NCBI GenBank assembly: GCA_001630475.1
Contig: KV419402.1
Location: 230,744-294,743, forward strand
Direction: 5' to 3'
Origin: Sistotremastrum niveocremeum HHB9708
Taxonomy: Eukaryota; Basidiomycota; Agaricomycetes; Sistotremastrales; Sistotremastraceae
Length of the DNA: 64,000 nt
In this document: positions 1-64,000 of the stretch, in pieces
Numbering within the stretch: position 1 is the stretch's first letter
Layout: every line of letters begins with the position of its first letter
Notes under the pieces: model-generated
Databases searched by the model: none
What the model was told of the DNA's origin: nothing
What the model saw: the letters and a program-made list of their open reading frames with translations, nothing else
Program-made: the position numbers and the translations under genes

Positions 1-251
1 GACTGGGACATACGGCGTCCCTCATGACTCTAGCTGCTAGTAAGAGAAAGCGAGGTCGACATCATCTTCCAGGACAGGTGTTCAAGAGCGCTTAATGATC
101 GAAGCCACAAAAACTCCCAGCTCATGCAGCTTGAGCATGGAAAGGACCAACGAAAGGCAGTGGAAAAAATGAGCGAGAGCACTTCAAGAAGGAGGACGTA
201 GATGGGGAAGAGATGAGGAGCATCGATGCAGTTCGTCTCCTTATATACTCC
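1..251 (-). CDS. Cassette gene 1, 5' part only
   Basis: First unit of the minus-strand cassette array, cut by the window edge. The TATA box is at 241-251, the plus-strand CTTGGCA element at 329-335, and AGATGG-type repeats (minus CCATCT, probable transcript leader) at about 196-218. The first minus-strand ATG lies at 138. A second, at 125, opens 31 codons ending at 30. The 3' block would lie outside the window. Whether the reading frame is real is uncertain; the promoter match to the other copies is clear. Confidence 0.4.
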
Positions 252-820
252 GATTTCACGAGCTTTTGAGATCGGTTCCCGAACGTCGAAGACAAGGAAG
301 GACTCGGACGAGATGTCGAGATGAAGCGCTTGGCAGTGCGATCGACAGCTTTCCGATCGTGGCCACTGTGAATGAAGAGGAGGGCTTCGGAGGATGGTGC
401 ACATGGCTGACAAGTCTTCTGAGGAGGTGCAGAGGCGCCGGAGAAATTCTGTCTTGCGGGAGAATCGGAGATCGTCGTCAGATCGAGAACGGGAAGTCCA
501 AGACAGGCAGCTTGATCATCGATCACTCGATCGATCGGAGAGGACTCCGAGCGCCAAAGATATCGGAACGTTTCGAGATCTATAGGGAGCAGAAACGAGT
601 GTGATGGAAGATACTTGATCCGCTACTCCGAGTAGCGCTCCAGTGTTTTGAAGTGAGAGAGGTTGCCGCCAAGTCCGGATCGAAGAGTTGCAAGGCAATA
701 TTCTCTCTGAAAAGAAGAACCGCCATGTAAGTGAGACTCTACGATGTTCTTGAGAGTTGAACTGCAGCTCTTGGCGAACCGGTCAATATCGCAACAAATT
801 GAAGAATGAGCAACAAGAAA

Positions 821-886
821 GCACCAAACACGACCAAAGCTTCGGTAAAAACTGCAGGCAACATTCGATTTTGAACTCCGCCTCCG
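821..886 (-). repeat. Motif A copy 1, in a long spacer
   Basis: Conserved block, plus strand CCAAACACGACCAAAGC then GAACTCCGCCTC. It lies about 580 bp upstream of the cassette 1 TATA box. On the minus strand the CCAAACACGACC half reads ALVVFGAFLLLILQF, a hydrophobic stretch that recurs in other copies. Distance between the two halves differs between copies, so the whole block is not one conserved coding frame. From here to 2064 there is no convincing gene; several weak plus-strand GT..AG pairs occur around 1010-1660. Confidence 0.75.
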
Positions 887-2064
887 CCTCATCCTCATCG
901 TCGCTGCCGTTCTCGAAACCATGGCGTGTCCATGTGTGCTCGTCGCGCTCTTTGTTCTGCCACGTCCTTGGATGCTCTTTAAGATGCATTGATCCCTCTC
1001 AATGGTGTCAATGGTGAGTTAGACGCGTTCATAAGTGTTTAAAAATTGGCGTGTCCTAACGACATCCGTCCGTCCAGTTTTCTCATGACCTCGCCTGACC
1101 ATCTGGGTCATTGTCCTCCGAAGGTCTCTTTTAGTCATCTTCTATATGTATGTCACGCGTTATCTGGCATGATTGGCTGGATAGGGCCTTGACGCGAGCT
1201 TTTTAGTTAGATCTTACGACACCGTCTGGCTGTTCAATTGGATGTTACGATGCCAAATTCTTCAGAATCGTCGACTAGATCTCATGGACTGTGTTTAACG
1301 AACGAGCTTATGATGGAGCAGCCATACTTCCCACCCTCGATTCTGTCAGTCTTTCTTGTTTTCATCACTGCGAAGCAGCTTTTCTTATTTATGGCAAGGC
1401 CACCGCATTGCCGCTTCCCGTAAGGAATGTCCAGAATTACCCTCGTTGGTGAGTATACTACTCTCCCAAAGTTCTCCGTCTCATTCCTTCAAGCTGCCGG
1501 CCAAGAGGTTGCGAGGTAGCCGTCCTCGCCCCACCGGATAAGCGCTATTTGTACGTTCCTCCTCCTCCTCCTCAGCTCTTATTCTTCCATTGACACACTC
1601 TCATCTCAGTGTCTATGTTCCTTCGCTTCATCGGTCACTTCTCATACTATTAAAGACAGAATCGTATGTCAAGAGCCATCGCCCCCGCCTCGCTCACACC
1701 ATCGCAATCCATGGATTCTTCCTTTCTCACGTACCCGCAAATCCACCGCGAAGATACCTTGCAACAGCTACATACCACGATCCTCGAATCCCTCACTCAA
1801 GTTTATTCTCTTTGACTAAGGCAAAAGTCTCGTTGCATCTCCATATGACACAAGGTCCTGTTTCTGCTCTTGAAAGCTCTACATCCGATTAGATGAGAGG
1901 TTCCTTCGATCGTGTGACAATTCCAAGACCGCGTTTCCTCGCCGTATGCGATAATCCACGACCTGATGTCCCAGAGAGAGGAGCAAACAAAGCCAAGCAA
2001 ACTCAGCGAAGTCGATTTGTTGACTGGAATGTCTATTGATTCTTTTCTGTTGGGGAGCCAGACA

Positions 2065-2952
2065 GTCGAACAAAACATTGTTTATTATCATATCCAAGAT
2101 CGACTTATACAAGACTCAAGCAGCAGGGCGATCAACACTCTCAACTCTCGAACCAATATACAGCCCCTCTACATTCAACCTGAACATGCTTGTTCTCCGA
2201 TCGGACATATAAATGCGGAGAGATGCCGTATACGCTGGACCTGATCGTCAATAAATAGTGGCACGATGCTAGGATATTTGAATCAATGATTGAATTACGA
2301 GAGCGGGATTACTCACTGCACACAGTCCCGCGCATACCACGACGGTATCGATAGCGTTCCTCTGCAAGCGGCATTACATGCTCATAAGCGCTTCCTGGAG
2401 TGTTTCCTCCCAAGTGCTGTAGACCATGTTGCTAGATGGTTGAGCGTCGATCAGGCATTCAGAAATATAGTGTGGAAATAATGACATACCTCGTGCGACT
2501 GCGAAAGGATACGAAATCGCGGAACTTATAATCATCCCGCGCTACATGTATATGCTATCTTCGCCATGAGTAATCTTATTTCCACGGGCCAAAAAGCCAA
2601 AACGACGTACCTTTCTTGAAAAGCGAACTGAATCCAGAGTCCAGTATCTGAGGGGTTCCAGCAGTCTTAAAAAGAGGAACTTCAGAAATCGCATGGCAAA
2701 TAGAGGGATCAAACCGGACTTACCTAGGGCAGCGGCAGAACGAGCCCCCAAGGATAGAGCATGTCACCCGTCAATTCATTCACCCCAGTAGTGCCAGATG
2801 TAACACGTGATGAATGGGGGGCATATCTATAGTCGACCGAGAGAGGAGAGGATAGAGGGGAATAGATGGGCAAGAAGTGTATGAACGATAGATTGAGAAA
2901 TATCAGAGTGAGATGGGGGAATTCGCCCTCTGCTTGCACTCCTTATATACCC
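2065..2952 (-). CDS. Cassette gene 2, spliced, function unknown
   Basis: TATA box at 2943-2952, CTTGGC element near 3030, 3' block at 2065-2100. Minus-strand donors lie at 2719-2724 (GTAAGT), about 2604 (GTACGT), about 2483 (GTATGT) and 2311-2316 (GTGAGT). The last two exons, 2317-2431 and 2141-2268, join in phase into an 80-codon open frame. It contains TPGSAYEHVMPLAEERYRYR and ends in GAVYWFES and a stop, 40 bp before the 3' block. No family recognised. The 5' exons could not be joined without ambiguity, so start and length are unknown. Confidence 0.45.
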
Positions 2953-3290
2953 CCAACAGAGAAGCATTCGGAAAGACCGGGAAGGACGGGGCGATTGAGG
3001 GGAGGGGTCAAGATTGTTTTCGGAACGGAGGTCTTGGCGCTGGGATCTGTGAGCGGGATCTGAGATCGGGACGGAGAGAACGGGGAGACGCGGAAGCAAA
3101 AAGTATACATGCCATGGAGTTCTTCCGCAGATCTCGGAGGAAGGTTTTACGATCTAACTGACTGTCGATCGATCGGGTTCGGCGTATCCGCGATCCGTCG
3201 ATCCCCTTGACAATGTTTTGTAGTAAAGTCTCTCGGAAACATGAAGTAGTTCCGTTCTCAGCGACCTAATTCATCGGCCGACCTGTGCCT

Positions 3291-4282
3291 TTCGATCAAA
3301 AATGTCTGTATATTGTATCCAAACACTGACTACATAGACTCAAAGATTAATTACCTCAGCATGCAGCACACGAGGACAGGGACACCGCCGTTCTCTTGTT
3401 AGCGAGATCCGGAATCCAGGACGAGCGGCTATATAATCTCTATTCTAGACAGCCTTACGTCCAACAAGTAAATCCTCACCCCAAGCGATGACCATTGGCC
3501 AGATCAGGTACGGATTGTTTCGATCTGCAAGCGAATAGTCAATCAGCTGGGATGGTCAGAAAGGCGCATATATGGACTTACGACACTCTTCTGCCACACG
3601 ATAACATGTGCTGTCGAAGCTTGTAGTTCCAGGGCTCGGCCTCAGCTCTGCGCTATCTCACTGGAAAATGTCAATATGTATATGGAAAGAAAGAAAGAAA
3701 TATGGTCAACGCACCGGAGAAATGGATACACGCTCCCTGGCGATGAAAGCAGAGCGATATATGATCGTCGGATTCTGAGAGTGTTTTTATCGTCGGCGGG
3801 AGTTGTGGCTTATGAAGCAGATAGAGTGTACTCACGCCACTTCGACTTCCCGGGGGTAACCCGAAACAGACCGATTTAGTCGATGGGGTCGAAATCTTCC
3901 GAATTCGGCTCAAACCGACTATACGGCGGCATCAAAAAGCAGAAGCCGATAGGAAGAATCCAGCTATTGTATTCGCATGATGAGTATAGGCATGACAACT
4001 GGAATAGCGACGCTCAGGACGTACTTGAAACGCAACGACCACATCTTCTGCGAGCAAAAGATCAACGGAGGAGAGCGTTTAGATGACGGAATCGCTAGGG
4101 GCACGCCTTCGCGTCCGTGGAGGAGCTGGCAAATTACATCGTGGTGGCGTTGGAACTTTCAATGGTATATCGTAGGAACCGACTCTCGAGGAGCGTAAAT
4201 GACTGAGCGATATTCAAGAAGGGCGAAGTAGATGGGGGAGAGATGAAGATATTTGATGCAACTCGTCGCTTATTATACTCCG
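3291..4282 (-). CDS. Cassette gene 3, spliced, function unknown
   Basis: TATA box near 4271-4281, CTTGGC element near 4369, AGATGG repeats at about 4230-4248, 3' block at 3291-3325. Minus-strand donors are visible at 3830-3835 (GTGAGT) and 3576-3581 (GTAAGT). No reading frame stands out across these junctions. It may be a decayed or non-coding member. This copy has motif A upstream. Confidence 0.35.
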
Positions 4283-4635
4283 GCTTCACTAGGTCGACAA
4301 TGTGTCCGGCACAAAAGATCCCGACGATCGAAGAAGTGGAACGATTCGGAGGAGAGACCGGGACAAAAGGCTTGGCGATGCGATTGACAGTTCCACTCTC
4401 GTAGCGCTGAACGATCTACAAGAGGTTGACAGAACAAGGGGGAACTGAAAGAAGCTCTCTGAGGAGATTCAGAGTTCGGACCGGAGAAGTTGTGTCATTC
4501 CGGGAGGATCGGCGTTTCAAAATGGAAGGCAGACTGTTGAATGTCGATCGATCGATGAGTCCGAAGATCTTTAGCGGAAGAGATCTCGACACACGTGCGG
4601 AACTATCAGAGATGAGACCGAATCGAATTCACAAG

Positions 4636-4871
4636 TCAATTCAACTGCCCCAAGCGGGGCCAAGCGTCATCCGTGCCCAACTGTTGCTTCCGGAGTCGTT
4701 GGTATAATTCCGAGCCAAAGGTCGCGCGTATTATAGAACACAAGTATTGCCTGAAGATGATTAGCAACAAATTGTCTTGAGCGAAATTGAGGATTGAGAA
4801 GGGTAAAGAGCCAAACACGACCAAACCTCAGAAATTGGGCGAAATATTCGGCTTCAAACTCCGCCTCATCC
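4636..4871 (-). repeat. Motif A copy 2 with open minus-strand frame
   Basis: Motif A proper is 4808-4871, about 540 bp upstream of the cassette 3 TATA box. The minus-strand frame through it (VVFGSLPFSILNF..) stays open for about 60 codons and stops at 4636, so this copy could be a short exon with a hydrophobic segment. The rest of the spacer, 4872-5808, has no gene I can support. Confidence 0.6.
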
Positions 4872-5808
4872 TTGCCGACACCGCTATCCTCGCAGCATGT
4901 CGTGTCCTTGTCTACATTCCGCGTCGTTCATTTGGTCAAAGTGTCCACGAGGTGGCAAGCTATCTGAAGCCTTGAATTTTATGCCCCGATAAGTAAAAGG
5001 CGTACGAGAAGTTTTTACGACAAAGCTCTCCACCCTGCGATGTACCTCCTTCGGAGCTCTTGCCTTGATCTACCGTCCTGTCATCTCGCTCTCTGTGATC
5101 TCTATGCGTACACGCATCTTTATGGACTTCTGCATTCGGTAGCCTTTCACGCACGCGTCATCTCTTCATCTGGGGTTCGGTGAGTCGTTGCATTTTCAAC
5201 TGCTGCACATTCGCGTTTCTCAACCACATCAGCTCGTCCGTGCTTTTATAGCTTGCTACTCGTCCACCCCTTGATTGATAGGTATCTGCGGAAACAGTAT
5301 CATGGGTGCGTATCGTCATTATTGCCGTATACGAATTAAGAGCCAATGCAATAACAGAGCCTCGGCGCTGACTCTTCTCCTCGGACCGTCTCCATCGCAC
5401 GTGTGTTCCCCTCGAAGGCTTTTGCATGCGTCCAACGATGCACCGTCCTCGACAAGCCATTTTCTTTCCAGCCAGCGCTCTCCTCGAGATCACTTATAGC
5501 CAAAATCCCGGTCGCAGTGCATCGTTCAATTCAAGACGGACCCCGGATAAACTTTTTTCACGAACAGTGAGTGCAACAGTCGTTCTCGTTGATATCTTGA
5601 GTCACCTACTGGATGCTGTCACCGTCTTCGTGTGCTCAGAGTCTGTCTTCAATCATACCCATCAATCAACAACGTAAAATTACCTATTGATACGACAAAA
5701 CAATATGGAACCCCTTGAATCAATATGAAAGGCTACCTTTTGTCTTGTACATTCAGAGGGAGAGCGGCTTGCGCATACTACTCACAGAAAGACTTCTTTC
5801 CATGCCAC

Positions 5809-6762
5809 GTCGAATAAAAATTGGTTTATTATCCTATCCAATATCTGCTTATACAAGACGTCTTCGGGTCAACTCGACACGTCTCCATGTCAAACAAGCG
5901 TATAATCCCTGCCACTACTCAAAAATCGCGCTCGTTCCGACACCGACTATACAAGTGAGGGCTGTAACTCGCTCGCTACTCATTGGAACCGAAAAAAATA
6001 CAAGCTTCCAAGTATATTCAGCAACGCTCAATAAATTTTGAAATGCTGAAAGAGCGAGATCACTTACAAGTTGTATCTGTTCCAACCAATACTTCAGGTT
6101 GTCCGTCAATCAAGGACCTCACAGTCGGGGAACACGACACGATAATACTCACATTCAAACACTCTCACAGCGGGATTCTTCTACGACACCGCGAACCTCA
6201 CTAACGCGGACGACAACAATCAGCAGCTGAGAATCAGTCCAATTCTGAACGGAACACACCCTGTGGATCAACGATGTCTTCGAGACGCATTATGGTGGGA
6301 AGTTGGTAGGAAGCCGTCTTCGGGTCGTTGACGCCTTCCTGATTTTCGCATCAGCAACTCGTCGAGTCTTCACTTGCCAGCGACAAAGGAAACGAATTCG
6401 ACGCACCTGTGTGAAAGAACTATCATAGCTCCCTGTGGAATTGGTGGCGGTTGTAGCACTAAGTGTTCCGCGTGATCGATGACTTTCAAACTACAAAATG
6501 TTCGGTCTCAGGGACAAGATGAAAAGATAGTCAATGAAATTTGACATACTCATCGGGGCTCGACATCGTCCAGCACTGGTCCAATCAGAGTAATGGAGGA
6601 AGATATAAGTTCTTAAGGAGGAGCCTCAGGGCGTAGCGTCCGCAAGAAAGGGAGGGTAGAGGTGGGCATAGTGAGTGGCCGTGAGATGAATGATGACCTA
6701 GATGGGGGTAGATTCAAACGAGATGGGGAAAAGTCATCGTTTACTCGCTCCCTTTATACTCC
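5809..6762 (-). CDS. Cassette gene 4, spliced, function unknown
   Basis: TATA box 6752-6762, CTTGGCAT near 6863, doubled AGATGGGG repeats at 6701-6728, 3' block 5809-5850. Donors at 6147-6152 (GTGAGT) and 6062-6067 (GTAAGT). A last exon 6004-5915 is open for 30 codons ending at 5915. A second frame across the same junction is also open, so the protein is unresolved. An internal open exon reads TNSTGSYDSSFTQ, followed after an intron by EGVNDPKTASYQLPTIMRL. No family recognised. Confidence 0.4.
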
Positions 6763-7113
6763 CCAACGCACGCCAAAGAGAAAAGCATCCGGAAGATCAG
6801 ATCGAGTTGCTCGATCGACGGAACGCCCGAGGAGGGGATCGAATGTTGCGCTCGGAGTGGAGTTCTTGGCATCATGATCTACATGTTGGATCTGAGATCG
6901 GGATGGAGGGCACGGGAGGGAACGGAAGCACCTGTACAAATAGAAAGCCTTCCGATGATCGCGGTTCTTGACACGCGATCGCTCCGCCCGATTCATGCAC
7001 TCCACAACCCAGCCTTTCCACTTCTCAATATTTTGAATCGATTCACTCACGCCTTGAGCCACCATGAAATTCAAGTTCAATATCGGGCATCTGATTCATC
7101 GGCTGCCGGCATA

Positions 7114-8120
7114 TTTCGACCAAACAATTCCTTTTATTGTATCCAATAACTAAACATATAGACTCACGCATACAGCGACGCTCTACACCAGACCAGAAAG
7201 CCCTATCACTTGATCCGCTCTCCTCCCCACCTAGCGCTTCCCACTACTCGCGTACCCCGTTCCTCGATTGAGATGATAGTCGGCGGTAGGCAAGATGGGA
7301 TCGCACTCCGATCGCGGTGCTCCACAATGCGTACATGCACCAAACTAGATTTGATTTCAAGGAGCCTCCCTCTACGAGTGAGCTTACAGTCAGATGACGT
7401 GAATCTAAAGGGCATATATGAGTACTTACGCCATGCCTCTACTGGATAGACACTTTCCTGATCAGCATATACGTATCCACGACATGATCAACAGTTTGAG
7501 TACGGAGTACTGTGCAATATTAATGAGAGTGTAAAAAACAATAAAAGCCATCGACATACGAGGTCAAGGCGTGACGCGACGGCATTGACGGCGCCGGAGG
7601 GTTCGATACTGCATAAGTTCTTGGCGTCAGCGGGATTTATGGTTTAAAGAACGAGGTAGACTATACGTACCCCGGTCTCGATTTCGATGCTTGGCAAGGT
7701 GGACTGGCTATATCAATTGCTTGCCAGTCAAGCAGATTCAGTTGGATGGATGAGCGACGATACGGCGGCATTGCAAGCACTCCCAACCAAGAGCCCAGAC
7801 CGCTATCGTAGTCCATGCTGAGTATACGTCTGACGACTGGAATAGGGAAGACCTGAGACTTACGAATGTTATAATGCCGTGCGAGCCTAGACTTTCAACA
7901 GAAGAGCGGCGAAGCCTTCAAGTGACGATGACGTAGAGTCCCCTTCACGAAGAGTAGCGGAGACAAAGAACTTGCATCGTTGTGGTGGTGGGATTACGCT
8001 GAAGACGAGAGTAAGAACGCCTGAAGAGACTGAGCAAATAAGGGAGGAATATCCAAGAAGGTAAACGTAGATGGGAAACAGATGGAGATTTCCCTTGAAA
8101 GTCTCCTGTATTTATACTCC
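7114..8120 (-). CDS. Cassette gene 5, spliced, function unknown
   Basis: TATA box 8111-8120, CTTGGCA near 8200, 3' block 7114-7150. Donors (minus GTAAGT) at 7858-7863 and 7424-7429. I could not build a confident reading frame. It belongs to the array by its promoter and 3' end and has motif A upstream. Confidence 0.35.
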
Positions 8121-8515
8121 AGCTTCACGACCCGGACGATCTCTCCAACCGAAGCCTTCCAAATATCAAAGAAGGGTAAACGACTCGGAGAAGAGAAAGA
8201 GCTTGGCAGCCGATCGACGGCTCTACGATCGTGGCCCGTTCGATGAAGAGGAAGGCTTCGGATGATGAAGAGTCCATCGGGGTCAAGAACGTTTTCCCAG
8301 GAGAGTCAGAGCTCCGGCAGTAGAAGTCCTGTCATTCCGCGACGATCGGGGATCTGGAGTCGAAGATAGACAACTCCAATGTGATCGACGATCGATCGAC
8401 AGATCGATCTGTATGACAGAGTCTCCCGCACCATAGAAGATCTCAAAACATACGAAAATTCATCCGGAATGAAGATCGATAGCCCCACACTTTCCGAATT
8501 CAACAATTTCAAGCT

Positions 8516-8760
8516 TCAAGCTTCATCCGAGTTCTTGCCAAGAAATCGCTGACGAGTGACGTGCACCGTGCGGCCCATGATCATCTGGAGAATCGTGGCG
8601 AAAGGAGGATGCTTCAGGAATATTTTGAGATAATTGAGTGTCGATTCTGGGAAGCCAGCGAATATCGCAAAGAATTGAAGAATGGACAAGAGGTCAGCAC
8701 CAAACACGACCAAAGCTTAGAAACGCAACGAAATAATCGAGTTCAAACTCCGCCACATCC
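8516..8760 (-). repeat. Motif A copy 3 with 65-codon open frame
   Basis: Motif A is 8697-8760, about 590 bp upstream of the cassette 5 TATA box. The minus-strand frame VVFGADLLSILQFFAIFAGF continues open to a stop at 8516. Similarity to copy 1 extends 60 bp beyond the motif on the plus strand (AATATCGCAA..TTGAAGAATG). This is the best candidate for a coding motif A, as a membrane or signal-like segment. Confidence 0.6.
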
Positions 8761-9102
8761 TCGCCATCTCAGCCGTTCTCGACGACACGTCGTACTCTGG
8801 TCTAATCGACGCGGCATTGCTTTCAATACAGTTCAATACAGTGCCAACGGCGTATTATGATGCTCGGAACCACGAAACAGACTGTCAAAATGAGTAAGAC
8901 GCGTTCATCCTGCCAGTCAGTCGAGTCGTATAATTACGTCGCAATCTGCTCTTCCAGTTTTGTGGTAGCCTCCCCCTTAAGACATGGCTCTGGTCGACGG
9001 GTGTACGTCTATGTGATCTTGTCCCAGGTCCGTCTCGGTCTGTGGAATTTTATGCGCACAGTGATGCTGACGGGGTTGTTAGACGCGTTGGATCGGCTGC
9101 CG

Positions 9103-9387
9103 TCAGGGCGCTCTGTCGAACGTGACGAACGTGGACTTAGCAGGATGACCAGGCAGATCTGCTAGAGCTCCGTAGACGTGGAGCCCGTCCGTGTAAATTC
9201 TGACATTCTCAAATGTGAACCGGTTAGTCAGAATCTCCTGGGCTGAAGCGAATTGGGTCCTCATTCGTGGCAGGATCACCCCATCCCCTGAAAAGCATAC
9301 ACTGGCAAGACACTCGCCGCGTTTCGTATACGGGCCCCCCTCATCAGTAAGCCTCTTCATCTTCCGGCGTTTGATGTCATCTATCAC
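9103..9387 (-). CDS. Hypothetical ORF in long spacer
   Basis: A minus-strand open frame of about 95 codons between motif A copy 3 and the cassette 6 3' block. It contains FENVRIYTDGLHVYGALADL. Similar-looking short stretches (DDG followed by hydrophobic residues) occur in the ORF at 47398-47838, but this may be chance. No ATG-TATA context was identified and no family recognised. The rest of 8761-10228 has no gene I can support. Confidence 0.25.
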   Translation of the reverse strand: MIDDIKRRKMKRLTDEGGPYTKRGECLASVCFSGDGVILPRMRTQFASAQEILTNRFTFENVRIYTDGLHVYGALADLPGHPAKSTFVTFDRAP

Positions 9388-10228
9388 AGACGGGATCCGT
9401 TGTTCGCTTAGTCTCCTCGCTTCATGAGCTATAATGCGTCAATGGTACGTTCCTCACTATACTCACTTCATGTTCTTCCGCTTGTCTACTGTCCCTCTCA
9501 GTGTCCACCTGTTACCCCTCTGTGCTCGACTTTCCTTTCGACTAGAACCGCCCGATCTCAAACTCCAGAGACAGCCACCTTCGATTTGCTCATTCGATTT
9601 CAGCACCGAAGATGCTTCCATCACGAAGCGCCACCGCAACCACCGAGACATACACCACAATCCATTAGCACAGCGTCCCGAACTCGTCATGATCAGACTC
9701 CCTCTTCTCTTCGAGAGCTTCCCACGAAGACGAATGCTACGGTCAACTGGAGCATCGATACGAACCTTCTGTGAAGATGCTCAAATTTTCGAAGACAACG
9801 AACGGGCTCCTTCTGCGATATTGCCATACAAGTCACTCAAGAAGCTCAAGTCTGCGCGTTGGATCAGTGACTGAAGTCCGAGTTTCGCATGCGTGAACGC
9901 AATTTACTCTGAAATGCTATCTTGGTCTTACTATCTTGACGACCGGCGGTGGATACTGCAAGATTTACGACTGTGACCACGGAGTAAACTAGAGCGCTGT
10001 GAATGAGAGAGCGAACGCGCGTGCAAGTCTGAATAATGTCCTTCGAACATAATTGCTTATTTGACTGGGAAAACAATTTCTCTCAGTGCCGCAGCGCTGA
10101 AGTCTCTATTTGGCTACTATGAAACTTGAATTTTGGGGGATTGCGAAACAAGCTGAAGCAAGTTCTCTGTACGAGCTGTGTCGAGTTGGATGTGCACCTC
10201 GCTTCTCGGCTTATTGGTAGGACCGAGA

Positions 10229-11128
10229 CGTCGAATAACATTTGTGTATTATAAAAATCAATGTCTACATATACAATAGGTTACGAAGCAAGAATACAAA
10301 GCCACCACTCTCGTCTGACTCCAAAGGACAATTTCCCCTTCAAAGTCGCACTCTTCCTTTGATGGAGTACCAAGATACCGAGGGGGAATCTTACCCGTCC
10401 CTCTCCGTACGAACCAGCATACTCAGTCTAAGTCGATTATTTAATAATTAGCAACAAAGATATTGCCCGAGGATATAATCACTTACTGCTTAGATTCAAC
10501 ACAGCTGTTCTCCAAGCTTGTCAGTCGGGATTCTCGAGATCGCGTATCATCAGAACTGAAACGTACTCAAAACGCTAACGCCGAACTCATGCTTCTTGAT
10601 TCTCGCCATGGTCCCAGTCGAGACTGATGATAAGAGGTCGACGCTCGGGGATGAGAAATGATAATGAGAGTGAAAGAATGGACGCACATTGTTTGACTCG
10701 CCTCGGCTCAGGCTCTGGGACCGACGTCCTCTGTGAACCCATCCCTGGTTTCATCGTCAGCACTACGAATCCGTCATCGACAAACCAAACAAAAAGGACT
10801 TACAGGACATCATGACTGAAGAAAGTACGATGCGTTGAACGACGCGGCTGAGGAAAAATCTCGAGGACATTAGTTCATAGACGTTCATATTGACACAACG
10901 CAAGATGAGGCATACCTGAGAGAGATTGAAGATCTCCAGAACGGACCCATGACTTGCGAGCAATCACATAGAACGTCGTGCGATCGGACAGACGTAGGAG
11001 CACGTCACAGATCCGACTAGAGGACAATATGTGTGGATAGATTGAACGGACACTGCGCACCTCTAGATAGAGATAGATGGGGGTAAGATGGGGGAAACTC
11101 GACCTTTTCCCTCCTCTCTTTATACTCC
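10229..11128 (-). CDS. Cassette gene 6, spliced, function unknown
   Basis: TATA box 11118-11128, CTTGGCAT near 11230, AGATGG repeats 11073-11096. The 3' block at 10229-10260 is weak: it keeps the CGTCGAATAA part but not TATCCAAG. Donors (minus GTAAGT) at 10798-10803 and 10491-10496. An early open stretch includes DRTTFYVIARKSWVRSGDLQ before a GTATGC donor near 10915. No family recognised. Confidence 0.35.
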
Positions 11129-11554
11129 CCCAAACTCAGAAGCATCCGAGAAGAACGGACCGATCTGCCCGATCTCCGGAACATCTTCATACGTCCAGGG
11201 AAGGGATCGGGAGTCGATCTCGGAGTGGGGATCTTGGCATTCAGATCTTCGCCTCGAATCTGAGATTGGGAAGGAGGAAGCGGAGGGATTCGGGTCGAAA
11301 ATATGCGCATATAGACCCTTGGCGCAAGCTCGCAAAGTCTTCTTCCCGTCCGACGATCTCGGATCTCCTAGCAGATCTCGATACGAGGGGTCACCTCCGT
11401 TGATCTAGGATATAACAAAGACCTTCCAAGGCAGCTTTTTTGACGGTTCAGGCATTATTTGTCGTTCAGAATGAAAGGTGAGGTTGTGCATAGGGTTAGT
11501 AATTGGAGGCTGACAGATAGACAGTGACCTTGAAGTTGTGCTAGGGACCTGTCA

Positions 11555-12555
11555 TTCGAGCAAAATAGTTTATATATTCTAGCCAAGGAGTCCCAAAATT
11601 ACAACAATCTACCAGTGCGAAGAGACCCGAACACAGAAAAACTCTCAAATTTATTCCAGCTCACAGGGTATTTCCACGACAATTGGCAACGCTCACTCAG
11701 CCCCGCAATCTTGTCGGATACCCTTCGCGCTGGCTGAAGCATGTAGTCCATGGAGATCCTCGAGATGGAGAACTCTCAACAGCGCACTACCTATCCGGAA
11801 GCGACTTTATGACGCACCTGTCAAACTGAATCAGCCCGGACATATCACAATTCGAATCAAGACTCACCGACAAAATTCGTCTCAACAGCTCTCTAGCCAG
11901 CGCCAACACCCTTCACCACGTTCACTAGGCTCTCTCATTATTGAAAATTTTTCAAAAGACGAAGAACAGACTTACTTGACAGGATTCCGCGACTGCCAGG
12001 ACGTTCGCAGTGTCATCGACTGGTCCAAGTGTCTAAGCTTTCTTGAAGACGTCTAGCTGACTGACCCTGACAGGGAAGTGAAGGGTCAGCGAGTGTAGAC
12101 AATGAAACACCAAAAGAACATACTACTTCCCGGCATTCTTACTCAGGCTGACCCTTCATGTCGACTCCGATTCATCAGTTCCACGGTTTCTAGACTTGTT
12201 GGAACACTAGTTCCCCACGGGAGGGAGAGGTGATCGAGACCTAATTTAACCATCAGCCAGGCGCATATACACGGTGTAGAACAAAACGACCGACCGATGA
12301 TGAAGGAATGCGGGCTCTTCTGGATAAATTTAAAGTATTGCTGACTTCTGACAGTTGTATGTGTCGATCAAAGCGTGACAACCGAAACAGCGAAGGGAAC
12401 AGAGGAGGAATTTAAAGGGCAAAGAGGGAAAGAAACCAGGGGTCAAGAAGAGTTTGGGACGAAAGACAAGATGGTGCGGTTTTCATTCAAGATGATGGGC
12501 GTAGATGAAAGGTAGATGGGGATTTTCGACGGCTCTTCGCAGCCTTATATACTCC
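11555..12555 (-). CDS. Cassette gene 7, spliced, function unknown
   Basis: TATA box 12544-12555, 3' block 11555-11590. The first ATG after the leader repeats opens 24 codons, MKTAPSCLSSQTLLDPWFLS and LFAL, then a stop; this could be a signal-like start or an upstream ORF. Donors at 11970-11975 (GTAAGT) and 11862-11867 (GTGAGT). No CTTGGCAT element was seen at the usual distance. Confidence 0.35.
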
Positions 12556-12874
12556 ATCGCCCCGATGCATCGGATGAGCCGGAAGAGGTTGAGAGACGAT
12601 CGGCTCCCCGTTGAGATTGACATCTGGACGATCGGGGACGGACTCGATCCTCGGGAGAAAATCATATTCAAGAAGCGCTGGGATATCCGTCGATCGAGAG
12701 ATCTCCCGGAAGCTTCGGACGATCGAAGAAGAGGGATCCTCGATCTACGCATACCGTAAACCCACAGCGTTGCAATCGAGAAGCAATGGAATCGATCTAG
12801 CCATTGCTTCCGACGATCGAGTTGCAGTACGTCCCTGAGCTATGTTCTGACGTTCCGAAATTCGGAGGGACATC

Positions 12875-13747
12875 TTTCGATCAAAAAGTAGCATATATTC
12901 TATCCAAGACGTACAAATATATGTCATGAGAAGAAGCGGTTCAAAGATCACCAGATAGATTGAAACGAAACCAATGCTTCGGCGCACTACTATCTGAATG
13001 ACTGGTCGTCATCAGAGTCTGATGATCTCGGAATGAGGATCTGAGATATTTGATGAGGTGGCTACGACTCACTTGTGGGATTGAAAAAACCGTCATATTG
13101 TGGTGGCCAATTTGATCGTAATATTCCGGATTTTGCGATCGGGGACCAATGGATGGATGAATGATGCTGGAACGTATAAGCAACAAAGAAGAGCAAATCC
13201 TAAATAATGCACGCACAGCACTGGGAAAGATTGGCGCATGAAGCATAGGGCCTTGAGCATAGCACACGGGGAGAGAGGGGGAGCTGGCATTTCAGTTAGG
13301 TCTTCGGGGTCCATCGCGAAGGAAGAGGAACTCACTATCCGTGTGCATAGGCTAGCGCCCGCACCTGAACTGGTGCCTATCAATAAGATATCTCTTGTTT
13401 CCAGTACATCCACCGGTACCCTGGTGGCGAGCGATCACTTGTCCTTAGATCAGTAAGGCGGAAATACACAGATAATCAAATACATTACTATGCGATGGTA
13501 TGAACAAGCGAGGTCGAGATACGACATGACCACCTCGCCTGATCGTTCATTTGCGGATTGACGTCGTAAGCCTCCCCGTTCGGGGGCGAAGTATGAGGCA
13601 CTCTACGAATTATCGCCTAGGACCCCTAGTCTTATGAGATGATGCGGAGGACAATGATCGGCAGAAGAGCAAGAAAGGTAGATAGAGGAGATGGGGATAG
13701 ATGGAATTAGATGAAGAATCTCGAGGTGTGATGCGTCCTTTTATACA
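12875..13747 (-). CDS. Cassette gene 8, spliced, function unknown
   Basis: TATA-like TTTTATAC at 13738-13747, AGATGG repeats 13685-13713, 3' block 12875-12910. An open minus-strand stretch runs to the donor at 13067-13072 (GTGAGT) and ends HHNMTVFSIPQ. The same position in cassette 9 ends HPSITTFRPPQ before its donor: the only interior similarity I found. Motif A lies upstream. Confidence 0.4.
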
Positions 13748-14342
13748 GCAGACTTCAAGTTGTCGGAAGACATGACCGGGGACAATCGCGATCGTTGGCA
13801 GAGATCGAAGAAAAACTAGAACAAGGGGAGGAGCAAACCGCGAACAATCGAAGCTGAGATTGGGGAATCCGAGAGCATCGGGACGGCGGGAAGGAGTCGG
13901 AAGCAGAAAATTCCAGCGCTCCGAATACTGATCGTAGGGTAAAGATCGAGATCTGACTGAACCGTCGATCCGAAGATTCGGGAGTATGAATGCCATTTCG
14001 AGGTGAGATCGCAGGAATTGGAAGACTCGATCGACAGCTTGTTCTTCGATCGTCGGAATAGGTCCTCTTCTTCTTCAGTTGATCGCTCGATTCAATGCGC
14101 TGAGTTCGCCAAGAGAGCCTTATGAGATCGAGCAGACACGAGATGGATGTCGAAGTCAGAGTCGTCTTGTATGGGAGAAAATCTAGTCAGCCACGTGTTC
14201 AGCACCCGTCCCTGAGCGAGAACTTGAAGAACTTTGAAAGAATGCGAGTCGCGAATCCGAAAGTACATCGCGGCACCCAATAGTGTTCTTTGATGAGCCC
14301 CTGAATATCTAGAAAATTGGCCAAGTCAAGGACGGAGAGCAC

Positions 14343-14400
14343 AGCCAAACACGAACAAAGCTCAAAGACGGTGGGAGATTCTGGTTTCAAACTCAGCTTT
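14343..14400 (-). repeat. Motif A copy 4
   Basis: CCAAACACGAACAAAGC at 14345,then a shortened gap and AACTCAGCTTTC. It is about 600 bp upstream of the cassette 8 TATA box. This spacer is the shortest with motif A: only 260 bp separate it from the cassette 9 3' block. Confidence 0.6.
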
Positions 14401-14659
14401 CTTCTACACAACATCGTTCGATTACAAAACGCATTGATATCTACATTACTAGTAGTATTATTGAGCCTGATGCTCTGTTTTGAAGCTAGCTAGAAAATCG
14501 AAAACTCGCATCTCTCACCTCGTCAACCTGAAATCGATCGACTCAATGCACATCTTCTCCGTTTTGGATCCGACAATCTAAAGCGATCTGGAACAGAGTG
14601 CCGAATGTTATGATGAAGTGAGTTCACAGGCCATACAAAACTGTTCGCTGAGACAATTG

Positions 14660-15500
14660 TTCGATCACAAAATAGGATTTATTCTATCCAAGATATACAT
14701 AGGTGCCACAGCACAGTCTTCCCCCACCAGATCCCTGAGAAACCAATGTAGAGTATACTAGAGGATTGCTTCGACAGCGTTATGAATGGGATTAGTGAAT
14801 AGATCTGATGATTTGAGAATGAAGAAGGGCGATATAACAATGTATTTGCTACTCACTTGTGGGGGTCGGAAAGTGGTGATGCTGGGATGCTGGAAGCGGA
14901 CATCCCGTTCTAAAGCTCTGTATCAGCTATCAATGGGTCGAGAAATCACGCTTGAATGAATCAGCGAGAGAGGGAAATCCAGGACGATGCACTCACAAGC
15001 CCTTGAAAGTCCAGCATATACGGAGTTTAGTATGTGAACGAGGATGCCCTAGAGTTCATTTGGAGCTGTGTAGTCGAACGCGAGAGAAAATAAACTCACT
15101 GTTTGCTAGTCGGTGCTGACGAAGCAACGACTAGGGCTCATACAGATGGAATGCTCCGCGGGCTATCTCCTGTCGCTCGCACGTCCATCACTCGGGAATA
15201 TGGAAAGCCAGCACTCGAATTCAAAATCAGTAAGGCTCCATCAACAAAAGATTATGACTTACTCGCATTTACTACAGCATCACCATACACCGCTCGAGTG
15301 AATCTCCTAGATGACGCTGAGAGTATTGTGAAGTACGAAGGGCTTTGGTGATAAGTTGAGCTGGGAAATCAAGAGAAAGATTCTTCTTGGACGATGCTTC
15401 GGGACGGAGTTGACAAGAAATAACGAGAATGTAGATGATGGAGATCCGGAGAGATGGGAGGAGATGAGGGATTTCGAGTTGTCGCTGATCCTTTTATACC
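14660..15500 (-). CDS. Cassette gene 9, best-resolved 3' exons
   Basis: TATA box 15491-15500, 3' block 14660-14692. Exons 15100-15130, 14997-15048, 14857-14917 and 14679-14768, each bounded by minus-strand GT..AG signals, join in phase. The join reads HTKLRICWTFKG, then ALERDVRFQHPSITTFRPPQ, then a tryptophan-rich tail ending in CISWIE. Its TAA stop lies inside the conserved 3' block (14679-14681). No ATG was found upstream, so the 5' part is unresolved. A plus-strand frame at 15103-15351 also looks coding-like and competes with this model. Confidence 0.45.
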
Positions 15501-16063
15501 GCAGTCCTGATGGGCCCGGAACAATCGCGATCGTTGGGAAAAATCGAGGAATCGTGCAGTAAAGAAGGGATTGATCGGAGCGCTCGAGGTTGAGGTTCCA
15601 GAGACTGAGTTCGTGACGCTGAGGGGAAGGACTCGGAGGCAAAATATCCTAGCGCTCCGAGGATTGAATGCGAAGTACAGATCTCGATCATCATGCGAAA
15701 GGATTCGGGAGGTTGAATGGCGTTCGGGAGGGACGATCGACGGCTTGAGCCTCGATCATCGGAACGAAATTCCTCTTCTTTGTGGATCATCCGACTCAAC
15801 CGGCTTTCCATCGCCAAGAGACTCTTTCAATATCCGAAGAAGACGAGACAAAAGAGAAAGTCGTCATGTACACGAGACATTCTTCAGATCGAGAGTCTGA
15901 TGTGTCACCATGATTGGAGCCGTAACGAGAGCCGCCCATACGCGGTAGCTCCGAGAAAATTTAGACAGATCAGCTAAACTTGTTTCCCTAACCTATGTTA
16001 TCAAATTGCGAATTTTGAGCTGTATTTGAATATCCAGAAAAATAGCAAGGAGGAGAAGAGCGC

Positions 16064-16126
16064 AGAGCCAAACACGACCAAAGCTTGGAAAATACGCGAG
16101 ATATTCCAATTTTGAACTCCGCCTCC
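16064..16126 (-). repeat. Motif A copy 5, in a long spacer
   Basis: CCAAACACGACCAAAGCTTGG then GAACTCCGCC, about 570 bp upstream of the cassette 9 TATA box. The minus-strand frame reads ALVVFGSALFSSLLFFWIF. The remaining spacer to 17827 has scattered short ORFs on both strands and nothing I can name. Confidence 0.7.
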
Positions 16127-17827
16127 CTTCGACACCCCGTCGTTCTGGTCACCCCAAAACGCGCCGTGGAGGCTGTCGCTTTATCTCGATGCAGGATGAA
16201 GACTTTGAAGCGATCTATAGGTCTATCAGGAGATCTCTCGTAGGTGCAAAGCGTTTGCTGCGGCACCACTTAGCTCTGGACGCTGACGTCTGTCGGCTCC
16301 AGCCGATCTACCATTCCAAGTTCTCTCTCGATCGTAGTACAAGCCTCTAGGCCATCTTCCATACCTTGGTATGTCATCGCAAAGCCTTTACATGCGTTTG
16401 TTGTCACTGACGGAATCATTCGTTGCGACAGCGCAATTTTTTCTATGAGGCGCTTGTATCCGATCAAGCCTTCGACGGACGATGAAGGCAAGGGACGATG
16501 ACCTGAATGCTATCACCACAACCATGACGCGATTGAGCTCGCCAGAGGTTCCGTTATCTGCGTTAGTATTCCTCTTGTTGCGCCGATTTGATTTTCTCAT
16601 GAGCCACAGGTCGCGACGCCTTTTCCTCACGCAATGGATCAGTGGATTTTCATCAGCATTCACGAACTTCCTCTTGAGTGCGTATTTGTATTCTAATCCC
16701 GCGTGTCTCTCATGAAGTGCTGTGTAGGAAGTCAATAGTTGTAGTTGTCATTCACCCGTACGTGTCTCCAACGATTGGATCGTCCCAGTGCGCTAAGCCA
16801 TAGCTTTCAACAGCATCCTTTATCCTTGCATTTTCTGCATCGTCAGTCGGCCGGCGACAATAACGTCCTCGCGCACCTCGCGCGTCTAACGTCGACTACA
16901 GCGTACCATTATTCAATGATAGCCGTCAAAATCCGGAGAAGCCTTCATTCCGTGTCGAAGCGATATCTACGTGCTCTGCCCGATCAAATAAAGTGCACTT
17001 TTACCATACGACTATAATGGTGCCATGTGAGTATTTCCCGATCTCGTCGGCGAATGCTTTCTGAGCTCTAGCGAACCACAGTGAATTCTTTTCTCGCAGG
17101 ACTAGGTGTCCGAAGTGCCTCGCATTCGACTTTGCGACGAGTCTCTGAACTGGAACCACGTGGGCAATGGCACCCCCGGGTACTGTGTTTCACTAGGATG
17201 ACGACAGTCATGGCCGCGGAAGGAGAAGGAGGGGTGGAAGATGACTAGCGGACATTCAGGGTTATTGTTGATGGTCAAGGTCACTATTCGTTGCGCTCCT
17301 TCCTTGCTCAGGCTAAATTGTCATTTAGTTCATGCTCTCTGTTACCTTATCTCGTGATCCTCGGGCCTACGCATCTCGCAACGTGAATAACGCAAGTCAC
17401 CATGAAGACGCTTTCCATCAAGGAGGCACAGCAAGAGTATCGTGTACGAAAGCTACAGCAAACGCAGGGTGAAGGCTGATCGAAGATTGTGACCCACAAG
17501 TCGAGAGCAAGTTTCATTCTTGTCGTTCTGTGTGAATCAACCGTGTGATATCGCGCCGTCGCCCCAAGTGATCCTTGCGATGGGCGATCATCAACTGCAT
17601 AATTGAAATAATGTGTGCGAAAGGCGCTTGTGTGAAGACGAAAAGCGCTCTTGGCCGAAACTAATATTTTGAGATCGCGTGGATGAGGTGCAGTCACAGA
17701 GCTGCGTATCAAGTGGTAGCCTGCAGAGTAGGAAGGGAGTCAATCTGCCGATAGTCGATTCGACACTCAATGGTCTGGAAAGGTAGTGGCTGTATGGCCG
17801 ATGTTATGTTATCTCAGGAAGGCCCAT

Positions 17828-18766
17828 GTCGATCAAAAATAATTTATTAGTCTATCCAAACTATCGTGCACTGTTCCAACAGCATTAATATCCTAGAACC
17901 CCCAAACTCATTGGCCCGAAACCTCGACTAAACGTCACCAACCCATGTCCTTTTGCATTCCGATTCAAACTCAATACGACGATCTTGATCTATTACACAT
18001 ATATGGGCCTGACAAGAAATTCTGACCTGTACCGTTGGATGAGAATATTGATAAGTGAGCGGGTTTGGAAAGGTAGCACTTACGAGTAGTCAGCTCCAAC
18101 ACTGTTGATTAAAAAGAGACATGATCATGAGTCGGTACGGTACTAAGACACAGATGAGGAACGCTGAGGAACTCACTACTTCCGAAACCTCAAGAACCGC
18201 CATCTGGACCAGCACAGGCACCCTTTGCCAGATACGACACACTAATTGAAGACACATGTCAGACAACGGTGATTTTCCGAAACGCAGATGTAGTGAATGA
18301 ACTTACGACTGATGGGGACCTGTAGCATCTTCCCAGCTTCCCTTGAACGCTCCCGCATTCGCTAAGCAACATGTGTGTGTCGTCAGTAATACGTATCTTT
18401 AGACTCGAAGGCGAATGAGGCTTACGAAGAGCTTCATCTCATGTGGCGGTTGGCCGAATCAGACAGCAATTTGGGTAGGAATCAAAGTGTAGGACCTCTA
18501 GGTAACCATACTATCAGATTCACTTCATTAACTGACAAGATAAAAATCACTCTTACAAATCATAGGATGTACTTTGGCTCATGCGCATGGCCTCTCGCTA
18601 TGGAGCCAGGAAATGTGGAAGTGGAATGGTTGCGAGTGTCGTGGGATGACAGTGCAACGAGAAGCAGGGCGAAGATATAGAAAGAATAAGAACAAGAATA
18701 TGGTAGATGGGGATAGATGAAATAAAGATGGGGGGAAAGGACGTTCTGCGCTGCTATTTATACTCC
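17828..18766 (-). CDS. Cassette gene 10, spliced, function unknown
   Basis: TATA box 18756-18766, CTTGGCAT near 18860, AGATGG repeats 18702-18732, 3' block 17828-17860. Four minus-strand donors are unusually clear and regularly spaced: about 18420, 18301-18306, 18171-18176 and 18078-18083. The implied exons are short (an 18-nt one is bounded near 18084-18101). No reading frame was carried through all of them. Confidence 0.4.
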
Positions 18767-18954
18767 AGCAGAGACTTAGGACCCTTCGGAACCAGTGGAG
18801 GGACTTGTCCGAAGATCGAGGAGTCGACAGATCGGAAGCCTTTCTGGAGGAAGAAGAAGTCTTGGCATTTCCGATCATCGGCCTCAGCTCCAATCCTCCT
18901 CCGAGTGACGGGAGGATTCGGACAAAAAGAACGCGCATATATGCTCCTCAGATC

Positions 18955-19858
18955 ATCAGGAAACCGGCCTCCGGATTACGCGCGAGGTTCCGAAACCGAA
19001 AGCGCTCCGTGGTTCTATTCCCACATAGCTAAATTCCATAGCCTGCAGTAGCATTCCTGTAGCGCTACGTAACTTCTACCTGCATAAGAGGCAGGCTACA
19101 GCTCTCGCCTTCGTATATTCATCATTGAATTGACTGTAATAAATCCCCTTCCTCTCAGGCCCTTTCTTATGCGCGATCCCACCACCCAGATTGCCTCAAT
19201 CACGTATCGTGTTGATTCCGTCGACATCATGGGGTCTTGACTGAGCACGGGGCATTTTGGACACGGGAAAGCGGTTCACTCTCCGAGAATTCGAACGAGA
19301 TTCAGAATGTGATTGAGGAGGGAAGGTCAGCCAATTCATGATAAATTAGTGAAGAGACGTACCTCCAATCGTTGAAAATCCATTCCTTGCACCTGGCTTC
19401 CGTCCATCTCTCAGCCTCTTCCCAAGTTTTCTTCGAGACACCGTCCAGACGCGAGAAACTGCCTACTATTTCAATATCTTTTCTTTTGTATCATTTCGTC
19501 TGACGATTGGTTGTTCTATGTAGGTGCTGAACTCACTTTTTGCTGCTCTCTCTCTATCACTAGTCGCCGTCGGTATTAGCAGTATAGTCGTACCCGTGTC
19601 ATGTCTATTGTATCTAGAGAATTTGAATAAATATATTGTCTCTCTCGAAAGAAAAAAAATTCAGTGCAACTAATCAAAGTGCAAGAATGAGAAAAGGCTT
19701 GAAATAACTCGTCTGTAGCACCTACGTGGGTGATACATAGCTGTGGGCCGGAGCCACATAGCTCTCAGAAGCGAGGACCTGGCGATGTGAGCTACCGATG
19801 CTATCCGATGCTACATAGCGTCGGGTAGCCAGCGGTATCCGGAGGCCGGTTTCCTGAT
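18955..19858. mobile_element. 904-bp insertion with perfect inverted ends
   Basis: A perfect inverted repeat of 27 nt lies at 18950-18976 and 19837-19863. The outermost part is shared GATC, read here as a 4-bp palindromic target duplication; the element ends then begin ATCAGGAAACCGGCCTCCGG. Comparison with the spacer of cassette 13 shows spacer sequence resuming directly after 19862 (CGACGACATCGGATCG against CGACAATATCGGATCG), so the unit is an insertion. The interior has subterminal copies of CATAGC/GCTATG and no long ORF. It looks like a non-autonomous DNA transposon; the superfamily is not known. Confidence 0.7.
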
Positions 19859-20035
19859 GATCTCCCGACGACATCGGATCGATAGATCGGCTGGCAGGAG
19901 TTCATCGTGTGGATCATAATCCAGGAAGAAGCATCGATACCACTCCTACTACTCCTTAGCATCCGTCTGTGAAAATTTATCTCAGTAGGCGAGACTCGCA
20001 AAGCAAGTCTTATTTGAAGTTCTCAAGGGACGAAA

Positions 20036-20973
20036 TTCGGACAAAAACAAACATATATTCCATACAAGATCTCCTACACAATACAGCTACTTGAACACTG
20101 ATACAGATCGGTCTGGGAGTATCCAATTCCTATGATAACCTCGAACTGTGCCCTACTCAAGTCTACTTACAGTACGCAGGAGGAAATTCTCATCAAAGTC
20201 GAAGCACGCTGCCTCTCTTACGACCTAGCACTCAAGAACTTCAACCTAGATTAGAGAACAGCCACGAAGGGTTCATTCGCGAGATTGAGGAGCCTGAGAC
20301 GCAAACGATTAGTCAACAATCAGATTATGAGTTATATATACGGAATGGACTTACGAGCCAGTTCGGTTTCTACTACACTCGCGCTTCGAAAGGCCCAAAT
20401 TTTTTCCAATGCAACACTGGAATATTGCGTGAGACTTCATCAACGGAAGCGATGCGAAACGTTCAGCGAACCAGAAGTGACCTGGTTATTTAACAACAAG
20501 CACTCAAACAGCCGAGATCTGAAAGTAGTTATCATTAATCAGTGGCTTGGCCAGAAAATTACAAGGGATCGACTTACTGGTCAAGAAGTGGTGGAGTCGG
20601 TCGGACAGCGGGATTCCCGATGGCGGGAATCTAGTAGAAGCGAAGGTATGCCGACGACTGAAAGAAAAACAGAATCGTCAGAGAACACGCATACGGTCGG
20701 AATATCTCAATGACTCACAAAGAGAACGATGTCATAATGCCAACATCACGCATCACTCTGACGTTTGACGACCAAGTGCCGAATCATCGTTTGGACGTTC
20801 ATCTCGAGTGGCAGGAATGAAGTCCAAGATTCGAGGGATTCGGGCATTCTGCTTGAGGAAAGAGATCGGCGCATGGAATTTGGAGGAGAAGGTTGGAAGA
20901 GCCGATTCAAGAAAGCGGAAGTAGATGGAAAAGAGATGGGGATTTTGCGACTGGCTTGCCGGTCTTATATACT
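20036..20973 (-). CDS. Cassette gene 11, spliced, function unknown
   Basis: TATA box 20964-20973, CTTGGCAT near 21062, 3' block 20036-20070. Minus-strand donors at 20713-20718, 20572-20577, 20349-20354 and 20165-20170. The last exon, 20074-20145, is 24 codons: FEVIIGIGYSQTDLYQCSSS, then CIV and a stop just before the 3' block. No family recognised. Confidence 0.4.
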
Positions 20974-21317
20974 GCAGCAGAGGCCAGCTCAGCGATGTAT
21001 CGGATCGATCTGCCCGAGAGATGATTAAGAGGAACGAATCGGGCGAGAATGAAGGGAGAAGGGCTTGGCATCGGGGCTGCGAAGGGATCCCGGAGGTTCT
21101 CAATGAAGTCGAAGGCGTGCAAAGCGTCAGGCGGCTGCGATCGAGAGGGATCGGGACATAGCGATCTGACCCGATCTCGATGATCGTCACTCAAATAAGG
21201 TTCCGTTCCGATCGCTCGATCGCGGACAAATATCGATGATCGGATAGGATCTTTCAGACACGTTCCGGAATAATCGGAAGACCAGTAGCTCGATAAACTT
21301 CATCTTGGATCCTGGCT

Positions 21318-22083
21318 TCGACCAAAAGCTGATTAATATTCTAGCCAAGAAGTACCGCATATACTGTCCACGCCAAGACAGGATCATTAGAAAAGAGCGA
21401 ACGCCCCTATCCGATTCTTGATGGCTCTTCACAACACCTTTCCCACACCACAACAGTCGGAATTCAATCCTACTTTGACATTTCTTGTGATTTCCCTGCA
21501 TGGATTCGGTACGGTTAGACATGACTGCATTACATGGACGAGATTTGAACTCACCCGAGTCAGCTTGACCGCACTTTATTGTGAATGATTCGGCGGTGTG
21601 CATTTGTGAAAGAGCAACTGCTGAGGACGATGCGTCAATCAATGCCCTCATGAATAAATCCAGAAAGAAGATTGGCGAACCACAAAAGCTTGCCTGGCTT
21701 CCAGTTGCGGACGTTCGGGAAAAATGAAAGCCATGTAACGCCGTAGTCAGCTGACAACACCGCACCTGTTCAAAATCGACTTCAATAAGCAAAGTCGACA
21801 TCGTGTGTGAAAGGTATTGACCATTTTACCAGTGAATGCGCGAGGGATTCAAAGCTCCAGCATCTATCCGATGGCCACATCGATTCTCTGTTGTCACTGC
21901 CAGTATATTCTTCAGCGTTGTCTCGGAAAGATGGATTGTGTGGGAAAAGGTGAGACGACCGAAAGAAGTGGATGTGGCACAGAGATTTGACTTCTCCAAG
22001 ATGATAGATATATATTGAAGGAGATGGGGGTAGATGGTGGATAGATGAGGACTGTTGAACCACACCTCGTGATTTTATATCCC
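21318..22083 (-). CDS. Cassette gene 12, complete three-exon model
   Basis: TATA box 22073-22083, GGCTCGGCGTT (variant of the CTTGGCAT element) near 22167, 3' block 21318-21350. The first ATG after the leader (21880) opens exon 21830-21880, joined in phase to 21555-21765 and 21470-21495 through introns with GTAAAA..ACAG and GTGAGT..GCAG ends. The predicted protein has 95 residues, begins MWPSDRCWSFESLAHSL and ends GKSQEMSK. It is serine-rich with several cysteines and no recognised domain. Motif A lies upstream. This is the cleanest coding model in the array, though random sequence could give one model this long. Confidence 0.45.
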
Positions 22084-22661
22084 AGCACTGGTGTTTCAGA
22101 ATCCCCGAATTGGATATTCGGAGAGTGAATCATATTGCGCGAGGAGATCGGGTGAGAGGACGAAAGGCTCGGCGTTCCAAATTCGATTGCGGATCGTGCC
22201 ATAGAAGGGAAGACAAAGGAAGGATTCGGAGGGCCATGGAGTCATGAAGTATTAAATCTCCGGATAATTGCTCGATCGATCGCAAAGATTGAAGTAAGAT
22301 TTATATCACGGAACGAATTGAATGATGGACACAATCTTCGATCGTCGGAACGAAAAGAATTCTTCTGCTGTCATCGGGACGATCGGCGCTTCTCTACGAG
22401 ATTAGCGGAAGATATTTGATGCTGTACCGAGTCACGAGAAGCACGTCAGAAAGACGATATCTTCTGCTCTGGGTAAGCCTTAGTACCAACCTTACGGCTC
22501 TAGCCATGTCGCCGAAGTCGCTGCAACTATTTTTGGAACGATCCCGTGAATGACCCTGTGGAAAGAGTGCAAACGAGGGGAAAAATGTTTCAGGTAATTT
22601 GCCAAGACACAACGCCTACGTTTGAAGTTGTCATAAAATTACAGAGCTTGAGAGGAGAAAG

Positions 22662-22720
22662 GCGCCAAATACGAACAAAGCTTGGAAATTACGCGAAATA
22701 TTCGCATTCAGACTCCGCCT
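22662..22720 (-). repeat. Motif A copy 6, in a long spacer
   Basis: CCAAATACGAACAAAGCTTGG then GACTCCGCCTC, about 590 bp upstream of the cassette 12 TATA box. The minus frame reads ALFVFGAFLLSSS. On the plus strand a frame through the motif gives KLREIFAFRLRLILE, also seen in copy 2, so strand remains open. Confidence 0.65.
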
Positions 22721-22921
22721 CATCCTCGAAACCACGTCGGTTGTCGTGTTCACCGTTCTTGCTTGCTCGTCGCTTCGTTCTCTTCAAATGAGCAGCAATA
22801 CTTTTTGATAGAGATTAAGCCATCCTCTCGTGAGTCAGAAACACTCATTTCGAATTGGATCGTGGCTCTGTGCTCACGCCATCTGCTTCTTCAAGTTCGC
22901 TTTTTTGCTGAACTCGCCCAT

Positions 22922-23422
22922 TCAGACCTGGCTTGTCGCTCTTCTATATGTCTCTAGGATGTCAATGCAGGTGCGAACCTCTTTTACCGATAATTTAGGG
23001 CCCGTACTGAGGCTTCCGGAATTATTAGATGCGGTGAAGCTCGGCTGCCGGTTGGATTCTCTGTTGAACGGGTCGAATGTGGCAGATTCATCCACGTCAA
23101 GCAGACCTGATGGGGCTTTGGAGCCAAAGAATCCCTTCAAGGCATCATCGTCGGTCCCGGTCTGCGATCTGGTGCGCCTTTGTGTGACTGATCCTTACCA
23201 ATATTGCAGGTCTCTGGCTCCCATTCAGTGCGTCTACCATCCTTCATACACAAACGTATCACCGTCGGTGAGGATTAGGCCTCCGGAACGTTCCCAACCG
23301 ACGTCTTTGAGAATTGGAGCTTCTGTTGCGTGGGCAGTCATTTTCGTTTCGTCGGAGAGATGCCACATTCGTGCGTACCTAACCGTGCTGTTCCTGTATT
23401 CTTCCACTGATATAATCTCCAC
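22922..23422 (-). CDS. Hypothetical ORFs in long spacer
   Basis: Two minus-strand open frames, 23234-23422 (contains GGLILTDGDTFVYEGW) and 22922-23140 (contains FDPFNRESNRQPSF), are separated by a stop and a possible donor. A plus-strand frame at 22830-23492 overlaps both. Function and strand are uncertain. The rest of 22721-24202 holds nothing I can name. Confidence 0.2.
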
Positions 23423-24202
23423 CCATCCGCCTCAATACAGCTTCTCTGGCCCTTTGCCTAATGACAGAACACGAGTTCTCAGTTCTCAGTGATCACCCGC
23501 GAACATTTCCCACCATCAAAACCTGAACATGGACTGTTTCTCTTCTGTTTTTGCTTCGCCGCCGCAAATATGAATTCAAACTGGAGACTCTGGTATACAC
23601 CGCCCCGGTCTCGAGTACTCAAACTGCCCACTCCAACGTACATTCTTCCGTCAAGACGAAAGCCACCATATATCTTAGCATGACACAAGTTCTGTGACGG
23701 CTCTCGAAGCCTCTGTTCATTCCGGCTCCGATTTCATGCTTCACGCGATACAACATGTCCGACTATTGAAGACCCTGGGCTGGCAATCTATATTTTGGAC
23801 CGACACTGGCCGTCAACGAGGGCATGTGCGGATACCATCAGTATCGAAATGTAGTCTCGGAGGATGTAAAAAAAAGGGACGTTACTAGTAACGGCGACGA
23901 CGTGCGTTGCTATCACTCCACGGTGTGATAGTGCATCTGCGTGTCGAAATATTCGTTTCGCTCGGATACCGCCCTCAATGCCTTTAAGTGCTATGTGTGA
24001 AATGTCTGCAGTCAATAGTTCGTGGCGGCGGCTAAGAGTTCCTTGAGCGAAGCATTGTTTGCAGGCTTGTCATGAAATCGTCAAGATTGCCGATATCAAT
24101 ATCAATGTCTCTTGTGCGTCTGTGAGACTGAACATCGCGTCTCTGTCCTGTCTGGGTTTGGGCGACGTGCCAGACGTTGTATGTCGCTCTCAGTAAAACC
24201 CA

Positions 24203-25119
24203 TGTCGGTCAAAAAGTAGTTTATTATTCTATCCAAGCTGATAAGTATCATCCTCATGGACAACATGTCCTAATACCACAAATCTTGTCGAGGCTTATCT
24301 ACTCCAAGTGCAACCATTGCATGTTCTCTTGCCTCCCGAGCCGAACTAGCAGGAAAGACAACCAGCAACTATGCATATATGCGTGTGGCAATACATCCGA
24401 AACTATATGAATACATAGGGATATCAGTGCAATATCACACACTGAGAATGTGGGGACTTACACCCAGCCAGAGACGGAACTGAACATCGTTACGATTAAT
24501 CGATTAGCTCGGTTGCTCACACAACAGAACTGACCCATTCATTCAGGCGCAAGGTTTCTGGCTCGAAGGATAGATACGAGGCGATGACGGCTAGCCATTT
24601 TCTATGAAGCAGATGAGTGAGGTCATGATCAAACAGAGAACAAGACGGGGTGCAATACGTACTACTTTTCCGTCACACCATCAGCTCCGTCCTGGTTTTG
24701 GAACGACATGCCGATCTCACTTTATATCTCGCGGTCAACTATCTTGGTACTCAGCGAGAATCATAAAACCAAAACATACCACGACATTCGAAGTGATGGC
24801 TGTCGCATTAAAGAAATTGGCGGCGTAGAATGCCGATGAGTACCGACACCTGCTTCGACATGAGCTCATAAAATCTCAGCGGTCCTCTAGGAACAGCTCT
24901 TACCGTCCCGTAGATGCCATATATCCATGACATCCCCATTTCTAGAGACGACGCTGGACGACGTGCTGGTCCAGGAATGGATGGTATGCTTAGGGAGCTC
25001 AGTAGTGATGAGGGATAAAAAAGAAGCAAGAGGGCCGACATGATGGAATTAATAGATAGAGGTAGATGATGTGTAGATGGGGGATTCAAACGCGCTTTCG
25101 ACCCCTCATTTTATACTCC
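24203..25119 (-). CDS. Cassette gene 13, putative secreted small protein
   Basis: TATA box 25109-25119, CTTGGCAT near 25201, AGATGG repeats 25061-25083, 3' block 24203-24238. The first ATG (25041) starts MSALLLLFYPSSLLSSLSIP, a good signal-peptide-like N terminus. The frame stays open to a stop at 24808 (77 residues), or 59 residues if the GTAAGA..GCAG intron at 24850-24903 is removed. Further donors at about 24780 and 24456-24461 imply a longer spliced transcript. No family recognised. Confidence 0.45.
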
Positions 25120-25467
25120 AACGAAACCCGACGAAGTTTCGGAGCGAACGGAAAGACCTTTCCGAAGATCACGGAGTGGGAAGATCGAGAGGAAGAAGAT
25201 GTCTTGGCATTTCGATGGTCGGCTGAAGATCACATTCTCCTCTGGGGTTCGGGACGATTCGGAGACAAAAGAGGGCAGAAATGCTTCTAAACTCTCTCCG
25301 ACAATATCGGATCGAGAGTCAGGCTGCCAGGAACTCAGCGTGGCGATCAGGATCTAGGAAGAGTCGTCGATTGGGGCCCTTCGAATTCAATCTGAGTTGT
25401 TCGTAGGTTTTCCTTTTCTGCGATGGACGTTACGATAATCCCAGGAAATCCCATTTTGGAGATCGTA

Positions 25468-26463
25468 TTTCGAACAAAAACTAGTATATATTCCATCCAA
25501 GATCTGCGTACATGAATCGCGAATTCACAAGCACGACTATCGCCTCCATAAAGCATCAAGAACTAGATAGGGGGCCCTTTGTCTTCTCATATCGATTTTT
25601 TCTACGCCAATCCCAAAGTGACGAAACTCCGACATCGCACTGACCTCAAATAATATTCCTGACGTGGACAACAGTGAAAGCAGGCAAGAGATGCAGGAAA
25701 CGACATCGAGGCAGACGCAGATAAATGCGTACTGAGCCAAAGAATCCGTCCAATTGAAATGAAGAATACTGAAGACGAGCATGACTCACTGGTTCACTCA
25801 CAAGAGACGCAGCCAGGCGACGAAAGGAACTTATGCCCATACCGGAGATCTGGAAATTAATATTGACTCAATATTCTGAAAAGGCACGGATGGAGGAAAT
25901 CAACACCTACGCGTACCACAATCCCGAGTGCCGTTTTAACAAATCCTCCCCTCACAATTTAGATCTGAAAACAATTGATCGCTTGCCAAGAACGTCACAG
26001 GAGAATGAATGACTTACGAGGTCAATGGCTATCCGGGAGACAGCAGACACGTTCGAAAGGTGTAGATCTGACATCTCTTATGCCATCACAACGTTGGTAG
26101 GGATTCTTCTCACACATCAATCGACGATTATGATGTCATTGGACTGAACAACGAGAAACAATCGAATGTCAGTCCAGGGGCATTGGCACAAAGACACGGG
26201 GCGACTTACGGTTAGAAGACTACAGAATACTTCCACACCATATCAAAAAAAGTATACTCTTTCAAGTACTGCCCTCCAGTGTTGGCGTCCGACTCATGTA
26301 GTGGGAAGAAAGTCATCGATGGGAGTGAGGATAGGGGCCAGGTGCTAGGGACCTATTTGACCCGTGGAGGTGAGGCCGTAGGATGAAACAGATGATACAA
26401 GAAATTGGGGATAGATGGATTTGAGATGGGGAGCTACTTTGTGAGTGGAGGTCTTATATACTA
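25468..26463 (-). CDS. Cassette gene 14, spliced, function unknown
   Basis: TATA box 26453-26463, CTTGGCAT near 26544, AGATGG repeats 26410-26432, 3' block 25468-25502. Donors (minus) at 26204-26209, 26012-26017 and 25784-25789. A short open piece before the second donor reads MSDLHLSNVSAVSRIAIDL. No complete frame found. Confidence 0.4.
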
Positions 26464-26807
26464 ATCCAGCTGAGGGATTCTTCGGGACGATCTCTCCGAG
26501 AATTGAAGAGAGGGACGATCCGGAAGCTCTTGTCTCAAGGAGTGCTTGGCATCGGGACCGCAGAGAGATCGAGAAGGTCATCGACAGAGTCGCAAGGGAA
26601 GGAAAGCATCGAGTGGCAGCGATCGAGAGGATCGGGAGATGTCGATCGTACAGAGCTGAAGCGCTGAAGAAGGTTCCGTTCCGAGAGATTGATCGGAACG
26701 AACTCCGCATGATCGATTGATCATGTGTTGGTCATAGGACGTGGTCCGAAGCGGTCGGACTCTTGGTCCCCTTACGGGACCTTTTTATAATTCAGAATCA
26801 ATCCTCG

Positions 26808-27632
26808 TTTCGAGCGGAAAATGTGTAATATTCTATCCAACGGAGACAAGAAGAACGACTACGGATCAGGAATATCCACAAGAGATTCGGAGGCGCTTTA
26901 CTGACTATACGTCGATCTCGAAAAACTCTGAATGCCTCGCAATAGCACACAGGCAAGCGCCTCGAGCCCCACGCACTGAATGGCCAAACTCATAGACGAA
27001 GAAATCAATCAATTGGAACATGTCGCAATGTCCTTGTCTAATATGGCTACGAGAAGATGGTTGGAATGGGTGAATGGTACGAAGAAGATTTCGAGGGAGA
27101 TCTCTGAGATCTTGTCTGAGATCGAATTACTGGAGGAAAACGGGCACCGGGCGTGAAGGGGACGAGGACTTGGCGATGTCATGCGGTCAAAGCAAAGGAA
27201 GGATACGGAATCTGATAGCCTGAGATCGGTGGAGCTTCATGTATAGACAGGGCGTCCGATCGTCGGAATGGCATGGAGCTTCTTCGATCCTCGGATTGAG
27301 AGTACTTCTTTACAGGCGCGCATCCATCAGGAGGTTTCTATGTAGATCAATCTCAATATAGTAGTCCAGAAACTGCACCTCTTGACTGCATCCGCATTTG
27401 GTCAAATATTCTTCGATTTGGACCCTTGCGGATCGGAGAAAAAAGAGGCCGGCTTCGATTCCAGAAATAAAGGAAGCCGGTCAAAGCGAAATTATATGAA
27501 GACATAAACGCGTTGAGCTTTCGATCACGCTGACTTCGCCGGTATCGAAAATGAGAGACTGATGAGATGAAGAGCGCCAAACAACACCAAAGCTTGAAAA
27601 ATCGAGAGGATATTCAATTTTTAACTCCGCTC
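26808..27632 (-). pseudogene. Cassette 15 remnant and motif A copy 7
   Basis: The 3' block is present (26808-26842, TAATATTCTATCCAA), and a CTTGGCGAT promoter-like element lies at about 27168. The 0.8-kb gene body and TATA box expected between them are missing, leaving only about 200-300 bp. Motif A copy 7 is at 27573-27632 (minus ALVLFGALHLISLSF). I read this as a cassette that lost its body by deletion. Confidence 0.5.
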
Positions 27633-27878
27633 CCTGCGCGTTTTCTCGAGAACAAGTCAGCAATTCGTGTCCTTGAGTTCTCCACTCGACGTTTACTCCG
27701 TTGCTCTATTGCTATGAGTCTCTGACTTCAAGAATTCCCGTCTAAGCTTCACTGTGAGTGGGATCCGATGATAATCCAGCCGAGATCAACGATATTCACG
27801 TTCGGCTCGGATTCTCAGTTTTGACCTGCCTCGGACCGCCTCGAAGCTCCTTGATGGGTTGCAGCACACCTCCTCTAC

Positions 27879-28440
27879 ATCAGCAAACCGGGGTATGGTC
27901 TATGGCGGCTCCATAGTGCTTTGTAGCGGTCATAGCGGCCTTAGCGAGGGCCCTAGTCTGGAGCTTTCCCACCAAAATTTAGCACTCTCCGTAGTATTCC
28001 ATAATTCATTCTACCGGTCCAGATTGGTTCCCAGGCTCATGATCCGAGCTCATAGCGCTCCGTAGAATCACTATCCGACGGCAGATCTCTCCATAGTAAC
28101 CCGAAAATCTACGGACTTCTTCATAGTCCGGCGACAACCTTGGACTTCTTCATATCTCGCTAGCGAGGCTACCGAACTTACGCATCGAGGTATCCGGCGT
28201 TGCATAGAAGTTCGGCAGGCGAGACGCAGTCCGGATCATGGCCGGATTTCCATAGTCGGCGGGTGCGGCTGCAGAGAAGCACGGCCAAAGTAGCCACGGC
28301 TCCATAGTTTCTCGGTCAGATCCATATATATCCAGAATCAACAGACTCCTTGGTAGCGACTCGCGATCGTTTCGAGTGATCCATAGATGTTGAGATTCGG
28401 CTTAGCCATCCATAGTCTTTCACAGCCTACAGATCTTTTT
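27879..28440. repeat. CTCCATAG/CATAG-rich repeat, left flank of gene block
   Basis: CTCCATAG occurs at 27909-27916, 28089-28096 and 28300-28307, with many further CATAG or CTATG words. It starts ATCAGCAAACCGGGG at 27879, close to the inverted end of the 18955-19858 element (ATCAGGAAACCGGCC). It is probably a related element end; no matching right end was found. Confidence 0.5.
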
Positions 28441-28770
28441 ATCTCAATATATAGTGACACGACAATTTAGTAGGACGCGAATTCCATTATATTGCAGTAT
28501 AGAATGCTAATATTAAAGGATTATCAGTACTCACTACGCCAAGGAACAAAGACGGTACGCTAGAGCAATTTGTGATTGAAGAAATCACTAGATTGCGACA
28601 AAAAATGACGAAAAACAAGAAAAACAATCGACGAATTGCATCCACAAACGACAGACGAGGACAGCATGCATGGAACGATGCAGGACACGAGGGATGGGCC
28701 AAATTAACCTGAAGAGAACCAAGAGGCGAAGGAGGGAGAAAGCAGTAGACAGAGCGGACACGTTGTTCAA

Positions 28771-31700
28771 TCAGAACTCTTCTTCCTCTTCTTCCTCATC
28801 AGTGTCCGTGGCCAAGGCAGGATCACCCAACTGAACCTTGAATCCGCTGGCCTTTCGTCGGGTGGTAGTATTGACACTAAAAACAATGATTATGTCTCTT
28901 TATTTATCCATGAAAGGTGCAGAACGTACCCCTGCCTCGCCCAGCCTTGCAGCACTTTGCGGATCAACTTGTCGTCGGGGGCATTCTTCGATAGGAAGTC
29001 CAGCTGCTGAGTAAAGTCCACGTAACCATTCCCGTACGTCTTCCCGGAAAAGTCCACGCTGCTCTTGTAACCCTCTTGATGGGCATCAAGCACACAGAGA
29101 ACCTATCGTGCAGATTGTCAGAAGAGCGAACGAGAAAGAGCTGATGACGTACAGCGGAAGCAGCAAGAGCCAATGCTTTGATAGGAACCACAGCAAACTC
29201 ATCGGGGAAGAGCTGCGAGATGGTATTCTTGCCGTAGAAGGCGCCCCGCACAGTGAGCTGAATCGCGAGATTTCCGAAGTGAATTGGGTTCCTCTGGAGA
29301 CATATCAGTAGGCGGAGTAATTGAATAATGAAAATCATACCGCCTCCCGGTACTCGGTTAAGAACCTGTAATCCGATTTCAAATGGGCAACTCGAGCTTT
29401 GACGCGAGCAGAACTCGCAGTACTCCTCAAGGGACCATCATTCCATTTTTTTGTGACATCGAAGAGATCGTACGCGGTGTCGACGGCAGCTCCAGCGGCT
29501 GTCTTGACTGTGAGCCTGAAAGAGCATTGACAGGCGGCGACCTGACAGAGCATTGAGCAATGTGCGACAATCAATGATGGCTTTACTGACCGCTTTCTCC
29601 ATGCCCTCTGTTATCACAAGATCCGCTGCATAGAATATTAAAAGAGGTCAAATCTATGCATGTCAACTCACCTCGGACAAACTCTGGATCATTCGCTTCC
29701 AGCCACTTGATAGCAACTTCGATCAATTCTTTTGCTTCGAATAATGCTTGCTTGCGGTTTGGGAAAGCGTTGACTCGCACCAGAAAGAGCTTGAACAACT
29801 CCATCGCCTTTTCGACGACCGCACGTTGGATCGGTTGCATGGCACCTAGTTGATGTTCGGCAGGTTCCTTGTTTGGATCTTTCAACGAATTGCGGACTGC
29901 GCGCGCTTTCTTGGGAGGTGCCTGTCCATTATCGGACTGAGAGTCCTCTATCTCGATGCCCTCGGGAGCGTTCGAGGTTCGAATGGCGGCATGCGAACGT
30001 TTAGGACGGGATTTCTCTTTCTGGGTAACGACCGGTCCAGACGTGAGGGCCTGAAATCCACCGAGGGAAGATTCTGCCCTTGGTTCTATTTGTGGATTAG
30101 TATACTGCTTATATACACCATAAGAATTACCTGGTAGTGCTCTGGTTTCATCGGGGAGCTCGACTTCCATCTCCTGACTGTTTAGATGCTGCGCGTTGTA
30201 TCCCTCTGCATCCGGCAGAGGCGTATCTTCACGATGCGCTGTCGGAAGCTAGAGGAAGATGAGAAAAAGGGAACCAGAAGATCCAACGACTAACCTCAAA
30301 ATCTTGCTCCTGTAAGTGGTTGGCTTCCACATGGCCCAGATCGCCAACTGGCTGAGTGTCTATAGAAGGCATTTGTTAGACGATTAAATCACTAGTTTCT
30401 GAAATCAATACCTTCAATATCGGCGTCGCGATCCAGTGCCATCTCTGCAAAGTCGTGGTACTGGTTCTCTCCAGAATCCTGGTCGTACCGAACCTCTCCA
30501 ATGTCTTGATCAAGCGCGTTTCTAACAACTGCGCCACCGTCTTCATACTCCTCCTCTTCTCCATCCTCCTCCTCTTCATATTGATCGTCTTCCCCCTCCT
30601 CCCCCTCCTCCCCCTCCTCCTCCTCCCCTTCTTCCTCTTCTTCATCGGCGATCATGGGCATTTTGCCCGCACGTATTTCACGACGCAGAGCCATCTCGAG
30701 CTGACCGACTGCTACGAGTGAATAGGACGATGACAGACGGCACAACAAATCATACCTTCACTCTCGCTCTCGCTTGCCACGGTCCGTACTACCTGGGATT
30801 GGCTCGGCTGACCAACAGGCTTAGGTGCCTGAACCGTCTTCTTGGCCACACCAGACCTCTGCAAAACCTGTGATGCTGGTATACTGGCCCTCGGGGTCAC
30901 TGCCTTCTGTAAGGACAAAGTAAATGAGGGCACGACAAGCTGCAAACTGAGACTACAACTTACTTCCAATGTGTCGAATGTCTCGATCCAGTTCTGCAAT
31001 TCATCCCAGTTGGCATTTGCAAAGACCGTGTGAGCTTTCTGGAGTAAGAATCCCCGCTTAGGAGTTAACGCCGCCGCCGAGGAGTGACGAGCAGGGCTTG
31101 AGGGCTTCCCGGCAGGAGCAGCGTTGGCCTGAGCTTTCTCCGCTGGAAGCCCTACCAAGGCGGGACGCGCTTTCGGCACCCCGGGTGTCAAAGGCTGGGT
31201 ATACTTAAGCGGAGTTCGTGCAGGGTGATTCAGTACTTACCTGAGTGGAAGACTGGGTGTTATTCGATGGTTGCATTAGCTGTCCGATTTGTGAGATCTA
31301 CCGGAAGGAGAACAGCCGGAAAGGAAACAATGCGTACCGTTGCGGTGGCATCCCCACGAAGATTGGCCATAGCCATGCGATCATCAGCGTCCGGAGAGTT
31401 CTCGTCGATTGGAGGCAGTGGGGGTGCTGCCTCAGTTTCAGCATATGCTTCCGACAATCTTGAGAGTGAACATGTACCTTTGGGTGTACGCGGAACAATG
31501 CCCCCCTTCACAGGCAGCGACTTCTTCAACTTGGAAATACGTCAGGATGCTATTGTGGACAGTAAGAGAACCACGAACAATAGTATGCGCGGAAGTTCGT
31601 TTATCTGCCACCTGTGATGCACACGACACGAGTTGAGAGAAATGCGCGTGTTGCGATGAACTTTGATGAACTTACTACAGCAACCTTTGAGGCATTGGTG

Positions 31701-32383
31701 CTATCCTTGAGCGCTGCACGTTGCATTTCTTCAACAATTGCTGTTGCTTTGATGACTTTCAACCGGGCCGCTTGGAGTTGCTTCTCAGTAGGAACTTTGC
31801 CAGGAGTCGCCGACTTGACAATTTTCTTCGGTTTCGGCGCTGCGGTCGTCGATTTCTGCGAAGTTTGCTTGATCAGTATTCGGTCTGTAGGTCAACTGAA
31901 GGGCATTACAGTTGTCGGGGCGGCAGACACCTTCTTCTTAGACTTCTGCATTATGGGTCAGTGAAGGAAGTTGTTCGTACAAAGCAAACTCACATTAGCT
32001 ACTTTACGCTTACTCAAAGAAGGAGCAAAAATGTTTTCCCCGGTTTCCTCATCGGTAGCAGCGGCGACAACCTTTGATGCAGTCTTGCCAGCAGCGACAA
32101 CGGCGGGCACAGGTTCGGTGTCCGACTCCTGTCCTTGGGTCCCCTTTTTCTGTCGTGTAGAACGTCGTACAAAACGAACTTGTTGATCCACTTCGGCGTC
32201 CGTGACTGCTACTTCTCCTCCCCCATCACCTTGTTCTGCAGGGACCAGAAATTGGCCTAGTTCAAGAAGACATATAAGGGTTGGATTGAATGAACGAAGA
32301 AATTCACCCACCCGCTCTTCGTCCGTGGGCCATGAGGAAAGAAAGGGGAGGATGGATGTAGCAGCGCGCAAGTCCAATTCCAC
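28771..32383 (-). CDS. DUF6532-type protein, multi-exon
   Basis: A large minus-strand gene with about ten exons. The chosen start (ATG at 32383) gives MELDLRAATSILPFLSSW. The N-terminal half is lysine- and alanine-rich and disordered (exons near 31810-31860, 30962-31191, 30770-30900). It is followed by a very acidic Glu/Asp tract at about 30540-30655 and a basic PPKKARAVRN nuclear-localisation-like motif near 29900. The C-terminal part (exons about 29680-29790, 29340-29500, 29153-29293, 28930-29102) matches what I know of the Agaricomycete DUF6532 domain: RGAFYGKN, then FPDEFAVVPIKALALAASAV, then DAHQEGYKSSVDF. The last exon ends in an acidic EEEEEEEF tail at 28771. Function of DUF6532 proteins is not established; they are often multicopy in mushrooms. 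Several exon edges near 31200-31680 are uncertain. Confidence 0.7.
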
Positions 32384-32708
32384 ACTCCGCTATACCAGCT
32401 ATAGCAACGACACGATTGAAACTCAGCTGCGATCGGCGCGGCCCTTGAAGTCCAGCTCTCAATTATGACTGCAGCAAGGTGAAGGAGGGGTATTATCTTT
32501 TGTATCGTTCATAAAGCCCGCGAGCTCTCCAATTGATTCTTGAGAATTAAAAAATTTTAAGAGCATATAAATACTACAGTATCAGACCGTGACCTGACTC
32601 GGAGCACAAAGTGACATGAAGGTGGGTACACTCGGGCTCAGTACATGATGATGGAATGGCTGTCAATGCTTTATTACGTTGAAGCCTGAAACATAGACCT
32701 CGAATGAC

Positions 32709-34200
32709 CTAAACGGCCTCAAGATAGTATGGAGCCACCTTCGCCAAGACGGGAAATACGATATTATATTCCTGTGATATGCCAGATGAACGCCGCGTGA
32801 AATTCAAAACAGCAAATACTCACTTTCCAAAATTCAAGAGGGCAGATTTCCAGGCTGTCAAACGTTTCTCGGAGCTCGCGATATCCTTCCATATCCCGCC
32901 ATACTTTGTTTTCCGCTAATTCCTGTTTCAGAGGCTTGATAGTATACCTCGGGTCTTGTACATAGCCACAAACTTTGACAGCCTACGGATGGAATGTCAG
33001 GAATAGATCCTTTCACTTTCAGGAGGCTTACCGTGTGCCAAAGATATATGTGATCCAATGGACGCCTAGTCACTGGCCATCTGTGTTCTAAGATCTTGAT
33101 GTCAATATTGGGGGATAGGTCTGCAATGATCAGTCAAGTACGGGTTAGATTGTGAAAGTACGTACATATTGCCGTGTACGTGAATTCAGGGTGTGACAGT
33201 GCATCGGGCCAGCATTTGAGCGCGGTGACCAAATTCAAGACTAAATTCTGCCAGGACACAGAAGAATCGTGTTCGATTCCTTGAAGTCTAAGAGAGCTTT
33301 CCCAAGTCATTATCAAACCTTCAATCACAGAAAGCGAATGAAACAGCCCTGATACCCTATCGGGGGTTGTTCTGAGTCGCAGTTTGGCCTCGCTCCCGGT
33401 CTATCCGATGCATTAGCTCATGACAGTTTATAGAAGAAAGACGAGTTTTCACCCTGAAAAACTCCCGTAGTAGTTTTATGCACCGCCATTCTTGCGTCGT
33501 CAGTTCATCCAATGCCCATCGATCGTCGCTTTGACCACGATGGTCTGAATATCTTTCCCAAACCTTATGTACGTGATATGTTAGAAGACGAAGATTTTGT
33601 GGAGGGAAAGGAACCTCTTGATACTGAATGAACCATTCCGTAAGGTCATGAATGGATTGCCAATGTCGGGACCCTTTGTCGTGATGGATCCGAGGCTTGC
33701 AAAATTCGACGCGTAATTCTTTGGCAGTGCAGGCAAGCTCGTCGAATAAAGACTGATTTTGTTCAACCTACCATTCTGAAGTCAGTCAGCGCATTGTGTA
33801 CATTTGGATTAGTATCATAAGCCGACAAGAGTTGCTAAACCATCGATCCGGCCGATTGCTGGTATGCGAGAGAACCGCTCGAACTGATATTCGCCTCCAA
33901 ATGCCATAAGAGTCAAAATATCATCAATTGCTTTTGACAAATCACTACAGTCTCCAATTGCCTTACTGTCGCTGCAGATATGTAGAATGGCGGACGTACT
34001 TGACTGTTTGAGTCGAGACGCAAAGGCCAGATTGCAATCGACTCGTTGGATTTTCCGGAGCAGCCAACGGAATACGGCTCAATGCATTATAATACGAATG
34101 GTACTGGCGGCTGGATAATGAAGACACGAGAGATGTGATTTGACTGGCGAAGTTCCACATGCGCTGTTGCAACCCACCTCGTATTATTGACATGATTGAG
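32709..34200 (-). pseudogene. hAT-family transposase, C-terminal half, decayed
   Basis: Minus-strand exons read RWLLRKIQRVDCNLAFASRL (about 34060-34003), FGGEYQFERFSRIPAIGRID (about 33900), NQSLFDELACTAKELRVEF (about 33760), WALDELTTQEWRCIKLLREF (about 33500) and VSGLFHSLSVIEGLIMTWES (about 33330). The end reads PLEFWKEYNIVFPVLAKVAP (about 32820 and 32760, across a GTGAGT intron). The last motif is typical of the hAT dimerisation domain (W-K-x..FP-LA). It stops at 32709 before the usual SER-FS motif. A phase break near 33770-33850 and the missing end suggest a decayed copy. Confidence 0.5.
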
Positions 34201-34676
34201 TTTCCAGTCAGAGCTAGTCGGCAGTGAAAGTGTATGATTGGATGCTAATCCGTGCCTGTCTCCTTTGGGAACACTACTGACGGCCGAGACAAATGCGTGA
34301 GTTCGAGATAGCATGTTTAGCTTTGAAGGAACCTGACACTCGGGCCAGACACCAGGAGACCGTGCGGTGGTGCCGTGGTCTTTGCTGAGACCTGTCGAAC
34401 GCGGGTTCCCACCCCTACTAATGAAATAACGTGTTCTCTGGTAGACGAGGAACTGGTTCTCTGAATCCAATAATGGGGGATGTTATGGAGCGCATCTCGG
34501 CTCGAGTGTTTGCTTTGCTTCACAGTACTAGTTGATACTCAGGAGCTATCACAGCGGCAGATATCGTTGAGATATGGTAGTAGATTACATGGAACCATAT
34601 TAGAATCTACCAATGTTGAGCGTTTTTACCTTTCCAATGACTGGACCGAAGCACACTATATTCGGGAATTTTGGGA

Positions 34677-36364
34677 TCAGAGCTGATAGTAAAAGGCTTT
34701 ATGGCGGCGAAGAGCTGGAGTATGAATCTGTCTCACTCGCTTGTCCTCGAGCGCACTCGATGAAGTGGGATATTGAGCTAAATATACAACGGCCACTTTC
34801 GCGAGAAGAGGGAACTGAGTTCGATTTGCCTCCAATGTACGTGAGCGTGTGTGGCGATACAAATAGCGAAAGTAGCCTCACTGTCAAGTTCCACCACTCA
34901 ACTGCATCCAGCACATTTTTAGCTGGGGGTTCTAATGAGAAGATTTCGATCTCTGAGCGTGCGAGGAGACAATCATCGAGTGAGCCTAAAAGATTGTTGA
35001 AGGGGAGCATCTAATTACAGCAGGAAAACAATCATGCACGATGTCAATAGCCGCATCGCAACAAGCAGAATGATTCGATCTCACCGTTTTCTTAAGTCGC
35101 TTCTGTCCCTCGGTCAGATCCTCACTGGAGCACAATTCGTCGAGGTAACTAAAACCAAAGGCAGGGTGAAGGACTACACATTTATCAGAGTCAGGATCGG
35201 TACTAGCACTCCACTGCTAGCTTGAGGGAAGAACGTGAACGCCAACTCACAAATAGCGATAAACAGCTGCCATTTATAATCTCCAGAGCGCTTGAGCCAT
35301 GATCGTAGGTTCGCCAGGAAAGTCTCAGCGCATCCGACCCACATCATCGCGTCGTAGAGGACGTGCTTCGAAACAACTCGTACATTCGTCAAAGCTACCG
35401 CGCTTTTCAATCCATGCAGAGATTGGGCTAGATTGGGTCTGGGGCCGCTGCTCAAGGACAGTGCATAATTATAAAGGGGCTGTGAGGTGTGCATTGGCAA
35501 ACTTACGTATCAGTATCAAGCAGATGAACTCACCTCAACAACATACGCAACATTTTCGGCGACCATCCATTCCAGAGAATCAAATGCAAAGTCTCTAAAT
35601 TTGCGCCGATTTTCCAGATTACCAGTAAGCAGAGAAGGGTGATCATCTGCTTCCTTCAGGAACCTTTTCAATGCCTGGACAAGTTCCAAATGAGTTAGCG
35701 ACTTTATTGTTGGAGTCAAACTATTCGTGACTCTTGCAATTTGGGCCCCTGCCTCCACAATTTCTAAAACAAAGAACATCGGCCATTCTCCGCCGGGTAG
35801 CGCGTTGTCCTTTGGAGCAAATCGAAGTTCTCGCACTCCTTCTTCTTCGCAGAACTTGTTGAGGAGAGCTAAGGCCGCGTCGTCGTTTTGGATCTTATGG
35901 TGACCGTAATGAGAATTTTAAGCGTTATGACGTGATCACGTTGACTCACCTTGTGCGATAGTCTGATAATCCTATCCAAGATTGTCATCGATGGACGAGC
36001 GGAAGCGGATTTGGTGTCATGCTGAGTGCCTTCCTCAACAGCCGGGGTTCTTGATATTTTAGTCGGACTCCTCTCCACCGATTCCACGTCTACGAAGAAA
36101 TCATTGACGATCTGCGACACGGCTAATGCGATGTGACTGGTGATCTGCGTCAGAACTCAAAGAAGGTGTCTTGAATTGCAGAACTGACTCAGCTGCATGC
36201 TGATGAGCGTTCCAGGTGTGGTTCTTCACCTCCATCGCGATGACCTTTGCGCGAAGGGCTGCTCGTTCTTCTGCTTTCTTGATATCACTTTCGGCACTTG
36301 CAACACCAGCCATAGCTTCACACTGAGAGACCAAGGAAAGAGCAAGATGTAGCACAATTTTCAC
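34677..36364 (-). pseudogene. Second hAT-family transposase, decayed
   Basis: Minus-strand exons include IKKAEERAALRAKVIAMEVK (about 36270), EWPMFFVLEIVEAGAQIARV (about 35760) and VLHPAFGFSYLDELCSSEDL (about 35190-35110). After an intron comes EPPAKNVLDAVEWWNLT (about 34880). After a further GTGAGG..TCAG intron comes QFPLLAKVAVVYLAQYPTSS (about 34790), ending at 34677. The WW followed by FPLLAKVA is the hAT C-terminal dimerisation signature; the expected SER motif is degenerate. The N-terminal exons do not resemble a BED finger and may belong to something else. It shares strand and order with the hAT copy at 32.7-34.2 kb. A competing plus-strand ORF at 34613-35014 overlaps it. Confidence 0.5.
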
Positions 36365-36502
36365 CAGTGTGATAGCCGAGTAGAACCCAATCCTCGAAGT
36401 CGAAGACGTAAAGAAGTCAGCTTAAATTACCTCATTCCTCTGCACGCTGACCGTCACCCAACTTGAAGATTTGAGGGGAAAGGAAGTTTGCAATGGAATC
36501 CT

Positions 36503-39500
36503 ATGGTCAACAAAAACCTCAAGTTCCCCTGCTATTCTTGTGGTCGCAAATTCTCCAATCCGGATGGGGTTACAAGACACCTTGCTCAACGATTCTCGCG
36601 ATGCTACCAATATCGTAACAATCTCTGCGACGAACCTCCTCCAAATCTAACAGGGGATCCTCGAACTGAGAGTGAGTGCAATCACTATCCTATCAACTCT
36701 TCTTTGGTGATCTCTCTCTGACCAAATGGCCCAGATGACTTGCCTTCAGATTCCGAGAACGACGACGACGACGAATTCGCTGACATCGCCCCGAATGATC
36801 ATGCCAGCGCGGATGCGATGGATGTTGATCCCCCAATATCTAATGTCAATGTTGGGCGGGAACAGCTTCAGATCCCTCAGCATAATCCTCACCCCTCACC
36901 CCAACATTATTCCAACTCACCTGGAATCTCGCCGCATGTCTCTCCCACCCCTGATACTCCCAGGTCGTCGACCCCCATTCCTCTTCCTCCGGTGCCTAAA
37001 CCCGTTTATAAGAACGCACGGGGGAATTACGTCGAGGAATATCCGGGTGCAGGAGCCATCGTCGGAGTGGACGGAGAGACATTTCAGCATCGATTTGAGA
37101 ACGACGAAACAGAGAAAGACAGAGAGACCAATCCTTATTACCCCTTCAAGTCTGAAAAAGAAGCAGAATTAGCGTTATTGTTGGATGAGCTCGAGCTCTC
37201 TGCCGGCGCGATCGATAGAATATTAGAGCTGGAGATTGTGAGTGAAACTTTGCCCCTTGGAAGCTCACTAACCTGCTGCGCAGGTCAAAGATGCTAGTCT
37301 CTCTTTCAAAACAGCTGAGAAAATGAAGGAACTGCTCGCGAAATTGCCCCCGGGCCCGCAGTGGTCCTGGCAGGTACTGGAATTCCCTGAATTCCCTACA
37401 AAGGAGCCCATAATCGTGTACTACCGAGACGGCCTTGAATGTCTCGAGGCCCTGATCGCAGACCCTCAGTTTGCGAGCGACCTGGATGTAGTCCCTCGAA
37501 AGGAATATACAGATGAAAAATGCACGGAGCGAGTCTACAGCGAGTATATGACTTCTGATCTTGCCTGGGAGACTCAGGTGAGAATTTGTCGATTTAGAAG
37601 GACCGAAGAGAGTCTGACGATTTCGCATTAGCAACATTTACCTCCAGGGGCAGCTTTAGCTGGTGTCATCTTGTCATCCGACAAGACGAAACTCTCTCAA
37701 GGGACCGGAAATGCTTGCGCGCATCCCCTTACAATTTCCACCGCTGCTATCAAGGCCGGTGGTCGCAATGCCCTCTCTACTCACGCTTTCATGCTTGCCG
37801 CATTCATACCAATTCCCGAGTTCCTTGACCCCAAGCGTAAAAATTGTTCGACATTGGAAAAACGCATCCTCCACGCTACATACGACCTCGTCTCCTCTCG
37901 GTTAAAGGTTGCAGCCAAAGATGGCCACGAGATGACCAATGCTCTGGGAGAGATTCGAAGATATCACACACCCTTGGTGTCTGTCATGGTGGATCTCCCA
38001 GAAGCACATACTTTAGCGGGGGTGTTGCAAAATACTTCGCCGACATCCATGGCAACATCGTCAGAATTCGGAGATCCTTTTTCCCATTCACCACGTTCTG
38101 GTGCTTCGACCTTAGCCGCCCTGAAGGCCGTGGAGGACATCGGCATCGATCCTAATGATATCGATGCGTTCGCGGCAGCCTGTGAGCCATTCCATCTTAA
38201 TGGAGTCTCTCAGCCATTCTGGCGAGATTGGGCCTTTTCCGATCCCTATCATTTTCTCACGTCCGACGCTCTCCATGGCTTGCACAAACAGTTCCTCGAT
38301 CATGATTTCAAATGGGCAATACAGGCACTAGGGGCCGAGGAGATGGATTTCCGATACATCCTGATACAACCGCGCATCGGCGTTCGTCATTTCAATAACG
38401 GTGTCTGTGGGCTCAAGCAGTGCACAGGCCGAGAACAAAGGGAGCTCCAAAAGTCTCTTGTTGCTTTGATTGATGCAGATGTCCCGGATGAGTTCGTGCG
38501 AGCGATCCGCGCACTCATGGAATTTCGCTATCGGAGCCAGTCCGAATTTATCACTGACTCCGATCTTAAGAAGCTGAAATCTGCACTGGACGAGTTTCAT
38601 CAGTATAAGCAAGTCATGATCACGCAGGGATATCGCAAGTCTAAGGTTGAGACACGCGAAATCGGCTGGGGCATCCCCAAGCTCGAACGTTTGCATTATC
38701 TCATGGAGAGTGTGCGAATGAGCGGCGCCCCTTATCAATGGTCGACTGATCGCACTGAGAGTGCACACATCGAGCTCGTGAAGCGTCCCTATCGCCGAAC
38801 CAATCGAAGGGATTACTTTGCGCAAATATGTCGAATTCTGGATAGGACGGAACGACGGCGAGGTTTCAACACATACATTCAGCTTCACCACGCGAGAATT
38901 GCCAGGAGGACGAAATCTCGTGTAGCCCCGCCTCTTCGCCGACGTCGGTCGTCCACGTGTCTCGTAGCCCAAGTCGACGAAGGCGCTTTGGACTTAGGAG
39001 AGCTTAGTGATGTGAAATATGATATGATATGATATTTTCCCCAAATTTTGGAATATCGATATCGTGATTGATATCGCAAATCCCAATATCTTGGAAATAT
39101 CATATCGATATCGCGATATCGATATTTTGTTTTCAAAATCAAAATATCGCATCAATTTAAATCGATTTTTATCACTTGTGCGATTTAAATCAGTTTGATA
39201 TCAGTTTTTATCAGTTTTTATTGCAATTTTTTCTCAAATCCTTCTGTAATCTACATATACCCTCCAGTATATCATGATATCATGGTACTGTGGTGCTATA
39301 TCAACCTCTACATACAGTCCCCAGTGATATCTGTGGTTGAATGATGACCTCATGGGAAGGTTCAGCACCTGTGGGACCTGTGACGGAGGGTGATGGAGGG
39401 TGACATGGGTGACATCTGGTCCCCTGAGGGTGGGAACTCACCTCTATATGAGGGATATCACAGTATTCTAGCATATAGGAGGCTATATATCACTTGGAAG

Positions 39501-40721
39501 GTGATATATACTGAGATATTGAGCCCCAGATACCTCAAATTGACCCCAAAATTGACCCCAGATGACCCCAAAATCACATCAGTTTTGATCAGTTTTGATC
39601 GATATTTTGCGATATTGCAAATTCTGGGAAGGGCGATATTATCATATCATGATCACCTCCAAAATCAGAATACTGATATCACATATCATATCACTTTGCG
39701 ATATGATATGATATGATATGCGATATTTTGCGATATTTAATATCCGTTTTTGCAACACTAGGAGAGCTCGAAGATGCTGGTCGAAAGATCACTGACTACT
39801 TTGCTGATGCTACAAGAGCAGGAGATATGAGAACACAACTCGTATTTCACACCGGTCGTGCCCCCAAAATTCCATTTTCTCTCTCTACCCCGTATACGGC
39901 ATATCACTTCAAGTACGAACCCGATGTTCGGCAGTTAACGGTCGAAGAGGCAGCAACACGTTTCAGATTACCGGATTTATATACCGCTCTTCAAGAATAT
40001 TATGCTCCTCCGAGCGCAAGATCAAAGAAATGGATAGTGGGCGGCTCGAGACCAGCATTCGACCCCAACAACAGACTCCCCTTCACACACATTAAAGTTT
40101 GGTATACGGTCCGTATACAAAACTACGATGTTAACGGTCGGCTTCTGCCAGCCTCGACTCTGCAGGCCGTGGAGCGTCTCTCTCGTATAAAAATGCCCAA
40201 GGGACGTTTCGACACCTGCTTGATCACAAACAGTAGAAAGCATTCACGGAGCTGGGATGGTACATTGGATATAACTGAGGGTTGGTGCAAATTTCTTTCA
40301 TTGACGTGTACAAGAGAATTCGACTGATTATCTTACAGGTCACTTCGTTGCGCAAGTTCGACTACTTTTCCGTCCGGTCTTCCCAAATGCATCAAAGGAC
40401 CCCCAACTCAGACCACATCTTGCCTACGTACAAAGGTTTGATGTTGTTCCCCAAGTTCAAGCCGACAAATCCGTCTCCCCGGCACCAAATATCCTGACAA
40501 ACATGTACGTTCTTACACGTGCAGAACGTTCTGATCGGTCTCGGTTAGGGGGTGTTGTAGACATTCGCAATATTCGAATGCCTGCTGAGTTGATCCCCCG
40601 GTTTGGTACTGCAGCCGAACGGACGCTCAATGTGAATACAGCCATGGAGCGGAGTATCCAATTCTATCTTAATAAATTTTCGAGTAAGGACCTCTTCTTT
40701 CGTCTAGAAATGGCAGCATAG
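36503..40721 (+). pseudogene. Plavaka-family transposase, interrupted by a MITE
   Basis: Exons 36503-36671, 36735-37237, 37284-37577, 37632-39004 plus 39769-40280, and 40339-40721 join in phase with GT..AG introns of 46-63 nt. Removing the insertion and one target duplication restores an unbroken frame of about 1,077 codons. The N terminus has a C2H2/C-type finger (CYSCGRKF..RH..C). The second exon is acidic and proline-rich. The core has ALSTHAFMLAAFIPIPEF, then LGEIRRYHTPLVSVMVDLPE, then SDALHGLHKQFLDHDFKWAI, as in basidiomycete Plavaka transposases of the KDZ group. The C-terminal exon has IPRFGTAAERTLN and LNKFSSKDLFF. As it stands, translation runs into the MITE and stops after 9 codons. 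Terminal repeats of the Plavaka element itself were not found. ATG 36503 was chosen because the frame upstream lacks another ATG. Confidence 0.85.
39005..39760. mobile_element. 756-bp hAT-type MITE
   Basis: Flanked by an exact 8-bp direct repeat GGAGAGCT (38997-39004 and 39761-39768). Ends are imperfect inverted repeats: TAGTGATGTGAAAT on the left, and TAGTGTTGCAAAAA read inward from the right. The interior is AT-rich, packed with GATAT/ATATC words at both ends (GATATGATATGATATGATAT at both edges) and has no coding capacity. An 8-bp duplication with TAGTG-type ends is typical of hAT elements. It sits in the Plavaka ORF. Confidence 0.85.
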
Positions 40722-40850
40722 ATTTTCACACATACAATCTGAATACATCCGAGTATACTACGAAAGTGATTGATATCATACACAAACTTGGAGCAACATA
40801 CTCCCGTGAATAACAAGATTAGGGAGATGTAGTAGGGCGGGTATTTTGGT

Positions 40851-41661
40851 TCAGGCAGGGGCAGAGGGTTCGTGCTCGTCATCAACTACCTCCATATCGC
40901 CCATTGCATCCGCTTCGCTGCCCTCGTTCCCTCCATCATCCTCCATATCGCCCATTGCATCGGCTTCGCTGCCCTCGTCCGCTCCATCATCCTCCTCAGC
41001 GGCTTCGCTCTCAGAGTACGGGGTAGGCTGCACGAACGGGCTTTCCGGGAGGAGGCCAAAGTCGTTCAATGCAACCCGTAAGCTCCCCATCTCCCGCTCT
41101 GCACTGTCCAAGTTATGTTGAGTATCTTGAACTTTGAGTTTGAGATTTTCGGAGAGGCTTTGAACGACGTCAAGCTGTTGGTTGTTGGACACGAGATCTT
41201 TACGAAGAGAAACGATGCGCTGACGCGCAGCCTCGAGTTTGGCGCGTGTGGCAGCGATCTCGGCGACAGGATCAGATGACAGATACTGATCAGAGTGCGT
41301 CAGTTCTCTTTTGTCTCGCTTCATGGAAAGAACATACCTCATCTGCTTCGGCCATCGATAAGGGACTGTCCATGCCAACGCGAGATTTGGAACGGGCTGA
41401 CTGAGGGTAGAGTCGCTCTTGGACTGCCCTAGGAGTAGAGAAAAAGAGCCTGAGGCTCTCGAATTTGCTAGACGATTCGAAGCGAGTGGAGGGTCGCGTA
41501 GTGTATGGAGTGTAGTAAGAAGCACGATTGGTTCGCGCAGTTTTCTGCTTTAATTCTGTAGCAGGCGGGCAACTGGTATGACGTTCCGGAAGAGGACTGA
41601 CGAAGTCGACAGCGGGAGTAGGTTGACACACCAAGGAGAGTGGGGCAAGGTTGGTGTCCAT
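40851..41661 (-). CDS. Small acidic coiled-coil protein
   Basis: Two exons, 41338-41661 and 40851-41285, joined by a GTATGT..TCAG intron of 52 nt, giving 252 residues. The N-terminal third is basic and Ser/Thr-rich. Residues about 115-190 form a likely coiled coil (EIAATRAKLEAARQRIVSL, LSENLKLKVQDTQHN). The C terminus is acidic and contains two copies of a 17-residue repeat (EGSEADAMGDME..), encoded by a 51-bp duplication at about 40891 and 40942. The stop (40851) lies 130 bp from the convergent Plavaka stop. No family recognised. ATG 41661 was chosen as the first in frame after the upstream spacer. Confidence 0.65.
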
Positions 41662-41775
41662 TCGTGAAGGTTGAGAATCGAAAATCAGAGATGAAAAAAC
41701 CGCGCGGCGATGACTTGAGCAAAGTTGAAGGATCACGTGGGTTTGGTTCCGTTTGATCTCCGGCTACCGGTACCG

Positions 41776-41783
41776 CTCCATAG
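41776..41783 (+). repeat. Single CTCCATAG copy upstream of coiled-coil gene
   Basis: One CTCCATAG word in a short GC-rich stretch (41740-41830), as in the arrays at 27.9 and 45.4 kb. The rest of the 41.66-42.45 kb intergenic region shows no gene. Confidence 0.3.
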
Positions 41784-42451
41784 AGCGCCTTAGCACTCTC
41801 CGACCCTCCAGAGACAACGGATTGGGGACATTACTCACCTTGCGATGTTTATCGCTCTCGATATTTTCTCAATATCATACCCGCGTTTTGAGTGTCAGCG
41901 CGAGTCAACTAGAGCTACTCTGAGGCTTGACTTTGTGCTAGCATGTGTAGTTCGGTAAGCAGGAATTATGCGATGGGCTTGACTGCTTGGGATATAGACC
42001 TGAAATCTGATAGCAGATATTATATTTGAATGCCTGATTCTACAACCTTCCCTTCGGTCATGATATGGAACGTAGACCATGTAGGAGGAATGGCCTCGAG
42101 AATTCTCGTCAGCAGGGGTTCTCTACTAGTACGAAGTCTCTCCAGATCAAAAGTACGGCTCGATTTAATCATCTTGTTAGCCTCAAAATGCAATCTCTCC
42201 CCTGCCAACCATCAGGCGTTCCTTCGAACCCTATCTACTACTAGGAGTGGTATTAATTCCGTCCTTTCCGTAGCTGCTATCACGGATAGTGAGCGAGGGC
42301 AAGTTATGATGCCATTCTTATATCATGTCTAATCTGACGAGTTGCTTCCTACCACCTCACAGATTAGCAAAGTTTGCTCCAAGTGACCATCCCGGCAGAG
42401 CTTAGCCAGACTACTCGTCTATACGAACTTCTCAAACTCTCACACATCCCC

Positions 42452-45395
42452 ATGGCGCCGTCGTCAAAGCCAGAAACGGTGCTCAAGCAAGCTGAGGGAC
42501 TTGTCTCAGTCGGATAGCCCCATGCCGCCCTCCAATCCCTCACCGACATATTCTCCTCCAAACGCTTGTGTCGCCTCTCGCATCCCTAAACCTATCACGC
42601 TTCGTTTCGTCGAGCTCTGCGTCAACATGCGTAAAGGACGTACCGCTAAAGAAGGCCTGATGCAGTACAAGAACATTGCCCAGAATGCTAGCGTGGCTAG
42701 TATCGAAGTCGTCATCAAGCGCTTTGTGCAGCTTGCCGACCAGAAAGTGCAGGAGGCTCAAGAGAAAGCAGACAAGGTGTCGGCTGGTGCGGTGAAGGGC
42801 ACATTAGAGGATGTCGACGATCTGGAAGCTACTGAGACTCCAGAGAGCATCCTACTTGGCGCTGTCAGTGAAGACCAGAGCAAAGACCGAACGGACCGCG
42901 CGCTCGTGACTCCTTGGCTCAAATTCTTGTGGGAGAGCTACAGGACTGCATTAGAGACGCTGAAGAATAACGCGAGACTTGAGGCCATCTATCAAGTTCG
43001 TCCACATCTTCTTACCTCGCGATACATAATTTAATCTCTCATTATAGCAAATAGCCCAACAGGCGTTCAAATTCTGTTTGAAACACTCTCGCAAAGTCGA
43101 ATTCCGCCGTCTTTGCGAGACCATTCGCCTCCACTTGTCTACCATTGCGAAATATGCTCACCAACCCCACGCCATCAATCTTTCCGACCCTGACACTCTC
43201 CAGCGTCACCTCGATACGCGCTTCGCCCAGCTCTCTGCCGCTGTCGAGCTCGAGCTCTGGCAAGAAGCATTCCGATCCGTCGAAGACGTCCACAATCTTC
43301 TCACTATGGCCAAAAAAGCTCCCCGCCCTAGCATGATGGCTGGATATTACGAAAAACTCACCAAAATCTTTTTGATGAGTGGAAATGCCCTTTACCACGC
43401 TGCAGCGTGGAATAGGTTCTACGCTATCGTTCGCTCAAATCCCTCCGCGCATCCCGTCAAACCTGCAGACGAAGAGGAGCTCAGTAAATTGGCCGGCATC
43501 GTTCTTGTCAGTGCTCTCGCCGTGCCATTACACGCAGACCAAAATTCCGTCGACCCCGCCTCGAGCGGCCGAGTTTCGAGGTTGACTGCTCTCCTGGGTC
43601 TTTCTAAGACTCCCACCAGAGCCGGCCTTCTCGCATCGGCCCTCGCATCCACCATGCCTACGCCCCTCCTAAAACTCGTGCCCGCTCCCGTCCAAGCGCT
43701 ATACGACCTCCTCGAAACTTCTTTCGACCCCCTCGAGCTTTGCTCATCCGCTGCGCCAGTCCTCAAGGAATTGGAGGAGATCCAAGAAGGAATCTATCAG
43801 CCTTACGTAGCCCAGCTCTGTGATGCCATTCTCGGGCGCTTACTCGGCCAACTCGGCCAAGTGTACGACAGCATCAATCTTTCGCAAGTTCACGAACTCG
43901 TTGCTGCAATCCAGGTCGAAGGCGCCGGACATGTCAAAGTCGAGGGTTTCATCGTCGCCGCTGCGAAGCGGGGCGAAATACCCGTCCAAATAGATCATGC
44001 GACGGGAGTATTGTATTTCACAGCTGGTCTCTTCACCTCATCTTCATCCGACGGCGCATCGACATCCGCGAATACCCTGGATGACGCAGTACAACCTTCG
44101 TCGGCAGACATCGTACAAACTCGTCTTAGTACCCTCGCCACCGTGCTCTCCACTTCCCTTAGCGTGCTCTTCCCGCCGCCGCCGCCCACTACTCAGCTCG
44201 CCTCGCTTCTCGAAGCTGTTGAAGCCGAACGAAAGTCGTTGGCTATTAAGCGGGCGCTCATCGTTCGTCGTCGTGAGCTTCATCTGGAGCTTACTGCGCG
44301 CCAAGAGAAAGAGGAACAGGGGAGGAAAAAAGCTGAGGCAAGTAGGAAAGAAAAGGATGAGGAGGCGAAGAGAGCTATTGAGGAAGCCAGAAAGAGGGAG
44401 ATCGAGAGGGCCCGACGAGAGGTTGAAAATATTAAGAAGGAGGAAGCCCGACAGCTTGCACAGAACCTTAGCAAGAGAGGAAATCTCAAGGTCGACATCG
44501 ATGTGCGTTTCTCTCTCTCTCTCTTTTCTTCTCTTCTTGTTTCCTGATCTGGAGTATTAGAACATGGAAAATCTCAACACCGACAGCCTCATGAAATTGC
44601 AGGTCGAGCAATTAGAGAAAGAAAAGCGCGAGACAAGCGAACGATTGCGTATTATCTCCAAACGCATGGACCATCTCCGACTCGAGGGCGCATATCGCAA
44701 AGAAGAGCGGCCAATTCTCGCCGAAGATCATGCTCACCAGCAGGCTGAAGACCTCGCTGTCTTCCAGGCATCTGCTCGATCCCGTCGCGAAGCTGCGCGA
44801 CTCGCTCATGACGCTGACCTGGAGATCAAAGAGAGGTTGGGCAGGATGATGGATGACTATATCAACACGAGAGGTGTTATGACTGGCGAGAGAGGTGAAG
44901 AGTTCGCGAGGAAGAGAGAGGCTGCCAATAGGAAGATCGAGGAGGAAAAGAGCGCCAGACGCCAAGCGATCGCGAAAGCCAAGGAGGAAGAGAGGAAGAG
45001 GAGAGAGGAAGAAGGAAGAAGAAGGGGCGATTCGCAGAGCTGAGGAAGGTCAGATCGTTGATCTCCGTTCTCATCATCCTTTACTAACCCCTTATCCGTA
45101 TAGAACGCCTTGCCGAGGAAGCAGGTAAAGCAGCTGAGGAAGAATCTCGTCTTCAAGAGATTGAGACTGCTAAACGCAAACTCGAAGAAGAACGTGAACA
45201 AGAGCGTGCAGAACAAACTTGTTAGTAGGTCTCAATGATTTGGGGAATGGAGTTCTCATCGACTCAAGAGTCCCGACGTCGAGCCGAAGAGGTTCAAGTT
45301 GTCTAACGGGAAGTTCATCCCCAAGCCCGAAAACCCGAAAACACTCAGTTTCAACGCATCTCAAGTGTCTCGCACACCTGCATCCGCTCCTAGCA
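42452..45395 (+). pseudogene. eIF3a (translation initiation factor 3 subunit A), broken copy
   Basis: It starts with ATG 42452 ([20 protein letters not shown]), the conserved eIF3a N terminus. A TAG at 42515-42517 replaces the glutamine of the usual VGQPHAALQ motif. A one-base frame change near 42562-42570 then moves the frame. After it the sequence is strongly conserved: [60 protein letters not shown], a PCI-domain region ending near 43990, and the long charged helix (EEAKRAIEEARKREIERARR). Introns at about 42993-43048, 44505-44562 and 45049-45108 are retained, so this is not a retrocopy. A second frame change is needed near 45010-45040, the main frame ends at 45225, and recognisable sequence (LSNGKFIPKPENPK) fades by 45395, where the CTATG repeat begins. 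A working copy must exist elsewhere because eIF3a is essential; assembly error is the alternative. Confidence 0.75.
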
Positions 45396-45424
45396 GGTCT
45401 CGGGCGATCCTGAACATTTGGCTA

Positions 45425-45660
45425 CTATGGAGCGTTCCTGAGCGACTTCGGAGGTCATTGACTAAGCGAGATCTATGGAGTGCTCGGCAGACACTGCAAG
45501 TTCCTATGACGAGCTATGGTAATCGACGGATTCCGAAGAGTCATCTATATGGAATTGGTAACCTACAGAATGTTCTGGCGTTAAGCGTCAACCCTATATG
45601 GCAATACATATTGATTTCATGTTCTATGGAGGATTCTGCACTTCCGTCGGCATCCTATGC
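45425..45660. repeat. CTATGGAG repeat, right flank of gene block
   Basis: CTATGGAG (reverse complement of CTCCATAG) lies at 45425-45432, 45473-45480 and 45624-45631, with further CTATG words between. Orientation is opposite to the array at 27.9-28.4 kb. It begins where eIF3a similarity ends. Confidence 0.45.
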
Positions 45661-45777
45661 GACGGTCTAAAGCAGCGTGGGATCACTAAGCGATGCTCCA
45701 AATGGTAACCCAAGAAGTAAAGAGCGTGTCAAACGAAGGTGCCGTTGCTATGACGGGATACGCATCAGTCTAGACCA

Positions 45778-46440
45778 TTAGCCGAGGCCGGGACATTTAT
45801 GGCGTGTTGAGAAGTAGGGGGGATGGCTATGACCAGGTACACTCGGGTATGGCCGGATATGACCCCGGAACCCCACTTTACTGATGTAGATACCAACAAT
45901 GTGTGTGAATCCGTTACATTGGTGCTTTCTTGAAAATGCGCGTCCTGACGACATCCACAGCTGAGTCGAAGCCTTGCCCCATGCCGCGTCTCGTCCTGTT
46001 CCTGGAAACGAAACTTTCGTCTTGGCAGTATGAAATGCTGTCATTCCCATGTTGCTAGAGAGGAGCTATCTGATTGAAGCACATCGTCATGTCTATGAAT
46101 TGGTCAGCCGATATCTTCTAGCAGTCGCGAATGCACTTTCCTTACTCGTGGCAGGTCTCAACGTGTTTAATCTTCAACGGACTTCTATACCGTCATTCCT
46201 GTCTAGGCAGACTCCTTTCGGTGAGTATAGTGACTGTTCTTGTGGCTCCATTTGTCAAGTAAGCAATCTTTCTAATCATGTCTCATAATGCTGATGACCA
46301 CTAGAGATACCCCTTGTCTCCCACAAGTGCTTTACGACCAAGGTCCGCAACGATTGGAACTCTAGAATATCCGGAAGCATTTATCGGAATTCGGAACGCA
46401 CAGCCTCCCTCAAAGGGAGCGACAAGAGGAAAAAGAAGGG
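45778..46440. other. Region without an assignable gene
   Basis: Open frames exist on both strands (45778-46050 minus, 46049-46288 plus) but show no family resemblance, no promoter of the cassette type and no clear splice signals. I see no supported gene here. Confidence 0.3.
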
Positions 46441-46475
46441 CTTATAGGACTGCTGCAAACCGATAGAGTAACGTC

Positions 46476-46769
46476 GGGCGTTGTAGCCTGGTTGGAAGAA
46501 TGCTCTGGTACACAGGGCTGAGTAACTGGATGTCGCGACCCAGGTTCAACTCAGTCAAGCGTACGTTGCGACGTGGTGTATTAGAGCGGACGACCGGCCC
46601 GGTGAGACCGCCTGCCGGTGGACGAGTCGTAACTTCCCCTTGTAAACGCCGAACTGGCCATCTTATCCTTCGGGGTGACGTCTGACCTATTTGGGTCAGG
46701 GTAGTGGGCACTAGGTGAGGGAAGTTGGGATTCTCGTCTGTATCTCATTTTATTTTATTTTATTTTACA
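46476..46769 (+). mobile_element. SINE-like element with (TTTTA)n tail
   Basis: A box-like TAGCCTGGTTGG at about 46484-46495 and a B box GGTTCAACTC at 46543-46552 suggest a tRNA-type internal RNA polymerase III promoter. The 3' end has a five-fold ATTTT repeat at 46747-46766. The acceptor stem is not clearly paired and no target duplication was confirmed, so the call is tentative. Confidence 0.4.
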
Positions 46770-47397
46770 GTGTGTTGTGGCCTTACTTTTGAGATCACCA
46801 TGGCCAATCTTATCGACAGCTCCCACCCTTGGAGGTGTTCGAAAGCTCGCTTATGACAATTCCACAAGGCCCGCTGTCTCGTTGTTTCAGACCCACAGGT
46901 CGTTGCCACCATTTGTAGGGTGGGAAATATTTCTCGATGACTGAGACCACCTCGTTTGGCTTGCATTGGTTGGTGCTTTTGCCAGGTGGCATATACCGAT
47001 GGTACGTCCTGTTTGACAATTTATAAGTCTACTCATCTCAACCGTTGCATAGTCACAATATTTTTCCCTCTTCTTAATCGCTGCACCTGTGTCTCGACCA
47101 AGTCCAATACCAACATTGGCTTCGCTCTTACGGATCCGGCATTCAAGACAATTCATTCACGAATGAACGGAGCAACCTTATGTGCTCCACATCTGCCTTG
47201 CGATTCTCACGATCGGATTCCGAACATTGTACCAACCTCTCTGACGAAGATACCGCCTTGCAGGATGTCAGCATCGACGAGCTTCCTTTTTGCCCACGTC
47301 CTCATTTGTGCACACCTCGAGGAAGAGTAGCCCAATCACTGTCGTCCACGGCACTCTAGACCGCTTCAGCTCTACTACAATGGAGACGAAGATGGTT

Positions 47398-47838
47398 TCA
47401 ATCCATCTGATGTTGCTTGCGAAGCGCACGCTTACATTGCTTTTCTCGAATGCCATCGTTCAAGTTTAGCTGCCAGCGATCGTCTTTGATTTGTAATGCG
47501 TAGAAGAGGGAGGAGTCTGTCGTGGCAGAGAAGTTAGAGAGCTTGAGGGCACTGGGAGCACGTACGTCATTCTCTTCCTCCTTCGCATAACGCAGCCCAA
47601 CCAAACCGTCGTCTAGAATGTACATTCTCGTTGACCTGAGACTCCGTGACTCTATCCCGTACATCTCGATGGTCCCAATCGTGAATGTCAACGGTGACTG
47701 ATGATGTGTGATGTGCATATCTAGGCGTGCTCCGCTGCAAGCGCCTTCGAATATGCTACTCGTTTCATGATGATAATATTGAGATCCATTGGTCGAGCAT
47801 GAGAGTCTTTGGTGATTGATATGAGAAGATTTCAGCAA
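47398..47838 (-). CDS. Hypothetical ORF before the right half of the array
   Basis: A minus-strand open frame of about 145 codons containing TFTIGTIEMYGIESRSLRST, then RMYILDDGLVGLRYAKEEEN, then FSATTDSSLFYALQIKDDRW. The composition is protein-like but no family is recognised. It lies 270 bp from the cassette 16 3' block, where a long spacer would be expected. The interval 46.77-47.4 kb holds nothing I can support. Confidence 0.35.
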   Translation of the reverse strand: MLKSSHINHQRLSCSTNGSQYYHHETSSIFEGACSGARLDMHITHHQSPLTFTIGTIEMYGIESRSLRSTRMYILDDGLVGLRYAKEEENDVRAPSALKLSNFSATTDSSLFYALQIKDDRWQLNLNDGIREKQCKRALRKQHQMD

Positions 47839-48109
47839 GTGGATATAAGCATGTCAGGACAGAATTGCCTATAGAACGCGCGTGATTCTTGTGAGAAATA
47901 TGTCGATGACTGTGGGAATAGTGAGAGAGAGCGCGTCCTTGCTCTCCTCCCTCAATGTTGTAATGATGATACGTCTGTCATCTCGAGAGCAGGAAGAAAA
48001 TACCTGAAGCATCAAGATTCTTCCAGCACGCTCAGAACGAGAGCTTCTCAAAATCAAATGATATGATGTCCTTGGTTCTTCGGACAGGAGGCATAATCGG
48101 CCAAAACAA

Positions 48110-48993
48110 ATTCGGTCACAAACAAACATATATTATATCCAAGCTCTAAGTGTCTGAGGCATTGCGCTGCGCTGCCACCAACGTCCACTAAACAGTGCCG
48201 ACATATGTATCAGTAAATCTCCACAAGACGCAGTGCAGGAAATGAGACTCAGCAGAGCCAATATCTGCGTATTTCTCGGGTGAATAACAGTCCTGAACCG
48301 ACGGTCAGAAATGTTATACTGGAGACGGAAACATGGAGAGAACGTCGCGGACTCAGTGACTCACTTGAACGGCAAAATTCTGATACAGCTGACTTGGGCC
48401 GAAGGTATCGTATTGGTTGTAGGTGCAAAGGACGTCTAAATATGTGGATTAATAATTCGAAGGCATCAATAAATTCGACTCGGAGAGACGTACGTTAGTC
48501 GCACCTTGGTGCAACATGTGCCTTGATCAGTCGCGCACACACATTGACCCCGAACTCTGAAACAGACGAGAAGGTCAACGCTATAATGACAGGAAATCGA
48601 ATGAACGTACCTGGCAATCAGCTTTCACAAGCTGAAGATTCGAGGTTCTGAATCCAGATTGCACCGCTCTGATGTAGGAAAATTGAATATCAGAGCTCTC
48701 TCGGGTCAAAAAAATAAAAATGAAGCACTGACAACAAATTCGATCAAGACCCTCGGTTGTCCAATTGCATAACGCAGTCTTAGTTTGAGTTTCGCGTAGG
48801 CGCCTACTTTTTACATCGAGCTTGGCGAGGGACAAGAAAATCAGAACGCGCTCGTTTCCTGAGTCTCTATATGGAGAGGAGGCAGGCATGGATGAGGGGA
48901 AGAACCAAGAACCAGTGGGAAAAGCCCAGAAGATAGGGTGAGATGGGGTTGAGATGGGGAATTTTGGGCTGCAAACCCCTCATCTTATATACC
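48110..48993 (-). CDS. Cassette gene 16, spliced, function unknown
   Basis: TATA box 48984-48993, CTTGGCA near 49079, AGATGGGG repeats 48940-48959, 3' block 48110-48143. The first ATG (48889) opens MPASSPYRDSGNERVLIFLS. Donors (minus) at 48605-48610, 48488-48493 and 48359-48364. The last exon, 48188-48292, is 35 codons (EKYADIGSAESHFLHCVLWR) with a stop 45 bp before the 3' block. No family recognised. Confidence 0.45.
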
Positions 48994-49090
48994 CCAAATT
49001 CCAGGCTACAGAAGTCCAGTCAGCAAAATCATCAGATTGAATCCTTCCGAATCGACCGGATTCGATGTAAAGAGGGGTGCCTTGGCACTC
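48940..49090 (-). promoter_or_regulatory. Exemplar cassette promoter (cassette 16)
   Basis: Reading the minus strand: ATGCCAAG-type element (plus CTTGGCA) at about 49079-49086, then TATATAAG at 48984-48993 about 95 bp downstream, then two CCCCATCTCA repeats at 48939-48961, then ATG 48889. The same order and spacing is found in at least 15 of the 23 promoters in the window; in cassettes 7, 8, 9, 18, 20, 21 and 22 the CTTGGCAT element was not found at the usual distance. The CCATCT repeats probably mark the transcript start or leader. Confidence 0.65.
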
Positions 49091-49321
49091 GGATCGATAT
49101 CCGGTCGCAGAGCTGCAGTCGACGATGGGACGCTGTTCATTCAGTTCGGGAGGATGAGAAAGTCGATCCTGGAGCTGAGAAGCACCGTTCGGAGGAATCG
49201 AAACAGATCTCGGGTGATCGATCGGCACCGGATCGGGATCGAGCTGAGATCACTTCGGCTCCGAATCCTTGTTTGTTTTGAGATCCAACCTTCACAGGTC
49301 CCAACTTCGGGGCGAGTCAAT

Positions 49322-49355
49322 ATTCGATCAGAAAATATATGATATTCTATCCAAG
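49322..49355 (-). terminator. Exemplar cassette 3' block (cassette 17)
   Basis: Minus strand: TCTTGGATAGAATATCATAT then TTTTCTGATCGAATA. The constant core TTGGATAGAATA followed by a T-rich run and GATCGAA recurs in about 23 copies, and AATAAA-like hexamers fall in it (AATAAA itself in cassette 9). Stop codons in the modelled last exons lie 0-150 bp before it. I interpret it as a polyadenylation signal region. Confidence 0.55.
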
Positions 49356-50073
49356 AACGACTACACGAAGTCATCATGGGGTTCACGAGGAACCAACCGC
49401 TCCGAATCATCGCTACATGTCCGTCGACGAATGAAACACTCGGCGCGAGGGTGGACAAGCAATACTTCATACTCAACCAAGACGTCTCCGGTCGATAAAC
49501 TATCCCCCTACGTGGTTCAGAGACATCATGAGCGCAAGTCTTCAGATTGAAAATGCGGACTTACAGACAACTGTGCACCCAACAAGTCACCTTTGAGGGC
49601 TGTCGTTCCCGTTCGGACGAGTCAGAATCTGTACCATGTATTTGAGGGAATCCTTCGATATGTCAGTTGATAAAATAGAACACGATGGAAATCGACGAAC
49701 CGGGATCCACGACTGTATCCTGCATCACAATCATAGGCCAGGAACTCCGGTTCGCTGATGATGGTCCTAGACGATTTCATGAATAGCTCGTACGTACGTG
49801 AAGATTAGATACGTACCATTGTTAGAGCCCAAAGACATTCTCAAGCAAACAGGGAGCACTGGTTTCGACGCATATGTCAAGGAAGGATGCGTTCATGTGG
49901 TCAAGTATGGGGTGAGAGGTGTCGATTGAGTCGCCTTCAAGAAAGTGCATATGGCGTCGGAAAGCGAGCTTCTCTGGGTTTCTGTGCTAAGCCCGTAGTG
50001 GTGTATCCAAGACGATAAGATAGATGGGGGGTAGATGGGGAATTTCGAGACAGGAGGCTTGCTTTTATACCCC
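49322..50073 (-). CDS. Cassette gene 17, spliced, function unknown
   Basis: TATA box 50063-50073, CTTGGCAT near 50168, AGATGGG repeats 50022-50038, 3' block 49322-49355. Donors at 49811-49816 (GTACGT) and 49559-49564 (GTAAGT). The last exon, 49361-49507, is 49 codons with GDSLSTGDVLVEYEVLLVHP and an acidic tail. An earlier exon near 49600-49680 is open in two frames. No family recognised. Confidence 0.4.
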
Positions 50074-50502
50074 ACTGATGGAGATTCAAGGAGCATCGGA
50101 ACGACCTCGGACGATCGAGGCTTTGGCCAATTCAAATCTTCCAATCGGGTGGACTGGACGGAAGGGAATGCTTGGCATCGAGATCAAAGTGTGGATGTCG
50201 AGATCGGGGGACGGAGCTGGAAGGATTCGGAGTGAAGAAGGTCGTTTCTAGAGCCGTTCTATAGATCGAGCTTGTGATCGAGAGGAATCCGGAACACTCA
50301 GAGCTTTGTGGAGTCTGAGTCCTCCGACGATCGAGAGAAGCCATTTCAACTCAAGAGGATCGGGCGGTGAAGGGCTTGGCATGTCGATCACAGTTTGCTG
50401 ACCAGACTTGAGTCTAACGAGACTCACTTCCGGCAGTCGAAATAACATGATCTTTGAGCTCTTTGCGAGATTTCAATCTCGATAAGGAGATTTGCCGGGA
50501 CA

Positions 50503-51150
50503 AATTTCGATGACAAGCTATTTTATATTCAACCAAGATGCGCATACATCGACCTCAAATGACCCCTCTCTTCTGCACAAACCCAGCACACAGCTCGACA
50601 AGATCAAGCGATTCAACACGCACACAATCACTATGTACGTAGAATGAGTAACAGATAGTGGATGGTTGCAAAGAGAAACTCACCGTAGCATTGGGGCACG
50701 CGTCTCGAGGGAACTCATGCAAAGAATTATCTTCGATGTCGAAAGGGAATGAGCTGTCACTAGCCAACACGCCTGGGCCTTTCAGACAACACTATAATCA
50801 CAACGTAGGATCGGACTTACTACTGGCAAATGTAATCACAGAAGTCTCCTCAGGACATCTTCAAGTAAGAGACTCGGCTCACTTCACAGTCAATCCCCGT
50901 AACAGTGATGTCGAAATTGACGAGATGCGTGCGAAGTGAGCTCCCGCCGTGGACGATGGTCGAGATAACAGGATTTCACAAAGGAGTTCGTATCGGCGGT
51001 AACGCCAAGAGGATGTCGATAGTGTGTGGCGAAGTATTACAAAGGAACCCAATAGACTGGCTGGTCACAATGAGAGGCGTAGATGGAGTAGATGGGGGAT
51101 AGATTGAATGAGATGGCGAAAGTCATGGCAGAGCGCGTCCTTTTATACAT
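50503..51150 (-). CDS. Cassette gene 18, spliced, function unknown
   Basis: The shortest complete unit. TATA-like TTTTATAC 51141-51150, AGATGG repeats 51080-51100, 3' block 50503-50540 (variant ATATTCAACCAAGA). Donors at 50815-50820 (GTAAGT) and 50678-50683 (GTGAGT). An exon near 50680-50760 is open on the minus strand (DSSFPFDIEDNSLHEFPRDA). Motif A lies upstream. Confidence 0.4.
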
Positions 51151-51609
51151 GCGAGGAGGCTCCTAGCGGATGGGATGAAGTGCAGGATGGAGGTAGATCG
51201 GTGGATCCGGAAGACAGATACTCTCGATCGATTTCGGCTCAGAGTTCTCAAGAAGCTGTGGAAGGATTCGGAATGTGGAGAGTCTCAGATGAGGTCCGAG
51301 CTCTTCGGCAGGATCGAGATCTGGGAGTATCCTATTCGTCGATCGATCGACACGACGATCAAGAGGAAAGGGCTGCGGATGCATTCGGAAGAAGTGCTGT
51401 GATTCAAGGGGCTGTCGAGGAAAGTGGGATCGATCATCGGAAAGTATAATTGTCTGCTCTTCGATCTCGAGGATTGACAGGGCTTCTCTGGCCGCGGATC
51501 CTATTCAGAACCAGATGATGCAATCATCTCTTCCGGTTATCAACTTGTCTTGGCAAGAATTCCTTCTGGGCGATCTCATGCCATTTCTCGATGTGGTTCC
51601 CAATTCCCC

Positions 51610-51833
51610 CTAAAGTTGGTCACGAAGACTTTGCGAGAAATCAGAACAGAAGGATGTCGTAGAAGTTATGAAGAGATCATGTGACGCCTCCAAGTTTTCT
51701 GCCATCGAAATTTGTTCATTTATGAAGATCCTGTCGTGTCGAAAGCCAAAAGAAGAGCTCGAGAGAATGACGGAGCCAAATAAGGCCAAAGCTCGCGTAA
51801 AATGTGAAGGATATTCGAATTCGAACTCCGCGC
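51610..51833 (-). repeat. Motif A copy 8, in a long spacer
   Basis: Motif A at 51772-51833, about 630 bp upstream of the cassette 18 TATA box. The minus frame ALALFGSVILSSSSFGFRHD stays open to 51610 inside a longer frame starting near 52011. The remaining spacer to 53071 has only scattered ORFs. Confidence 0.6.
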
Positions 51834-53071
51834 AACGAGTTCTTGTTCCCTTTCGTGGCCCCAATCCTGCGCAGCATTGACCCGAAGTGCATCCATGTTG
51901 TGAAACACAGGAAGACGTCTGTGATATCATGGTGAGCGAATTGCAGCACTTTTCGGAGGAGTTGCTTACGGTTACGTTTCTATAGTGGCTCTGGCTGGCT
52001 GAATCCTTCAACGCGTCCTCTTTCTCAACGAAGTGCTCTATTCCGTATATCCTGGAACTAAAGCTTTCTCCTCCTCCTTAGATTCAATGACACCCCTTGA
52101 AATTATGATGAACTCGCGTTCGACACTGGTCGTTCTGGAAACTCGAACACATCCAATCCGCCCACCAGCGTCTCCAGAGGCTTTTCAACGGCAAAGAACC
52201 AACGTAGAAAGCTACCTGTAAAGCGACGCGCTAATCTCTGCCTTCTGTGTCCTCTTGCTTGCTATGTTCAACATTAACACGCTGCTCCCATGCGGCCAAC
52301 GTCTTCTCTGCATCCAACATCCTGTCAAATCCACTCTCGGTACATCGGCTATGGCCTTCAAATGCCGGTGTCCGTTAATTATGCGGCTCGCCATAGCAGT
52401 TAAGATCTCCAGACGTTCATCGCGCATACGATACGATGATGCGTATGCTATCACGTACTGTGCGTATACCTTGTCGTATCCCCCTGCCTCTCACGATACT
52501 GATTATCATTAATCATCCTCAGCCTCCCTTAGCTTCATCTCAATTCTTCTATCGCAGTCCTTCATCTGAGCCCCTTGACCAAAGATCTTCAAGTCTTCAT
52601 CGCGCAATCCCTGACTTCATTCGCTGCTTACGCGCCTGTGGCCAAGATCATGTCAACACGTCATCTCAATACCGCCAACACCCTTTTTGGACAATTCAAG
52701 GCATGCTCATTGATATCATGCTTCCTCTTCGGATTACCTCGACCTTGTCATCATGGGCGTGAATTCCAGGGCTGTCAAATAGCGACAGTGCCATGCACTT
52801 TTCTGCGTCTACGGTCCGCTTCATGGTTCTATTTCCCCACAACGGATTTCAGACTTTGCAGATGATGGTACCATTAGTTCTTCGCTTCGCCTATTAACCC
52901 TATCCTTTCTTTGTATTGCATAACGTCGCCAATCGCGTGGAGAGCGTTGAGTGGGAGTTTGGTCCAAAACATCATGTATAAATCGTGCTTTCAAGAATAT
53001 TATAGACCGATTCAAATTCGATAGCGCCGCCGATACCAGCATCACACATGCAACCGCTTTGGAGCGAAAAG

Positions 53072-54048
53072 ATTTTCGAACACAAAATATGTAATATTCT
53101 ATCCAAAAACGTCAGACGACATACAATTTCTGGATACGTGGCCGACAGATTTCAATTGCCATCCCACAGCCGCTCATTCCAATCCAAGCGTATGTCGGCC
53201 TCTTCGGACAGGATACCGCTCCCTCTCGATCGCCAGAATCGACTGTGACACCACAAGGTCTCCGTCGCTTGCACTCGAGCCGAAGCATGCCACTACCTCA
53301 GATTCTCAACTCTGTAGAATCGAGAGTCAATCGGTGAGGCGAAAGTTCGAAGGACAAGTAGAACTTACGAAGCATGAGCCGAAGTTGATTCGAGAATGAT
53401 CTCTGAGTAAATTAGGCGGTGTAGTAAGCGTTTGCCCAGCTTTTGTGATCTAGTACTTCGACAGCCGTTCATTAGCTCAGAGCACAGAATAAATTAACCA
53501 AACAAAGAAACTCACTGGAACTTGCTGGATAGTGTCGAGGCGGATAATCCACAGGTAAGCAGGACTTCGAGAAATCCGCCCGTCCAGTGGTCCCTCCAGC
53601 GCATTAGTATTGACGCCAAGAGCCAAACTTGCCAAGGCGTCACAGATGGACGGGGCAGCTCGCTTGACATGGGACACGATGGTGGGCTGGGCCAATTCAC
53701 ACGAGGCAACTGTGGCAAGAGGAAATATGAGAAATTGATGAATATAACAGACCACTTGACTGATTTGAAATACGCACTCTCTCATTTCCAGACACGAACT
53801 GGGGCACGATATTCGCATCCTGACAAAGATTTCAGGGCCATTACTGTAGATGGTGATGTAGATATCATGAGAGAGGACGAGTGGAGGCCGGACGCACCAT
53901 GTTGGGAATATATGAGGACAGCGACACCGAAGGGAGGGGCGGAACGCATGCTCCGAATCAGAAATAGACCAAGAAGAGAGCGTGATAGATAGAGACAGAT
54001 GGAGGGCAGATGGGGATTCACGCACCTTTCGCCCTCTCTTTATACTCC
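53072..54048 (-). CDS. Cassette gene 19, spliced, function unknown
   Basis: TATA box 54039-54048, CTTGGCAT at 54274 (further away than usual), AGATGG repeats 53997-54015, 3' block 53072-53110. The first ATG after the leader (about 53951) opens MRSAPPFGVAVLIYSQHGAS. A large exon between a CACAG acceptor near 53719 and a GTGAGT donor at 53510-53515 is open in two frames; one reads LASLALGVNTNALEGPLDGR. A further donor is at 53363-53368. No family recognised. Confidence 0.4.
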
Positions 54049-54441
54049 AGCTCTGACGGTCGGATAGAATCGTTACGAAATTGAATGGATGAAGCGATCG
54101 AAATGATCGAGAGGATTCGGGGAAGAAGAGGGCGGGGATCGACATTTGCGATCAGGAGTCCGAGATCGACGGTCACAATGATCGGGAGTGAAATCGGGAA
54201 GAAGGCTTCGGGTGGAGTGAAGGTTCCGGAGATCGAGAGAAGTCGTCTCAGTTCGGGAGGATCGTGGAGTGAAGGCTTGGCATTTTTTGCTTCCGTCGAA
54301 TTCTATCCCCCAGACCACTCGATCCCGATCTCTCCGAGTCTCAGTCATGTGTTTCGATGATCGTAGCAGCTCAGGATGATTCGATCTTGAGAAGTGAGAG
54401 CCGCCAAAATCAGAAGCGGAAGCAGAATCTCCGAGGGACAT

Positions 54442-55203
54442 ATTTCGATCACGAAAGAAATTATATTTATCAAAGACGGAGATACATGGACTTGAGTCCT
54501 CACATCTGCAACGGCGACTTAAAGTTCTCTTTGCGTCACAGGATTCTGTATCCCTCCCGAGACAGCAACTTTAGACGATCATAACAGAGAGAGGATGAGG
54601 ATGAGTACGATGTCAAGAGGGGTAAAGGTTGAAAACTTACATTGCTAGAACTCCAGATAACAGTTTTAGTATGATAGAGATCAATCTCGGCTTCGCAAGT
54701 AGATGTAGCCATCGAAGTGTTTGCCTGATATATTCCGTGATGAGACCACCACGGAACGATGCCAACAAAATGCAGGCTTACCACGAGTCTTGGTTACATA
54801 TCGACATGTGTCGAGATTGCATATCCGAAACTCGTAGTTTGAGGCATGGATGAGCCAGCAATGCAGCTATCCGGACTTGTCCTCACGCCCTTCAAGTGAG
54901 AATTCGGTCAACACGCGGTAAGAATCGCGAGAGTAGAGTGGAACACTTACATTTCTCCCAGCCGACGTTCGATACAGCTTTATCCTTCAGACGCATTAGA
55001 TGCTTCCTACTGCGACTGTGGCGCATGATGATCTCCGAGCGTATTCAAGATGGGCACGAAGAAGAGGAAGGCCAGATTTAGACAAGAATAGGTGCGAGGC
55101 TGAGTGCAACCAGGCGATGAGGGGTGGAACGAATAGATAGGCAACATGGGGATAGATCGGGTGAGATGGCGAAATGAGAAGTGAGTCGCCACCTTTTATA
55201 TCG
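54442..55203 (-). CDS. Cassette gene 20, spliced, function unknown
   Basis: TATA box 55193-55203, AGATGG-type repeats 55148-55170, 3' block 54442-54478 (variant ATTTATCAAAGA). Donors (minus GTAAGT) at 54945-54950 and 54635-54640. No confident reading frame. Motif A lies about 590 bp upstream. Confidence 0.35.
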
Positions 55204-55785
55204 TAGAGCTCATGATCTGATAGAGCGGGAGGCCTCGGGATTGAGACAAGCCAAGAAAGAAGCTGAGGGTCGACGGAGATCGAGTCGTTGCCTCAGGAAG
55301 GAGCCGGAACATCGATCGACAAGCAGCGATGTGAGGCCAGACTTGAATAGCTCGAGATCGGCGACATTCTCATTGATCGATTGATTCATTGACAAGGGGA
55401 CCTTTCGGCGGAAGTAGAATTTCCATCTAGGACGATCGTAGCTGAGCGCTGATCGTCGGCGCATCCCTTGATCGTCGGACGAAGAGGATGTTCTTCGTCG
55501 ATCTTCGGGACGCTCAGGCCCCACAGTCTTCTTGAAACGATCTGCGATGGTTTAGGAACCAGTCTGTCATTACATGAGTGAATCGTACCTGACTATAACA
55601 TTTTTTCGAATAAATTAGCGGTAGACTCTTTGTGGATGAAGCACCATGATAAGACGAGAGAATCTAGTGACTCAAAAAATCAGGGTACAAATGAACATAC
55701 TCATTAACATTATCATATACCGAAAAATTGATTTCGAGTGCCTCAGTCCCGTCGAGAGCAAACGGATGACGAGGAAGAGAGTTTC

Positions 55786-55847
55786 ACCAAACAAGGCCAA
55801 ACTCCAAAGGGAAAATCCCCAGAATATTACATTCTGAACTCCGCTGC
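55786..55847 (-). repeat. Motif A copy 9, in a long spacer
   Basis: CCAAACAAGGCCAAACTCC then GAACTCCGCTG. The minus frame reads LALFGETLFLVIRLL. A plus-strand frame at 56445-56711 (VTWDSFEISDPPSFVNKHRA) and a minus frame at 56764-56997 in the remaining spacer look protein-like but unrelated; neither is supported well enough to call a gene. Confidence 0.55.
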
Positions 55848-57186
55848 TTTGTGGTCCTCGCCATCTGGTAGCTTTGTGCTCTGGCGGTTTCCTGGTTCTC
55901 GTTTCCTCATTCGCATCCTCGTAGTCGATGGTGTCACAGCCAAAGTTCCGGAGCTGATGATGGATGGTCGCCCTGGAGCTGAATTTTCTCTGGTGAGTAG
56001 AGGCGCGTCTACGCTGTTCGTCTTATCACTCATGCTCCTGCCTAGATCTACCGACAGGTTGAATGTGATCATTGCGACGATCTGTTGTGTATCAAAGTGA
56101 GTGCTTTGCATGCGAGTATTCTCACATGTCGAGCAGCTCTCACAGATCCGACGAATTTATCTGTCCTTGTCAGCTCATTGATGGTATCGCATGGCGCGAT
56201 GCAGGATTAAGGATGTAGTAATTGACTGGATTGCGGGGATTTCATGCTCAATTCTAGGGTGGCATTGCGATCTTGTTCCTGGTACTCGTTCCATTTCATT
56301 TCTCTCGGCCTTCACTGATCGTTCTTCAGCGATCGAGGCGCCTTGACTCTCGATCGATTGCGTACACAACCCGACCCTCGTTGGTGCCCGAAGGAACTTC
56401 GGTCTAACCGCAATCCTCATCTCGTATAACTCTAAGCGATATTCTTGGCTCAGCATTTTGTCTCCACATGCCTTAACGCGTACCAAAATATCGATGACGG
56501 TCCTGTCACCTGGGATTCTTTCGAGATCTCAGACCCCCCATCTTTTGTCAACAAACATCGGGCGACACGGTTCTTGGTCTTTGTTCCCCCTGATGAAGGT
56601 TCTCAAGATCGTAGTGTATACCTGGGGCCGTTCCGATCCCTATGGCCGAGTACCCCGTCGACGTCTGTGCTCCCTCCATCCCTACAATTGGACCACTCTC
56701 ATTCCACTTGAGCATGCTTGCCTATTCATGCGGATACCTAGACTATTTCTCGTGCAAATGACGCTACACTCCTCGAAGCTGCCGCCGCGTATTATCAGTG
56801 CAATCTATCACGACCGAGTATTCGACATGCCGGCGCTTCGGCCACATGATGCCTTTACCTCTTCCTTCTGTATCGACACCAAATACTATACTGTCAACTT
56901 TCTCTGTGAATCGCAGTGCGTCGACGCGGCACCGTTTCTCATAGAATGCTCGGGAACCCACACCTCCAATCATGAACCATGTCCTCAGACTCCTCAACGA
57001 GTAGTGGCTATGCGAAGACTAGCTTGGTAGTCAATTCTCGAGGCTCCGAGGCAGATGTGTGGATCATATGGAGAGCAACTTGCGACCTCCTGACGATCGC
57101 CTAGACATATATTCTCCTCCATCTTGATCACGTAGTGAAACCCAATGTCAATTTCACACTTCCCTAGCCATGTACAGCTCCAGAGC

Positions 57187-58080
57187 GATTTCGATAAAAA
57201 AGCATTTAATATTCTATCCAAAATGTGGCAAGCAAACGACATCAGAGCTTTCACGGTACAAATCTCACACCGTCTCTATCGGTCCCGTCTGATCCAGAGC
57301 GGCCTATATCGCTCTCCCAAATATATATCACTGACTCTTCTTTCGCTCTTTCACCCATCAAATGCGGACCATTGAACTATTGTGATGTCACCGGGTATTG
57401 GGGTGAGGATCCTATCGACATAGTTCTGAAATGAAACTCAGCGCTGAATATATGAGAGATTGAGAGAGAAAGTGTTCTTACATAGTCGAGGGCAAAGTCT
57501 TCGCGCGATGCGATTTGTGCCCCCACTCAGACGATCAAGGAACTGCTAAGTATCTGGAATTTCAAGCACGAAGTCAGCGTTCGTGAACGAGAAATAATCC
57601 AAGAACGTACCTACCAGTAGTCAGAGATTCCCCGTCTCGAGATGTACGAGGGGTCATGCGTTGTCGGACCGGTTCATCAGATGTACGCATGAAGGACTGA
57701 GAGCGACGGGGATCAAGTAAGGGGCCATGTCGTACGATCGTATCACCGATGCGAGTCTGCAGCAAAAAAGAGATATTTAAGATACGAAAGTCATTTGAAA
57801 TGAGAAGACACACCTCGAATAATTGCCCACGATCAACTCGACGATACGCCAGACATCCGAGCATCCCATGCACCGTGTAGACCAGTCATCGAACAGCATC
57901 TAACATCCTTGCGTCCTGACGAATAATTGTGCGGAAAGGGTTGAGTTCTGGTACAGGGAGCGATGGGAGGTTGAGAACAAGACTACGTTGAGGTATAAGA
58001 ATCCAAAAAGCTTTTAGTGAGATGGTGATAGATGGCGAGGAGATGGCGACTGTCAACAGAATCGTGGGCTTTATATACGC
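57187..58080 (-). CDS. Cassette gene 21, spliced, function unknown
   Basis: TATA box 58070-58080, AGATGG repeats 58018-58047, 3' block 57187-57222. Exons: one ending GCLAYRRVDRGQLFE before a GTGTGT donor near 57811, then TRIGDTIVRHGPLLDPRRSQ (from about 57758), donors at 57605-57610 and 57476-57481, and a last exon 57351-57425 of 25 codons (NYVDRILTPIPGDITIVQWS). No family recognised. Confidence 0.45.
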
Positions 58081-58580
58081 CAGCTGTACCACCTCGTGCA
58101 ATGCCAAGACGAGATCGCTGACACTCGATGGTAGGCACAGATCGGATTTGAGGCTTGAATCGGGAGAGAAGCGGGACATTACTGAGATTTGAGAATGGCT
58201 TCTGCGGAAATGAGATCGAGGGTCGGGACGAGGGGGGACGATCGAGAGGAATTCCGATGAAGGAGGAAATGCCGCGCAGGACGGAGGATCCGCTGATCGA
58301 CAGAAGCCTCCTCTAATCGGGATGATCGCCGTGCGAAGCCCTGAGCATCGCATTATCCGATCGAATTGCCATACCGAGAGGCTCGGAGAAGTCTTCTGCG
58401 ATCAAGCCCTTGGGGGTCAGATCGGTGATCAGGGGGCAACTCGGAGGTGGATCAAGATGACAGGTTCCGACAATCGAACGTGGTATCCGAGCTGCGAGAG
58501 ATTTGTGCTTAATATCGTCATCCCTCTGATTCTTGGCGTGCCTGAATTTCATTTGGCAAGTTGCGACTTCACTGGTGAGA

Positions 58581-59430
58581 ATTCCGATCAAAAAATAGTC
58601 TATTATATTCAAGACCTCTCGAACGAAATCACACTGTCCGAGAACAGATTCTATCTGCTTACACCCTTGCTTTGTCTCGATCCAGTGGTTCTCTACCGTA
58701 CCGTGATCCGCCGCCGCGACCCACTGTCGAAGCATTAGAAGAGCACTGTCAGTATGCAGGTGAGGGCGGCACCGAATGAGAACTCACGCTGGGTGAAGAG
58801 ATTTTCAGTAGACGTTCTTAGAACCACTCGGCTCATTCAAGAGATGACGCGTGATGACACTATGCATAGCAGACGCCCTTCATTATATCAGTCAATGAGA
58901 GAATGCGATCAAATGTCAGTACTCACGAATATGCGGCCGGGACATCCGGAGTCCTCGTCCATAAAATTATCCCCGGCATCCATGCAAATCCTGGCAATGG
59001 AGGGAATGAGATTTGAGGACACGCAAGGGAATGAAAGTAGTGGTACTTACTGTCGAGACGAAACAACGCTGAACGGGCGGATCGGCATGGTTGTTTATCG
59101 CCTCAAAGATCACGTTGACAGGGTCTCCTGCACACTCCGACATTCAGAGTGAAAAATGTGAAGGATGTAAATAAAAAACTTACTATTGAGCGTCAGAATG
59201 ATCAAGTACGTGACCTCCTCACAAAAGTGGTTGAGTCGAGAGGCGCCAGTAGTTCGGCGTGCAACGCAGGAGCAAGATCTCATCCGTGCATAGGTGAATC
59301 AGAGTCCTGAGAGCACAATAATACGACAACAAAAAACCTCGCATCAAAATGAAGAGGGGTAGATGTGGGAGATGGGGATAGATGGAATTAGATGGGGAAA
59401 TTCATCGTTGGAGGCCTCCTTTTATATCGC
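58581..59430 (-). CDS. Cassette gene 22, spliced, function unknown
   Basis: TATA box 59419-59430, AGATGGGG repeats 59369-59399, 3' block 58581-58615. Four clear minus-strand donors: 59178-59183, 59045-59050, 58921-58926 and 58782-58787. The last exon (from about 58733) is open in one frame through the 3' block (HGTVENHWIETKQGCKQIES) and in another for 22 codons. Frame unresolved. Motif A lies upstream. Confidence 0.4.
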
Positions 59431-60027
59431 GTTTGGGACAGCGGAAGGGGCGGGAGGAGTCGCGATGGGAGTAAATCGTGGGCGCGGATCGGTGGGTTAA
59501 ATCATCGAAGAGGATTCTGAGCTCCGGGATCGAGTCACCGTCTCAGTACGGATCGGGAAGAGGAGTCAACATACAAGGAAGGGATCGTTCTGTAGCAGCT
59601 CGGGATTGGCGTCATCTCATCGATCGATCTGCAGACTTTGAAGGCCCGCGGAAGTAAATCGTGGCTCAAGGGGATGATCGAGGGAGCCTCCCTGCGATCG
59701 TCGGAAATAATAGAGTCGTCCTTTTCGATCGTCGGAACAGTAGCAGATCCTTCCGCGTGCGCCCTATTGAGAGTCATTAGATACGATCAACTTAGCTCCC
59801 CATCGATCTTACCTTGCCATCACCTCCGTTTAAGATAAGTGCTTATGCTCCGGGGCACTTTGATGGGCAGAAGTTTGTTCCGAGAAATCTGCCCGAAGAG
59901 GAGATAGGTCATCAGCAAGAAAATGAGTCAAGATCTCGCAATACTCTTGGATCCCTCACCACACAGAAACACTGATTTTGATGAGTCTTTCATCGCCGAC
60001 AGGAAAATGAGAGACTTGGAAGAGACC

Positions 60028-60086
60028 TGCGCCAAACAGGACCAAAGCAAAGCTAATGCGAATATTCCACTTTGAACTCCGCTCCC
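60028..60086 (-). repeat. Motif A copy 10, in a long spacer
   Basis: CCAAACAGGACCAAAGC then GAACTCCGCTCC with the shortest gap between halves. The minus frame reads ALVLFGAGLFQVSHF. It is about 600 bp upstream of the cassette 22 TATA box. The following 1.1 kb has weak ORFs only. Confidence 0.6.
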
Positions 60087-61248
60087 TCAACATCGTGTCA
60101 CGATTTTCGTGCCCTCGTCGTTTCCTTAGCTATCCTCTTCCTGGAGTCCTCGCTTTCTTTTTCGGACAACGCTTTGTGTGCGGTGGAGAGTAGAGAACTC
60201 AGATAAATGGTCTTGTAATTCTGGTTGGGGAGAGCGCACCTGAATCAGCGGCTGTCGCTGACTTTTCTCTTCCAGGAGCTTCTTGTGTGCAACCTGAAAG
60301 CGCGTCTTCATTCGATCAGCTAACGCTCTACTGTGACTTCTGGAATAAGCTTTCGACCAGGCAATAATGGATCTGCGGTGAAACGGGGCTTGAACTGCTC
60401 ACGAATACTGTCAATATAGTAGTAATGCCTCACGCTCTGCGGCATCTAAAGCGTATGGATAGTTCGCCACTTCTCTTGGTCGCATCACCCATTTCCAGCA
60501 TTGACAGTAAGTCTTGCGATGCTCTCGTGATCATCTGATGATTTACAACTCTCGTAGTCCTGTTCAATTTGATAGATCTACTGTCCGTGGTGGACCAGTA
60601 TGCATGGGAATGCTCCCTTTCATCCTGCAAGATCAAGTTTGATCTCAGTTGGTACCGGTCAAGACATAGCTCAGACTCATCTTACTAGATTATCCTCGGC
60701 CGCTTTTCTTCGCATCCTCGGCGGATCATTGTTCTACGCATCCCTTTTGGTTCCTCGATCATGGCTCTGCTGTTAACGTTATATCCTACGTCTTTCTGTT
60801 GCCAATGATTCTTGTCTTTCCACGCTCGGCTGTCTGCGCTCGAACTTGCTTCTTTTCTTCGGCGCGCACAATTGTAAACGTCATCTGGCAATATCTCTGG
60901 CCGATCGCATGGGCTCGTATTTTACGGGTCTGGAAACTTTCGAGATGTGTATATCCTATTTCATCCTCTTCCGAGCTTGATCTGCCATTGTTAATGAATC
61001 GTATTCTCGCCGTTGTACAGTCAAAACCCTCCAATTACTTCGAGTCTCACGCTTGTCTTAGCTTAAGTGTGACACCCTCCATCGATTCCGATGATCGTGA
61101 ATTCTACTGCTCAGACTGTTCGCCGGAAGTCAAATGATTGACGCTAGACTTTCAAGCTCAAAATCAAGAAGATGAAACAACCGAGACGTCGAGATAGTAG
61201 GGTTCGAACAAGGAATCCAAGCGTTGTCCTGTCAAACCAAAGGACCCG

Positions 61249-62164
61249 ATATTCGAACATAAAGCAATTTATAATGTATCCAACATTGAAACGGACAAAA
61301 ACGGTTGACTTGAGACTGCTGTAACTCAGATATTCTCAATACTACACTCCAAAAGTCCTCGGGAATCTACCCGAGGAAACGTACCGCCGATACCGAACGT
61401 CTTACGCAAATTTCAAATTCGCGCTCGTCGCTGTATTCCGAATCTTGAGGTGCAAGAGCTTCGTCGAAAGAAAAGATTAGGAAGTAGAATATTTGTGGAG
61501 AGGGCTGAACGTACGACATGCTTGATAGGCGATCATAAGCATTCACTGGGAGACACGACGCTCTAGCCGAACTTCTGTATAAATCAGTTAGTAAATGAGT
61601 ACCGAGCGAGAGAATATGGACGTACGCCAGGCAGTAAGAACTCTTGAGTCCGTTAATTTGCCGGTGAGATACGTCAACGTCATGAGCTGTGACGAAGATA
61701 AATATTGATGTCAGAGATCGTGAGGTACGACAGAAATGCGAGACGACTCACTGTCAGAAATCTCTCAAGCATGCATTGGCAACACCCCAGGACAGATCAA
61801 TCGGAGATTGAGTCTCTGCACGGACCCTTTTTCCCACCTATCGCGCGCTATTTGGAAGACGAGGAGCGAAAAGAAACAAGAGAAAAGAAATTTAGACATA
61901 CCTCCGAGAGTGATCGCTGTGGGACACTGAAACCGGCCGTACTATACAGCGAAGCCCATACGATGCGGGGATGTTCTGCTCGATCACCTCGATGTTCGTG
62001 TTCGGGTTGTAGAGCCCTCAAGAACTCAAGCAAACAAAGAATAAAGACGGCGGGGTGGGCGCGATTGCAAGGCAAACATGATTAATAGAGGATAAAACAA
62101 GAAGGGGTGGATAGATGGGGAAAAGATGGAGAGTAGCGACGCAGTTTGAGGTCTTTATATACCT
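61249..62164 (-). CDS. Cassette gene 23, spliced, function unknown
   Basis: TATA box 62152-62164, CTTGGCAT near 62243, AGATGG repeats 62112-62130, 3' block 61249-61288. Donors at 61746-61751 (GTGAGT), 61620-61625 and 61509-61514 (GTACGT). The last exon, 61367-61458, has a 30-codon frame, LAPQDSEYSDEREFEICVRR, ending SAVRFLG. No family recognised. Confidence 0.4.
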
Positions 62165-62485
62165 CAGCGGTCAAGAAGCGTCATCTGAAGCGCTCTCGAA
62201 AATTGAATTGCAGGGGGAATCGGACGAGATGAAGGGGTAGAAAAGGCTTGGCATTGACATCGGAAGACTCAGAGATCGGAATCGTCTCGTGGATCAGGAA
62301 AGAGTCGGAGGAAAGAAGCCAGACATGTGTACACTGCGCTCTCTCGATCGAGAGGGTCGGAGTAGTTGGCGCCCGTCGCTCCCGACAATCGACAAGATCC
62401 TCGATCGGTCTTCCAGAGATCGATCTTGCTCCCAGGGCGCTCCTGGCGCTCCACCGGATCGGCGAGATGTCGATCAGTTCCGGGT

Positions 62486-63326
62486 ATTCGATCAACAAAT
62501 ATATCATATTCAATCAAAATATTGTGTACATGAACTAGCTGCCAGCGAACTAAGTCACCAGAACACTTCCCAGACTATCAAACTCGCAGAGCTGAAGGAC
62601 AAACCAAATCTACCCTGCCGTTCCATTGCTGCTTCTAGCTGGGAGCGCAATCCCGAGCGTCATGGCAAAGCCACTACGAATTTACCATCATCGATTACAT
62701 GAAGACCCAAACAGCGCAGAATGGTTTGCAGTGGGACCTGAGCCACTTGAACGGTACGAGCTTGATCTAGCACGAGGAATTAGCGAGGGTTGAGGGAGAA
62801 CAACGGATGGAAAGGACGCACCGAGGACCGGTAAGAACCGTCGACACGGAAGCCGAACTGACGATAATAAGTCTCACCGGCGCTCTAGAATTAGGTGAAT
62901 ACAATTAGTCGTAAAATTTTTTTGAAAGAGGAGGGGAAGCACTTACAGATCTCGGCGTGACTACCTGACTAGTCTTCGATTTTCTGGAATAGATCGAGAA
63001 GCGCCTGATGACCACGGAACGCGCGCGTCACGCCAAGTGAGAGCTATAGAGACCGTACGAAGGATAGGAAAGAGAGCTAAAACCAGTGATCAGAACCAAG
63101 ATTCAGACCAAAATGACGAATCGCACCGCAAAGACAGTCAAAGCGAAGTCCGCCGACATGTCATATCGATCGACGTCCGCTGAGATGTTTTCTGATGGTC
63201 ATGTCATCCATGGGGTTCAAACCAAGATTGAGGGGCAATGTAGAGAAGTCGCCACTTGCATGCAAATATACGGATAGATAGGTAGTAGATGGGGACTTAA
63301 TCGTGGATGTTTCCTGCTTATATACG
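62486..63326 (-). CDS. Cassette gene 24, spliced, function unknown
   Basis: TATA box 63317-63326, CTTGGCAT near 63414, 3' block 62486-62519. Donors at 62941-62946 (GTAAGT) and about 62816 (GTGCGT). The last exon, 62660-62766, carries TVQVAQVPLQTILRCLGLHV and ends DDGKFVVALP. An exon before it is open in three frames. Motif A copy 11 lies upstream. Confidence 0.4.
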
Positions 63327-63847
63327 CAAGCTTTGGCGGCGCCGCGAGGGCATCGGACGAATTCTCCCGACATTTGAATGAGAGGGACGATCCGGAGGAT
63401 GACAGCGACCTGGAGCTTGGCATCGTGAGCATCGGATCGATTGACGTTCTAAGCATCAGAATCATTGAAGATGCGTCAAGAGTGATGGGGAGGGATGAAG
63501 CATCTAGGAAGCGCATCCCGGGATCGAAGATCGTATCTCAGTCCGGGAGTATCTGGAAGAAGCAGAATTGGCGCTCACCGATCATCGTTTTCCAATATGG
63601 CAGTATGGCAGTATGGTCGGCGTGTCATCTTCATCGCGTCCTCTTCAGAAAGCAGCTTCCCTGTCAGATGCCCGATCGAAGGATTTTTGGGCTTGATCGT
63701 CAAGGGCTTGAGGTTGGCCAGCCTGAGAAATCGAGAGAAAAATCAGGCATGTTATCAAGACATTGATCAAAGTCATGACGTACGAATTAGCTGAATTCGT
63801 CTAGCTCGTCTGTGAAAGACGGTGAATGAGAGCTTCAGCGGAGAAAA

Positions 63848-63905
63848 GCGCCAAACAAGCACAAACTTAGAAAATCGCTTGGATATTCCATTCTAAACTC
63901 CGAGT
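63848..63905 (-). repeat. Motif A copy 11
   Basis: CCAAACAAGCACAAAC then AAACTCCGAG, about 530 bp upstream of the cassette 24 TATA box. The minus frame SLCLFGAFL is shortened by a stop. The spacer runs off the window end. Confidence 0.55.
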
Positions 63906-63926
63906 AGGACCCTGGATTATATCAGA

Positions 63927-63998
63927 ATATGTCGGGTGCGATTTCGGACATCCAACCCAGGATTTCGCAGAAATGTCAGGTACGATTTCGGACATATG
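63927..63998. repeat. Two copies of a GATTTCGGACAT-containing word
   Basis: ATGTCGGGTGCGATTTCGGACAT at 63929 is followed 46 bp later by ATGTCAGGTACGATTTCGGACAT, the start of a possible tandem repeat cut by the window end. Confidence 0.4.
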
Positions 63999-64000
63999 AG

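Follow-up and report, generated by a model that had tools for sequence, protein, structure and literature searches.

The 64,000-nt stretch analysed here (the window) is part of contig C9 of Sistotremastrum niveocremeum HHB9708, a wood-associated fungus currently named Sertulicium. On its minus strand it carries 23 cassettes that share a promoter block and a 3′ block. From left to right, and with the TATA and 3′ block positions in brackets, they lie at 1..259 (247; the body leaves the window at left and the 3′ block is outside, at C9:230030), 2057..2961 (2949, 2097; four predicted introns), 3282..4289 (4277, 3322; four predicted introns, 4024-3964, 3835-3775, 3714-3661 and 3581-3525), 5801..6770 (6758, 5841), 7106..8128 (8116, 7146; four predicted introns), 10228..11136 (11124; four predicted introns, no called 3′ block, low end approximate), 11546..12563 (12551, 11586), 12867..13757 (13745, 12907), 14651..15510 (15498, 14691), 17819..18774 (18762, 17859), 20028..20983 (20971, 20068), 21309..22091 (22079, 21349), 24196..25127 (25115, 24236) and 25460..26472 (26460, 25500). 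An orphan 3′ block without promoter (26801..26848, minus strand), probably a truncated cassette, borders a cassette-free stretch of about 27.6-48.1 kb, which contains an eIF3a copy and a Plavaka transposase. The cassettes then resume at 48102..49003 (48991, 48142; three predicted introns, interior single-copy in the genome), 49315..50081 (50069, 49355), 50496..51159 (51147, 50536), 53066..54056 (54044, 53106), 54434..55212 (55200, weak block at 54474; no predicted intron scoring 7 or more), 57182..58089 (58077, 57222), 58577..59438 (59426, weak block at 58617; four predicted introns), 61243..62173 (62161, 61283) and 62478..63336 (63324, weak block at 62518). They are organised in units consisting of a head cassette followed by further cassettes, the distance from a 3′ block to the next promoter being usually 334-471 bp.

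A promoter profile searched with nhmmer over C9:170001-374743 gave 39 matches at E<1e-4, all 39 on the minus strand, spread over C9:217113-327130 and including the 23 of the window; the sole plus-strand match in the searched range has an E value of 6.3. Because the seeds of this profile were picked by a TATA...CCATCT expression, those letters are in part invariant by construction. The recurring minus-strand array of the preliminary description is thus confirmed and is larger than it had been given: 39 promoters on one strand, 35 of them paired with a 3′ block. Its extent, formerly about 24 cassettes over 1..64000, has to be redrawn, since the array overshoots the window by about 14 kb at left and about 32 kb at right but is interrupted inside it by the cassette-free stretch. 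More clusters exist, with extra promoter copies on further parts of C9 and on nine additional contigs; by extrapolation, the genome would hold roughly 90 copies in total.

In each gene, a TATA box and CCCCATCT repeats precede a CU-rich leader, usually several short predicted introns, and the 3′ block. Conservation extends upstream of the promoter over about 300 bp, as exemplified by the region 259..577 (minus strand) of the cassette at 247; the word TCTCGATC occurs in 20 of the 39 upstream regions, TCGATCGA in 19 and ATGCCAAG in 16. At the other end, a 12-mer of the 3′ block occurs 26 times in the window with up to two mismatches (22 in the reported orientation and 4 in the opposite one) against 5.15 expected, a count reached by none of 100 shuffles. 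Individual units possess their own promoter and 3′ end signal: for 35 of the 39 promoters, a 3′ block profile match (E<2) follows at a distance of 568-1071 bp downstream. Within the window, 22 of the 23 promoters are paired, one of these 22 blocks lying outside it; the exceptions are the promoter at 11124 and the orphan block near 26848. The 3′ block looks like a cleavage/polyadenylation region, judging from its sequence.

Between the two blocks, intron candidates scoring above 8 are strand-specific, with 89 in sense, 7 in antisense and 13.9 in shuffled sequences, and 19 promoters from other clusters display the same bias (36 sense, 3 antisense, 6.3 shuffled). Introns and 3′ ends are predictions, and the matrices used for splice sites were built manually on the basidiomycete consensus; most cassettes have two to four predicted introns, mostly of about 45-75 nt.

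The interiors themselves are unrelated. With blastn, exon-against-exon comparison over 22.95 kb yielded 4 matches at E<=0.01, one of which involves cassettes without called end, versus 63 matches among the 39 upstream regions (11.9 kb). All flank pieces together gave 171 matches, 20 of them identical DNA from overlapping downstream and upstream pieces of neighbours; because of this overlap only the 63 upstream-upstream matches are counted. On both points, splice signals between the blocks and unrelated content within them, the preliminary description was borne out. The detailed comparison of exons and introns concerns 5 of the 39 cassettes, picked for best alignment. In these related cassettes, the excess of identity over shuffles reaches 0.22 for the promoter core, 0.22 for the 3′ block and 0.08 for the flanks, compared with 0.03-0.11 for intron cores and 0.02-0.04 for exons. 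Identity is 0.74-0.77 in promoter core and 3′ block and near random in exons; both upstream regions and intron cores exceed exons in conservation. Exon 4 keeps a length of 77-80 nt that does not step by three, with a sequence near random. The search for RNA secondary structure revealed no excess (mean fold z +0.3 over 35 transcripts), and no match to Rfam families at the gathering threshold or to tRNA was obtained in the window.

Coding capacity was assessed against shuffles. With free intron choice, the best spliced ORF averages 78.3 aa versus 78.5 aa in shuffles with splice motifs kept (39 cassettes, 30 shuffles per cassette, Wilcoxon p 0.69), and 73.1 versus 71.7 aa (p 0.86) in the other clusters; with one fixed intron set, the observed value is slightly higher (61.5 versus 56.4 aa, p 0.20). 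As positive control, four overlapping slices of the eIF3a gene of the window gave 159-215 aa versus 64-76 aa in plain shuffles. These tests are low-powered below about 80 aa, and shorter, unconstrained peptides would escape them. Over the 39 cassettes, the ORF from the first ATG has a median of 19 codons versus 18, signal-peptide-like N termini number 1 versus 1.2 expected, and a -3 purine is found in 19; all of these are at chance level, and so is the number of internal exons whose frame is open (37 of 46 versus 33.9 expected). The first ATG sits later than in whole-transcript shuffles (median 78 versus 37 nt, p 0.0002), while the difference is not significant against shuffles keeping local composition (78 versus 50 nt, p 0.10). 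Peptides common to cassettes at E<0.05 number 9 in sense, 5 in antisense and 7 in shuffled sets, with none below 1e-3 in any set. An amino-acid pattern apparently kept in exon 2 of cassettes 217113, 224207 and 229652, an impression gained by eye, was dropped since the pair 217113/224207 has no excess at third positions (9, 6 and 7 differences at codon positions 1, 2 and 3, counted by hand). Within the power of these tests, coding above chance is not supported.

Common switches, splice and end signals, unrelated bodies and no sign of coding make the array look like a family of spliced noncoding RNAs. We consider it probable that its members are tandemly arranged, related genes, transcribed by RNA polymerase II, whose products are spliced long noncoding RNAs. 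The two readings offered in the preliminary description fare differently: the spliced noncoding RNA is favoured, and the fast-evolving secreted or recognition protein is disfavoured by the ORF, first-ATG, signal-peptide and peptide tests. The units would be co-regulated and their RNAs would be spliced and polyadenylated, selection acting on producing and processing the RNA and not on the letters of its body. The array may supply a pool of mature RNAs of unrelated sequences whose diversity would itself be the product, and which perhaps feeds small-RNA pathways; Argonaute (Piwi) and RdRP domains are present in the genome. This mode of action is proposed tentatively. Bolder still, and rather doubtful, is the idea that the roughly 90 co-regulated spliced noncoding RNAs have exons driven apart, outpacing their own introns and flanks, with diversity as the product. 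It is no less speculative that such a diversified library would correspond, at the RNA level, to a hypervariable gene family, its members serving, for example, as guides or as tags of identity.

Nearly as likely as the diverse pool is a role independent of sequence, exerted by the act of transcription, by the conserved leader and 3′ end or by spliced RNA mass, with exons as neutral filler; holding a chromatin domain open or closed would be one example. We regard this as a possible, if less favoured, explanation of the locus. It fits with exons near saturation in which no motif, structure or frame was found, as well as with upstream regions strongly alike between cassettes. However, that several introns are maintained for a 650-nt RNA suggests a role for its processed form, and intron cores surpassing exons in conservation are unexpected if the whole body is neutral.

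It appears unlikely that the cassettes are effector-like genes whose coding exons diversify between an unchanging promoter and 3′ end and encode short, fast-evolving proteins for secretion or recognition. Their layout resembles that of small fungal protein genes, C and U are abundant in the first fifth of the transcripts as in the leader of an mRNA, and isolated long ORFs occur in cassettes 279734 and 284787, the former beating all 30 shuffles (1 of 39 cassettes); a public gene model also overlaps one plus-strand module (see below). Against this stand the chance-level values for ORF length, first-ATG ORF, signal peptide, -3 purine and open internal exons, the length differences of exons in the best-aligned group, which are not multiples of three, and the lack of peptides common to cassettes. 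Moreover, the cassette ORF longest for chance (160 aa) gave nothing at E<=0.1 among 29 candidates in a protein-database search.

It is improbable that introns rather than exons carry the functional RNA, in the style of snoRNA host genes. Intron cores are indeed more alike than exons (0.95 versus 0.46-0.57 score units above shuffles) and the word CATATATG recurs in the last intron of one group of cassettes; yet the excess over exons is modest, CATATATG is limited to that part of the family, and the predicted introns are short in a window devoid of Rfam matches. That the cassettes are tandem pseudogenes, degenerate remnants of an old protein family, is very improbable; it would account for the missing frames and for the weak residual exon homology within one group of five cassettes, but promoter, splice signals and 3′ block should then decay as fast as exons, while promoter core and 3′ block keep an identity of 0.74-0.77 and intron signals are equally strong in other clusters. 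Repeated ends of a transposon or mobile family, which the preliminary description had named as a refuting outcome, are suggested by copies on several contigs and by the Plavaka transposase in the cassette-free stretch, but appear very unlikely given one orientation across 110 kb, a limited range of distances from promoter to 3′ block, introns all along the array, a genome search with the interiors of 2 of the 39 cassettes that returned self matches only, and a window self-blastn at E<=1e-5 with 36 direct and 0 inverted matches, although short terminal repeats would escape the latter.

Several known systems share part of these properties. Tandem hypervariable effector or venom gene families combine conserved flanks and introns with diverging exons, as does the array, which differs from them by having no kept reading frame. 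In snoRNA host genes such as UHG and GAS5, introns are more conserved than exons and there is no long ORF; the array resembles them in both respects, whereas its window has no snoRNA or other Rfam family at the gathering threshold and standard snoRNAs would probably not fit into its short introns. Grass reproductive PHAS loci are clustered and produce spliced, polyadenylated noncoding precursors with unrelated bodies; those precursors have a miRNA target site in common, while the most widely common interior words of the array are splice-donor and intron words. Type I piRNA (21U-RNA) genes of Caenorhabditis, according to PMC3597512 and PMC11262695, comprise thousands of autonomous clustered noncoding units in which the upstream motif is constant but the transcribed sequences are unrelated, and PMC6436959 gives primary transcripts of about 28 nt. 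The array likewise has clustering, a constant upstream motif and unrelated transcribed sequence. As predicted from the DNA, its transcripts would be about 650 nt long, and its genes have several putative introns as well as a 3′ end block, whereas transcripts of 21U-RNA genes are unspliced. Literature searches at the level of titles and abstract openings gave no direct description of such an array.

If transcription is confirmed, the array would represent a large family of fungal genes for spliced noncoding RNAs that preserves all elements needed for producing the RNA but not the sequence of its body. It would then become testable whether selection upholds RNA production regardless of content or favours difference between copies. 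Dozens of copies with common promoters would also offer a compact system for splicing and small-RNA pathways acting on arbitrary RNA.

A pheromone/receptor (B mating-type) cluster was also considered and rejected: among the 25 STE3 matches listed, all are on C13 and C35 and none on C9. Finally, the plus strand carries a module of its own (CCAAACACGACCAAA ... GAACTCCGC), found at 817..890 upstream of the head cassette at 247, with similar modules starting at 4797, 8688, 14336 (weak), 16054, 22651, 27564, 51764, 55774, 60019 and 63841. There are 11 in the window and 17 in C9:170001-374743, all on the plus strand. In 2 of 14 plus-strand regions the ORF exceeds all 30 shuffles (mean 112 versus 91, p 0.22), and the homologue search with one plus-strand ORF gave a single match, a gene model on the same contig. 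The public gene model that overlaps one module is SISNIDRAFT_464771 (272 aa, 55646-57101). Most head cassettes have such a module 458-615 bp upstream of them.

The cassettes, minus-strand units running from a promoter block through predicted introns to a 3' block, share flanks that recur as claimed in the preliminary description. A profile built from 39 promoter seeds, collected with a TATA...CCATCT expression, gave 39 matches at E<1e-4 in the stretch searched (C9:170001-374743, C9 being contig KV419402.1), which lie between C9:217113 and 327130, 23 of them inside the window (bases 230744-294743 of C9). All 39 are on the minus strand, so that the single orientation of the array also holds. Thirteen columns are invariant in every copy, the letters of the seed expression being imposed by the search. 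The 3' block, with the consensus TATnTATGnAnnTnTTGGATAGAATATAAAnTATTTTTTGATCGAA (from 31 copies), is found 568-1071 bp downstream of the promoter in 35 of the 39 cassettes (profile matches, E<2), and its 12-mer core occurs 26 times in the window with at most two mismatches, against 5.15 expected. From a 3' block to the next promoter, tandem pairs are usually spaced by 334-471 bp.

The proposal that constant flanks enclose unrelated interiors is equally borne out. At E<=0.01, blastn returned 63 matches when the 39 upstream regions (11.9 kb) were compared with one another, against 4 between exons (22.95 kb), one of these joining cassettes without a called end; introns gave 6 matches in 7.2 kb. 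When the interiors of two cassettes were searched in the genome, each was found once only. In the five best-aligning cassettes, excess identity over shuffles reaches 0.22 in both the promoter core and the 3' block, 0.08 in upstream and downstream flanks, 0.03-0.11 in intron cores and 0.02-0.04 in exons. Over 79 array introns, cores score 0.95 units above shuffles and adjacent exon windows 0.46-0.57, a consistent but modest difference drawn from pairs that are not independent. This higher similarity of introns could be explained by constraint on them instead of faster change in exons. The first exon up to its donor has exactly the same length in four of these five cassettes, with an ungapped identity of 0.29-0.42, to be compared with a mean of 0.26-0.28 and a maximum of 0.37 at wrong offsets.

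Splicing of the cassettes is likewise predicted. Using a single scheme that combines donor, branch site and acceptor, with hand-set matrices that follow the basidiomycete consensus, we obtained 89 candidate introns scoring above 8 in the sense orientation of the 39 cassettes, versus 7 in antisense and 13.9 in dinucleotide shuffles. The corresponding values for 19 promoters of other clusters, in the stretches fetched, are 36, 3 and 6.3. Lengths of the 46 internal exons examined cluster, by eye, near 60, 79 and 130 nt. The word CATATATG, present in the interior of 8 of the 39 cassettes, is common to the last introns of one cassette group (e.g. window 3525-3581 and 7372-7429, minus strand).

Two readings had been offered for such units, fast-evolving proteins or a family of spliced non-coding RNAs, and the coding tests favour the second. 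Coding potential stays at the level of chance: if every plausible intron set is admitted, the longest ORF per cassette averages 78.3 aa against 78.5 in shuffles that keep splice motifs (p 0.69, 39 cassettes), in a length test that would miss peptides under about 80 aa. This test is able to see a gene, since four overlapping slices of the eIF3a gene of the window gave ORFs of 159-215 aa versus 64-76 in plain shuffles. With one fixed best-scoring intron set the means are 61.5 and 56.4 aa (p 0.20), 21 of the 39 cassettes lying above their shuffle mean, and the 19 promoters of other clusters behave alike (73.1 vs 71.7 aa, p 0.86). A single minus-strand cassette has an ORF that beats every one of its 30 shuffles. 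ORFs from the first ATG have a median of 19 codons (18 in shuffles), hydrophobic N termini number 1 for 1.2 expected, a purine occupies position -3 in 19 of 39 cassettes, and 37 of the 46 internal exons have an open frame for 33.9 expected. Relative to shuffles of the whole transcript, the first ATG is shifted downstream (p 0.0002), an effect reduced to p 0.10 once local composition is kept. Compared all against all, the peptides show no match below 1e-3, whether sense, antisense or shuffled, which counts against a protein family.

As for the predicted RNA itself, the first fifth is CU-rich (C 0.34, T 0.33) and the last fifth GU-rich (G 0.29, T 0.30). Stability of predicted structure does not exceed that of shuffles in 35 transcripts, and the window contains no Rfam match and no detected tRNA.

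A second conserved element, CCAAACACGACCAAA...GAACTCCGC, was modelled from 13 of its 17 copies; the 17 matches (E<0.05, C9:170001-374743) are all on the plus strand, and 15 of them sit upstream of a minus-strand promoter, at a distance of 458-615 bp. The array is therefore a row of divergent units. Below 14 modules, plus-strand regions carry 21 sense intron signals versus 8 antisense and 8.6 shuffled, a weaker signal than that of the minus-strand cassettes, and in two of the 14 an ORF exceeds all 30 shuffles. One public gene model, SISNIDRAFT_464771 (272 aa; window 55646-57101, plus strand), spans a module and the region downstream. Its frame is not common to the module family, since a stop or an extra base interrupts it in at least 4 of 13 aligned modules (by eye). 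A homologue search with the overlapping ORF matched only SISNIDRAFT_464771, which may be a real gene at its own locus.

The conserved parts are the ones on which initiation, splicing and ending of an RNA depend. According to three papers, RNA accumulation in basidiomycetes often needs introns (PMC3744415, PMC4935854, PMC7017817); the retention of several introns in a short transcript would hence fit selection for accumulating mature RNA. Supplying a pool of diverse RNAs may be placed slightly ahead of a sequence-independent role, both being roles that we infer. Among known systems, autonomous piRNA genes come nearest, together with other noncoding precursors that occur in clusters; the array differs from these by its multi-intron, divergent-unit fungal form. 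This form appears new, no description of such an array being found in the open-licence literature searched.

The family extends beyond the array. In the 34.7 Mb genome (111 contigs; current species name Sertulicium niveocremeum, Sistotremastrales), 44 separate sites fit a strict promoter pattern, counted by hand after merging starts 2 bp apart, against one for a reversed control pattern. Nineteen of the 44 are among the array's 39; of the others, 22 are spread over nine further contigs and three are on the plus strand of C9, outside the array. Since the pattern detects only 19 of the array's 39, extrapolation suggests about 90 copies genome-wide. Sister clusters include locus L031 (3047-3094) and loci L033-L040 on contigs C27, C42, C45, C54, C68, C80 and at C9:93.8-97.5 kb; several are no more than tens of kilobases from the end of their contig. 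By eye, the 3' blocks of the sister clusters differ from those of the array. The same genome has five Argonaute loci on four contigs and five loci with RdRP domains (both hand counts from domain matches), and the 25 STE3 receptor matches listed are all on contigs C13 and C35.

Among the neighbours in the window, the eIF3a gene (42452-45209, plus strand) is a second copy, whose DNA shares 92.2 percent identity over 2.78 kb with the copy at C52:50890-52371. Its annotated protein (782 aa) aligns over residues 1-777 with residues 1-799 of the other (1043 aa) at 90 percent, and it is probably a diverged duplicate located within the array. A Plavaka-type transposase (PF18759, E 1.9e-56; 37632-39032, plus strand) lies in the cassette-free stretch, and a DUF6532 domain, of a family without assigned function, is matched at 28967-29437 on the minus strand (E 1.5e-6).
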